In this document: positions 1 to 64,000 of the stretch, one piece after another
Numbering within the stretch: position 1 is the first letter of the stretch
How the letters are laid out: each line of letters opens with the position of its first letter
Assembly: GCF_000003815.2 (NCBI RefSeq)
Contig: NC_049981.1
Coordinates: 21,472,257 to 21,536,256, forward strand
Length of the DNA: 64,000 nucleotides
Origin: Branchiostoma floridae
Taxonomy: Eukaryota; Chordata; Leptocardii; Amphioxiformes; Branchiostomatidae
Reading direction: 5' to 3'
Made by a program: the position numbers and the translations under genes
Notes under the pieces: generated by a model
What the model was told of the DNA's origin: nothing
The model's database searches: none
What the model saw: the letters and a program-made list of their open reading frames with translations, nothing else

Positions 1-69
1 CCTACATCTGCTTGGAGATTACCACATGACTGAAATTATTCAGTGTAAAAGACGTCAAAAGGTTGGTCT

Positions 70-330
70 TGTGGTTTAGGATTGCTGTATTGAATCTAAA
101 GGTTCTGAGTTTGACTCTATAGCAGGCCCCCTATTGTACCCTTGGGAAAGGCACTTATTGTTACATAGTCCTCACTCCACTCATGATCAGGTGGAATTCT
201 AAGTTTCAGCTACTAGTAGACATATTGTCTTAGATGGGACCCGGAGGTGCAGTGTTTGAGGAAAGCCACATCTTGAGGATGTCATTGTTAAAGAAACACA
301 CATATCTAAAAGAGATGGGGTCTATCCCAG
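70..330 (+). repeat. Probable tRNA-derived SINE copy
   Basis: A B-box-like string (ggttctgagtttgactct at 101-118) follows a tRNA-like head. The tail (gtgtttgaggaaagccacat from 251) resembles a stretch at 30075 in the intron of gene A. This lies upstream of the first visible ceramidase exon, probably in an intron. The rest of 1-1307 shows only a (TA)n run near 509-524; no exon encoding the expected N-terminal ceramidase motif was found. Confidence 0.35.
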
Positions 331-1307
331 CATGAGTGAATCAAACCTAGTATTGGTCTGGCCTCTTACACGCTCTATGCAAGATAAGGACAAAAAGTAA
401 AGTTTTTCTAACATTTCTTTAACATAGTAAGTTAGATCAACCCTATAGCATTGTATGTCAATATTCAGGGAGAGGAAATTGTCAATCTTGGGGCCAAAAT
501 CTTACATATATATATATATATATATAGTGTACCTTTAATTTCATACCTACTGTACATTAACAAGTGTTATTTTAATTTAAAGTGCTTTTTGGCCTGTCCA
601 AAGGAACAAAGACAACAGGAAGAGGGTGTGGTGTCAGCACCTGTTGAAAGTTTCCTGTCTCGCACGTGAACAGTTTGTCTAAAAGGGAGATAAGATGAGC
701 ACAGCTGGGTAGGGTTACACCATTATTGATTACACTGTATCTTGTATGTTGTCTATATCAACTCAGTTTGTGCTGATATGCAATGTATATAAAAGGACCA
801 ATATATCACGCCCATACCCAACAACAGAACGAAAATGATCAACTTGGATGTTAAAACTACATTTAATAGACTTATCAAAATGTCATGCTCAAACTATATG
901 TACCATCCAGAGCCCTTGCAAACAACAGAAGGAAATAGGAAAAAATCCCCGTGTGCTAATGATACCTGTCTAAGGTGCTGAAAGTTAGGTAAAGGTAGTC
1001 CCACTGCCTTTTTATAAGGTTGTAGGGACAGTGGGTGTAAGGCTTTTACTCACCGACGAAAGTCTGGTACCCATTTTTACATCTGGGTGGAGTTACAAAA
1101 GTTACTAATAAGTAATAGCAAAGTGCCTCTCCTGTCAAATGTCAAAACACCATCAGCATGTCAGCAGATTCAAATCCAGAACCTCTGGATTAAGTCTGGA
1201 TTAATCCAACCATTATGCCAACATGATGCCGCAACACTACCTGTCTACCCAGCATCAATTGCAAGTACTTAAACTTATTCTAACATCTGAGACTCTCTCC
1301 ATTCTAG

Positions 1308-4300
1308 ATGGGGTATGCCAATCCTTCTCAACAGAGCTCAGGCATCCACTTCCGGCAGTTCAGCCGTGCCTTCATCGTGATGGACCCACAGAACACCACT
1401 CGCACTGTGTTTGTCAGTGTGGACTGTGCCATGATCTCACAAATCCTCAAGATAGAGGTGAGCTATGGTATACTTAGGCCACACCAATTTAATTTCTTGG
1501 TTATGGATTTTTGCAGAAAAATATTAGGGCGGTCGATCGAAAAAAAATATTGCAAAAAGTCAGTGTTGAACTTATATAACACAAAAAAACATGGTAAGTA
1601 GTCAAGTTTTCAGCTTTTCATGGCATGATTTATCCAATAAATCTCTTCCTTTGAACCACTGTTCTGATCATGCGACTGCAAATAAGCGCTCTGAGTTATC
1701 AGCAGTATGTGCCCCTGGAATGGGTTTTTTTAAAGGTCTGCAATAGCAAAACCTATATTATTTTTCTTGGGACTAATTTTTTTTTCCAAATCGGAAAAAA
1801 AAGGGTTGGGAAATCCGAGAACCAACAAACTAGATTGGTGTGCTCAATAGTTGAAGTACAGGGGAAATACAGGAGAAACACTCCATGCAGAAGAAGAGAT
1901 ATCTCCTGTGTGTATCATGTCTTTCTTCCCCAATTAGAAAATGTGATTCTTATGTGTTCCTCTTATGATTCCTGGTAATCAGTCACACCGTAGGAGGAGA
2001 GCTGGGGGACAACAAGCTTCTCTGGGGCTACATGTTATTATGAGTGAGAAATCAACTATCCATGAATATTAGCTATGCCTGTATGTCATACACAAGTACT
2101 AACTATTTCTGCAGTATGGGTCATCAGGTTTACTATTTCTGCAGTATGGGTTCATCAGGTTTACTATTTCTGCAGTATGGGTTCATCAGGTAACTATTTC
2201 TGCAGTATGGGTTCATCAGGTAACTATTTCTGCAGTATGGGTTCATCAGGTAACTATTTCTGCAGTATGGGTTCATCAGATAACTTTTTCTGCAGTATGG
2301 GTTCATCAGGTAACTATTTCTGCAGTATGGGTTCATCAGGTAACTATTTCTGCAGTATGGGTTCATCAGGTTTACTATTTCTACAGTATGGGTTCTTCAG
2401 GTCTATTTCTGTAGTATGGGTTCATGAGGTAACTATTTCTGCACTATGGGTTCATCAGGTAACTATTTCTGCACTATGGGTTCATGAGGTAACTATTTCT
2501 GCAGTATGGGTTCATCATGTTACTATTTCTGCATTTTGGTTCGTCAGGTAAGTATTTCTGCAGTATGGGTTCATCAGGTAAGTATTTCTGCATTATGGGC
2601 ATATCAGGTAACTATTTCTGCAGTATGGGTTCATCAGGTAACTATTTCTGCAGTATGGGTTCATCAGATAACTTTTTCTGCAGTATGGGTTCATCATTTA
2701 ACTATTTCTGCAGTATGGGTTCATCAGGTCTATTTCTGCAGTATGGGTTCATCAGGTAACTATTTCTGCAGTATGGGTTCATCAGGTAACTATTTCTGCA
2801 GTATGGGTTCATCAGGTAACTATTTCTGCAGTATGGGTTCATCAGGTAACTATTTCTGCAGTATGGGTTCATCAGGTAACTATTTCTGCAGTATAGGTTT
2901 ATCAGGTAACTATTTCTGCAGTATGGGTTCATCATTTAACTATTTCTGCAATATGGGTTCATCAGGTTTACTATTTCTACAGTATGGGTTCTTCAGGTCT
3001 ATTTCTGTAGTATGGGTTCATGAGGTAACTATTTCTGCACTATGGGTTCATCAGGTAACTATTTCTGCACTATGGGTTCATGAGGTAACTATTTCTGCAG
3101 TATGGGTTCATCATGTTACTATTTCTGCATTTTGGTTCATCGGGTAACTACATGTATTTCTATACGTATACGCACATGTATGGGTTCATCAGGTTTACTA
3201 TTTCTACAGTATGGGTTAATCAGGTTTACTATTTTGGCAGTATGGGTTCATCGGGTTAACTATTTCTGCAGTATGGGTTCATCGGGTCTATTTCTGCAGT
3301 ATGAGTTCATCAGGTTAGGACTATCACATTGGAAAGTATTCTAGTATGCGTTGACTGTATGACTGAGCTTTGTGAGAATTTGCTTTGTTTTTTTTGTTCT
3401 TGAATAACAATCCTGCTCCAAAAGTACTACATGTAGTAGACTTAGTTACTCCATGACTGTACTACTATGCTCCAAAAGTAGCAAAGGACATTTGACCAGA
3501 AATGTACCCCAATAATTTCCTAGAGTTGCAACTAGGCAATTTCAGTTGATACATGCCATGACTCATGGCATGAGAAAATATGTATATTGCAAAACACTTT
3601 AGTTAAGTAAGGAAAAATCTCTTTAAAAAATCCAACTCAAAGCAGATTATACTTACTAGTAAAAGTTCTTCAATCCTTAAAAATTGTTGTCACTTGCAAT
3701 TGGCAACATTGCGATAGTCTGCCAGTTTCCAGGCTTATATCAGGGCAATTTTGTAACCCTACCAACATGATAAAACTATTTAGAAACTATTTACAAAATA
3801 TACATTGTGTCCATTACTTTTCCTAGGTTGTGAAGAAGTTGAAGCCCCTGTTTGGAAATGCTTACAACGAGAGCAATGTGTGCCTGAGTTCTATCCACAC
3901 TCACTCTGGCCCGGCCGGGTTCCTGCAGTATGTGCTGTTTGATGTCACCTCCCTGGGGTTCGTCAGGGAGAGCTTTGATGCACTCGTTGATGGAATAGTT
4001 GCTGTAAGTATTGATATATATTTTCTGTGTATTGTTTTTGCATGTACTGTATACAACTTTTAACTGGTAGGCTTGGATCATTACAAAGACAGTGGCCCCA
4101 TGTATGAGAGAGCTTCAGACAATATGCTCTAGCATCAAATGTCTCGTAAAATAACCCAGCATGTTTTTTTTCCTCTAAGAAGGGGGTAACTTCCGACAGT
4201 GTGTACTGTTGTTGGCTGTGTTTGTGTGTGCTCACACCTGCAATTCAAGATCCTTTAATGAAATTGTATGAAATTTGGTATAACGTTATAGTTATTAAGT

Positions 4301-7300
4301 TAAACTAAATGAGATCAAGAAGAAATATGATAATTTTTGGCCCCATATAAGGAGTATTTTCAGGTACTTCAGCATTATGTACCCATATTCTACTGGGTTC
4401 CTGGCTCTTGTTTTTAGGTCATCTTCCAATTTATTTGAGCAAAAATGTAAACTTAAGTACGCACCCTGACTTTACCGACAACTTGGAGCACTTTTTGAAT
4501 TTTGAAAAGTTTACAAAATGTGTATTGAGAAAATATGGTGGTCATACTTTCTTAATTTCCCGCCAATACCTGTACAAGTCTGAAAGAGTTTCTGTTGCAG
4601 AGCATCCAAAGGGCTCATGACAACGTTGTGCCAGGCGACATCTACCTGAATCAGGGAGAACTGCAGGATGCCAACATCAACCGCAGCCCAACTGCCTACC
4701 TCAACAATCCTGAAGCAGAGAGGGCCAAGTGAGAACATGGATTTTTTTTGTGTGTTTTGGAAGTACCATAAGTTCCATAACATAACACAGAAAAAATAAG
4801 AATCCAGTACCACTTTTTTTACTCCATGAAGGAGGTTTACCTTCAACATGTATAAGCCTGGATATTGCAGTTGATTGTGTCCGTGTGATCACAGCTACAG
4901 CTTAAAATTGCGTTGTACTGTGTCATGTCTTATACCAGGGCAAGATGATGCACATTGATTTTTGGCATCATAGCAGTTTTTCGAGACAGTAGAACAACAC
5001 CTCTATCTTGGCCCCTGTTTGTTTACAGCAGATGCCAGTTAGCTGTGTTTGCTGAAATGAATGTTGCTTATTTCTGATACAAAAAATTATTACTTCCAAT
5101 ATGATAAGCGGGTACAGATTAATTTTTTGCTGTGTTTTGATGCTGTATAGATATGATGGCAATACTGACAAAAACATGGTAGTGCTGAAGTTTGTGGACC
5201 AACATGGAGCAGGGATGGGCATGATCAGGTAGGTGTTTAATTGCCAAAAATTTCCGCATTTTCTAATGGTGTCATGTGCATAGTAGTATGTGGTAGTATC
5301 AAACAATGGTGATCTTACTTTCACTGGTGGTCATATATTAATTATATATATATATATTTTTTTTTTTTGTTTATTCTTTTAAGTCCTTTCATGGTGGTTG
5401 GAAAAAGGCTATAGGATCGACAGGTTTTTGCCTGTGTTGGTTGTGTAACTGGAAACACAAGTCTTAGATCTTTTTCCTAGGCCTACTTGGTAAGCTGACA
5501 GTGACAATATTGTTGTTGAATTTGTAGTTGGTTTGCTGTCCACTGTACCAGTATGAACTTCACCAATGGCTTGATCAGTGGAGACAACAAGGGCTACGCC
5601 TCCCTGCTGTTTGAAGCTGACATGAACACAGACTCACTGGCTGGACAGGTAGGTTCCATGTGTTTCTCTCCCTCTGTTTTGTGGCCAGTTTGTAGATTGG
5701 GTAGTGTTACTTTACTAAGAGATAAATGCACAAAGGAAGGACAAATTTGTATGATATTCAGTACACAATGAGATGCAGTTTATGCAAAATTAGAGAACTT
5801 AATTTGCATATTGAATGATGGAAATTGGTTGTAACGATTCTAGTGTTTTTCATCAATCATAGGACTTTCATCATCATCATCATCATCGTAGTCCTTTTCG
5901 TCCTGACAGACGCTCTGTTCACTGCCGATGGGCCTGTGTTAGACTTTTGCAGGGCTTTCTACATGCCTCACAGCAGAATTCTATTGTTTGACATGGTTCG
6001 TGTCTCTTCCTTCTTACATGTAACGTATATGTAAATTTTAATGTTTTTGTTTTTTGCAGGGCTCTTTTGTGGCAGCCTTTGCCCAGAGTAATGAAGGAGA
6101 CGTGTCCCCCAACACCAGAGGTCCCCACTGTCAGGATACAGGTCTGCCCTGTGATCTAGAGACAAGCACTTGTAATGGGAAGGTACGTCATTTGGATTGT
6201 AGTTTGTTCAGTAGTCCATTGTGTTCTACTGTTGTAGTGGTTTGGATGTGGGAGCGTCTGGGCGCCCGCTTTCAGACGCCGTCTCGGGCGGCCTGGATTT
6301 CCGACTGGACGCGTCAAAGGTGCCAATCTAGACGCATCCAAGCGTTTTCATGCCGTCCAGACCGTCTTGGACGTTCGTCAAATGATCGAAATGCCATCTA
6401 AGGCCTTCTGCCGTCTCAACAATCTGAGACACCTTTGGGTGTGCTAGGGACGCGTGCCAAAAAGGCGTTTCACCGTCTGGGAGGCTTTAATTTTCACAGA
6501 GGAGCTAAAGAATGATGTTTTCCATGTAACCATTGTATTGGATTCCCAGTGCTTTTTTGTTTTTTCTATTGAAGTTTATTTTGTTGCTGCCTTGTGTGTT
6601 TTTCAGTCGGAGCTGTGTGTGTCCCCAGGCCCAGGAGTGGACATGATTGACAGCACACGTATCATTGGTGAAAAGCAGTACAGCAAGGCGAAGGTAATTA
6701 AGAATGCTTAGAAAATGCTGTGCACATTGGAAAGTATAATGTGCACAGGGTAACAATATATTTTTACATAATATATTATAAATGTTATGTATTCAATTGT
6801 TGAATTCTTTCATGACTTGCATTGTACATGTAATGAGAGATTTCATAAGTTTATGTTCATTTTGTGCATGTATCTGTATTGCCCTTTATATTTCAATAGT
6901 CACTGTAAGTTGCAATTTTCACAAAGTGAAAAATTGGGTTGGGCAAGTACATTTCTTATGTGCTTGCCCGGTATAGGACAAGTGAATTTTAGAAAACCTG
7001 TCAAACCCTGACACTACACTGCTTTTGTGACATCACGCTATGCAGATACATGTATAACAGTGACTCGGTGAATAGTGGGTCATGCATAAGTTGTATTCCC
7101 TGTCTCTGTTGAGGGATAGTTTGTAATGCCTGAGGTATACAAGACACTTCTTAGCTCTTAAGGCTGGTAGCATATGCATGGTGCTGAAGGATGTTTATAT
7201 GACTTTTAAGGCTGGCAGCATGGCCCTTACATATGATAGCATAACAGTTATGTGCTTGTCCCCTTTAGGAGCTGTACAATGCAGACATGCAGGTGGAGCT

Positions 7301-10300
7301 GTCAGGACCGGTACAGTTTGCCCTGCAGTTTGTGGACATGAGCGATGTCACTGTGCACTTCAACAGTTCCTACTCGGTAAGGACATCAAGTCTTTAGCAC
7401 TAGCTTTAAATCAGTCAGTTCACAAGTTTTTACAGTTGGTAAAAAGGCAAGAGGTTTTCCCCATAGCTTTTGAGATAATGGTGTCATGTGAACTGATGTC
7501 AGATGAGAAAACCAGACCAGTGTGGATTGGTGTTAGTACATGTATAATAGTACATTATCAACTGATATGGGGTGCACAGATTTAAACTACAGGTCACTGC
7601 ATGTCTTAATCTTAAGGTAGGGTTTGATACATTCAATTTGTTGTATAAAAATTATCACAAACAGAGAACACAATGAGTACTGTAGACTTAAATATATGCT
7701 GGTTGTCTTTCCCTTGTCATCAGATACAAGGCTACTACTTCTGCAATGTTCAACTCATGTACATGTATGTATTTGAGCCTTCTGAAGTTTAATTACAAGT
7801 CTGTGTACAAAGATGTCCACGTTCAAGGTTCAAGGTGTACAAATTTAATACTAATAGAATTGTCAGTATAGAACTTCTACTTCTCACAGTTATTGCTGGT
7901 ACTTCAAGAATAAACTAAGTACACATCTACACGTAAGATGCACTAACTTTTTATGATTTATGATTGAAGACTATATACAATACTCTGCTCCAATATTCAT
8001 GTTTTCTGAACACAGGCAAAGACTTGTAAACCTGCCATGGGGTACAGTTTTGCCGCAGGAACTACTGATGGACCTGGTTCTTTCGACTTTACCCAAGGTT
8101 TGTCTCTAAAAGTCAAGGCTTGTATTTTCTAATTCATATGGTCAATATTCCCTATGAATTGTCAAAACCAAGAGGATACCTCAAACTGAGATGTCCAAAG
8201 TATAAGATTTGATTTTACCCCATAGCAAACTGGGACTCGAGGACACTCAAGTCTGTCCACCTCTGGAGCATGTTGCATTACAATGTGCCTTCTCTTGGGT
8301 GAACGTGCATGACATAAACAAAAGACAACATGGTGTGTTCCACTGTTGTGTTACTTTATACAGGTGACACTGATGGAAATCCGTTTTGGAACTTGATCAG
8401 AAACATCATCAAACGACCCTCAGCAGAAGAGGAGGCCTGCCACGCACCCAAGCCTATTCTACTGCCTACAGGAGAGGTAGGGATTGTGAAGAAAACTAGA
8501 GCAATTGTGGATTACATTGTTACAGTACTGATAAACAACAAAACCGGAAAATCTCAAGACTAATCTGCATGTATAGAATAATGTTATAACAGTTACATGT
8601 ATACTCTTGAAAGGCTGAGAAGTTATGAGATCGATTACAAGGACTACTGAATTGAATCAGATGTGAACCAGGGAGGATTGGAAGAGGATTTATCCAGAAC
8701 AGATCATGGTACAATGCAATTTAAGTGGTTAAAGTGTTTGCCTTGCATTCAGTAGGTCATGAGTTTGATCCCCAGAAAAGTCATTCCAAAGACTTATGGT
8801 ACAGGCTGCTTTATCTGCTTAGCACTCAGCAGTTTGGAAAGAGTATAAAGTATGGTAGTTGAACACATACATGTAAACCACTTCCAGTGGACTAGCCCCC
8901 TGCTGTAGTGATTGCAGAAAGTTGTGTGGCCCACGGGTACAGAAATGGAGATGGACACCGCCCTGGTGGGGGTAAAGACACCTATATAAAGAATGTATTT
9001 TTTCTGCATGATCCCAGATGACGTTCCCTTACGCCTGGCAGCCGGACATTGTTGACATCCAGCTGCTGAGGTGGGGGCAGCTGGTGGTGGCTGCTGTACC
9101 CGGGGAGTTCAGGTGTTGTACTTGGTTGAACTTGACACTCAGAACCCAGGACTGTATACCTCTGACCTAGTGTGCTGCTATCAAACATTGTGTACTAATA
9201 AAATAAATATAGAAAAAGTGGGACTCTTTGTCTTCCTCTGCTTCCGAAAAAGAAGTCAAACCCAACCTATGCAGATATAGTCAACACTAATATTAGATTA
9301 GTAGTCTCTTTGTATAATAATATCTATCACTGTTAATTGTTCCATGCATATCCCCTATCTTGTTTCTACCATGTACATGCAATTAGCCTACGGGCATGAG
9401 CTTGCAATAAACTTTCTTTATGATAAATTTCTTCAGTTTTATCTCCTCCAGTCGATTTTATCCCCTTTCTTTAGTTACAAACAAACTAAATGTTGAGATC
9501 AGTTGGGCAGGCTAAAACAGAATTTACCACCGATAAAAAAAACACGTTTGTGCTGACGTGTTTTTTTTTTTGGTCAGAAATCTTTTAGGGTTACCCACTT
9601 GAAGTAATGGATGTTAAATTACACCTTGATATATGATGCCTTACATTTGCCCTCCTGTCACACAGCACCATGTCTGGGAGACGTTTGAGGGACACCGTAC
9701 AGAGGGTGAGCAATTTTTTATTCAACATTTTTACTATTTTTTTAGTTTGTACATCCTCCTCTCAACCTTAATGTTCGTGTTCAAGAATGGCTTTACGTGT
9801 GTACGTAAGACCATCTTGATTTGATAATGTAGATGGCATCGGCACCCACATCTGTTTTTGTCCTTTTCAAAGCAAATGTTTTTTGCCATGCTGTAAGTCA
9901 TTTAAAAAAAATACATACCGTAAATTGCAAAAAAAGATATTCAAAAAAACGACACTAATGTCATAAAATGCCAAAGTTAATTCCAAACTCAAACTAAAAG
10001 ATGTGAAAGAACAACAATGAATAAGTCAATGTTTGACATACCATGGTCTGTGTGTTCATAATTGTTTGTTCAACCATCCAGATCACTAATATTGAAGGCA
10101 ATGTCTTTTTTTTTTGCCAACGGATGGAGGGCAGCAGTTCAACCAAAACGTCTTGGCGACACGTCCAACCCCTGTAACAGGGAAGAACGGACACTAAACC
10201 GGACACAGAGAGAGAGAGAGAGAAACTTTTCTTTTTTCTTATATGCTCACATCAGTTTTCAGACTCCCAAAGGATGTCATCCATGATTGTAATCAAATTA

Positions 10301-12842
10301 ACATGTCTTTTGTACGCTGTATGTACACATATATGACGTAAGTATAACTGTACAACTTCCCTGTTCCAGGCTGTGCTGAGTAAGGGTTTACCAGACGATA
10401 CTGAGGTTGTCATTGCTGGACTATCAAACACCTACGCAGACTACATCACCACCTATGAGGAGTACCAGGTACTTCTGATAAATCATAAAGTGTACATCAC
10501 TGTTATGGTGCTTACAAACTAACTCTGTACAAAACATTTGATTTCTAATGTTATAACCATTGCCAAGAAGGTTTTGTATTTATCAGCATTTGTGTGTTTG
10601 TTTGTGTGTGTGTGTCTGGGTGCATGCGTGTGTGCGTGTGCATAATAACTTGAGAAGGCCAAGATGGCATGTCTTAGGATTTGGTATATGGATAGGTCTT
10701 GATGAAACTTATTAATTATGATATTTTGTTCCTTTTTTTTCTTGCGTGTTATATAATTTTACTTGCATTAGGTTACAAGAGCTATTTACATTGTTTGCAT
10801 TGATGTACAGACTGATATTAGGATGAAATGTGATGTAAGTTTTTTGAGTGTGATTTGATTTTCTACATCCTACATGCTCCTATGGACAACACAAGTCCTT
10901 GTCAGGTTGAGTATGATACATGGAAATATATATATGTTACATACATACATTGCAAAAGAATATAATTTCAAGCACCAATATTGTTTGGGCAAGGCTAAGA
11001 GACATATCTACATAATGGTACTACAAAATTTAATATAAGCGTAACAGAAATATGACTTGAATGATGTCTTTCATATGCTAACTAAGGAAGGAGATTTTGA
11101 TTGATTATTCTTTATTTTTTGTAACTTTATATTAAACATTGTTCATTTTTAGGCAGCATGTTGTTCATAGTTATTGAACATGTACAATAGTTATTGAGCA
11201 TGTACAATATCATTCATCAATTTTGTAGTATTCACTTGTAGTGACTTGGATTATCAAGTAAATGAGAGAAGTTTTTGTGCCTTTTGTTGTGACTCAGTAT
11301 TTCTGTATAATGTTACATACAGGTCCAGAGATATGAGGGAGCCTCCACCATCTACGGTCCCCACACCCTGGCTGCATTCCAGCAGCTGTACTCACAACTG
11401 GCTCAGGACATGGTCATGGTATGAGTTTGCTCCATTTATCCTACCTTTGTTTCAAACTTTATCTTTATTTATTTATTTGAAAATTCATGCCCGTAGGCTA
11501 ATTGCAATGATACAGACAGTAAAAAGTAACAAGTGTCTATTCTATATACACACACGTCAGCTATCTATGTACATGCTTCTACATTCTTTACTGGGTGGTT
11601 TACCATACACAAACATCTACGGTCCCCACACCCTGGCAGCATTTCAGCAGCTGTATTCACAGCTGGCTGAGGATATGGTCATGGTACAAGTTAACACTGT
11701 TTATCCTATATTTGTTTTCATACTTCATCATACTTACATACCGTCATCATCATACTTACATATGCCATACACAAATAAAAGCAACAGAATGATGTAGGAT
11801 GGCCAGACAAAGGGAAAAGTCAAATCAAACAAAACCTTTTCTTGAGTGAACATCTTAAAAAGTGTCCTAAAACATCCTATAAACAAAGTTTAAGTACACT
11901 ACTAAAATTGCTACCTGGAAATCTATCTATTAATCATAGGCATATCTACCCTTGGTGCTGAACAATTTCCACAAATAAACACATCTGTCCTTGGTGCTAA
12001 ACACTCCTTACATAAGCATATCTGTCCTTGGTGCTGAACACTCCCCACATAAGCACATCTGTGCTTGGTGCTGAACACTTTCCACACATTAACACATCTG
12101 TCCTTGGTGCTGAACGCTCCACACATAAGAATGTTTCCCTTGGTGATGAATGCTTTCCACACATTAACACATCTGTCCTTGGTGCTGAACGCTCCACACA
12201 TAAGAATGTTTCCCTTGGTGATGAATGCTTTCCACACATTAACACATCTGTCCTTGGTGCTGAACACTCCACACATAAGAATATTTCCCTTGGTGATGAA
12301 TGCTTTCCATACATAAACATGTCTGTCCTTGGTTCTGAATGCTATCCACACACAAACATATCTGTCCTTGGTGCTAAACGCTATCCACACATAAACGCAA
12401 CTGTCTTTGGTGCTGAATGCTATCCACACATTAACAGTGCAGGTTTAAATTTAGGGTTTTATCTGTTTGCAGGAAGAAGCCATAGATGTGGGTCCGTCCC
12501 CACCAAACCTGCTGTCCCGTCAGCTGTCCTTCCTCCCCCCGGTGGTGATGGACACCACACCCCTCTTCAGGCACTTTGGGGAAGTGATTGATGATGCAGG
12601 ATCCACCTACCACACTGTAAGAATGATGAATAAACATTAAGTGTATTTGCAGCCAGTGGGTACCCAATTTTTTTTTAAAGAGATGAGGCTGACATGATCG
12701 AGGCACCTCCTCGAACACAGGACCCCCGTTTTACGTCCCTTTTGAAAGAGGAATTCTTGGTCGGCCTACAGCATCTGGTCATCCCTGGGTGGTCTCCCAT
12801 TCAAGTACTGACCAGACTGCACATTGCTTAACTTCCCAGATC

Positions 12843-12877
<35 letters not shown>

Positions 12878-15800
12878 GATGGGTTTATAAACAATTATCA
12901 CTGTTTATATTGGTGGGTATAGAAACTGGTGCAGCGGCCAAATGAGTACAGTGGTTGCTTTGCAGTCGGTAGGATTTGATCCCTGGCCAAGTCATACCAA
13001 AGACTTTAAAAATGATACATATGCCACTTTTTCTGTTTGGCACCTTTTGAGGAAGATTATGGTAGTTGAACATAGAGTCACCACCACCAGAGGACCAGCC
13101 CCCTGCTGTAGTGATTGAACAAAGTTGTGTTGCCCAGGGTAATTGAAACGGAGATGTGCGCCGCCCTTTTGTACCATCTGGTGTGAGAAGGACTTTAACT
13201 TTTTTTTTATTTTGTCTTTTCGATTAACTTAACTGGTATTTTCTGTTTTTTTCTGTACCTTTCAGGGAGAGACTGTATCCGTTCGCTTCCACAGTGCCCA
13301 TCCAAGAAACAACTTGCAGGTTTGGTTATACTTTCAACTTATTATACACACAAGTAAAATATGGTGCTTGGCTCTGTCCTAGGGGTCCTATGTGTTAGTC
13401 ATTTGAAAGTTATCCCAAAGGATAAGGTGGCAACCTGGCAAGAGTATATAGATCTATAAAACATTGATTTATTGATAGAATTTCTAATGTGTCATTACAC
13501 AAGTGCCAAGTGAATGCCTTGTAAGGGTGGTATCTCACTGTACTTGGGGCACTGGTGCTGCCTTTGGTCATAAAGCAGTGCTTTACAATTGCTTTTATGT
13601 AATATATGTACCCTTAGTGTGTTGTCTCCAGCTTTGATTTTTTTCCATCCCACTCATTGTTTGGTGGCCAACAAAGATTGTTGGTTATGTTGTTAAAATC
13701 TGTCACTTCACTTAGCTTACAAATACATTATCATCAATTTCATGTCATGAAGTTCAGTCTTTTTGGGTGGCTGGGGTGAATTTTTGCCGGTGCGTCAGCA
13801 CCGGCTTTGAGACAGGAGAAGCGGGTGCATGGATCCATGGATGGATGGATGGATGGATCGGTTGATTTAACCAAACCCCTCTAATAGCCCTTCTATACGC
13901 CCTATTGCGTAATCGAGCCAGGTGGTCGAGCGGACTACAGCACGGTACCTATTGGAGCAGTTACCTATTAGATCGTGGGTTCGAACCCCACTTGCTAAAA
14001 TTTTATTTCTTTGTTAGACTAATCTCATGTGCTGTTTTTTTTTTATAGAAGAAAGACCAATTCAGTAATTTGATGTTTAAAAACTCTTTTTTCGTGTGAT
14101 TTTGTTTAACATCCAGGCTTTTTCCAAAATACGCACCGGCCAGCTTTTTTCAGAAGCTTTCTTGTTTTACGTGAAGCAGCAAATTTTCATCCTGGGATGG
14201 AGGGGTGGTTCCTGGTACAGTTGTATGGTATTATTCTGATGGATCATGTAGAATGATGCACATGCACTTAGACTACTGATTTGGGGGGCTTTTTAGACCC
14301 CTACATGCACAGCCTTTGTAACAGAGATTTCTTCCATTCAGACCCAGCCAGAGAAGATGCAGAAGACTGTGAGGCAGCGGCGATCACTTTTCCGTTTTTT
14401 CTCCTGGGCACACAAAAAGATCCAGAAGTTTTTCTCTGACCCTGAGGAAGAGGTGACTTCTCACACAGACATTCCTGGACTGTACTAACATCACTGCTTT
14501 CTACTGACATCACTGCTTTCTTAATTACTCATGCACCTACTCTTATTACTGTTAGTTACTAAGTTGTTAGTTTGGTCAAGTTTGCTTGGAAGTCGGAACC
14601 ATTGTCTGACTTTGATTTCTTACTGTCTCCAATTTAGTGCAGAGCCAGTTTTTATCATGTAATTGACATCAATTGTTATGATCATACATGTAGTAATTTC
14701 AGTTTGGTGGAACACTGATGAAAGTTCTTTTTCTCAGCTACAGTCGTAGCCAGCAAAATGGATTAACGCACACTTCTGTTAACTGCACAGAATCCCCAAA
14801 TCCCAAACTGGTGCGGTCCAGCTGGATAACTTCGCATTATTGTACCAGCTGGATAGTTGCACAAAATACGCTGGCAAATAGGCTGTGCAATCAAACGGCA
14901 TCTACTGTATTACTAAATGGTCTGTTTATTTCTATGCACAAATAGTCAAAACAAAATAAACAAATCTTGACACAACATACCAGTCCAATTCCGTTACAAT
15001 CATAAGATAATAGCACAGGAAATGATTTGACTTGTTGCATGACTTGTATACTAATGATTCATCACTGTAAACTGTCAGTCAGTCAGAGGACATCACAGAC
15101 TCTTCACTGCTTGATGACAACTGATTCTTCATGACTGAATATTGATGAAAGTTCTTAACCACAACTGTTACAGTGATTCTTCAGTGACTGCTGCAGTGCA
15201 ATTGCCTTCAAATTTTGTGATTTACAAAGTCACTCCCTCCTGTCATAACAGCAACTAATTCTTCATTACTGACTATTGATGAAAGTTCTTAACCACAACA
15301 GTGATTCTTTATTGCTAGTATCAAGACTGCTGCACTGCACTTGCCTGCAAATTGTGACTTATTACAATGTCACTCTCTCCTGTTCTAACAACAACTAATA
15401 GCATGTTACAAATCTTCAAGCAGATCTTCTTTAGTCTGAGGGCAGATTCATCATATACTAGGCAAAGACAGTCACTATGTCTATGGTGCCAACGGTAACC
15501 TACTGGATGCTGTCTATTGTTTGTTTATAATGTTTTTCAAAATTCACTGCAAATGTGTGGATGGGGTCAGAGAACACACTCGGTACAATCTTGACGCTAG
15601 GCACAAAGACACAGATTGCCGGTTGTCAAGTGCCCTTTAAACCTATTAGATAACGATTGACTGGAAGTCTCTTGAACAACAGGAGTTAAGACTGCAGTAA
15701 ATTCACAGCTGCAATGTCACAGTCTTTGCCTGTGTAGTGATTCTGCCACTGGTAGATCTGCTTGGAGATGACTAATGTTATTTAGCACCTTAGCTTGAAT

Positions 15801-17086
15801 GTTTATCTGTGTTGGTAGAGTATTATCTAAAGTACTGGTTAACCTGTAACAGGGTTCTAGGCAGGATTTTGTTTTAGTACCATATTGGCAAGTAAGGGAA
15901 GCACCCAGTCTCAGCAATGGTGTAGATGGGTCATAGAATACAGTCACTGCATTGTGTTTCATTTATGTACTACCCACCAAAGAAATCACACATCTCAAAG
16001 CAAAATGTGACAGAAGTTATCACCCGGTCTGGAACACACGTATTGAAGGTTATCACTGCCCAGGTATGATATGGATGTGCATATTAGTGCTGATGTAGGG
16101 TTTGAAAGACCATTAACTTGGTAGCAGCTCAGTGCAATTTTGTTTTTAATTTTCTCATTAGCTGGACGGAACCTTCCTAACTGTGGAGAGGAAGAAGGAT
16201 GATGGGACTTTTGAGGTGGTCCACAATGATGCATCATGGGATACCATGTAAGAGCCAGTGTTTGTTTATTTGTATGATTATAATGTGCAACGTACATACA
16301 TCTACTTGTATATATAGTCTAAATACGCTTGAAAATACAGTGAAATCTGGTTGGGCAAGGCAACTGTCACAAGGCATCAAAGCAGTCCTGTCCATTTTGA
16401 CAAATTAGTTAACCCCACCATGTCCTCAGCAACCATATTTACCCAGTCCCTTGAGTGCTTGCTGAATCTACATTTGACTGTACTTTTAACATAATTGTTT
16501 TATTCAACCAACGTTTTGGTGACCGCCAGTCACCATTGCCTTGTGGGAGCCGACAGACAGTCACTCAAGTGTCAGTGAATAAGACNNNNNNNNNNNNNNN
16601 NNNNNNNNNNNNNNNNNNNNNNNNNNNNNNNNNNNNNNNNNNNNNNNNNNNNNNNNNNNNNNNNNNNNNNNNNNNNNNNNNNNNNGTACTTGGATGGGAG
16701 ACCACCAAGGAAGACTGGATGCTGTAAGTTGACCAAGAATTCACGAATTCATCTTTTGGAAGGAGCATAAAACGGGGTCCTGTGTTTCAGGAGGTGCCTC
16801 GAGCACGTAAATCAGCCTCATTACCTAAAGAAATTGGGTACCGACTGGCTGCAAATACACCATATATATTTGTTTATTTATTTTGTTTGTTTGTTTTTAC
16901 TTCAGGTTCAAGTGGAAACGCACCAACCCTGTCCTGGGCTATAGCGAGGCTACCGTCACCTGGACCATCTCCCCTGACACCCCGTCTGGCACCTACCGCA
17001 TCCGCCACTTTGGACATTCCAAAAACCTGCTGGGAGAGATCACCCCCTTCGTTGGGAGCTCCCGACAGTTCACTGTCAGTGCTTAG
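1308..17086 (+). CDS. ASAH2: Neutral ceramidase, 5' partial, 19 coding exons
   Basis: Hydrolyses the N-acyl bond of ceramide to sphingosine and fatty acid; family members are secreted or type II membrane enzymes. Exons read from the sequence, all with AG/GT borders and matching phases: 1308-1457, 3827-4003, 4601-4728, 5151-5228, 5528-5648, 6060-6182, 6607-6693, 7269-7376, 8016-8097, 8364-8476, 9018-9112, 9666-9705, 10370-10468, 11323-11418, 12473-12616, 13266-13319, 14342-14452, 16162-16247, 16906-17086 (stop TAG 17084-17086). Joined they give about 690 residues, against about 780 in the human enzyme; the missing part is the N-terminal signal/anchor and the start of the catalytic domain, left of the window. 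Motifs in order: MGYANPSQ, SSIHTHSGPAG, NINRSP, SWFAVH, NEGDVSPN (catalytic serine hexapeptide GDVSPN), KTCKP, DIVDIQ, PGEFSTMSGRRLR, YITTYEEYQ, TIYGPHTL, then a C-terminal Ig-like region ending GSSRQFTVSA. The two His motifs, the YEEY Glu and the IYGPH Tyr match the zinc ligands known for the family. The first exon is an internal one although it begins with ATG. Confidence 0.95.
2092..3330 (+). repeat. 30-bp minisatellite in ceramidase intron 1
   Basis: About 40 head-to-tail copies of a 30-bp unit of the form taactatttctgcagtatgg plus gttcatcagg, each usually with a PstI site (ctgcag). Units degenerate towards both ends. A variant block of about 172 bp starting at 2371 recurs at 2967 (offset 596 bp), so the array also grew by higher-order duplication. 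The unit length is divisible by three, which keeps long frames open on both strands; these are not genes. Confidence 0.97.
3827..4003 (+). CDS. ASAH2: Ceramidase exon with HTHSGPAG motif
   Basis: Phase 0-0 exon of 59 codons, acceptor tttcctag and donor gtaagt. It carries SSIHTHSGPAG, the most conserved block of neutral ceramidases, whose histidine is a zinc ligand in solved family structures. The preceding intron (1458-3826) is almost filled by the 30-bp minisatellite. Confidence 0.95.
6060..6182 (+). CDS. ASAH2: Ceramidase exon with catalytic serine (GDVSPN)
   Basis: Phase 0-0 exon of 41 codons starting GSFVAAFAQSNEGDVSPN. The hexapeptide GDVSPN holds the nucleophilic serine of neutral ceramidases. 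Four cysteines follow in the same exon (GPHC, LPCD, STCNGK and the C of the next exon SELC), matching the disulphide-bearing loop of the family. Confidence 0.95.
6240..6475. repeat. GC/CpG-rich island inside a ceramidase intron
   Basis: An isolated CpG-dense segment in an AT-rich intron, with many gacgc/gcgtc strings in both orientations (cagacgccgtc, ctggacgcgtc, ctagacgcat, gggacgcgtg). The inverted strings suggest a foldback or insertion element. No clear TIR borders were found. Confidence 0.45.
8725..8985 (+). repeat. tRNA-derived SINE, copy 1
   Basis: Head resembles a tRNA (gtggttaaagtgtttgcctt with B box catgagtttgatcccc). The body continues caaagactta ... tggtagttgaac ... agccccctgctgtagtgatt ... 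gccgcc. The same order recurs at 12928-13172, so this is a dispersed SINE rather than a tRNA gene. It lies in the intron before exon 9018-9112. Confidence 0.7.
9205..9425 (+). mobile_element. Dead 3' end of the 31.5-kb LINE family
   Basis: The text from gtgggactctttgtcttcct to gcttgcaataaactttcttt aligns with the 3' end of the LINE at 31450-32790: the last codons of its ORF (GLFVFLCFRKRSQTQP against GLFVSLCFQKRSQTQP) plus the 3' UTR. It is a typical 5'-truncated retrocopy in a ceramidase intron. A 20-base piece of the same 3' UTR in opposite orientation lies near 11485. Confidence 0.8.
9535..9571. repeat. A/T-ended perfect hairpin
   Basis: An A run plus cacg, a short loop (tttgtgctga), then cgtg plus a T run: a 12-base inverted repeat in a ceramidase intron. 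No function can be assigned. Confidence 0.6.
11613..11683 (+). pseudogene. Partial tandem duplicate of the ceramidase IYGPHTL exon
   Basis: Copies the last 24 codons of the exon at 11323-11418, from IYGPHTL to DMVM, followed by a donor (gtacaag) and about 40 bases of clearly homologous intron. The first eight codons and the acceptor AG are missing: the sequence before it is taccatacacaaac. Of six base differences from the parent exon within the coding part, five are synonymous and one changes Gln to Glu. It cannot splice in as an ordinary internal exon. Confidence 0.75.
11935..12440. repeat. 37/38-bp minisatellite, array 1
   Basis: About 13 tandem units built on cacatctgtccttggtgctg plus aacgctcc and cacacat. 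In the centre two unit types alternate to form a 75-bp dimer repeated three times (types containing tctgtccttggtgctg and tttcccttggtgatg). It lies just before the ceramidase exon at 12473. The same family forms a second array at 18551-19205. Confidence 0.95.
12640..12840 (-). repeat. 5S rRNA-derived SINE, minus orientation
   Basis: Read on the minus strand, the right part resembles the 3' half of 5S rRNA: gggaagttaagcaatgtg, then gtcagtacttgaatgggaga, ccaccc and gatgctgtaggc. The non-5S tail ends in gggtacccactggctgc. The 5S internal promoter region is recognisable but diverged, so this is a SINE3-type element rather than a 5S gene. An (AT)n run follows at 12846-12875. Confidence 0.8.
12928..13172 (+). 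repeat. tRNA-derived SINE, copy 2
   Basis: Second copy of the SINE at 8725-8985: tRNA-like head with aggatttgatccctgg as B box, then accaaagactt, tggtagttgaac, ccagccccctgctgtagtga and a gccgccctttt end. It lies in the intron between exons 12473-12616 and 13266-13319. Confidence 0.7.
13835..13859 (+). repeat. (ATGG)n microsatellite
   Basis: Five to six tandem copies of atgg in a ceramidase intron. Confidence 0.9.
13915..13998 (+). repeat. tRNA-like sequence (tRNA pseudogene or SINE head)
   Basis: Has a Leu/Ser-type A box (tggtcgagcgg) and a perfect T arm: gtggg / loop ttcgaac / cccac. The acceptor stem pairs only partly (agccag with cttgct, one mismatch) and the anticodon region does not fold into a convincing stem, so a working tRNA gene is unlikely. 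Confidence 0.4.
14342..14452 (+). CDS. ASAH2: Extra 37-codon basic exon of the ceramidase gene
   Basis: Open phase 0-0 segment between acceptor ccattcag and donor gtgact, sitting exactly between the exon ending NNLQ and the exon starting LDGTFLTVE. It encodes a Lys/Arg/Phe-rich stretch (TVRQRRSLFRFFSWAHKK, then FFSDPEEE) that would extend a surface loop of the C-terminal domain. The human protein has only about five residues here (from memory). Because its length is a multiple of three and both phases are 0, the frame stays open with or without it, so it could be a cassette exon. Splice signals and phase are seen directly; use in mRNA is inferred. Confidence 0.6.
14741..14907. mobile_element. 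pogo-like MITE, copy 1 (TA target duplication)
   Basis: A short non-coding element between two TA dinucleotides, ends cagtcgtagcc and ggcatctactg. The interior (actggtgcggtccagctgga, then taacttcgcattattg) matches the copy at 62097-62274, whose TIRs are better preserved. Ends CAGT...ACTG and TA duplication fit the Tc1/mariner-pogo group. Confidence 0.7.
16586..16685. other. Assembly gap (100 N)
   Basis: Run of 100 N between ceramidase exons 16162-16247 and 16906-17086, at the edge of a 5S-derived SINE. No coding sequence is missing, since the flanking exons join in phase. Confidence 1.
16686..16860 (+). repeat. 5S rRNA-derived SINE, plus orientation, cut by a gap
   Basis: Starts directly after the N-gap with gtacttggatgggagaccac and gatgctgtaagt, the 5S 3' region, then the same tail as the copy at 12640-12840 (ggaggtgcctcgagcac, attgggtaccgactggctgc). 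Its 5' part is probably in the gap 16586-16685. Confidence 0.8.
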
Positions 17087-18450
17087 GGGAATGTTAATGT
17101 CTCAAAAAGACTTAGCCAGGTATCCTTGCAAACAGTTCAGGGTTGCATGAGTTTATTATTTGTCCTATCAGGCAAGCACATAAAAAATTTCTTGCCTCTA
17201 TTTTCCCAAGTTAAGCATTGCTTGATGTCATGACTGTAAAAAGTAACAAGTATCTCACTCAATGGAAACATCTCAATCCCGATCAAGCAATTGGGCTAGG
17301 TCATGGACTTGCCCGATCAACACTTTCACTTACCCTGTACAATAGGGCAAGTGGACTTGTCCAACCTTGTAGTTCAGCAACAGCCTTCAGTTATCAGTTT
17401 ATAGTTGATGCCTGGGAAATTTGGCTAAATCTATTGGGTTATTTAGTCATACTAAAAGCTTTTATGAGATTCCGACCTTCATGTTTTTGAATTCTCAGTG
17501 ACTCGTACAGTTTTCAAAGTCTATGTCCAATGGCGATACATACAAAGAAACTGCAGTGATGTCAATGAAAAGCCTGTATGTAGATGGTAATCTCTTAGAA
17601 GTTGTCTCTCCTACATTTTCCTTAGTATGCAGACTCTGATTAGTGCCCAAGATGTATGAGATTTAAACTGGGCATAAATGTTGCAATAAGAATATCAAGA
17701 ATCTTGAATTTAAATATTCATATCAACTAATGTAATGTGAGTAACATGTCATTGTTTAGTATTTGACAAGTGCTGGTCATGATTGAGTACTAACCTGATA
17801 ATAATTTTTTCCAAGACAATTGTATCCTACATTTAAGGTTATTCCAGAAATGTTAGATATAGAGTAATTGTGTAATAGATAAATATATTAAGTTATAAAT
17901 AGATATGTAAGTGTGAGAGACTATGATGACCTGCACTTACAGTGGCATTGATGGTGATGATTATGAATAAGTGAATAAGTACCAAAAATATTGGACTTTT
18001 TCATATATGATTCTCCTCTGGAATTTTATTTCTGTTGCTAGCTTGCAAATTATATTTTACACAGAATGATACAGATATTGTAGATGACTATTGAAGAAGA
18101 TATTGAATAGCTTTGATACAATGATACATGCATGAAACATATCAGAGCTAAGAATTGAGACTAATAGTGAAATAATTTTTGCTTGAGGTGATCTCTATGT
18201 GTCAAGCTTCTCTTGAAGACAAAAATGATATATACGCAGATATATTAGGATGATTCCATATATCAAGTTTATTGTTGCTATACAATGTCATGTATAGATA
18301 GCTTAAATTGTTGCATTCTGATAATGTCTTTTTCTTGAAAATCATTCTTTGATAAATTTCAACCAGTCTGCAATTTGGTGGTGTGGCATGTTGTTTTCAG
18401 GTACAATGTTGTATATGTAAGGGTTGTTGTAGGAAATCATAATGCTTTTT
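17087..18450 (+). other. 3' flank of the ceramidase gene, no further gene seen
   Basis: AT-rich sequence after the stop codon, probably containing the 3' UTR. I saw no convincing polyadenylation signal. 17180-17360 contains short inverted gggcaagt/acttgcc strings also seen near 6940. No open frame with coding character. Confidence 0.4.
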
Positions 18451-18550
18451 NNNNNNNNNNNNNNNNNNNNNNNNNNNNNNNNNNNNNNNNNNNNNNNNNN
18501 NNNNNNNNNNNNNNNNNNNNNNNNNNNNNNNNNNNNNNNNNNNNNNNNNN
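18451..18550. other. Assembly gap (100 N)
   Basis: Run of 100 N at the left border of the second 37/38-bp minisatellite array; the array probably continues into it. Confidence 1.
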
Positions 18551-19205
18551 AAGTCTATCCACACGGACATATCTCACACTGGTGCTGAACGCTATCCACT
18601 CATAAGCATATCTGTCCTTGGTACTAAATACTCTCCATATAACATTAACATTATAAACATATCTGTCATTGGCACTGGACACTATCCACACACAAAAATA
18701 TTTGACCTTAGTGCTGAACACTTCTCACACATAAGCATCTGTCCTTGGTGCTGAACGCTATCCACTCATAAACACAACTGTCATTAGTGCTGAATACTAT
18801 CCACAAATAAACATATCTGTCATTGTTGCAAATAAACATATCTGTTGGTGCTGAACACTATCCACACGTAAACACACCTGTCCTTGGTGCTGAACGGTAT
18901 CCACAGATAATCATATCTGTCCCTGGTGCTGAACACTATCCACACACAGGCATTTCTGTCGTTGTTGCTGAACCCAATCCACACATTGAAATGTCTCTCA
19001 CTGGTGTTCAATACTATCAACACATTAACACATTTGTCCTTGTTGCTGGATACTATCCACACATAAAAATGCCTGACCTTGGTGCTGAACGCTATCCACA
19101 CACAAGCATATCTGTCATTGGTGTTGAACACTATCATATCTGTCCTTGGTGCTGAATACTATCCACACATAAGCATAACGTTACCTCTCCTTGGTGCCAA
19201 ACACC
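18551..19205. repeat. 37/38-bp minisatellite, array 2
   Basis: About 17 diverged tandem copies of the ctgtccttggtgctgaac unit also found at 11935-12440, here with spacers of the type actatccacacataaacata. Array 2 is more diverged than array 1 and starts in an assembly gap. The stretch 19206-20190 after it holds no gene that I can recognise. Confidence 0.9.
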
Positions 19206-20189
19206 ATCCCTGACGGTCACAAAATTGGCTTATGGTGTTGACGTTGAAAAGTCAGTTCTTTTATTAGTTCCGTTGACTGGTATTTCTATTTCTCAGTCTG
19301 AGACGGCACACATACGTCCGGGCGATTACATTATAACCCTCTATTTAACATTGTAAATACGCGTTTCGTCGGTGTAGAATGCGTGTATGGCCAAAGTGTT
19401 GAACGTGGCTATCAACACTAATAGTGCGTCGTCTAATCGCGAACTATTGCATTTCTGGTGAACATCGCTAGGCCACGCTTTTCATCCATGAGAACGTAGC
19501 CTCTTTGTCGCTTGATAATTTAAGTACTAGAACGATTGCTAGGCGTCGCTTTTGATTCATAAACAACAACTACAGGTATTTATAGATATTTATTGACATT
19601 TTCCTATATCATAGAAGACTGTTTCATTGCTTTAAAACTATCACCGACATGCTAGGTGCATTATTTATTCTACTGCTTATATAGAGAGAGAACTTTATTG
19701 CACGACATTTCTACATGGTACAATGTATGGCAACAGCTATCCCACAAAGTAAAAAATAGGTGTATAGAATAATGAAACCCAACAAGTTAATATCTAAAAC
19801 ATTAACATTTGAAATTAGAGTGTTCACATGTCCCACATTTATTCATCTTGGAGACAGTTTGGTGGTTCCTTCAGTCGTGTGACTGATTTCCAAGGGAGCC
19901 CAACATGACATACAAAAACAATTTTTATTTAATGAGTTTGCCTTATTATTTGCTATTATTAAAGCAGTAGAATTACCATTATAATCACCTTCATTATTGG
20001 TTGAAAAAGACAACTAAAACACACGACCCTGCGTATCGGACAACATAGCTTTCAGAACGTTCTTATACAAGTTCATATAATCATCTGAAAATGCAATCTT
20101 AACTTAAGCCACCGTGCAGATACTTCATGAACACATAGACACTATAAAGTAGCAAATATTGACTTAAATATAAAGACATACCTGATATA

Positions 20190-20191
20190 TA

Positions 20192-20229
<38 letters not shown>

Positions 20230-20400
20230 TCTCTTTGTCTCTGCCTCTCTGTCTATCTCTCTCTCTGTTGCCTGCCTCTTTCTATCTCTGTCTCTCTCTA
20301 TCTGTGTGTGTGTCTCTCTCTGTCTCTTTCTCTCTCTCTCTCTGTCTCTGTCTCTCTCTCTGTCTCTCTCTGTCTCTGTCTCTCTCTCTGTCTCTCTCTG

Positions 20401-20480
<80 letters not shown>
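20190..20480. repeat. (AT)n and long (CT)n microsatellite
   Basis: (AT)n at about 20195-20225, then an interrupted and finally pure (CT)n run to 20480. It ends only seven bases from the stop codon of the four-exon WAP gene, so that mRNA would carry a long GA-rich 3' UTR. Confidence 0.97.
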
Positions 20481-20481
<1 letters not shown>

Positions 20482-20487
20482 GATGGT

Positions 20488-23400
20488 CTATCCCCTGTTA
20501 ACGTCCATGCAGGCGTGTCCACATCCGTTAGAACAGCACCTCTGTCCCCCGCTACAATCAGCGTCACTGCTGCAGAACTCAGCGCAGGCGCCAACCATCC
20601 CAGTGGTGTCCGGACACTCTCCAACTGTTGCTGAATCACAATGATAAACCACAATCAAAAACGCAAACGTAAAGGTGTGATATCGGTGACAGCGTTGCAA
20701 GTCGCTGAATATGAAACTTCTTTGTACACATCTATTTGTTTTTTTCAACCAATGTTTTACTTTACAATCGTTTACTGCAATGTACTGCAGCCTAGTGGTC
20801 GTATTGATGTCGTACTACTTTTACGAAGTTTCATTCAGGCTGTGATTTAACAAATCGCAGACAAGGATCTAAGACAGCCTTTTCGATAACAAGATAGTTG
20901 TATCTATTGACAATACAAGATACAATACAAAATAGAAATCCCGATTAAAACGACGAAAAAACTGCCGGAGCCTAACCTCTGCTTGGAGAGTAACTCTACA
21001 CGGCCACCTCACTTCACCCATGGCAGGTGTAAAAATGGGTACCTGACTTCAGTCGGGGAGGTGAAATACTACCTCTACCTTCTGTCTGTACTTTGAAGTG
21101 GCACTGTTAAAATAAGTTACTAAACTTGAGTGCAGCGCCACGCTGTCGTCCGAAAGCTAAACAACTAGGGGCCCAAACTTATGTCACTTCTTTCTGAGCA
21201 CACTGAGAAAGCATCTAACACCCCAAAATCGTGACAATAGCTTGTTCAGAACACGAGGTAGCAAAACCCGAAGTTTTGTTGCAGTACCAATGGAAGCCCC
21301 TAGTGGACCCAAAATCTAATTATTTTCAGCTTTGATCACACCCTACCAACACACCAAGTATGAAACCAATCCACCCAGCCATTCTTTTCTTGTTCAAAGA
21401 CACACACTCACACACACACAGACACACACCCATGAAAATTTCATGGATGTAACAACAACAAAAACTATAAATATCTTACCGCTATTCGGACAGCACACCG
21501 CCCACGCGTCTGCCGGGTGAACCTGGCAGGAGTGGGTTGGAGGGCAGTCCTGGCGGTTAGGGCCCCGCCCACAGAAGATGCCAGGCAGGTACGCATCTCC
21601 CGATGGGCAGTAGGGGTCTGGGGTTTTGAAGAAAAAAATTCTTACATTCCCTCGCCTCTAAAGGTTTTCCCGTTGACAACTACAACAATGTAGCAATGAA
21701 GTCTTGTTTAGCTATCGCCAAGAACAAACGAAGACTGAATATAGCATCTTACATGTATATAACTGTTTTGAATAAATAGCGTCAGTCAAAATGTGAATTA
21801 GTTTGTGATTGTAGAATTTATCAGATTATTGTGATTGTAGAATTTATGAGATTAGGGACAAAGGATTCGGCTATAAGCTGAACAGCATACTCAGTTGCTA
21901 GAGATAAAATACGGCTTGTGCTTGAAGCTTCAGGTTATTATGAGTATTATGGGTATTATGAGTCAAACTTTCTGCTCGTACCATCGCAGTTCACTTCGTT
22001 GTCATTAATGTCGTAGAAGACTGCGTTGCAGCCCCCGCAGTAGTTGGAGATGCAGGTAGCGTCCGGATGTGCGGCACATGTGGCAAACCGACATGGGTCT
22101 ACGAAACAGAAGACCTCGTTCACTCCGGGAGGACACGGGGTGGCTGTATGGTGATGCAAATAGAAGAAGATCATAGAACCGTGATATATCGTAGTCACTT
22201 TGGTAGAAAGGTAAATTTATAGCCTCCTTCACCGGCCTTTCTGGGGGCATTGGTGTCAGTTATTTGGGAGGGGGAGGTAGATTTTCGGGGCGGTGAAGGG
22301 GGAGGTAGATTCGTGATTTTTAACCGGGAGTATGCCAACAAAGGGAGCGGACTACAAGCTTTCCGACATATATTCCTTTCCCAGCATATTTTCCTTTCCC
22401 GGTGTATTCCCGGTTAAAAATCGGGAATCTACACGACCACCACCAAGACCCCCCCCCCCCCCCTTCCTAAACGCCAATGCCCCCAGAGAGGCCGGTGAAA
22501 GAGGCTAGAAAATGTAAAAGTAGTACTCTGGGTCGTTTTCCATTGTATCTATGACTATGGCGCCGGATGTTGGAAGGTGGAGCCCAACCCTCTTACCCCA
22601 CCGCAGTTTCCCTACCTGACCGAAGTCATGGACCCATCTTTACGGGAGTGAGTAAAGTCTGAGAAAGGAGGTAAACCGCCAGGCCATTTGAGTCCAGTTA
22701 TTTCATCAATTAGGGACTGAGACAAAAGCTGTTTTCAAACAAATATATCTGAGTTATTTGGCTAAGAATGGGGTAGAAGATAAAAGAACAAAATGGAGTG
22801 ATGTTTTTTTCTAGATAATAACCGAGATAGCCTCGGAGATAAAGAAATAACCTTTAAATTGACTCACACACACAAAGGTGACAGCCACGTACGCACGTAG
22901 AAGACACCCCGAAGGTTCACGTGATTCTCAGAGTGTGAATAGCCCGAGGTCAAGGGTTAATAATGACAACAAAAGGTTTGTTGGAGTTCATTGACTCCAA
23001 GGGTGGGGCAAGAGAACCAAGCACTGTGGAGGTCCAAAACATGAAAGAAAACATCTCATATTAAGCGTCGATGAAGGTTAGACATCCAGGTATAAGATAC
23101 GCCAAAAAGCAGTTACTCAATCAACTGGATATGATTTTGGAAACGGAACAAGGTGGAACACAGCCATCCGGTGTCTTTCGGTCTTTCTCTTCAGTGTCAC
23201 TGACGAAAGACACCGGATGTTATCTGAAACGTCTGACCGTTTCCAAAATCATATCCAGTTGATTGAGTACTGCTTTATGGCGTATTTCATATTAAGCTTC
23301 ACTGAAAATAACTGGTTAGAGGAAAGTTGTGACCTCGAATAGCTGGGTCGTCATGGTCAGCTGAGCGTGGCAGCAAGGGTCAGACTGAACAAACTGCCAA

Positions 23401-23720
23401 CATTCCGTAACATCCGATTGCTGGACTCTTTACAACGCATTCAAAACTATCAAAAGAATGTTCTTAATTTGCTATCATACAACAAAGGGCGCTTCACAAG
23501 ACGTACAGGACAGGTTTCGGCAGAACGCTATCTTCATATCAACATCGAAAAGTGCAACTCCTTTCGTGAACTGTCCGAAGTGGACCATGATCATGTCGAG
23601 TTTACCTGCAGGTGTTGTTGCTGGCGCTGGTGTTGTTGTTTCTTGGGGTGGAAATCCATAACAGCAGAGTGCCTCTCCGAAAAGGCACACGGTTACAGCG
23701 GCGAGCAGCAGAGCCTTCAT
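20488..23720 (-). CDS. Secreted three-module WAP-domain protein, 4 exons
   Basis: Exons in transcription order: 23606-23720, 21982-22143, 21480-21617, 20488-20630, all AG/GT, all introns in phase 1; total 558 bases, 185 residues. Exon 1: signal peptide (MKALLLAAVTVCLFGEALC) and a Thr/Pro linker. Exon 2: an eight-Cys module with CFVDPC, ATCAAHP and NYCGGCNA. Exon 3: a six-Cys module (PYCPSGDAYLPG to WAVCC) resembling the lustrin-type Cys-rich domain. Exon 4: a full eight-Cys WAP four-disulphide core (GECPDTTG, EFCSSDADC, QRCC, CGHAC). Each module is a symmetrical phase 1-1 exon, the usual sign of exon shuffling. WAP proteins are commonly protease inhibitors, antimicrobials or matrix proteins; which applies here cannot be read from sequence. 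The product should be extracellular. Confidence 0.85.
22222..22505. mobile_element. MITE in intron 1 of the four-exon WAP gene
   Basis: Terminal inverted repeats of about 32 bp (gcctccttcaccggcc ... and its inverse ggccggtgaaagaggc), with TA on both sides. It has a subterminal inverted repeat (atttttaaccggga / cggttaaaaatcggg) and a C run. No coding capacity. Confidence 0.75.
23095..23287. mobile_element. Nested foldback element
   Basis: Outer arms of about 47 bases (atacgcc, then agcagttactcaatcaactg to ttttggaaacgg at 23098-23146, inverted at 23237-23284) enclose an inner hairpin (ccggtgtctttcg / cgaaagacaccgg). A one-sided copy with ctgaccgtttcc and atatccagttg lies at 28168-28262. It is in intron 1 of the four-exon WAP gene. 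Confidence 0.7.
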
Positions 23721-23990
23721 CTTTGTCCGGTTAGTAGGCGGTGACAGCTCGTGAGCGGTACTAGTAAAAGCTTGTACACTGGCACACAATATAATAACAA
23801 GGTGCGGCAACAGGTTACGTCACACGAGTGGAAGAGTCCACTATGAAGTTACAATCGGGGCAACTTTTGTTTCGCTCTCTCACTCTATATATCTATATCA
23901 TCCAGCGGCATGGAGTTTATCTCTTTTATCTAGCTGTGTAGGGAAGAGGAACTGCTAAATATTCTTCTTATGGGGAAGAGTGTCGTTTAT
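23721..23990 (-). promoter_or_regulatory. Promoter and 5' UTR of the four-exon WAP gene
   Basis: Closely matched by the sequence upstream of the second WAP gene. On the minus strand it holds a TATA-like run (plus strand ctatatatctatatc, 23885-23899) about 170 bases before the ATG and a CRE-like tgacgtaac (plus gttacgtca, 23814-23822) between it and the ATG. The conservation is seen; promoter activity is inferred. Confidence 0.5.
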
Positions 23991-24664
23991 AATCGTTTTC
24001 CTCTCCGTGGACGAGGATTGTTCACGTTGCATTGTGCACGTAGGTGGTTCTGACCTCTTGAATGACTCGTTCATCCCGACATGTTAGACGGGTTTACTGT
24101 ACCGTGGATCTATAGTCTAGATCATTGCGCAATCAACTCACCGAAAACAGAAAACACAGAAAAGTTGACTACCCATTTGCCAAGACGTCAGGCCATGCGG
24201 CAGCTGTTTAAACTGGTGAGTCGATGGGGGAAAGTGAAGAGTTCTTCAAGTGTGCCCGAAAGACGAACCAAAGCACTCCCGTGCTGGGGTCGAGAGTGAT
24301 GCGGATTTTACACACCGTGTTGTTTTTTTGGTTTATGTCATACCCACACGATAAAATACATCCAATGTTGAGTGCGCTAGAAGTAAATGAAACTACATGC
24401 AAATGAAACCCAACAAGTTAAGATTTATGATATGCGCGATTGATAAATTAAAGTGGTCGCGTGTCTTATATTGTAGTTTTCATTTAATTGGTTTACCTTC
24501 AAGTTGATACATTCTGTCAATCTCAAAATAAACTTTCTTTCTTTAATCATGATCTTGACTTGTCAGAGTCCATCTGACATTCACAATGACAGTTACACAT
24601 GTCTGTTGTAGACTAGCCTCAGGTACTAGGTAAAGTCTATACAGCCATGTCTGTCTGCGATGGT

Positions 24665-26854
24665 CTATCCCCTGTTAACGTCCATGCAGGCGTGTCCACA
24701 TCCGTTAGAACAGCACCTCTGTCCCCCGCGGCAATCAGCGTCACTGCTGCAGAACTCAGCGCATGCGCCAACCATTCCAGTGGTGTCCGGACACTCTCCA
24801 GCTGTGGATGACATCACAATGAAAAAATCAAAAACGCAAATGTAAATTTATGATGCACACTTTCTTCTATGTCATTGACAGTCTTAAGAACACCAAAAGC
24901 TCAACATGGATAAAAGGGGCTGAGGCAAAAGCTGTTTTCATACAGACAGTGTCAGTGACGGATTTTGATGACAATGAGGTAAAAGAGAAAAGGAGAACAA
25001 AATAAAGTGGAAAGTGATCGTTTTGTAAAGATGATAAAGATTGCCACGACGATACAGTAATAACCTTTAAAGGGGCATCCCATTGCAGAAGGGAGTCTTA
25101 TTTTCCATTAGATAATGCATCAATGAATACACGATCAGCCGACCTTTTGTGGAATTCCACCTGTGGCGAATTACGCAACGTGTGTTTGTAAAACAATATG
25201 ACACTCACTAAACCCATGCAGACCCTACCCATGTATTCCCTAAATGTGTAGACACTTTATCGTGAGTATGTTCGGCATAAATGAGGGGCACTAAGCACAC
25301 CAAGAAAGTCATTTGTTCACAAGATATAAAAGAACACATAGCAAAACGTGTTTTTCTTAGCACCTTTGAAATTAGCTTTGTAACCTAACTTAAGTCAGGC
25401 GTTGTCAGGCACATTGTCTTCAGCCATAGACTGAAATTGATCAATTTAATTAGAGGGTACTTGGAAAGTTTTGTAGAAGACTGAATGCTTTTTGATGCGC
25501 GTGGGGCTAATGGGTACTCTATCGTGTCATGTTACATAGCATACATTTGTCACTTCCTACAATTGATATCTATCGGAAAATATCAGTTCCGTCTGGAGCG
25601 GAATGCCCCTTTAAAGATGACTCACAAAAAAACATAACTGACGCCTGTTTACACAGTGTCACGTGGTGGGCACATCGGAGGTTGGTCTGATCCTGCTGTG
25701 TCATTAAAGAGTCTGCCAATTTTGTACTGCAAACATGGTAGAAGATGAAGTGCACTTCACTGTTGATTGCGATATGCATATGGTTGTCAATAATAGAAAT
25801 ACTCTATCTAAATACATAGATAGTAGATTCTATCATTTTAGGCACATGAGTAGCACTGACAAGTTTATATTCCTTATGCGTTTTGACTTGTTGTGACCTG
25901 TACTTATCTCGGTTTAGCAAAACTGTACGATAAGGGTCTTCATTAATAGGAAGGGGTCAAGAACCGACAGGAGAGGCCTGCCAATGCTGGGGCAAGAAAC
26001 CCGCAGTATACTGGACCAAAAACATATATGAAACTTGAGTGAAACATTTCATATCAAGTTTGCACGAATACAACGGCGGCGAAACAACTAGAGTGCGGGG
26101 AAGGTTGGAAGTGGTAGGAAGGCTATGCTTGGCTAGCCTTGCGACAACAAGGGTCTGGCAGGATTGACAAAAGGTGTTTGCTGGGGTTCATTGACTCAAA
26201 GGGTGGGACAGGACATTCGACCATTATGGAGGGCCAAAAATATACGAAGTTTGAGTAAAACCTTTCATATCAAGCTTGATTCACGATGAAACAACGCCAG
26301 GGAAAGGTTGTGAGTGCTCAGGTCGTCATGGTAGGGTGAGTGTGGCAGGCAAGGGTGTGACTGAATCGAACCTACCGTCGAGAAGCATCTAACATTCCGT
26401 AACGTTCGATAGGGCGTGGTCACTTTGTGCGATCGTCCTAGGATTTCGATGCCATAGGATTTCCATGCAGGTTGGGACAGAACCAACCACCGACAAGGAT
26501 CTAAGACAACCTTTTTTCGTAGCAAGAGCTCGTACGACGTCACACGACAATCGCAAGACTTATCCGCACCGATAGCTAAGAGACGCGACACATTCAAGAC
26601 TATCCAAAGAACAGGTGTACCTCGTAAGGCGTTCTTTACGTACAGCAGTACGGCAGGACACTATTTTCCTATCGATATCGACAAACTACAGCTCCTTTCA
26701 TCAACTTTCCAAAGTGTAACATGACTATTTTACCTGCAGGTGGTGGTGGTGCTTCTGTTGGTGTTGGGTCTTGCCTTTCCGGGGGGAGACCCCAACAGCT
26801 GAGCGCAGCCCCGAAAAGGCACACGGTTACAGCGGTGAGCAGCAGAGCCTTCAT
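24665..26854 (-). CDS. Secreted single-WAP-domain protein, 2 exons
   Basis: Exons 26734-26854 (signal peptide MKALLLTAVTVCLFGAALS and a Pro-rich linker) and 24665-24801 (WAP core with all eight Cys), joined in phase 1; 258 bases, 85 residues. It is the upstream tandem duplicate of the four-exon WAP gene. The two middle modules are absent: I found no remnant of either exon in the 1.9-kb intron. The WAP exon is almost identical to that of its neighbour (one clear Ser to Arg change after DADC), while the signal/linker exons have diverged much more. Size and layout resemble single-WAP-domain antimicrobial or inhibitor peptides; function is inference. Confidence 0.8.
26411..26556. mobile_element. 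Diverged copy of the gggcg(c/t)ggtcac MITE
   Basis: Starts agggcgtggtcactttgtgc and keeps the interior atgccataggattt and accaaccaccgaca of the element at 52982-53216. Its right TIR is eroded (cacacgacaatcgc). It lies in the intron of the two-exon WAP gene. Confidence 0.55.
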
Positions 26855-27070
26855 CTTTGTCCGGCTGGTAGGTGGTGACTGGACGTTAATGGTAAATGCT
26901 GGTGCACTGGCACACAGTAAGAAGAGGCCGCAACAGGTTACGTCACTCGAGTGGAAGAGTCCACTTTGAAGTTACAATCGGGGCGACTTTTGTTCCGCTC
27001 TCACGGTATATATGTCTATATCATCCAGCGGCGTGGAGTTTATCTCTTTTATATTGCGCTGTATAGAGAA
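26855..27070 (-). promoter_or_regulatory. Promoter and 5' UTR of the two-exon WAP gene
   Basis: Duplicate of 23721-23990: keeps the TATA-like tatatat (27007-27013), the atcatccagcgg block and the CRE-like gttacgtca (26937-26945), plus gtggaagagtccact. This suggests the two WAP genes share regulation. Confidence 0.5.
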
Positions 27071-29258
27071 GACAACTATTGAATATTGTTCTTTTGGGGA
27101 AGAGTGTCGTGATGAAAAATGAAGTGCTTTTTGTTTTTCTCCTCTTGTCTGACACCCCCCCCCCAAAAAAAAGAATAAAATCAACAATAATTTTTGTTTC
27201 CCGAAGGAGAACCATCTTGTGATGTAAATAAATTTTCAGTTGCCTAGGTGTGAAGTAGGCTAGCAATGATAAGTGTGGATTTCATATAAAAGGCAACTGT
27301 TGTAAGTTGTTTTTTTTGCAAACTTGTTACAAGACGTGTAACGCTCAGAAGATGCCGTTTTTATATGAGATTAGGACGGCCTTATTTGAAGGTGTACGTG
27401 TTTGAAAGTACGCTTTTGCGATGTACTGATTATTTGTGATGTGTCATACTTCAGGAATGGGGATAAGACAGGTACATTGTCCTTTGGTGTCTTTGTTGAA
27501 TAGACGAAGTTGACGGTGTAATTCAGACGCCATGACTCAGGTAGAACGAGTTTAAGGTGGGAAACCACATATATAGGAGATGGGGGGGGGGCGCAGTGCG
27601 ATACTGGATAAGAAAATTGCCACTGTCATAGGTGGGAACGACTAGATTGAACGGACTTGAATCATGTAGCAGTTTCTAACATGTATTTTGTATGTAATAC
27701 TATGTAAATTGTGTTTATAGACTTATAGGACTTATAACGACTCTAAGCGATATAAATTGTATCTCTGTTACGTATTTTGTCTGATCCTTGCCTCTTCCCT
27801 CATGACCTCAATGAAAAGCGGCCTGCAGGCCTATTTGAGCTGTCATGAATAACTAAAGGTTCAAACACAGTAACTGGGATTAAATGGCCCCTGACCCTCA
27901 AACACGAGAATGTAACTGCATGAAGGATATTTTGATAACTATAATGCAACTAAAACAACAGGAGCTAATTGACTCATTTGCATTAACTGTGCCTTAGCCT
28001 TGCTATCCTTTGAAATCCAAATTGTCTTCAACTTGATTTTGCCTTACCTTTGTTTTCTTTGGAATCCAAATTGTCTTGTCTGAATTGTCTAACAAGGTTT
28101 TCTATTGGACAACTGAAATTGTCTTCATTTATAGTTAGAGTATAAAAGACCTGTTTCTTCCAGATCACTTCAGTGTCGCTGACGAAGGATAGTGGATTCT
28201 ATCCGAAACGTCTGACCGTTTCCAAATCATATCCAGTTGCTTGAGTATTTACTTTTTGGTGTATAACGGCACATACCACGTCACCCTCAGATCACGATGG
28301 GCATGCAAACAAGAACGCAATTGAAATGTACAATATTCTTGTAAATCCACACACCACAATATTTTTGTAAACCCGAAATCAAACTGATATCAGAGGTGTA
28401 TTTGACCTTACTCTAGGCAATTTAATCCAATGTTGCAGCTCTGATATAAAAGGCACAGATAATGTATACCACAAGGATACTAAATCTTGGCTATTTCAGC
28501 TTTCAGGAAAGCATTACCTGACAAGTCAGGACAGGACGTAAACGTTAAATAACGTATATGACAGATGATACGTTTGTCCAAGGACGTTATATCAGATATA
28601 ACGTCCTTGGTTTGTCAGCTTAGTAACCCAGACAGCGGTTATCTCCATATCAAAAATACATGATCTATATAACCTGCGTTAAAAAACGCTTATCTTTTTA
28701 GTAAGTCTTGCACATTGTAATGCCTTTATACTGGATCCGTTTGTATTGCATATTGTATATTTTTACGTTTCAATGCAGCCCACAGCCCATGCATGTAATA
28801 CAATAGCATTGCATATACACCTCCGGTATGTTATATAACTTTTGACTAACAATTGTATACCACGTCCTTCATACAAATTGTCAGAATGTTGAAAGCAGAA
28901 ATGAACATTTGTTCGTTAAAAATAGAACTACACGCGTGAAATCTAACATATACACGCAGAATTCTAACGCCTTAATTCTTAGAATGAGAATATACAATCA
29001 TAGTAGTTAAATATGTTTAGATCTATCACGCACATATGCGAGCACAGGGCAATAGACAGTGAAACCTTAAAAACAGCTCACCTATAAAAAGTATTCAAAC
29101 ATAGCTCAATGTCGGTCGTATTTGTTTGGGACCTTGCGTCGAACGTATCCAAGGTTGATGCTCAAATTTTCTTGGTGACGCTAAAATCGGATAACGGTAT
29201 ACAAATCCATGTTTCATCCAGACGACAGCTCTATGTATTGACTTGGTTTCTTATCTAT
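27071..29258. other. Intergenic stretch between the WAP pair and gene A
   Basis: No gene recognised. It holds short homopolymer runs (C run near 27155, G run near 27585), the half foldback copy at 28168-28262 and the perfect palindrome at 28578-28610. Confidence 0.4.
28578..28610. repeat. 33-bp near-perfect palindrome
   Basis: ccaaggacgttatat, three-base spacer, atataacgtccttgg: 15-base arms without mismatch. Not associated with a gene. Confidence 0.9.
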
Positions 29259-31080
29259 TCATTCAGCACTGTGGATGGAAACAAACATGGGGCACTTCTG
29301 CATAATGACACAACCCCCGCAGTCACAATTGCAACCCCCACAGTCACAACCCCCGCAGTCGCAGCCCCCGCAGTCACCACAACAGTCACCACAGTCACCG
29401 CAGTCACCGCAATCGCCGCAGTCACATCCGGGACATGAACCACAGTAGCAGTTGCCGCAGTCACCTCTCGAGCGGTGATGCTTGTGACGTCTCTTCTTGC
29501 CGTGCACGTGTGCAGGTGGCTCAGCAACGTCAGGTAGCGCCGCACGTTCCTCCACTATGACACCTGCAGGTGAAATATGTGCAATAGATATAGAATGCAA
29601 CACTGTGTTCCGTATCACCCAAGGTGTCAGTCCCAACGGAGCAATGAAATAGGCAAAGAATTTGACAAGAGTGGTCAAGGTTTTAAACTGACTTGTTGTA
29701 ACGTCCAATGGCACAGTGTAAGAAAAAGCACTGTAGATGATTTGTCCTGGCCTTTATATTGACATGATACCATTACCAATGAAATGAATTATAAGTAAAA
29801 TGGTCACAGAGTGCCCATTCGCACTTAGATCGATGTACCTCCTTTTATAAAATAGAGACTGCAATCTCCAGCAGATCTCTATAGGGGCTAGCAATATCCA
29901 GCCGGCCAAATCATCCCGGGTTGGCCCCGTGCTGGAGATTTTTTGGTCAGCTGGATATTTGCTAGCCCCTATAGAGATCTCCTTGGAGATTCATCACTTC
30001 ACTCAGGTACAAATGGGTACCTAGCTTCGGTTAGGGACGTCCCTCGGATAGGACGTTAAACTTAAACTCATGAGGTTCCGTGTTTGAGGAGAGCCACACC
30101 TCGAGCACGTTAAAGAACTCGCCACACTTATTGAAGAGAGTAGGGATCCTTCCCGGTGTGTGTGGGTTAAACCGTAATCACAGTCTGGTCTCCGGGTTGA
30201 CATCTTAAAAAATAAGGCGATTGTCACCCGTTATCTTTAGGCCACAGCAAGTAAATTTTATGGATGACATCAGCGCGCGCATTAATTTTCGCCTGATTTC
30301 AGAAAAAAAAAAAGCTTGGATGGTCAACTTGACGATTAAGTACCAAAATGAGCAAATACATTCTGTTGTAGCCTAATAATTGTACTCGTAGAAGTGACAC
30401 ATGCGAGGTACCCAGGACTGTAGTTGTAGAAATGAAACTTATTGGATAGTTGTAAAAGTGACACCAATATGGAAGCCATGAGTGTGGTTACCAACTTTGT
30501 TGGTGATGCCAGTCTAACACACTAGTGTCACTTTTACCACACCAGTACATGTCTTGAATACAGGAATGAATGCCGTGTTGGCTCTGATACCATGTTTTGT
30601 CCATTCAATTCTTGTTACAACATTCATCACAACTTAATGGTGCTTATTTTCGAAAATGTAGCCATCTTGTTTTTTTCACCCATCTTGTTTTTTTTTCGCC
30701 CTATCGCACTATTTTTGCAGTCTGTAGAGGATGTCATTCATAAAATTTACTTGCTGTGGCCTTAGTGTAATTTGGCAGATTTCAATAGATAAATAAATAG
30801 AAACTGTACCTTTCGAGGTGACCACTGGCTGAGCGGTGACCGCAGGGGGAGGATATGGGACTTGTCCCAAACTCACTCCATTCGGATCCAGCTGCATGCC
30901 AGCTTGTTGGTACGGATAATCGCCATTTTGAGACGGAGCCTGTCCGAAACTGACTCCGTTCGGATCCGGCTGCGTGCCGGCTTGTTGGTAGGGATAAGCG
31001 CCGTTTTGTAGAGGAGGTCCCGTGGGTTGGTCTTCGGCATACACAGCTTTAGGGTACGGCGGAGGCGGTCCGGCATCCAT
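29259..31080 (-). CDS. Gene A: PPxY and Cys-rich-tail protein
   Basis: Exon 1 30810-31080, exon 2 29259-29563, phase-1 intron with canonical GT-AG; 576 bases, 191 residues. Exon 1 starts MDAGPPPPYP (PPPY is a WW-domain ligand motif), carries an internal duplication (GAYPYQQAG ... DPNGVSFGQ / GDYPYQQAG ... DPNGVSLGQ) and ends PVVTSK. Exon 2 starts GVIVEERA, has a basic stretch (GKKRRHKHH) and then about 21 Cys, mainly as CGDC and CDCGGC units, ending in a 14-residue extension (MQKCPMFVSIHSAE). No signal peptide and no long hydrophobic segment. The family is unknown to me; metal binding, heavy S-acylation or structural cross-linking are all conceivable. The upstream in-frame ATG at 31140 is not used as start because the MD(A/T)(G/A)PPP start is shared by genes A-D. 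Confidence 0.7.
29868..29992. mobile_element. Foldback element in the intron of gene A
   Basis: Arms of about 30 bases (agatctctataggggctagc / gctagcccctatagagatct) around a GC-rich loop. The same element lies in the intron of gene D (53528-53640, one arm eroded), and its left end survives in pseudogene E at 57628-57658. The insertion therefore predates the A/D/E duplication. Confidence 0.7.
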
Positions 31081-31264
31081 GTTGCTTGGCACAAAAGGTT
31101 GAGAAAGACATGTTACGTTTGTGGTCGTACCGTAGGTCATTTTTTTCTTCGTTTGAAAATGGTCTTAAACAGAATGTATATAAACTTTGGACTAGTCGTA
31201 CGTGCTAATTATTGAGATGAATGAGATCCCAACAGCTTTACATCGTTATCATTATTTACTTTCC

Positions 31265-32935
31265 AAGCTAGGCCGCGTGGGTACCGATACAGAGTACCGG
31301 TAAAAATCCGGCTTTTTATTCTTGGACCGGTCCGAAAAAAACGGACATGAAAAAATCATACACATTTAGACCGGAATTTGGACCTATTAGAAAATAAACA
31401 GATTATATCGGCAGGCGCTCACATATTTTGGGTCTGCCAGTTAAGTTGTTTTATTATCTGAGACTGAAAAAGGACTGCAAAGCGCTCTAGATAAACTAAA
31501 CATATTCTGCACTAAATGGAAGCTCGAAGTGAATCTAAAAAAAAAAAAATTATCATATTCAACAAATCTGGCCGATTATTTTCAAAACAAAACTTTTTAT
31601 TCGGACAATAGAGAGTAGACATCGTATCTTCATATTGCTACCTAGGTATTACCATAACATCATCAGGTACCTTTTCATTAGCCAAAAAACAATTGTCAAA
31701 CAAAGCGCGCAAAGCCATGCACAGCTTCAAATGTCTAACTCGTTCATCAGTCTCACCCGATAGCCTTCTAAGAATATTCGATTCCTGTGTTAAACCCATT
31801 CTGTTATATGGTTGTGAAATTTGGGGTACCGAGAAATTAAATGATACATCTCCGATAGAAATGACACACAACCAATTCTGCAAGAGCATTCTTGGAGTCT
31901 CTAGAAATAGTAGTAATTTAGCATGTAGGTCCGAATTAGGCAGATTTCCACTAGACATAGATATTTCCGTTCGACTTGTAAAATATTGGTTGTGTTTAAC
32001 ACAAATGGATTTTACTACGCATCCATTACAAGTAAATGCACTCTTGGAACAGCATAACTCCGTTGTAAACGGCCGGAGAAGATCACCTTTACAGCGTGTT
32101 AAAGATATACTTGATTATAGTGGATATTCTTATCTCTGGTACTCTGACAACTCACTCTGTGACCCTGTATATGTATGTAATATGATAAGGAACAGAATTA
32201 CCAATATGTATATCCAGACGTCTCTACATAATACAAGTATAGATACCGGTAAGCTTAGATTCTACAAAACTTGTAAATCTGTATACGCTAGAGAGAAGTA
32301 CTTAGAACTAGTTGATTTCGAGCTGCGCTCCGCAATAAGCAAAGTCAGAATTAGCGCTCATCCTCTTGAAGTGGAAAGAGGGAGATATAAGAGATTACCA
32401 GTGTGTGAAAGAATTTGTAAATATTGTACATCTAAAGCAGTGGGAGACGAGACACACTTCATTTCCAAATGTTCATTCAACGAAACCGAAAGAATCACTC
32501 TGTTTAGAGAAGTCACAAAGTATTATCCCAACTTCCCCACATTGACAGACGAACAGAAAGCTACTTTTCTCTTGAAATCGCAGAACCCACAAATTCTAGA
32601 AAATGTGGGGCTTTTCGTCTCCCTCTGCTTCCAAAAAAGAAGTCAAACCCAACCTGTTTAGAAATAGCCAACACTAGTATTAGATTAGAATATTATTTAT
32701 GGCTGTCCATTGTCACTATGTGTATACCATGTACACGTACTTGCAATTACTCCTCGGGCACGAACTTGCAAATAAACTTCCATCAATAAGAGCGAAGTAG
32801 AGTCGAGTTTATAGTCATTTCTACCAAGTTCTACAGTCAAACTTGCCGACGTGATTAGCGATAACGTTTAAAACGCCAGTGGGGATCGGATACTATATCA
32901 AAAATTTCGTTTGAAGTGAAGCGAACCGTTGTATA
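31265..32935. mobile_element. TIR element X, split by a LINE insertion
   Basis: Left part 31265-31445 (gcgtgggtaccgatacag, attatatcggcaggcgctca) and right part 32795-32935 (agcgaagtagagtcgagt, acgccagtggggatcggata) are adjacent in the related copies at 52132-52515 and 56250-56628. Between them lies the LINE fragment 31450-32790. Confidence 0.65.
31450..32790 (+). mobile_element. 5'-truncated non-LTR retrotransposon (LINE)
   Basis: Encodes the end of a reverse transcriptase and its C-terminal domain. The thumb region reads KWKLEVNLKK, IIIFNKSGR, VSSYCYLG with one in-frame stop; then an open frame 31693-32661 with PILLYGCEIWG, SELGRFPL and a Cys/His motif (CKYCTSKAVGDETHFISKC). The RT catalytic core is missing. 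The 3' UTR ends in cgaacttgcaaataaac without a long poly-A tail. It is related to the minus-strand LINE at 33985-35985. Inactive. Confidence 0.85.
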
Positions 32936-33059
32936 TATGACTGACATATTGTGTTCTCGTCTATACGGTAATAATCTACATACATCATATCCGTTGATCA
33001 TCTTCTGTACCGAAATAGGTTAATAACAAAAGTTGTCCAATGTATGGAAGTATCAGAAA

Positions 33060-33980
33060 ATGAGGCTGCCAAACTACTTGTGCCCATATCATGCCCGTAT
33101 GAGCTACGTATCTCCAGATCCTTTTTGGACATACAGGTACACGGAGCTCACACGGACTTGATTTACGAACAAGTGTGACAGCTCCCGAACAAACATGGCG
33201 TCAGGCTCGAAGCCGGGGGTGAAATGATTCCATTCCACCGCTAATTACCTTCCACGGCACTCCCTTTGCCGGCATAGGTCAAGGGATAGGTGAGGTGAGT
33301 CGAGAGAACCTTAGCCAACGTTGAAAATCGCACACAGAGTTACATTCAACATGAATGCTAGTCCGCAAAAGGACGGTAAAGCTAAGGGCACAACCCGCCG
33401 TACGTGCAAATACGTGCTGTCTACGTGCCAAAACGTGGGCTATCTTTCGGGATCCGTATTAAAGTGGTAAGTACCGCCTCCGTACAAGGAGGTTAAAAAC
33501 CTCCTTGCTCCGTACGAACTCGAACGGATTTTGGAGCACGCAGACACGCCGTAGAACTTAACGTACAGGCAAAACTTTGTGTGCCATCGGGCTGCGGATT
33601 CGCACCCCGTACGTGCCAGTACGGACGACACGCCTGCCCTGAGTGTGCAACCTGAACGTTTTCAGAAAAACATGGCGGACGTGGCCTCCCAAAAAAGCGT
33701 ACGGACAAATTACACGTACGGCGGGTTGTGCCCTTAGCTTAAGACGTAACGTAAGAATGTTTGATTTCGCTCCATTCTACACGTGCCCACAGGAAACGCT
33801 GTATAGACGTATACCTATGCTAGGAACAAACGAAAAAAAACACTGTTTTCTTACCAACAAGACAGGTAGACCAAAGAGAAACTGCCAAACAAGGGGAAGT
33901 TTTACGACTCTTGTACCTGTTGAGTTGGTTTTACGCTTCCGATGCGTGGGAGGTGGTGGGGTTGACGTCTGTGTTATTAA
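33060..33980. repeat. Duplicated upstream block, copy 1
   Basis: Highly similar to 36065-38270: gagaaccttagccaacgttg, ttacattcaacatgaatg, gtccgcaaaaggacggtaaa, gcacgcagacacgccgtaga and cactgttttcttaccaacaa all recur in order. The ORFs over it are not conserved in frame between the copies. It contains a tiny palindromic insertion at 33486-33507 and is cut by the LINE at 33985. Confidence 0.85.
33486..33507. mobile_element. 22-bp palindromic insertion with 8-bp direct repeats
   Basis: aaggaggtt, aaa, aacctccttg, flanked by ctccgtac on both sides (33478-33485 and 33508-33515). The paralogous block at 37748-37755 has a single ctccgtac and no insert, so this is a real insertion with target duplication. 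Confidence 0.7.
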
Positions 33981-33984
33981 TAGA

Positions 33985-35985
33985 ATGATCTTTATTTGCA
34001 TGTTCCTGCCCATGTGGGCTAAATGCAGCAAATCCCATAATGGGATACTAATTAAAAAGACTAAGTGCTATAACATGGAGTATTACAATTGAATAAACAA
34101 TACATCTGCAACTAAGCTATCACTATATCTAACGTTTACATGACTCTTCCCTTTTCTTAAAACATGTGTATACGAACTCACAGAGTTTGTGTTGTACAAA
34201 GTTGTCTGTGGTTGTCATTATATGTACAAACAGGTTGTCGTTGGTTAACTCTTTACATCGTGTATCTACTACATTCAGAGCACTGATAAAAGAGTTGCGC
34301 ATATCATTGTATAAAGGACACTCTAATATAAAATGGACTTCATTCTCTATACGGTTGGAGTTACAAAGTGTACAGAGTCTATTATTCGGAGGAGTCTGGT
34401 TGTATCTTCCCACTTCAATTTGTAGGGGATGGTCACTGATTCTTAATCTAGCCATGGCTCGGCGATGGCTGAAATTCTGAATATTAAGGTACTGTTCTCT
34501 TTCGTAGGTATGTTTGATTTTTCTATATGTTCTTAGTTTGTTTCCTTGTTTTCCGGTCCTACCACTGGAGTTCAGCCCTGAGTAAAAGGTTTGAAGGTAA
34601 ATGTCCTTCAGTCTTTGCTTCACCTCCGACTGAATTGATGGTATATCTCGACCGTTGTTTAACAATAGGTATGCATAACCCGACTCCTCCAAAATCTTAC
34701 TTACATTAGATAGCCAGCATGGTATATTGCGTCTGTGTAGGTCTTGTTGTACAAGAAATGCTTCATATTGTATGCTATTTGTCGGTACTTCTCTAGTTAA
34801 TCTACAATAATAAGAAAATAGTCTACTGAAAGCCTCGATCCATAGAGGGAATCTTCCTAGCTCCGCTCTAGTAGCGAGATTACTGGCATTTCTTCTTACA
34901 CCTAAGACAACTTTACAGAACTTTAGATGCGCTTGCTCTAATGGAGAATTGTCGTTTAAACTAGAATTGCTCCACACTTCTGCACCATACAATAATATTG
35001 GCACAACACAAGCGTCAAATAACTTACATTGCAGTGGTACTGAAGCATTGTTTCCTCCAAGAGTTGTTCTTATGCTAAATAGCGCCCTTAGTGCCTTCTT
35101 TTGGAGGGTTTTCATTGCTGTGTTGAATTTACACCCCGCTGTAAATACTACGCCTAAATAACAGTACGAGGATACCACTTCTATGTCTTTGTCGAATAAG
35201 CAAAATTTATAGTTTGATAACAATCGTCCCTTACGATTGAAAACAATGATTTTCGTTTTCTTTAAGTTTACTGTTAGTTTCCATTTATTGCAGGAAAGGC
35301 CGAGAACATTGATTGCGTTCTGTAGGCCACGTTGACTTGTTGACAACATGACAACGTCATCGGCATAAAATAAACTTGATACTTTGGATGAATGAAGTAG
35401 AGGGGTATCTAGGTCTCCTGTATTGAGATCGTTAACTAAATCACTAACGTACAGATTAAATAGCGAGGGGCTTAGAACACATCCCTGTCTCACGCCAATC
35501 TCTACAGGGAAATTTTCACTCAGACCTATACTAGTTTTTACACAGGCTTCTGAGTTACTATATAAACTTTTGATGATATGAAAGAATTTCCCCGAGATGT
35601 CATTGGATAGAAGTTTGAATAGAAGACCCTGGTGCCAAACTGAATCGAAAGCCTTCGAAAGATCAATAAAACAAGCGAAGAGGCGTTTTCCGGACTGTGT
35701 GTACTTGGAGATTAGGGTTTTCAATATAAAGATATTATCTGCTGTTCTGTATTTTTTTCTGAATCCTGTTTGGTTGGGTTTTAAAATTTCGTTATCTTCC
35801 ATGAAAGTAGTAAGTCTTTTGTTTAGAATTGAACTAAATAATTTTCCCAGACAGCTAGAAATTGCAATACCCCGATAATTGTTTGGATCATCTTTTCTAC
35901 CTGACTTGTGTATTGGAACTATGTAGCTACTGGACCAGTCTTGTGGGAAGATTCCTGTTTCGAGAACGAAATACACTCATACAAA
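33985..35985 (-). mobile_element. LINE with 615-codon reverse transcriptase ORF
   Basis: Open frame 35976-34129 contains the RT domain: QTGFRKKYRTADNI, FIDLSKAFDSVWH, VRQGCVLSPSLFNLY, the catalytic FYADDVVML, and KWKLTVNLKKTKIIVFN. The C-terminal part has VPILLYGAEVWS, AELGRFPLWIE and a Cys/His motif (CTLCNSNRIENEVHFILEC). The element lacks its 5' half (no endonuclease domain before MYFVLETGIFPQDW), so it cannot move alone. Its 3' end (catgcaaataaagatcattc on the minus strand) borders block repeat 33060-33980. The intact frame implies recent insertion. Confidence 0.85.
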
Positions 35986-36064
35986 GTAATAGACAAACAC
36001 ACAGACAACTGACACTGAAACATAACTTTCTTGGGAAAGGTAAACATAAACGTTACTCAGAGAG

Positions 36065-38290
36065 CTGTCAAACTACTTGTGCCCATACCAAGCTCGTATG
36101 ACCGGAGGCCAAATTCCTTTCCAGGGCAATTTAACCTTCAACGGCACTCCCTGTGGTGGCATTTAATAATAGAGAACCTTAGCCAACGTTGAAAATCGTT
36201 CACCCCAGCACCCCCTCCCCCCACCCCGCCGTAAAACAAAAGCAAGCCCTGCTAGAAGTCTGCGAAGGAGGCAAGCGTCAGGCCGGGACCACAAAGCGAT
36301 CCGTATTTTCTGATTTCTCGCTCTCAGTGTACGCGTTATGTATACATTAATTATAGTAGACTGATATGTTAAACCATCAAATCATACGATATTACGGTAG
36401 ATTTCTTCATACGTATTTCTGTCAATTTCACAGGTAGCAGCTTAACATGAAGTTTCTTTAGTGTAAGTTACTTTAAGAAAAATGGAACATGTATCACGCC
36501 TTCCTGTTACATTGTACAACAGCAAAAATGGCTCAATGGGGCTCTTTTTGAAGGGGAGATCTTACATGGAAGTCAGAGTGGAAACCCATGAAGCGGTCTA
36601 TATTTCAAAGAGTTTTATGACTTAGATCCCTAGTTTTCAAATATAGATATAGAAAGATGAGGTTGATTTATGTTACAGTTACCAGATTACCAGGCCATTT
36701 TAGCACGCAGAGTTATGCCTAGGTTACACATAGCCGACTTTGGCTCCCGAACACTAGCCGACTCTTAGCCGACCCAAGTCGGCAGTAGTTCGGGAGTAGT
36801 CTGACCAGTTTAGGCCACGCCTATTTTTTAGCGCCGAACATGTCCCGAACACCTCCAGACCGGTAAATGACTTACTCCCGACTGTGTCCCAAATGCTAAC
36901 TAACCTATCACCAACCAGCCCGACCTCTAGCCACAGACTGCCTAATCACTCCCGACTGATCCCCAACCGATTGCCGACCCTTTTTCGACTTGAAATAGAC
37001 ATAATCAGCGATTTTCAAAAGAGTGCCCATTTTCGTATTTAATCAAGAATGTCCTTTGTTCTATTTGTAAACATCACTAAGAGATCAAATTTAGATCACA
37101 TATAGCTCCAGTGCGGCATTTATGGGTCTTTTTGTTTTTAGCTGGATGTCTGTCGTGTGAAGTTCGGGAGTGATTCGTCTACGTTCTGGCAATAGTCTTT
37201 TTGCTTGGGAATGAGTTAGCAGAGATTTGTCTAAGGTCTTGGGGTGAATCATTGGTAAGTTGGAAACAAGCTGGGAGTAAATCAGCAATGTTTATGGCGT
37301 GGTTAAGATTTAATTTGACTGCTGACTTACTCCCGAACACCAACCGAACACTAGCCGACCGTGCCGAACACCAGCCGACCACCAACCGACCCATTCCAGA
37401 GTTGCCGTTCAGAGCCGAATGTTTTGAACATTTCAAAACATTCGGATGGAGCAGCCGAACGCCAGCCGACTCAGCCGAACGCCAGCCGAACGCCAGCCGA
37501 CTCAGCCGAACGCCAGCCGACTACAGCCGACTAGCTCCCGAATCACTCCTAAACCATAGTCGGGAGAGAGTCGGGAGCCAAATTCGGCTATGTGTAACCT
37601 AGGCATTACATTCAACATGAATGTTAGTCCGCAAAAGGACGGTAAAGCTTAGGGCACAACCCGCCGCACGTGTTAATCATGCTGTCTACGTGCCAAAACG
37701 TGGGCTATCTTTCGGGATCCGTAATTAAGTGGTAACGTTAAGTACCGCCTCCGTACGAACTCGTAGGGAATCCGACGGATTTTGGAGCACGCAGACACGC
37801 CGTAGAACTTTACGTAACGACAAAACTTATTGTGCCATCAGGCTGCGGATTCGCCCCCCGTACGTGCCATTACGGGCGACGCGCCTGCCCTGTGCAGCCT
37901 GAACGTTTTCAGAATACATGGCGGACGTGGCCTCCCAAAAAAGCGTACGGACAAATTGCACATACGGCGGGTTGAGCCCTTACAATGTAGCTTAAGACGT
38001 AACGTAAGAATGCGAGTTTGAGTTCGCTCCATTCTACACGTAAGCACAGAAGGGAAATGCTGTATAGACGTATACCTATGCTAGAAACAATTAGAAAAAA
38101 ACACTGTTTTCTTACCAACAAGACAGGTAGACCACTGAAGAGAGACTGCCAAACAAGGGTAAGTTTTACGACTCGTCTACCTGTTGAGTTGGTTTTTACG
38201 CTTCCGACGCGTGGGACGAGGGTGCGGGGAGACGTCACGCGTTCCTGGAAAAAGTCTGTGTTATTAATTATCAGAGCTTAGACGCCTATA
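36065..38290. repeat. Duplicated upstream block, copy 2, with an 890-bp insertion
   Basis: Second copy of 33060-33980, interrupted at 36716-37605 by a TIR element. Shorter and more diverged versions of its right part (ctagaaacaaacataaaaaa, accaacaagac, cgtgggaggggg) lie upstream of genes B (41440-41700), C (47200-47470) and D (54620-54790) and pseudogene E (57770-57940). Confidence 0.8.
36716..37605. mobile_element. 890-bp Harbinger-type TIR element (TTA target duplication)
   Basis: TIRs of about 34 bases (tgcctaggttacacatagcc ... and inverse ggctatgtgtaacctaggca) flanked by TTA at 36713-36715 and 37606-37608. The empty site is preserved in the paralogous block: gagttacattcaac at 33337-33350. 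Interior: tandem gccgaacgccagccgact-type strings in both orientations; no transposase. The 3-bp TTA duplication fits PIF/Harbinger. Confidence 0.85.
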
Positions 38291-38589
38291 TTACGCGTCT
38301 CCGGGCTAGAAAGTATTTTTTTCACTGAGTGTAAATCTTAAGACAATCTCAAGAGAGTCGACAGAAGATTTGTGAGGAAGTAAGAGACATTTTCTGGTTT
38401 GCAGGGTTCAAATGACTCCACGGATGGGGCAGGAATCCTGTGCACTAAGGAGGGCCAATTACAAAAACATATCATACTTGATTTAACTTGAATGTCCCTA
38501 GCCTGTCACCAGCCATGGCGATACAGTGATTACGTTTGACGATCTTTCACAAACAAATAACTGACGCCTGTTTGCACAAGCACTAATTA

Positions 38590-38837
38590 CCCCTTTCCAC
38601 TAGGACGGCGCTCTCGACGCGCGCTCTCTTTTTGTGACCTTAGATTTGACATATCGCTCAACGATCGCGAATTCTATAGAAAAGAAAAGACTCTTTTTAC
38701 ACTTTGTGTGTTTTGTTATCTTCTCAGTCACACTTTTACGTTTTGTATGATATACCCAGTGTGAAAGCGAAGGTTACACATATCCTATCTAGGTCGCAGT
38801 GAGAGCGTAGCGTGATCGCCGTCTAGTGGAAAGGGGG
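38590..38837. mobile_element. MITE with cccctttccactag TIRs
   Basis: 248-bp element, ends cccctttccactaggacggc and gatcgccgtctagtggaaaggggg. TTA lies directly left and, after two extra bases, right of it. The interior contains a second inverted pair (gtgtgaaagcg side). No coding capacity. Confidence 0.7.
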
Positions 38838-39952
38838 CCTTAGCAGGCACCCCGAGGCTTGGCTGTGTCATGAACCGAAGTGGTCAAGGCCGAAAGGAGG
38901 CCTGTCTGAATCCAAGGGTGTGCACAAATCCGCAGTATACAGGACCAAAAATATGTAATACTCAACTGAAAGCATTTCATATTTACTTGATTTTGATATT
39001 ACATTTGTCAACTTAGGAACCCATGCCATTATCTCATTGTCAAAATTACATTATTTTCATAAGGTTGGGACAGAAAAGCATTTAGTATATTTTATATTAA
39101 TTCTTGTACTTTGTAATGCCCTTATACTGCAACCACTTTTCTTGCATATCTTAAAGTTCCAATGCATGTAATACAATAGCTTTCCGCTAATTGCATAGCC
39201 TTAAATGTATGTTTCATACAGCCTAATAAATCAAATTAAATCAAACATAACATAACATTGCATATACACCGTTTAAAGTGTGTTATTCAAATTTTGTACA
39301 TATAGTTGTATACCACATCCTCCATACAAATTTTCAAATGAATGTTAACAGCACAAGTTAGCCTTTATTCGTTAAACATATAACCACACGCGTGGAATCT
39401 ACGTTTCATACCATATGTACGCAGACTTATAACGAGCACTGTCTATATTTATCACATTATTTTAGTTCAAAAAAGTTTTTCAGTCGAAAACCGTGTTAAC
39501 TTCTCTTACATGTGAAAATGGTTATCACTATAATGATACAACATTATTTCAACAGTACATTTAGACAAAAGTTATTTTCCTCTTACTAGTGAAATAATGT
39601 GACAGGGGTGCTTTTACATTCATTCACTAATAGACAATCTTTTTCCTCTTACTAGTGAAATAATGTGATATGGTGTGCTATCACATTTTTTCATTAATAG
39701 ATACACTCTCTTTTCCTAGTAGTTGGGCAATAATACGATAGATGGGTGCTATCACATTTTTTCACTTTAATATAGAGATAATGTCGGATTAATTTGGGAC
39801 CTTGCGTCGAACGTAGCCAAGGTTGAAATTTTCTTGGTGATGATTAATTCAGTATACAAATCCATGCTTCATCCAGACGACAGCGCTATGTATTTACTTG
39901 GTTTCTTAACTATTCATTCAGCACTGTGGATGAAAACAAACATGGGGCACTT

Positions 39953-40871
39953 CTACATAATGACACAACCCCCGCAGTCACAACCCCCACAGTCACAACC
40001 CCCACAGTCACAACCCTTGCAGTCACCACAGTCACGGCAGTCAGAGCAGTTACAACCCTTACAGTCACAACCGCTGCAGTCACAACCATTGCTGTCACAA
40101 ACCCTGCAGTCACGACAGTCGCGGCAGTCACAGCAATGCTTCTTCTTCTTTTTGTCACATCCGTTACGTGTACCACGCTCCTCCACTAGGACACCTGCAG
40201 GCGAAATATGTTTAATATGCCACGACATATGATTCATCGCAAACAAGCCTCAACGATTTCCCTGATAATGTCCTAGTTCATTTACTGCTTAGAGGTTCGT
40301 CATTTCGATCAAATTCATACAACGCCAAACCTTTACAGTATGTTCAATTTTTCATGAAATTATTTAAAGAAACCAAAAGATTTGAGTAACCACTTAGTCA
40401 ATACTATCATTGTGATATCCTACCAAACTTGCTTCTTCTTCTGTTTTGAAGAGTGCCTCCTTACAATTAACATGCATACAGTTTTTCTTACGTGTCATAT
40501 AATTTTTTTGAATATGTGGTTTATATTGCATTAATTTGTTATTCTTTTGCTTTGCTTGTTTCAAAAAAAAAATTAAATTAAAATTTTTAACCTCCTTGTT
40601 TTAATGTAATGTTTTTGAAGACTCACGAACATAAGCTTCAGTCTTGAGTGTGTCACCAAAGAGATACTGCACCTTTTGCGGTGACGACTGGCTGGGTTGT
40701 GACCGGAGGGGGAGGACATTGATGATCCTCTCCGAAACTGACTCCGTTTTGACCCGGATGTATGACGTCATCATTTTGTTTTGGGTAATCGCCATTTTGT
40801 AAAGTGGGTTCGGTGGGTTGTTCTGCGGAGTTCACGGCTTCATGGTACGGCGGAGGCGGCGCGGTATCCAT
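39953..40871 (-). CDS. Gene B: PPxY and Cys-rich-tail protein
   Basis: Exon 1 40673-40871 (MDTAPPPPYHEAV ... PVVTAK), exon 2 39953-40194 (GVLVEERG, KKKKKHCCDC, then about 23 Cys), phase-1 intron of 478 bases; 146 residues. The Cys tail is more varied than in A (CRDC, CKGC, CSGC, CDCGGC). It ends CGGCVIM with a TAG exactly where A has CAG, so A reads 13 residues further through sequence that B still has downstream. Exon 1 groups with gene C (HEAVNSAEQPT / QEAVNSGGQPT). Confidence 0.7.
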
Positions 40872-42185
40872 GCTGCTTGGTACAGGCGACTCAGGCAAAC
40901 AACAAATCGTACGACAGGTCATTTTTCCTTCGTCTATTAAAAGTCGGGTCTAAAACCACATGAAAGTCGATAGGATACCCATTATCTAACTTGACCTTCA
41001 TTTTCGTGACCCGTATTCACATTTTCGTGGCCCATACTCACCTATGAATATTATGCACAGCCTTTAAGGTTTTCCTGGTGACAAGCACACAAACAAGCAC
41101 ACAGACAAACATAACTTTTTTGGAGAAGGTAATCATTCCTCATGGGCTACTCATTTGTGCGTATATATATAGCAAGTCCACACGAGTTCCGTATTTACAC
41201 TTTTGGCTCAGAGAAACTTGAATGACAACACGAAAACTCATACGGGCTAGTCAGAGTTGAAACCAATTAAGCGTTCTGTGATATCTATATTACATACGTA
41301 TAGTACTATATTTAGTTAGATATAGAAGGCTGGTGTGGTTTTATGTTACGGTTCGCAGGCCCCGATTCGATTAGCAGCCATTTTAAATTAAAGGCAAATT
41401 TACAGGTAACATGAATGTTAGAATAGACGCACTACAACAGGGCGATAATACGTCAAGTTAGAATGTGTGCTTGAGATCCATTCTACTAGCGTTGTTTGTA
41501 CACACACCGTACAGATGTATATCTACGCTAGAAACAAACATAAAAAAACTCACATTGTCAGGACTACTAGCAACCAACACGGCCAAAAATAGAGGGAAGA
41601 GGAAGAGGGTAAAAGAGGAAGTTCTTCGACTCTTCGACCTGTTGACTAAATTGTTTCCGTTTTTGCCGAGGGAAGGAGGGTGGCGTTGGTAATTACCTTA
41701 AAAAAGAACGTGTTCTTTGTCAGCTATCAGACCCTAGACGACTATCATTGCGTTTTCAGGTAAGAAAGCATTGTTTCATTGGGTGTCAACCTAAAGTCTT
41801 AATCACCTCCACAGGAGGTCTGTAATAAAATAAGAGGCACTTTGGCTAACAGTCAACGTATAGTCTTGTACAGTTGGCACAAATGACCGGGGTCCAGCTC
41901 CTGTATTTAGAAATAGGTCCTTACGAATGGCTAGCCATGGACAATGGACAGAAGCATGGACGTTATATAATGGAAATGCGTGGTGAAGCGCTCCCGTGCA
42001 GATTCGAACCAGTATGACACTCATTTCCGAAAGTACGTGAGATAAGTTGGTTAGATCAGAGATTGTTACCTTTGCCAAGGTTCAATTTTCGGGTGTGTCT
42101 GCCTGTATGTTGTAAGGTGAAGAAGATCTGGGGCCCCTTGCAACTTACATGTAACACCGTACTGTTGCAAGATTTCCGGTGTAGA

Positions 42186-44358
42186 TGTCACGAGGTGACA
42201 TCGTGATCACTCTGTGATCACCCCTGGTGTGGGAAATGTCACCCGATAATTGAGAGCAGATGTACAGGGGTTTGGGAAGGGACATGTGTGAGGGCAGGGG
42301 ATTCCAGCTAGAGACACCGACAGGGTAGGACGTGCCCAGATTGTCCTGAATAAAGGTTATCATATCCGCAACATCATGCCTCTGTCCTGATCCTTGACTT
42401 GACTCACTACCATGCCACCGTGACATCTGGTAGTACGGCTGGGGTGAGTCAGGTTCAACGGACGGGACAGAGGCAAACGGGAGGCGTTCAGAGACGCAGG
42501 AGAGAGTGCCGACCCGGAGTACCGAGCCCGCGGGGTTGACCAGCAAGGGGCAAGGCGGCGAGGGAGTGTCGGTGGCCGAGGCGAGCGAGAGGAAGCAGGA
42601 GGGGAGGCGTGCGAGAGATGCAGACTGACTCGGAGTGATCTGTGATCATGATAACCGCGACAGTAATGGCCTATAGCTGCGGCGAGGGGAGCGGAGTACG
42701 GCCACACGGCGGGCGCGGCAGCAGGGCAAGGGCAGGACGGCCACGCGGCGGTGACCGGAGGAAGAGCGGGTCCGGGCAGAGAGAGACACAGGAGGAAGGT
42801 CGGTGGGCTCGCATATATCATTGACGCACCGTGCACACCGGCCTAGTTCTGTTACTTACTTTGCTTTGTTGTAGTAGTTTTAGATTTGTTAGAATGTAGG
42901 CAACCAACGTTAGATAATTTATGTCAGTGCTATCAGGAGTCAGTGGGGTCCAACGTTTCCCGACCAAATCTGGGTCAGGAGGGAGTAGAGAGAATTTTAT
43001 GTGTTTTGAGTATGCGAGTTATGGATTAGAGAGTAGCTTTAGCTAGGTTATTTTCTAAATAGGAATGGGACAGTAAAGCAAGTATTTTGCGACAAACTTT
43101 CGCCACGCTCTGGGCGGCGAGCATAATTTGTGTGGACGTGGCGGAAGTCAGTGGGGGGCGTCACCAGATGGGTCTGTTTAGATGTTAGAGACAGATGATA
43201 GAATAGTTTTGATTGATAAGAATATAAATGTGGGTTAGTGCGCAGTTAATTCAAAAGCGGGTGGGTCTGGTAGTAAGTGGGGGAGGGGCTGAAGCTGTAG
43301 TGTGTCCAGGAAAGCCATACTTCGGCGGATTCTACCGGGTAGCGGGAAAATCCGGGCACACGAAGGCCGGCAGCGGATAGGACATATGGGTTTTACTCCC
43401 CAGGATAGTAATGTGTAGTTCGTTTATTTTAAAATCTCGTATGTTTCCATGGAAGGTCAGATATGTCCGGCGTTTCTTGTAGTTGTCCTTAAGTCTGTAT
43501 ACGGTATGTTGTGTTTATGTATTGAGGAGACGTAGAGTATCGTAGAGGAGAGAGCAGAGGAGATGAGTTGAGACGTAGTTGAGGTGTCGAGGTTAGGAGA
43601 CCGGTGTGTGTGCGTCAGTGGTTGCTTTGCGTGTCCTGTCCAATCCCAACCTCTACAGGTGAGATTCTACAGTCAACTCGGCGGACAACGATGTCCCGAG
43701 GGCCCGACGTCGTATAGGAGTCGTCGTCGTGGGAGCATCTAGCCGGGAGGCCTCTGTGGACAAGACAAGCCTCTTCCCGACGGGCAGAGGAGTTCCTGCC
43801 GTTTCCCTGTGGTTCCGGGACACACCCGGAAGTGCGCAAGCCGGCCGCCGAGGAGGAAGTTGGAGCAAAACACCTTGCAACCATTGATGAACTTCTGTTG
43901 TAAATTGTTGTGTTTTTGTTGCTGTTTTTGTGTATGTCGGACTATCGTCGACCTGTTTTTGATTATGTACGAGTATGTTGTTGTTCCCTTACCTTTTTAT
44001 TATGAATTGATCGTTGTATTGTAGAAGAATTAGTATAAAAAAAAGCGGTGATTCTTGTAATTAACACTGATGCCTGCTGTCAACAATGTGGAAATTGTTA
44101 AAAAAATGAGGGGTGAGGTGTCACGAGGTGACATCGTGATCACTCTGTGATCACCCCTGGTGTGGGAAATGTCACCCGATAATTGAGAGCAGATGTACAG
44201 GGGTTTGGGAAGGGACATGTGTGAGGGCAGGGGATTCCAGCTAGAGACACCGACAGGGTAGGACGTGCCCAGATTGTCCTGAATAAAGGTTATCATATCC
44301 GCAACATCATGCCTCTGTCCTGATCCTTGACTTGACTCACTACCATGCCACCGTGACA
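42186..44358. mobile_element. Non-coding LTR retrotransposon with identical LTRs
   Basis: Two 240-bp direct repeats, 42186-42425 and 44119-44358, start tgtcacgagg and end ccgtgaca (TG...CA). They look identical base for base. TAGA flanks both sides (42182-42185, 44359-44362). A purine tract (aaaaaaatgaggggtgagg) precedes the right LTR and tctggtagtacggctgggg follows the left, fitting polypurine tract and primer site. The LTR holds gaataaag as a possible poly-A signal. The 1.69-kb interior has no gag, protease, RT or integrase, so it depends on another element (TRIM/LARD type). Orientation is + if the purine tract is read as the PPT. Confidence 0.88.
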
Positions 44359-45397
44359 TAGATATATGTACTGTTTGGACATGCGGTTTGAATATCATGT
44401 TCTGAAGGTCATGAATAATAATGAAGGTCGTGCTTGGTGAAAGCGCTTACGTGCAAGTTTCTTAACACATAACACATACCCACCTGCCAAAGGTCTGGAC
44501 AATCCATAAAAAGGATCGTGATTTAAAGGTGTGAGGACATAGACCCAGACAAAAAGGAGTTGTTCAGAGTATTTTAGCCAAGAAGGCTATTGTAACATTT
44601 CCTCATAGACTAAGTAAATGATGTCTTGATTTGGACGGTGTATATCTAATATTGTGGGCTCTTGTTTAGCCATGTCCTTTGTAAATGCCTTTACAGTGTA
44701 ACTACTTGTATTACATATTGTATATTGTTTAGTTACATGGCCGTGGCTGTATGTTTTATACAGCCTAATAAATCAAAGCAAACATAATGTAACATAACAT
44801 TGCATACTTTATTTAGAAAATCCATAATCTTCCTAGACTTCAAGACATGATTCAAACAGCAATGACATACATACAGAACATACAAACATCAAATAAATAT
44901 TTACATACTGTGGGTCGAACAGTCCACTGCTAGTACTGTACATACAAGTGGTTATATCAAAACGATACTGGGCAGACAATATCATTATTCTGGAAGGGGA
45001 CAATAACAAACAGTCCTGTATCATCACGTCTTCCATACAAGTCCGAAACTTCCGAATAAATATTGATGGCAAAATTTAACCTAGAGAAATCCATTAAGGC
45101 TTAGGTCCCAATTGGAAAACGGGGCAGTTCACTGGCTATTTTTGGCATTTTCGTTCGTGACCCCTACGTGGCACCTTGGAGCACCTTGTGGCTCCCGGTG
45201 TATTTTTGGTCCCGGCCGGGCACCGGGTTGAACTTAAGTCGAACTTAAATGAACATGCACAAATATACGCCGTGACCTACCCGTGTGAAACACCGAGGAA
45301 ATTGAAGGGCGGCCTGCATTGGAACCGGACGTTCCTATTTGCGCAGGAAGAACTCTGCTCTACTCTACTCTCAACTCTACTCTACTCTACTTAACAG

Positions 45398-46149
45398 TTA
45401 GAAATCACAATCGCAGTCACAATCCCCACAGTCACAGTCGCCGCAGTCACAATCTCCGCAGTTACAAGCGAAACAGTCGCCGCAGTCACAGCAACCCCCG
45501 CAGTCACAGTCGGGACATGTACCACAGTAGCAGAAGCCACACCACCAGTCCGTGTGGTCGTGCCTGTGACGTCTCTTCTTGTCATCTGTCGCCGGATCAG
45601 CAGCGTCAGGTGGCGTCGCACGCTCCTCCACTAGGACACCTGACGCAATATGATATTAAGAAAAAAAAATTAATAAATGAAGTGTCAAAGTGTGACGTAG
45701 TACACATCCACACCAGAAACAACTGTTCTGTCAATTCGTCTACGTCATTTTACATACCCTGGGCCCGATCGGGCTGTGTGCGGAAACGAAAAATTTGAGT
45801 TTATGCCAATAAATGTGCACAAGGCAAGCTGTTGAAACATTTTTAGTACGTTTTATGTTCTCGTTGGCTTTCCGTTCCCCGAAGCTGCCCGGCCGGGCCC
45901 CTTTGTGGAAATGTGACGTTAACCTAATCTTGATAAACAAATAGAGACTATACCTTGTGCGGTGACAACCGGCTGAGTGGTGACCGGAGGGGGAGGATAT
46001 TGATCCTCTCCAAAACTGACTCCGTTTAGACCAGGATGCATGACATCAGCCTGTTGATGCGGGTAGGCACCATTTTCTACAGGGGGTCCGGTGGGTTGTC
46101 CTCCGGAGTTCACAGCTTCTTGGTACGACGGAGGCGGTGCGGTATCCAT
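45398..46149 (-). CDS. Gene C: PPxY and Cys-rich-tail protein
   Basis: Exon 1 45954-46149 (MDTAPPPSYQEAV ... PVVTAQ), exon 2 45398-45639 (GVLVEERATPPDAA, DDKKRRHRHD, WWCGFCYCGTCPDCDC, about 19 Cys, ends CDCDF), phase-1 intron of 314 bases; 145 residues. PPSY keeps the PPxY pattern. The acceptor is gcgtcag rather than the cctgcag of A, B and D. Downstream of the stop lies a (CTCTA)n run at about 45355-45392. The upstream ATG shared with A and B is out of frame here because of one extra T, supporting the MDTA start. Confidence 0.7.
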
Positions 46150-46300
46150 GCTGCTTGGTACAGAAGGCTGAGAAAGAACATGTTACGTCTACTGTTGTAC
46201 CACAGGCCATTTTTTATTCGTGTAGATCGGGTCTAAAACTACATTATTGTGTAAAGCTCGTTCGGCTTAATTCCATGGGGTTACCTATATTCGTTGTCTT

Positions 46301-46437
46301 TAAAAACAGGGTATTTAGGGATATCAAGTCAACGGGCGGTGGTTTTAAAATTGCAGTATCTTTAAAATATTTCAGTTTGAAACCACCGTCTTTCGACTCA
46401 ATACTCTATTTAATACCCTGTTTTCAGAAACAACAGA
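46301..46437. mobile_element. Small foldback MITE upstream of gene C
   Basis: Ends aaaaacagggtattta and taataccctgtttt, with an inner inverted repeat ggtggtttt / aaaccacc. No coding capacity. Confidence 0.6.
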
Positions 46438-46647
46438 TATAACAGTGAGGTTACCCCGCGTACAAAGGTGAACTAGCGTTATATCAACGTTGGACCGGTC
46501 GTGTACGCTTGTTGCCCAGGCCCCGTCAAAGAAGATTACACCTAATCATGTTTTTACTCTCCAAGCAGAGAATGGGAAGATTGTGACAATTTATTACGTG
46601 CCCCATTTTGTGGGGACGGCTGAAAGACAACGGAGCATGCGATAACG

Positions 46648-46693
46648 CAAGGAGGTTGAAAGAGGGGAAGGTTCCCCTCTTTCAACCTCCTTG
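46648..46693. mobile_element. 46-bp perfect palindrome with 7-bp direct repeats
   Basis: Two 22-base arms (caaggaggttgaaagagggg and inverse) around gg, flanked by gataacg at 46641-46647 and 46694-46700. Its ten terminal bases caaggaggtt are the same as those of the 22-bp insertion at 33486. Confidence 0.75.
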
Positions 46694-47039
46694 GATAACG
46701 ATAGAAAGGTTACATTCTTCCCCACCGACCTCTGCTTGAAGACTACAGCAATCATTAACTACATACATGGCGGCTGACCGAGATCGTTTAGTCCCCAAGC
46801 AAATCTATCAGAACAAAGGCAGGATAAATAGTGTCCAATTTTGGGGCCGATTGGACACTGTTTAGCCATTTGGTTACTCTCTTTGCCCCCCCCCCCCATA
46901 GATCTTCTTGGAGATTAGGAGCCGCTAGCGATATTTTGACTGATTTTCCGTTCTCAGGACCACATATATATTACATGTTCCATTTTCCTTGATAGAGAAG
47001 CGAGCAGTTCCTCAATGATGCTATTTTGGAAAGTGGGAT

Positions 47040-47700
47040 CGTTATCATACGGAGGCCATAGTTCATCAGATGATGCCTTTCAAATATAGCACGCTGGTGT
47101 GGTTTTACGTTACAGTCTCTAGGCCCGAATTCGGTTGTGCGGCCATTTTAGCAGGAAAATTTACTGGCAGCATAAACTTAAGTAAGTAGTTAGATTTACC
47201 CTAACCGGACGGTTATACGTGACGTTAGAATGCGAGTTTGAGATTGATTGTCTGTTCGCACACAGAGAAATTAAAACACTGTACGTGTACTGACGCAACG
47301 TTGTATCTATGCTAGAAAGAAACAGATACATCCACATTGTCCTTACCAACAAGAGACTCGGTAGACCAACACGAGAGACTGACAAACAACAGGAAGTTGT
47401 TCGTCTCCTTCACCTGTTGGCTTTGTTTACACTTCCGCCGTGGGAGGGGGTGGCGCTGTAATTTTCTCAAATAAGGCCGTACAAGTAACCTAATCTTGTC
47501 AGAGCTTAGACGATCGCTTTACCAGGTGAGAGAGCATTGTTTCACCCAGTGCCAACCTAAAGACAATCTCTGTAAGAGTCATTTTCGTGAAGGGACGAGG
47601 TATAGCCAAGTACAGGTTGGCACAATACGGACGCACCTGCGTTTAGGTCGTCAAGGATGGCTTGCCATGGACAATGGATAGAAGGCTATACGTGGTGAAA
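47040..47700. promoter_or_regulatory. Conserved upstream block of gene C
   Basis: Matches DNA upstream of B (41330-41960), D (54620-55040) and E (57770-58170). Shared order: cggtagacc, gaagttcttcg, ccgtgggagggggtgg, caaagcttaga, gtgccaacctaaag, gtacaggttggcacaata, ccatggacaatggatagaag. The inverted pair gtgccaacct / aggttggcac and the ACAATGG core (a Sox-type site) are kept. A regulatory role is inference; simple co-duplication is the alternative. Confidence 0.45.
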
Positions 47701-48139
47701 AAGCGCCCCATGCATTTTTGTAAAGTATTGCATGCTTTCCAGCAACAACGACAGCAAAATTAAATTAGAAATAGTCTGTTTAATACAAAGAAAACATTTC
47801 ATATTGCAATAATCCTTTATAAAACTTGCTTATTTTCATTATGGCATTAAGGCAGCTGGTGTGTTACGAATGGCGGTTATACCGGCTATAGAAATACAGA
47901 TTTAAGATCTGTTTCAGATTCCCGCTCACTTACACACAACGGGTAAGCCACATCATACAATCACGTTCACCTGGGTAGTTTCCAAGGGGTCCCGATTGTA
48001 TTGCATATTGCATATTGTTCAGTTACCATGCAGTGGTAGCCTTTGTAATACAATAGCCTTCGACTAGCTGCGTAGCCCTGGTTGTACGTTCGTATACAGC
48101 CTAACATAATCAAACATGACATAACATACCATTACATAT

Positions 48140-48545
48140 AGGGGTGGGTACCGGTACAGAAAATGCAGGTCCAGGTCCGGTTCAGGTCCAGAGGATCAGG
48201 TCCAGGTCCGGACCTGAACCTGGACCTGATTCAGTATAGAAAGGATGTGAATCCATTTCGCAACAAAGAAGTATGTTTTGTGGAGTATTTGACTCCCACT
48301 GGCATTCTAAAATCCTGCGAGATTAACTGCCTCTGTACGATTGACTGTAAAACTTTGTAGAAATGACTGTAAGTTCTACTCTGCTTCGCTCTTGTTATTT
48401 TCTTCCACCGGTAAGCCCCAAAACATGTGAATTCCTGATCATGTAATCTGTTTATTTTCTAATAGGTCCAACATCCGGTTCACCTAATTTTTCCAGGTCC
48501 GGTTTTTCCGGACCGGTCCAATAAGAAAAAGTGTGGCAATTAAAA
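48140..48545. mobile_element. TIR element X family copy
   Basis: Starts taggggtgggtaccggtaca followed by aggtccaggtccgg repeats in both orientations, which recur beside genes D and E (52430-52500, 56570-56600). The far end reads ttccggaccggtccaataag. No ORF. Confidence 0.55.
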
Positions 48546-48829
48546 TTATTGCCATGGCGACGGTTTTATTGTTTATAAATATTAAGGATTGTTGTTATCA
48601 ATGGGTTTTAATAGTCGTATTCCATTCGCCTGGCGATTAATGTTTAGAGAGGATTGCTGTCAAAAGGGGTTCTCTTGTGAGTGAAGGGTGAACTAATAAT
48701 GTGAATGCTTCTCATCAATTTTACAAATCAGACCTTCATTTACATAAATCATATCATCAGTTGATCATCTTCTCTAGCTAAATAACAATAGGCTAGAAAT
48801 ATCAAAGTCTTAGCAAAGAAAGCTATTGT

Positions 48830-49640
48830 AGTATTTTCTAATAATTTATGTAAATGAGACCCTAATTTACTTGATGTATGTCTAATAACGTTCAAATATC
48901 GTATTTGCCAAATGTTGCAAGAATGAAATTATCATCATCAACCACTTTGATATTATAACAATTTCTCAATGATTATGCAAATTAGATAACAATTTGTATC
49001 ATTTTATGTCTATCTATATTTCTCTATTTTTAAATTGCATATGCTATATGTTTGACTGAGTGTCCTATTACGCGGCTATGAATTGATAACTGATGTAGAG
49101 TCATACGCGCACTTACGCCTCTAGATACGGCCGTTTTTCATGGTCCGGATGCGGCGCACCACTTAGAGCAAGTCACACATGTTGAACTAGAGTTCCACGA
49201 CCCCATACCTTCGTCATTAATTATGAAAATAAGGCTCTCATTTGCATAAATTATATAACTTGATCATCTCCTTCACCAAACAGACGTGCGCAATATATGT
49301 TAAGAAAGGAGGATTTTGTCGCTTTTTCTGATAATTTATGCAAATAAGGACCTCATTTGCATAATCAATATTCAACGATGTTCACCTGTACATAACTTCC
49401 AAATGCTACAAGTATGAAATTCCCGCCATTTACCACAATGACATGAAAGCATTTTCTCATTAATTATGCAAATTAGGTCTTTATTTTGCACAATATATAT
49501 CTATCAATATTCTCTTTTTAAGTTACAAAGGTCACATGTTGCAATGGTCCTATAATTGAACTGAGCATGTTTAGACGATTTTCCAATCAATTATGCAAAT
49601 TAGCTTCCAATCTGCATAATTGATATAGAATTATATGAAG
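48830..49640. repeat. Degenerate tandem array with ATGCAAAT cores
   Basis: About six diverged units of roughly 120-190 bp, each with a taatttatgcaaat(t/a)ag block followed about 12 bases later by catttgcataa. Clear cores lie near 48840, 48970, 49210, 49335, 49460 and 49590. AT-rich, no ORF. ATGCAAAT is also the octamer bound by POU factors, but repeat structure alone explains the conservation. Confidence 0.65.
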
Positions 49641-50968
49641 CATCACGTAACCTATCCACATACTAAAAATCATAACAATCCGTCAACCCCTTCTTGAGTT
49701 ATTCCCTTTCAAAGTCTGACACTACACCTGTCCTGCAGTTCCAAAACAAGCCGCTAGGGGGCCCAAACCTATACCACTTACTCACGGCATCAAAAGCTGT
49801 CTACAACTTAAAATTCATAGCCGCGACATGTCCAGAACTCGAGATATCAAACCAGGAAGTTCCGCTGCAGTACCGTAACAGGCCGCTAGGAGACCCAAAA
49901 TCTAATCGTTTCCAGGTCTCAACAAGACCTACCCACATACCGAATATCAATACAATCCATCCAGGCGTTCTAGAGTTATGGTGGTCTTCTACAAACAGAC
50001 ACACATACAAACGCTACCCAAAATATAACGTTCTTTAATGGCGATGTTAACTATCACATCGCTATCTCACAACCCCACATGTTATACATCATTTAAGCTC
50101 AAACAATGCTTGTTTCACACATTAGTTTGCATTTTTGAAACAAAGATATCAAAGGTGAAGAAGGCCGCACCAAACTTTCCAAACTCCAAACGAACGAACC
50201 CGGAAGTGATTTCCACGACTCACGGGTCATTTTCCGAGGAACATATTTCAACCATCCTTTATCCCCTGTTTCAAATGTTTACATTTCCATGACCACCATA
50301 CTACATACTACAATTCTGGTACGTCTGAAGTACTAGGCTTTTCTCAATTTTGCACGGCGATCAATCGAAAATCGCCTCGCGAGAATACACTGCTGTGCAC
50401 ACGTCTGGAAAGCATACCCGTGAAGGTAATGGTTCAGTCCGGCATGATGCGCGGCATGATGCGCGGAAAAAAAATTCCTGAGATGCCTGTACAGTTTTTA
50501 GAATTCTTTGCAAATGGTCGCTCACTATACTATTAGGCTCGCCAATCAGGCGTCGCCAAAAACTGGTTTTGTACCAGTACACCGTACCGGTACCCAGCCC
50601 ATATGATATACCGTTTAAGGTATGATGTTTGGGTTTTGACTAAAAGTCTTCCACATAAGCCAGAAATTTCCATGTAAATATTGATGGCAGAAACGAACCT
50701 TTACCCGTTTAATATATATCGAATTTGAATACATAAAGACATGGTTACATTCCCTGCATAGCAGATATAGGAAAATAAATTTACATTTCCGGTCATATAT
50801 GTGCAGACAAAATTTACGTCTTACATTAATCCATGCACCTGGTATATTGTATTTGTCTTTTTGTTACCTTGCGCCCTCCCGGTGAAGTGTCAAGAGACAA
50901 AGGAGTGACCTAGGATTTTAACACAGAAAGTATAATATTCGTCTAGGGATGGGCACCGGTACAGCGTG

Positions 50969-52131
50969 CCGGTGTGACAGCGATCTCGCCCCCCCGGCGA
51001 TCTCGCCCCCCCGGGGGGCGAGATCACTAGCGTTTTCGCCCCCCTTTAGCGTTTTCGCCCCCCCCCCCCCAAGAGCAGCTGGTTACTACATATTACAGGT
51101 GCGCTACCTGGTACTATACTGCACCTGGGGAGTAACGTGTATGGTGTGTTACCTGGTACCTTATGGCACCTTATTACCGTACCGTAAGATGCCTGTCATA
51201 CCTCGAAAGTCGATACTATATTGTTCGGTGCAAACATGACATTGAAATGAAAAAGACAATTTTTGCAGCTGAGGTGGCATAAAAACAGTACTACTGCGAA
51301 CGTATAAATCAACACCGTCTATGGTACGGAATACGTCAGCTATATGTTTTCAATTTGTCACAGTGTTTTCTTTCTTGTGCTGGAAACATTTCCAAAGCAC
51401 TAACAAAAACACACATGAATAATAGTTTCTCATTATAAACACTATCTACGCGCAAGTTGATATAGCTGTTGCTAAATGCTACACAAACACTGGTAAAGTA
51501 CCAGTCTTAAGAAACACGGGTAAATGCATCAGTTCCTAAATACTAGAAAAAACAGTCATGTTGGAGGTGAAGATATCCCTTGGCCAGATGCATATACCAA
51601 AATGTGCGTTATTCTAATTAATACCTATTATTTGCATAATTAATAAAGACATCACATAGTTATTTTGTGGTCACTTCATGGTAGAGACTTCATATTGGAG
51701 ATATATAGGTTGTTTGAGGACAGGTGAATACAATGAAATACATCTTATGTCAAGACTCAGGTATATGCAATAATGGGAATACAAGGGACCCAACCCTCCT
51801 TGTCTGAAACAAGTTCAACTATCTTATTACCATGTAATTACGTCAATATTGATACTATGAATGGAGTTATGTATCAAACTCGTGTACTTATATCATTCTG
51901 AAACTGCATTTTGTGATTTATACCAATCAACTTCTAAAATGTCATGTAAACCCGTTTTTTTTTTGGGGGGGGGGGGGNNNNNNNNNNNNNNNNNNNNNNN
52001 NNNNNNNNNNNNNNNNNNNNNNNNNNNNNNNNNNNNNNNNNNNNNNNNNNNNNNNNNNNNNNNNNNNNNNNNNNNNNNNNNNNNNNNNNNNNNNNNNNNN
52101 NNNNNNNNNNNNNNNNNCGCTGTCACACCTG
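50969..52131. mobile_element. 1163-bp TIR transposon, copy 1 (with gap)
   Basis: Ends ccggtgtgacagcgatctcg and cgctgtcacacctg. Subterminal runs of gcgatctcgcccccc and gttttcgcccccc in inverted arrangement. The interior is almost identical to the copy at 60303-61465. No ORF: non-autonomous. It sits inside a copy of element X (cggtacagcgtg left, tacaaaaccagtcc right). Confidence 0.88.
51978..52117. other. Assembly gap (140 N) in the right end of a TIR transposon
   Basis: Replaces the G-rich subterminal region of the element at 50969-52131. The intact second copy (60303-61465) has about 139 bases at this place, so the gap size is right and its content can be predicted from that copy. Confidence 1.
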
Positions 52132-52511
52132 TACAAAACCAGTCCAAATAAACGGACCTGAAAAATCTGTGACCGGATGTTGGACCGAGTAAAAATTGAA
52201 CAGATTATATCGGCAGGCTTCCATATGTTTGGGGCCTATCGATCCAAGAAAATAACAAGACCGAAGTAGAATAGAGTTTTTAAGGTCAAACTTAGCGTTC
52301 TTCACAAGAATATAGAATTTCAAAAGGCCAATGGAAGCTGCGGATACTCCATCAAACAGATTCCTTGCTGGCGAAATGGACAATTGTTGTTAGTACTGTC
52401 CATTTACAAGTTTTCACTGGCAACTAGGTCCAGGTTCAGGTCCGGACCTGGCCCTGATCCTCTGGACTAAAACCGGACCTGGACCTGAATTTCCTGTACA
52501 AGTATCCACCG
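52132..52511. mobile_element. Element X copy abutting gene D
   Basis: Right part of element X (left tip at 50944-50968, split by the 1163-bp transposon). Contains gttggaccgag, attatatcggcaggc, the aggtccgg repeats and ends cctgtacaagtatccaccg next to the stop codon of gene D. The same element abuts pseudogene E at 56250-56628. Confidence 0.65.
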
Positions 52512-54089
52512 CTACTCCAGGAAACAGCACAACACAGACAAACAGTCCCCACAACTCCCGCAATCACAACCCCCGCAGTCACAGCCCCCGCAGTCACAGT
52601 CGCCGCAGTCGCCACAGTCACAGCAGTCACAGTCGCCGCAGTCACAACAGTCACAGTCGGGACATGTACCGCAGTAGCAAAAGCCGCACCACCCGCCTGA
52701 GCCGCCGTGCCTGTGACGCTTCTTCTTGCCGTGCATGTGTGCCGCAGCCACAGCGCCAGGTGCCGCCGCATGTTCCTCCACTAGGACACCTGCAGGTGAA
52801 ATATGAAATCAACTAGAATTGTAACATTTGCAAGCAAATGTATGATGTTCTCCTTCACCGACTACTACGCTGTTTATTCTAGCTTAAATGACATTCATAT
52901 GTTGACCAGCTTTCAGCCTTGTCCTGTATCTAATGTAGCAATTCTGCATAACATAATCACACACCACAGGATACTACTCTAGGGCGCGGTCACATAGGTC
53001 GTGCGATCGTCGTACGATTTTGATGCCATCGGATTTTCAAGCAGACCGTATCACTAACACTAACCAACCACCGACATTCATCCATAATAGCATTCTCTTT
53101 CAAGACAGTTGAACTTCGCAGGAGACGTATATTTTTGTCTTCCGAAATTCCCGAAGTTAGCGATCGTACGGCAATCGCACGACCTATATGTATGTGACCG
53201 CGCCCATACCAGTAACGCGTGAAAGCCGTCTGGTCTAGTTCATTGACGTTATTTGTTTTGGGAAGGTCAGGTAGAAACGGAGCAAAGACAATATGTTTCT
53301 CTTCACACCTGCGAAGGTAAACATGATAAAATGAATAAGTGGAAGGGCTAATAACGTCAGTGTGTGGCATAAGACACATCGAAACAACATGGCAACCGAA
53401 AAATAGATGGTCTAGAAAATAACTGGCAAGAAATGAGGGGCCCTTACCTTGGACATATCAACTACTATTTCGCTGCGCATACGCACTTGGGTCAATGAAC
53501 CTCCTTTTATAGAGTAGAGACTGCAATCTCCAAACAGATCTGTACGGGGCTAACAATATCCAGCCGGCCAAAGAATCTCAGGTCAGCCCCGTGCTGGAGA
53601 TTTTCGTCCAAATGATTATTGGTATAGATCTGCTTGGAGTCTTTTTCTCAAGTTCACTCAGGTGTAAATAAGTACCCTCGGTTAGGACCGTCCCTCCGAT
53701 AACACGTTAAATGGTGGTCCCATGTTTGAAGAGATCCACAACTCGAGCACGTTATGGAACCCGCCACTCTTACAATATATCGGAAATAGTAGGGGTCCTT
53801 CCCGATGTGACTTACAGTGGATCTGGTGTGCGGGTTGACATCATGAAAAGGTGATATCACCACTCACCAGTTATGTCAATCCTTCCACTAATGAGGTAAA
53901 AGTCAATAAATAAAGAGATATTGTACCTTGTGGGGTGACAACCGGCTGGGTGGTAACTGGAGGGGGAACCTGTTGAAAACTGACCCCATCTTGTTGGTAC
54001 GGATAGGCGCCGTTTTGTAGAGGGGGTCCCGTCGGTTGTTCTCCGGCGTACACAGCTTGAGGGTACGGCGGAGGCGGTCCGGTATCCAT
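52512..54089 (-). CDS. Gene D: PPxY and Cys-rich-tail protein
   Basis: Exon 1 53927-54089 (MDTGPPPPYPQAV, PTGPPLQNGAYPYQQ, PVVTPQ), exon 2 52512-52789 (GVLVEEHAAAP, GKKKRHRHGG, GWCGFCYCGTCPDCDC, about 23 Cys, ends CLSVLCCFLE), phase-1 intron of 1137 bases; 146 residues. Exon 1 and the intron match gene A. The stop TAG at 52512-52514 falls on the border of a TIR element. The intron holds a MITE (52982-53216) that pseudogene E lacks, and a TIR-type repeat (53528-53640) shared with A. Confidence 0.7.
52982..53216. mobile_element. 235-bp MITE in the intron of gene D
   Basis: TIRs gggcgcggtcacataggtcg ... / ... gtgaccgcgccc, TA on both sides (52980-52981, 53217-53218). Pseudogene E has the empty site actctaccagtaac at 57379-57392. 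A diverged relative lies at 26411-26556. Confidence 0.85.
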
Positions 54090-55793
54090 GCTGCTTGGTA
54101 CAGATTACTGGTCATAAGAAAGAATAAGTCGTTATGTCTGCGGTCGTACCACAGCACAAGTCATATTTTTTCTTCACCTAAATCGGATCTAAAATTAGTC
54201 TAAAACTCCATGGTTGTGCGTATCAACTTTGAACTGATCATGCGTGCTAATTATCTGATCTTTTCATGACCTCAATGAAAAGCTGCCAGCAGGCCGATTT
54301 GAGCTGAATAAAGGTTCAAACAAATTACTCAAATCCGGCTAAACAAGTTTACATAGTAATTATTCTCCAAGCAGAGGTTGGAGGGGAGATTATGACCATT
54401 TATGATATGCCTCGCTGGTGAGGCCGGCGGAAAGAAAATGGGGCATACGATAAAACGACTTGGGGAGTAATCATTATTCAGGTACCCATTTCTACACTTG
54501 GATAGAGTGAGGAAAGAGATGTGTACAGTTTAGTGCCTTTCCCAAAGGCACAAGATCGCTAGCGTGACAGGATTTTTTAAAACCCAGGACCCGTGACTGG
54601 CCTCTGGACAAAACACCCTGTAGATACGCCACACAAAAACAAACCGACAAAAACTCATTGTCCCTACCAACAAGACGGGTAGTCCGAGACAGATACTACC
54701 AGGTAGAAGGACGTCCTTCTTCTTTTAAGCTGTTGATTTTGTTGTAATGTTTCCGCCGTGGGAGGGGGTGACGTTGGCAGTTTCCTCAACAAAGACTTGC
54801 TTAGAAGCTTAGAAGACTATATTACCACGTTTCCAGCGGATAAAGCATTGTTTCATTGAGTGCCAACCTTAAGAAAATTTCAATAAACTCGACAGAGGAT
54901 CTGTAAGAGAGTAGGAGGCATTTTCGTGAACAGATAAACGTGTAGCCCGTACAGGTTTGCACAATAATGACTCAGTCCCTGTGTTATGACGTACTTTAGG
55001 TCGTTTAATACGCATGGCCAGCCATGGACAATGGATTGAAGGCCACGCATGGTCTAAGCGACCCCTGCAGCTTTTCAAAAGTATTGCATTCCATTTCGAA
55101 ACTTGAAAACGTTTGGTTTTATTCAAATATTCAAACTTTAGATCTTTACAATCTTGCGGTCAACTCGATATGCATAGTTGGCCGAATTACAATGCATATA
55201 CAATGGACTTTCGGTCGATACGAATAGCTAACAAGTAACCAACATTCTGGATAAAGTTGAACTGTGATTTCATTTTTCAACACAAAAAATTTGACCCACC
55301 AAAGTTCATTAGTGTTGGTAATAAAAGTCATTCTGAATGGAGTTTAACTGTATTTTGAAAAGAGATTGGACTTACCCAAATTTTCGACTTTATCTAGAAT
55401 TACTTCTACCAACACAACTGATCTTTTAAGTTAAGAATAGTCAGGATATTTGTTGTAAAATCATCTACTATACCTAACAGTTCGTTAAAATCTATTGAAA
55501 TTATAAAATCGTGAAACTTATTGCATAGGCTGTACTTACTGATCTTGTCTAATGTTGGTAATAACTTAAAATGCATTATTACTTTAAATCTATCTACGCA
55601 TTATTTCTGTTTAATTATCACTTAAGGTTACAACAAGTAGTAATTAAAATCTCCGTGTTGTTACAGTAATGTAGTGCATGCACAATGTTCCATGTGATGA
55701 TAGAAGCTGCATATCAGTAAGTTTGTTGAAAATACATCATCAGCATGTTGTTGATACTGGATTCCTCCTAAATCCTCCTACATATGCAAATTC

Positions 55794-55966
55794 TAATCTC
55801 CAAGCAAATCCTACGGTAGCATAAGATAGTATCAAAAGCTGTCAGAGGAGTGACGCCGGCTTAGGAGTGTGTTTTGCTACATGACAAATGGACACCTCTT
55901 GGCTGACTACTCTCCTTGGCCAGTTTGGTACTATCTTATGCCATTGTAGGATCTGCTTGGAGATTA
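55794..55966. mobile_element. MITE with taatctccaagca TIRs
   Basis: 173-bp element with arms of about 38 bases (taatctccaagcaaatccta, cataagatagta / tactatcttatg, aggatctgcttggagatta). The tip atctgcttggagatt recurs at 6-20, 15755, 53629 and 57630, so this is a common family in the region. Confidence 0.75.
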
Positions 55967-56622
55967 CACAGATTCTACTGTGCCAGAAACACGTCGATAT
56001 TGTTTGATGTGGAATTAGTCTTTATATATTATATATAAGGAGGCACGAGGTCAACATCCAAAAAAAGTCAACTGAGTAAATTAGAAGTAGATGCTCGCAT
56101 ACGTAATTTAGGCCTTACATTGCCCGATGAACCTGATATATTACATTTGTCTTTTTCTTGCTTTGCGCCCTCCAAATGAAGTGGGCTGACCTAGGTTTTA
56201 GAACTGAAGTTATTCTATTAATCTTGTACGAAATAAAGATGAACTTAACTAACCAGACAAGGGGCCGGGTTTCCATTCAAAACTGATTTTTCTTGTTTGA
56301 CCGATCCCCTCAAAACGGACCTGAAAATTGTCAGTGACCGAATCTTGGACAGAGAAGAAAATTAACAAGCATCCACACGTTTGGGGCTTACTGGTCCACA
56401 GAAAATAACAACAGCGAAGTAGAGTTTCTACAGTGAAACTTAACGTTGTTTACATGACTATAGGATTTCAAAACGCCAGTGGGAGTCGGATACAGATTCC
56501 TTTGTGGCGAAATGGATCATTGTGTCGAGTACTGTCCATTTACAAGTTTTCACTGGCAATTAGAATTAGGTCCAGGCTCAAATCCGGACCTAGACCTGAA
56601 TTCCCTGTACCAGTATCCACCC

Positions 56623-56876
56623 CTACTCTAGGCAACAGCACAACACAGACAAACAGTCCCCGCAGTCACAATCCCCGCAGTCACAGTCACCACAGTCGCC
56701 ACAATCACCAGAGTCAACAGAGTCAAAGTCACAGCAAAATCCACAGTCACATCCGGGACCGCAGTAGCAGAAGCCACACCACCCGCCCGAACCGCCGTGC
56801 CTGTGACGTCTCTTCTTGCCGGGTGTCGCCGCGACTGCATGTGGTGGTGCGGCCGCATGTTCCTCCACTAGGACAC
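56623..56876 (-). pseudogene. Pseudogene E: exon 2 only of the PPxY/Cys family
   Basis: Open exon-2 copy (GVLVEEHAAAPPHA, GKKRRHRHGG, GWCGFCYCG, then CDCGFCCDFDSVDSGDCG ... CLSVLCCCLE) closest to gene D. The acceptor is broken: D reads cacctgcag before the exon, E reads cacctgctg. Exon 1 is missing: intron homology to D runs to about 57658 (ggccaaagaatc) and then jumps to the upstream block (aacatgaatgctact). Several Cys positions of the tail are replaced by Phe, Asp or Ser, as expected after loss of constraint. Confidence 0.7.
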
Positions 56877-57109
56877 CAGCAGGTGAATTATGAAATTAAC
56901 TAAAAATGTATCATTTGCAAGCAAATACGTAATGTCCATCTTCACATGGTCTAGTCCAACAGACTACTACTCTGTTCATTCTTACTGGAATAAAATTCGT
57001 ATGGTGACCAGCTCCTCAGCTCTGTCCTGCACGCAACCAACCTCCTTGCTGCAACTAAGTGATACTAGTAATTAGAAGAGATTACCTTAGTCAGTCTCTG
57101 TTAGTCAAT

Positions 57110-58455
57110 GGACCTGTTCATGTCTCTGCCATAGGCCACATCCTGTCTAACCCCTGGTCAATTAGCTTGCACAGTGTGTCTGTGAGCTGACCAGTGGTGC
57201 AGAAAAAGTATAGTACTATGAAAATGTGTGGTTCTATTTCATGCAAATGAGTTCATACATGTAGTACCACACATTTTTCATAGTAACATACTTTTCTGCA
57301 CTAGGGGGATAGTAGCCCTCGTGACAATTTTTTACTATCAATTACAACTAATGAAATCACACACCACTGCAGACTGCTACTCTACCAGTAACCATGGTGA
57401 CAGCCGTCTGGTCTAATTATTTGTAGAAACGGAGTAAAGACAATATGTTTCCCTTCTGCGAACGTTAACATAACAAAATGGCTGACGTCAGTGTGCGACA
57501 TAAGACACATTGAATCAACATGACAACTGAAAGATAGATGGTCTAGGAAATAACTGGCTAGAAATTAGGGGGCCCCTACCTTTGACATATCAACAACTAT
57601 ACATTTCGCTGCGAGAATGTGATCTCCAAGCAGATCTCTACGGGGCTAGCCGGCCAAAGAATCAACATGAATGCTACTCGATAGGAAGCAACGCAAGGGG
57701 GCTGTAACAAGTCAAGTAGAGATTGGGAAAGACCCAATTGTACATGTTCGTACAAGAGGAAATGTAGACACGTGACAGAAACAAACAGACAGAAAAACAA
57801 CTCCATGACAGAAAAGAAACTCAAATTGTCGTGACCATCAAAACAGGTAGTCCAAGACAGAGCGAGATTCTGCCCGACCGGAGGAAGTTCTTCGTCTTTT
57901 CTTATGTTTCCGTCGTGGGAAGGGGGTGGGGGGTGTTTTGATGCTGGCAGTTTCCTCAAAAAGACTTGTCAAAGCTTAGAAGACTATATTACCACGTTTC
58001 CAGCTGATAAAGCTTTGTTTAGCTAAGTGTCAACCTAAAGACAATCTCAGTTAAGTCGACAGAGGATCTGTAAGAGAGAAGGAGGCATTTTCGTGAACAG
58101 AAAACGTGTAGCCACGTACAGGTTGGCACTATATGTTTAGAAATAGGTCGTTACAGATGGGTAGCCATAAACAATGGATAGAACATGGCCATTTCCCCTC
58201 AGCCAATCAGAGCCCTTCAATTACTGTGTTTATATCCCCATGCAGAAAAGTATGGTACTATGAAAAAATGTGTGGTACTATGAAAAATGTGTGGTACTAT
58301 GAACTCATTTGCATGAAATACAACCACACATTTTTCATAGTTCCATACTTTTTCTGCCCCACTGGTCAGCTCACAGACACACTGTGCAAGCTAATTGCCC
58401 AGGGGTTAGACAGGTTGTGGCATGTGGTAGAGACACGAACAGGTCCATTGATCAA
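57110..58455. repeat. Large inverted repeat with about 200-bp arms
   Basis: 57110-57305 (tggacctgttcatgtctctg ... tgtctgtgagctgaccagtg ... ttttctgcac) is repeated inverted at 58242-58455. Each arm also contains its own foldback (actatgaaaaatgtgtggta / taccacacatttttcatagt). The loop of about 930 bp contains the exon 1 deletion junction of pseudogene E. Confidence 0.8.
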
Positions 58456-60300
58456 CAGAGACTGACTCAGGTCATCTCTTCTTTTTTAAAATATAATGCA
58501 GTATCCTGAATATAAATTGTCCTTGATTCATTTTGAGAAAAAGAAGGAAATCTTTGGACTATTGGCCATGTTCTAAAACAGCTAGAACATGGACACTCGG
58601 GAATACTATTAGGGCAAATAGGCTCGCCCGCCCAGTCAGGGGTTCCTTAACACCCTCGGCTTCGCCTCGGAGTGACCCTATATTTGCCCATAGTAGCCCT
58701 CGTTTCAGGTTCTAGCTATTACTTAGGTCTTTACACATGGCCAGCCATGGACAATGGATATAAGGCTACCCATGGTGAAAGTGACCCGTAAAAGTAATGC
58801 ATCCCTTTCCGAAACTTTAACATTATTTATTCAAATATTCAAACTTTATATCTTTACAATCTTGCAGTCAACTCGATATGCAGTTGGCTACATTATAATG
58901 CATTTACAATGGACCTTCGGAGGATATGAATAGCTGATACGTAGCCAAGATTCTGGATAAAGTAATGTCATTTTCCAACACAAGAAATTTGACTCACCAA
59001 AGTTCATCTGGGTTGGTGGATGGGTCTGGATTTTCAACTGATGGACTCAAGTCTTTGTCAAGGAATTAACACTCCATGATTTCTTATGTTGGAATGCACA
59101 ATTCAACTTTATACAGAATGACTTCTATCAAGTTGAACACAGATGAACTTTAGCCAGGATATTTGTTCTAAAATCACCTGCTGTATCTAACAGTTTATTA
59201 AATCTATTGGAAAAACATGGTGAAACTTATTGCATAGGCTGTACTTGCTGCTCTTGTTTAAAGCTCACTTTTACCCATGCATCATTTCGGTTTAACCATC
59301 ACTTAAGATTAGAACACGTCTGTCGATATACCTTATGTTTTAAAAATACGCTCTTCGTAAGTGTTTCTTTTTACATCAGTAGAAATAGAAAAAGCCATTG
59401 TAAGTTTTAAGTGATGCCACATTGATATAACATGCATTGGCATAATACCGGTAGTAAGACTTATACCGGTAGATTAAAAATACTGGAACTTAAAGAGATC
59501 TACACATGCAACAATAGTTATTTCTGAGCTGTGCACACTTCAGACATCTAGGTGTCCGATACACCATTTACAAAGCATCGATAACAATGCATTCGAAGAC
59601 AACAAGGCCAAAAGTTTTCAGTATACTTTTTTTTAAATTTCGGGGTAGGCAGCTCGTCGTGGGACGAACACACTGTCACATTCATTGCCAAATTTATATA
59701 GATCATAATTACACATGCTCACGGCACAAGACGAACATGATTCAACAACAATCTTGAATTTCTGTTGGTGACCTACAACTCATGTAAAAGTGTGAAGAAC
59801 CGTTGCATAATAGCCCGGATCTACGACTGAATGGGCAAAATTGAACGTACGCAGCCATTTTCCCGCCATTTTTATATCTACGCTAGCAGTGAAGTGTTAC
59901 GTCATAGCGGTTGTGACGAACAGAAGTTAAATGAAAATTCTTGACAGTATACGTCCGTTTTCTCATGACATTTTGTATGCTCATGCAGGTTTATGTTTTA
60001 TGCATTTACTGACAGAAAAGGAAGGAACATCAGAGGATGTATAAATGTACATAGCGGCAGTTAATTGTGCCGTGTTTCTTTCTACCGGTATTTTGTACCC
60101 CCTCCCAACCACGCGCCCGTTCGCCGTGTAATTCCGCGGCGTGTTACAATTACAATATTACGCTTTTAGCAGGACAAGAGTGGCAGAAAAGTTACACAGA
60201 AGAAGTGGCAAGGGTAACCTATAACAGCAACATGTAACAGGAGAAAATGATGCGTTGACAATTTGTCAAATCAGTATGGCTAGAGAAATCGTCGTAAACG
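58456..60300. other. Intergenic stretch right of pseudogene E
   Basis: 58735-59420 repeats 55015-55640 (ccagccatggacaatggat, tattcaaatattcaaacttt, ctttacaatcttgc, gtcaactcgatatgca), so it is the flank of the D/E duplication unit. The rest holds no gene that I can recognise. Confidence 0.5.
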
Positions 60301-60302
60301 TA

Positions 60303-61465
60303 CCGGTGTGACAGCGATCTCGCCCCCCCGGCGATCTCGCCCCCCGGGGGGCGAGATCACTAGCGTTTTCGCCCCCCTTTAGCGTTTTCGCCCCCCCCCC
60401 CCCCCCAAGAGCAGCTGGTTACTACATATTACAGGTGCGCTACCTGGTACTATACTGCACCTGGGGAGTAACGTGTATGGTGTGTTACCTGGTACCTATA
60501 TGGCACCTTATTACCGTACCGTAAGATGCCTGTCATACCTCGAAAGTCGATACTATATTGTTCGGTGCAAACATGACATTGAAATGAAAAAGACAATTTT
60601 TGCAGCTGAGGTGGCATAAAAACAGTGCTACTGCGAACGTATAAATCAACACCGTCTATGGTACGGAATACGTCAGCTATATGTTTTCAATTTGTCACAG
60701 TGTTTTCTTTCTTGTGCTGGAAACATTTCCAAAGCACTAACAAAAACACACGTGAATAATAGTTTCTCATTATAAACACTATCTAGTGCTACGCGCAAGT
60801 TGATATAGCTGTTGCTAAATGCTACACAAACACTGGCAAAGTACCAGTCTTAAGAAACACGGGTAAATGCATCAGTTCCTAAATACTAGAAAAAACAGTC
60901 ATGTTGGAGGTGAAGATATCCCTTGGCCAGGTACATACACCAAAATGTGCGTTATTCTAATTAATACCTAATATTTGCATAATTAATAAAGACATTACAT
61001 AGTTCTTTTGTGGTCACTTCATGGTAGAGACTTCATATTGGAGATATATAGGTTGTTTGAGGACAGGTGAATACAATGAAATACATCTTATGTCAAGACT
61101 CAGGTATATGCAATAATGGGAATACAAGGGACCCAACCCTCCTTGTCTGAAACAAGTTCAACTATCTTATTACCATGTAATTACGTTAATATTGATACTA
61201 TGAATGGAGTTATGTATCAAACTCGTGTACTTATACCATTCTGAAACTGCATTTTGTGATTTATACCAATCAACTTCTAAAATGTCATGTAAACCCGTTT
61301 TTTTTGGGGGGGCGAAATCGCTAAAGGGGGGCGAGGTAGGGGGGCGAGATCACTAGCCGGGGAGGGCGAGATCGCTAGCGATTTCGCCCCGGGGGGGCGA
61401 GATCGCTAGTGATTTCGCCCCCGGGGGGGCGAGATCACGGGGGGGCGAGATCGCTGTCACACCTG
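60303..61465. mobile_element. 1163-bp TIR transposon, copy 2
   Basis: Complete copy, flanked by TA (60301-60302 and 61466-61467). The left end is C-rich, the right end G-rich with repeated ggggggcgagatcgct, giving G-quadruplex potential and explaining the assembly gap in copy 1. Same length as copy 1 within one base. Confidence 0.9.
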
Positions 61466-61853
61466 TATTATGATAATAGATGTTACATATATCATCATAG
61501 ATTGTAAAGTTTAGATTTCGTAACTATCGACGGAGAACTTTCAAGTAGTCATTTGGAAATTCACAAACTGACTCGAATTGAAAGATGCAAATGCCAATTT
61601 ATCTATGCTCTATTGATACATTTTGTTGCGGTCTGTACTTTCTACATCTACCAGAAAAATACCATCTTCAATTGTATACAAGTGTACAGGGCAGGTTTGA
61701 CTGTACATTAGCCATAATGACTAGATTTAGAAAAAAAACATAATCATATAACTGTAATCGCACTCTTGCTTTATTACCATATGTCCTTTACAATATGCTT
61801 GTAGGAGCACAAATTTGTAAATGTATTTCATTAAATGTACGTAGTTTTAAAAG

Positions 61854-63543
61854 TCACAGACACAAACACAGACTACAATCACAGACATCACAGCAGAAGT
61901 CGCAATCACATGGGTTGAAACAACACACGAAGCAGCAGATGAAAGGGGTGGAGTCATTCGTCCGCTGCCTCTGGCCACGCCTTCCGTTCTGAGTCACCGC
62001 GACATACTGCTGGCCCCGCCCTGTAGTGGCTGGACCTGCGCCCTGCACCAGCACACCTGAGAGGAAACATTGTTATTTTTATGAAAAACGGAGATACAGT
62101 AGAAGCCAGTTAATTGCAGAACGGATTAACGCACTCTTCTGTTAATTGCACGGAATCTCCAAATCCTAGACCAGTGCGGTCCAGCTGGATAACTTCGCAT
62201 TATTGCACCAGCTGGATAATGCATTGCACGACGATCACTGGCAAATAGGCCGTGCAATTAAGCGGCTTCTACTGTATAGTTTTGGGTCTGTATGTGTGTC
62301 TGTACAGCTGTGTGTGTGCCTGTTAAGTTTCCGGATTTTTGTCGTCAGCATAATTCAAGAACCTCTGGATGTAAAGTTATGCTCCGTTTTTAAAAGTTAA
62401 GGTGTTCAATGATTTAAAGCCTGAGACATTTTCTTAGTGATGTGAAGAATTGTGATCATTCCACTGTGCAGCACTATTTGGTCTGGGTTTGTACCAACAT
62501 AGGTCGGATCGAGTTTGGGAGATCGTTGATGTATAGAATACAAAGAAATGACGATAAAGAGCTAACGTAACAACACAAAAATGTAAAAACTATTTTTTTC
62601 TCTAACGTCAACGGGCCCCCGTTACCAACAAACGCCACAGGGTCCCACACTTCTCGTAATAAACAATGACTACAAGAATGAAAACAATCTTTAAAGACGA
62701 TCGACATTCTAAGAAGCAAACAGAAAATCTCTAATTGGGTACCTAGCGGCCACAAAGAAATGACAGAGTACATGTAACCATGCTGCCTGTCTGCCACATT
62801 GAACCAAGGACAAACTTCCAATGGACCGATCCTGATCGAACGCCATATCGAACAAATAGAACCAGGTAGAACCCCCCTATTCTATTTCGAACACCTCCGT
62901 CAGAAACAGCCCCTTAGTGGGACAGAAACGGCCAAAGAAATACTGTTTTTGATGGAGGTTTTTGAAACAGAACATGATCAAACAGGAGGTGGGACTTCAG
63001 AAGCGGTCCATTCCTCAAGTATACCATTACAGTAACACCATAACCGTTTTTCATTCTGACGGACGTATGTTCAGTGACGGTGCGTGCTGAAAGAAAAACA
63101 CCTTTGTTAGTCGGCACTGGTTGGTGAGAGACGGGAGGGTACGCCGGTGCCAGTGGGTGCCCGTGTCCCGGTGGTGCCAGTGGGTGCCCGTGTCCCGGTG
63201 GTGCCAGTGGGTGCCCGTGTCCCGGTGGTGCCAGTGGGTGCCCGTGTCCCGGTGGTGCCAGTGGGTGCCCGTGTCCCGGTGGTGCCAGTGGGTGTCCGTG
63301 TCCCGGTGGTGCCAGTGGATGCCCGTGTGATGCTTGGCCCGGATGCCCTCCATTCCATTGGCCGGTGTTCCCGTGAGGTACTGGCTGATAATAAGGCACG
63401 TTAGAAGGGTAAACGGTCCCTCCATAGTTACTAACGATGGCAGGGTCTACATTGGACTGTGGCTTGAAAACAGTAGCGACGTCACTGCCAGGCTGTGGCT
63501 GTGCGAATCCACCATCTTGGTTTCTGTTCACGCCGTGCGACAT
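61854..63543 (-). CDS. Gene F: divergent member with HGHPLAPPG repeats
   Basis: Exon 1 63102-63543, exon 2 61854-62056, phase-1 intron of 1045 bases; 645 bases, 214 residues. Exon 1 starts MSHGVNRNQDGGF, contains about seven tandem HGHPLAPPG units (27-bp DNA repeat, 63150-63330) and ends PVSHQPVPTNK. Exon 2 starts GVLVQGAGPATT and ends in a short Cys-rich tail (CCFVCCFNPCDCDFCC, CDCSLCLCL). Intron phase, the [KQ]-G-V-[IL]-V junction and Cys-ending exon 2 tie it to genes A-D, but there is no PPxY and no CGDC units; the hydrophobic CCFVCCF pattern resembles palmitoylated membrane-anchor tails. It is the outermost and probably oldest paralogue. Confidence 0.6.
62097..62274. mobile_element. pogo-like MITE, copy 2 (TA target duplication)
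   Basis: 178-bp element with TIRs cagtagaagcc...ttaattgca and tgcaattaagcggcttctactg, flanked by TA at 62095-62096 and 62275-62276. It shares its interior with the element at 14741-14907. It lies in the intron of gene F, just upstream of exon 2 in transcription order. Confidence 0.8.
63150..63330. repeat. 27-bp tandem repeat inside gene F exon 1
   Basis: About seven near-identical 27-bp units (plus strand: gtgcccgtgtcccggtggtg plus ccagtgg), coding for HGHPLAPPG on the minus strand. Copy number probably varies between individuals without breaking the frame. Confidence 0.95.
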
Positions 63544-64000
63544 ATTGCTTCAACGCCTCTCCAAATGTCATAGAAATGTGACTGTTTTAGATGCCAAATA
63601 AAAAACCTGACCGTTTAGAGTGATGGAATTACTACGTCATGGTATCACACCCAAACACGCACATTGAAGTATGTTGTCAATGAAGCAGGTGTTGAATAAT
63701 TGATGACCAATTTTGCTATGATTAAATTATTGATCGGAACACGAACTGCCAAGTCATAGAGACTTCGCAGAGAACACTTACATTTGTGTGTGAGTAATGC
63801 CTTCAGTGGTTATTAATTTTTACGTATCTCTTTCTGTGTGTCTGTGTATCTAGGTACAGATTATCAGGTTGATTTCTAAGCTGATTCTAAAACGTCCGCC
63901 TGATGTTGTTCCAGTTGCAATGGATCATAATAATATAAGAATGTATGCAGTAGCACGTGTGTTTCATTTTCAACAAAGAAGAACTAATTTGAAAACCCAT
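63544..64000. other. Upstream flank of gene F
   Basis: No further gene or repeat recognised up to the window end. The promoter of gene F should lie here; no clear TATA box was found. Confidence 0.3.

Follow-up and report, generated by a model that had tools for sequence, protein, structure and literature searches.

A tandem cluster of two-exon genes joining PPxY motifs to cysteine-rich tails in Branchiostoma floridae

The window analysed here comprises 64,000 nt of Branchiostoma floridae (GCF_000003815.2, NC_049981.1, positions 21,472,257 to 21,536,256). It contains six related loci (A to F), all on the minus strand, and these span positions 29259, where the stop codon of A ends, to 63543, the position of the ATG of F, as a sequence-only reading of this DNA had placed them; in assembly coordinates the cluster lies at C3:21,501,515-21,535,799. 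The full layout consists of a PPxY exon, a phase-1 intron, GV[IL]VEE, a basic stretch, and a Cys tail. That reading ascribed this one design to all six loci; it is present in A, B, C, and D and absent from E and F. Its count of five intact copies stands, with a joined open frame, a GT donor, an AG acceptor, and phase 1 in A, B, C, D, and F. Four copies are thus intact and carry PPxY, F is a divergent paralog, and E is a broken 3' part.

Exon 1 of copy A (30810..31080, minus strand, as are all features below) has 90 codons plus 1 base, encodes PPPY, and carries an internal 78-bp duplication; its exon 2 with the Cys tail (29259..29563) extends past the position of the stop of B, giving a 191-aa protein. 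Copy B encodes PPPY in exon 1 (40673..40871) and, in exon 2 (39953..40194), a Cys tail with Lys/Arg ending in the CaaX-like CVIM, which is lost in A and is also the CaaX end of K-Ras4B. Copy C has PPSY in exon 1 (45954..46149) and a Cys tail ending in DCDF in exon 2 (45398..45639). Copy D has the shortest exon 1 (53927..54089), with PPPY, and a Cys tail in exon 2 (52512..52789) that ends in CLSVLCCFLE. For copy E we found exon 2 only (56623..56876), which ends in CLSVLCCCLE and has CTG for CAG at the acceptor; a blastn search for an exon 1 remnant gave chance-level matches only (best E 4.3 in that region), and E is probably a dead copy. In copy F, exon 1 (63102..63543) has no PPxY, contains a 27-bp repeat coding 9-aa GHPLAPP-type units, and ends PPVSHQPVPTNK, while exon 2 (61854..62056) encodes GVLVQG and a tail, FICCFVCCFNPCDCDFCCDVCDCSLCLCL, unlike those of A–D.

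The individual motifs hold for most, and not all, of the copies to which they had been attributed. The docking motif begins at residue 6 in every copy that has it, as PPPY in A, B, and D and as PPSY in C, so that a PPxY of the kind used by adaptors of NEDD4-type ligases is conserved in A–D; it is absent from F, and no exon 1 was found for E. GV[IL]VEE is conserved in A–E, with the full [KQ]GV[IL]VEE in A–D, and F reads KGVLVQG. The basic KKRRH stretch is found in A, C, and E, is replaced by KKKRH in D and KKKKKH in B, and is missing from F. The description of about 20 cysteines fits the joined proteins of A (21), B (24), C (19), and D (23), a range of 19–24, and does not fit F (12). Cys at position -4 occurs in four of the six copies (B, D, E, and F), about what Cys density could give; only CVIM is CaaX-like, and we rejected a CaaX end as a family-wide feature.

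Independently of any profile, in nine of ten copy pairs identity is 30–43% over the 60 bases that precede the acceptor triplet and 79–92% over the first 24 bases of exon 2; in the tenth pair, D–E, these values are 80% and 100%. Conservation falls at the splice sites, and the likeness within the family is beyond chance. In six-frame searches of the window, an exon 1 profile built from four copies recovered all four (E 1.7e-41 to 4.7e-26), and an exon 2 profile built from five recovered all five (E 2.1e-28 to 1.4e-15), with next best matches of E 1.6 and 0.67, respectively; this recovery is partly circular, because the profiles were made from the same copies. ATGs upstream of exon 1 share its frame in A and B, and in C and D the open frame stops short of them; ATGGAT was therefore taken as the start. 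Upstream of its exon 1, copy D has a conserved block (54749..55089) with homologs at about 41613-41954 upstream of B, about 47316-47733 upstream of C, and about 57904-58188 upstream of E; the block is found only in this cluster. Metal-response elements, a mark of metallothionein genes, were scanned with the simple consensus TGCRCNC and give no family-wide signal: there are two upstream of A and none upstream of B, C, and D (1 kb each) or F (457 bases), against a window background of 0.41 per kb.

That no named family has this layout, as had been proposed, is supported by our searches. Pfam scans of 9 single-exon frames, the joined proteins A–D and F, and 6 sub-stretches (E up to 10, with HMMER filters that discard most weak matches) returned no family at its cut-off, and copy D, the sole copy tried, had no match in the PDB. 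Genome searches with five single-exon queries, which reach close relatives only, located relatives in this cluster alone, except that F exon 1 also matched repeat regions. Three profiles detected no further copies in the 40 kb to the right or the 20 kb to the left of the window, and blastp with F in the 40 kb to the right gave a best E of 0.092. None of 64 pattern stretches in viral contigs was confirmed as a relative of exon 1, nor any of 91 stretches in prokaryote genomes as a relative of exon 2, and there was no Rfam match at gathering scores. None of the papers searched combines amphioxus, PPxY, and cysteine-rich protein, and none contains any of five peptide strings.

Exon 1 is under purifying selection. 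Its dN/dS, which the sequence-only reading had said would lie near 1 if the family were spurious, is 0.27–0.52 in all six pairs, with three of the six bootstrap intervals reaching 1.0 or just above. Constraint is stronger still on the Cys tail: dN/dS in the coding frame is 0.02–0.13 in all six pairs of A, C, D, and E. Of the five other frames, four give 0.57–2.17. One antisense frame also has low values (0.17–0.32) but contains 4 stops over five sequences. Another sense frame is nearly stop-free (1 stop over five tails), and the A–B tail pair shows no third-position excess in a frame-blind alignment. With this constraint in the coding frame, the tail is a selected protein sequence and not only a simple repeat. 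The exon 2 linker preceding it is near neutral (bootstrap medians 0.70–0.99 in five of six pairs). Together, exon 1 dN/dS below 1 and tail constraint in its own frame support a tandem family of real genes.

The tails of A–D contain 37–40% Cys, 17–26% Asp, and 17–30% Gly, and neighbouring Cys are 1–3 residues apart except for one gap of 5 each in B and D. Across A–E, Cys makes up 33–40% of the tail, lies mainly among Asp and Gly, and has spacings of mostly 2 and 3, matching the dense CxC/CxxC pattern of metallothioneins; tail lengths vary among copies, with Cys retained. The hydropathy maxima of all six copies fall in the tail. The best 19-residue value is 0.51–1.22 in A–D, 1.05 in E, and 1.38 in F, whose Cys string is more hydrophobic, and the usual transmembrane threshold is about 1.6. 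There are at most two consecutive Cys in A–D and F and three in E.

We tentatively favor the interpretation that these are real tandem protein-coding genes making cytosolic PPxY adaptors with a metallothionein-like metal-binding tail. The product would be a small adaptor of the cytosol, for the most part disordered. The PPxY at its N-terminal end would dock on WW domains, most likely those of NEDD4/ITCH-type ubiquitin ligases. After it would come the short strand-like GVLVEE and a basic/His stretch, and the CxC/CxxC tail, with its Asp and Gly, would bind several ions of Zn, Cu(I), or Cd in a metallothionein-like cluster. In this way, metal loading may be linked to a ubiquitin-dependent fate of the adaptor or of a partner. 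Intact frames, constraint on exon 1 and tail, and PPPY/PPSY at residue 6 count in favor of this reading, as do the A–D tails, whose Cys spacing is that of metal-thiolate clusters and which lack the hydrophobicity of a usual membrane helix, and the variation in tail length with Cys kept, as in Oikopleura metallothionein repeats. Counting against the metal-binding adaptor are the absence of metal-response elements from B, C, D, and F and of a Pfam metallothionein match, the PPSY of C, the lack of PPxY in F, the near-neutral linker, the low-dN/dS antisense frame, and the A–B tail pair. It is an improbable, speculative extension that the tail, on binding metal, changes what is delivered to the ligase, which would make these proteins a lineage-restricted and novel type of metal-sensing ubiquitin adaptor.

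Acylation or disulfide bonding would be an equally possible fate of the tail cysteines. If S-acylated, the proteins would be LITAF/CYSTM1-style adaptors on the endosomal or plasma membrane whose PPxY recruits NEDD4-type ligases, with B possibly also prenylated at CVIM; we consider this rather unlikely in itself, and nearly as likely as the cytosolic adaptor with a metal tail. The order of parts matches that of LITAF/CDIP1 and CYSTM, as described in PMC5095921 and PMC10217909, respectively. The possibly strand-like GVLVEE, the near-neutral linker, the CLSVLCCFLE and CLSVLCCCLE ends of D and E, the CVIM end of B, and the more hydrophobic Cys string of F point the same way. However, neither CYSTM nor LITAF is matched in Pfam, no 19-residue stretch in A–F attains the usual transmembrane hydropathy, the Cys of A–E sit chiefly amid Asp and Gly, and A lacks the CVIM end of B while C ends in DCDF.

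A disulfide cross-linked structural protein of the keratin-associated or cornified-envelope kind is a weaker proposition than the metal-binding or membrane-adaptor roles, and we regard it as distinctly unlikely. The very high Cys content, Gly-containing units, tandem arrangement of the genes, and repeat arrays of the tails would suit such a protein, but the tail is Asp-rich, no such family is matched in Pfam, the start has no hydrophobic signal-like stretch (judged by hydropathy alone), and the PPxY exon 1 is under constraint. Least probable is that there are no genes here, only decayed remains or a chance frame within a simple repeat. Tandem Repeats Finder arrays over parts of all five A–E tails, the almost stop-free second sense frame, and the broken state of E would agree with that view; the coding-frame constraint in exon 1 and tail, the drop in conservation at splice sites, and the intactness of five of six copies argue against it. 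The same arrays bear out the warning that repeat masking would hide these genes, and the cluster may be missed in annotation because its key exon resembles a simple repeat.

The tail is a selected protein-coding sequence, and standard repeat masking could delete it. The family is small, was seen here in one cluster only, and combines two well-known modules, PPxY docking and a Cys-dense tail, arranged as they otherwise are in LITAF and CYSTM1. Should the tail bind metal, as in our preferred reading, the family would tie metal handling to ubiquitin ligases in a probably early-branching chordate; should it be acylated, the family may represent parallel evolution of membrane adaptors.

Among known systems, the CYSTM family, which we take to be Pfam PF12734 with CYSTM1 as its mammalian member, offers one comparison, and human CYSTM1 starts with PPPY. 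In CYSTM proteins a variable linker connects a beta strand to a Cys-rich C-terminal helix, after which comes an acidic residue (PMC10217909). The family here shares the Cys-rich C-terminus and, in D and E, the acidic last residue, and it may resemble them in a putative strand-like element (GV[IL]VEE conserved in A–E) and variable linker (near neutral in five of six pairs). It differs in having no CYSTM match in Pfam-A (E up to 10, with filters that drop weak matches), no run of 3–4 Cys in A–D, and a far longer Cys tail. The C-terminal transmembrane helix of CYSTM, with 5–6 Cys of which 3–4 are consecutive, has no counterpart by hydropathy (maxima 0.51–1.38 over 19 residues in A–F), and CYSTM membership was rejected on the profile and hydropathy results.

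LITAF/CDIP1 are likewise small proteins with PPxY in the N-terminal part and a Cys-rich C-terminal part; their N-terminal PPXY binds ITCH/NEDD4 and the Cys-rich Zn part supports membrane insertion (PMC5095921). LITAF has one zinc-binding motif, whereas about 20 Cys occur here in CxC/CxxC repeats, and LITAF membership was rejected, as there is no Pfam match and the 22-residue hydrophobic region between the Cys motifs is absent by hydropathy.

Amphioxus metallothioneins BfMT1 and BfMT2 have 19 and 18 Cys, respectively (PMC3419175). The present genes share CxC/CxxC Cys density and repeat arrays with these and with Oikopleura OdiMT2. Differences are the two exons found here versus four in BfMT1/BfMT2, the long PPxY/Pro-rich N-terminal half, the Asp- and Gly-rich tail, and the lack of a metal-response element signal; metallothionein membership was rejected on the profile and upstream-element results, with no Pfam metallothionein match at E up to 10 and no PDB chain for D. 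In Oikopleura metallothionein repeats, length varies while Cys are kept (PMC8283569), and the variation in tail length with retained Cys seen here resembles this pattern.

The tandem cluster comprises six loci, all on the minus strand and at the positions assigned to them by a sequence-only reading. Five of these, A (31080-30810 and 29563-29259), B (40871-40673 and 40194-39953), C (46149-45954 and 45639-45398), D (54089-53927 and 52789-52512), and F (63543-63102 and 62056-61854), have a Pro-rich exon 1 and an exon 2 with a Cys tail, while copy E is represented by exon 2 alone (56876-56623). Exon pairs joined by script at the obvious splice sites encode proteins of 191 (A), 146 (B), 145 (C), 146 (D), and 214 (F) residues, and all five loci have a GT donor, an AG acceptor, and a phase 1 intron, in agreement with the earlier proposal that five copies keep open frames, splice sites, and intron phase. 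Copy E has CTG where the acceptor CAG is expected, and neither a profile nor blastn finds an exon 1 for it. The sequence-only reading also ascribed one design to all six loci (a PPxY exon, a phase 1 intron, GV[IL]VEE, KKRRH, and a Cys tail); five of the six are indeed intact, but the full layout is confined to A-D. The last codons of B (39956-39967) encode CVIM, presumably a strong CaaX box for farnesylation, followed by a TAG stop; A has CAG at the site of that stop, so its frame runs on.

Conservation follows the predicted exon boundaries. On the acceptor side, identity in nine of ten pairs is 30–43% over the 60 bases preceding the acceptor triplet and 79–92% over the first 24 exon bases; the remaining pair, D-E, which is a recent one, is 80% identical before the triplet and 100% identical in those 24 bases. 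On the donor side, identity among the six A-D pairs is 72–89% in the last 36 exon bases, 60–80% in the first 25 intron bases, and 18–37% in the next 60. The dN/dS between copies, put forward previously as a check on the gene models, is 0.27–0.52 for exon 1 in all six A-D pairs (Nei-Gojobori; dS 0.32–0.66), though upper 97.5% limits from a codon bootstrap range from 0.64 to 1.09 and are at least 1.0 in three pairs; the fraction of replicates with dN/dS of at least 1 is 0.0025 to 0.0325. Changes in exon 1 number 21, 10, and 30 at codon positions 1, 2, and 3 (chi-square p 0.007).

For the Cys tail, with A's extension past CVIM removed beforehand and the rearranged tail of B omitted, dN/dS is 0.02–0.13 in the coding frame in each of the six pairings among A, C, D, and E, values to be read as indicative given a simple dN/dS method and repetitive tail sequences. 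More weight rests on the frame control, in which the same procedure gives 1.13–1.71, 0.57–1.07, 1.49–2.17, and 0.57–1.70 in four of the five other frames and 0.17–0.32, with four stops over five tails, in the antisense frame that has its wobble base in common with the coding frame. Frame-blind tail alignments of all ten pairs contain 105 differences at first, 113 at second, and 166 at third codon positions, and third positions differ most in every pair except A-B. Over the whole of exon 2, three of the four pairs with B have dN/dS of 0.29–0.39, and dS is saturated in B-D. In contrast to the tail, the preceding part of exon 2 is close to neutral: of the six pairings among A, C, D, and E, five have bootstrap medians of 0.70–0.99 and D-E has 0.27, and there is no third-base excess (p 0.70); the GV[IL]VEE anchors and the basic stretch are preserved within this loosely constrained linker.

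Each of the five tails A-E is covered in part by Tandem Repeats Finder arrays, which lie within 29331-29425 (A), 39964-40135 (B), 45412-45478 (C), 52550-52675 (D), and 56653-56725 (E). Much of exon 2 would be lost to repeat masking, as had been anticipated from the sequence.

Copy F lacks both PPxY and the KKRRH stretch, reads KGVLVQG at the junction motif, has the tail FICCFVCCFNPCDCDFCCDVCDCSLCLCL, and is missed by the profiles built for each exon. A 30-residue junction profile of A-D scores F at 18.6 bits versus 5.4 for the best of 1000 shuffles of F, and none of 2000 shuffles reaches the observed pairwise junction score with A, B, C, or D. At full length, no shuffle of 1000 reaches the observed score with B, C, or D, versus 82 of 1000 with A. 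Based on these similarities, we take F to be a divergent paralog of A-D.

We searched the assembly (513,431,437 bases in 431 contigs; the window is C3:21472257-21536256) with five of the 11 exons, scoring the best candidates only. C exon 2 matches A, C, D, and E alone, C exon 1 matches A (in two pieces), B, C, and D alone, and B exon 2 and F exon 2 each match only themselves; because C exon 2 missed B and B exon 2 missed all others, such queries detect close relatives only. F exon 1 matches itself and 54 further places, of which five have E < 0.001, three of them on contig C9 and the best at 4.2e-7. Nearly all of the 54 involve the His/Pro/Gly repeat region of this exon, and one is the opposite strand of F itself. 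Long open frames match this repeat at C9:6972911-6973714 (best E 4.2e-7); the C9 matches probably reflect common composition. No further copies occur in the 40 kb to the right of the window or the 20 kb to its left. In Pfam-A, at E up to 10, no match reaches its cut-off; those below it are Pentapeptide (0.0021 and 0.016) in B, RhoGAP (1) in B exon 1, and Plasmodium HRP (0.75 and 1.7) in F, and a scan of six sub-stretches gives no match. Nothing in the PDB matches copy D, and viral and prokaryote collections, which are unlikely places for an animal family, contain no confirmed relatives.

The duplicated unit extends beyond the exons. A block about 0.7–1.6 kb upstream of exon 1 is common to B, C, and D and also lies upstream of E exon 2; as a genome query, D's block (54749-55089, minus strand) finds five places, all inside the cluster. 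It could be, among other things, a promoter or a 5' exon. The block is not found in A, where a nearby reverse-transcriptase element may have removed it. Downstream, the first AATAAA follows the stop by 583 (B), 584 (C), 78 (F), and 1499 (E) bases; there is none within 1.6 kb in A or D, and in D an assembly gap starts about 400 bases past the stop. Over the 150 bases past the stop, A-B (below 29259 and below 39953) are 92% identical in 111 aligned bases versus 82% in exon 1, D-E are 87% identical in 124, and the other eight pairs are 69–77% identical, a pattern that points to gene conversion, or to an exchange of 3' ends, among copies.

Other features are interspersed. Between A and B are a reverse-transcriptase frame of a LINE-like element (34129-35976, minus strand; RVT_1 E 5.3e-38), a frame related to it by eye without a good Pfam match (31612-32661, plus strand), and a direct repeat of about 630 bp (33340-33969 and 37606-38236; 84% identical), in the first copy of which GGGCACAACCCGCCGTACGTG can be seen by eye close to one end and, deeper inside, its reverse complement. 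Between B and C, direct repeats of about 249 bp (42178-42426 and 44112-44359; 99.2% identical, starts 1.9 kb apart) with TGTCAC/GTGACA near their ends and no clear target-site duplication resemble the terminal repeats of an LTR-type element that is short and recent. A 1-kb pair (50965-51971 and 60299-61312; 97.5% identical) adjoining strings of GCGATCTCGCCCCCCC is a recently copied element. Two nearly identical WAP-like four-disulfide exons (minus strand, 20491-20814, Pfam WAP E 5.9e-12, and 24668-24847, by pattern only) with two signal-peptide-like starts (MKALLL[AT]AVTVCLFG...; 23478-23819 and 26672-26971) probably belong to two secreted WAP genes in tandem.

In each of the A-D proteins the docking motif, PPPY in A, B, and D and PPSY in C, begins at residue 6. 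WW domains of the NEDD4 family bind PPxY (PMC8509885), and the motif would serve as their ligand here. It could be combined with a membrane-associated tail, in the manner of LITAF/CDIP1, where PPXY is coupled to a Cys-rich zinc part that aids membrane insertion (PMC5095921), or of CYSTM, described as a beta strand, a variable linker, and a C-terminal helix rich in Cys with an acidic residue after it (PMC10217909). The C-terminal ends CLSVLCC[FC]LE (D and E) and CVIM (B) are in keeping with such an adaptor. However, CYSTM and LITAF profile and helix tests were negative, and the joined proteins of A-D and F lack strongly hydrophobic segments, with 19-residue hydropathy peaking at 0.51–1.22 in A-D and 1.38 in F, always in the tail. 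We regard these resemblances as ones of layout, short of membership.

The tails of A-D are 37–40% Cys, with neighboring Cys one to three residues apart, save one gap of five in B and one in D, and with Asp and Gly as the main spacers. A metal-thiolate cluster accounts for such polar CxC/CxxC strings better than acylation at a membrane does, and we therefore favor a PPxY adaptor with a metallothionein-like tail. Two metal-response elements lie upstream of A and none upstream of B, C, D, and F, an absence that counts against the metal-thiolate reading; these four copies differ in this from the amphioxus metallothioneins BfMT1 and BfMT2, which are reported to have metal-response elements and four exons (PMC3419175).
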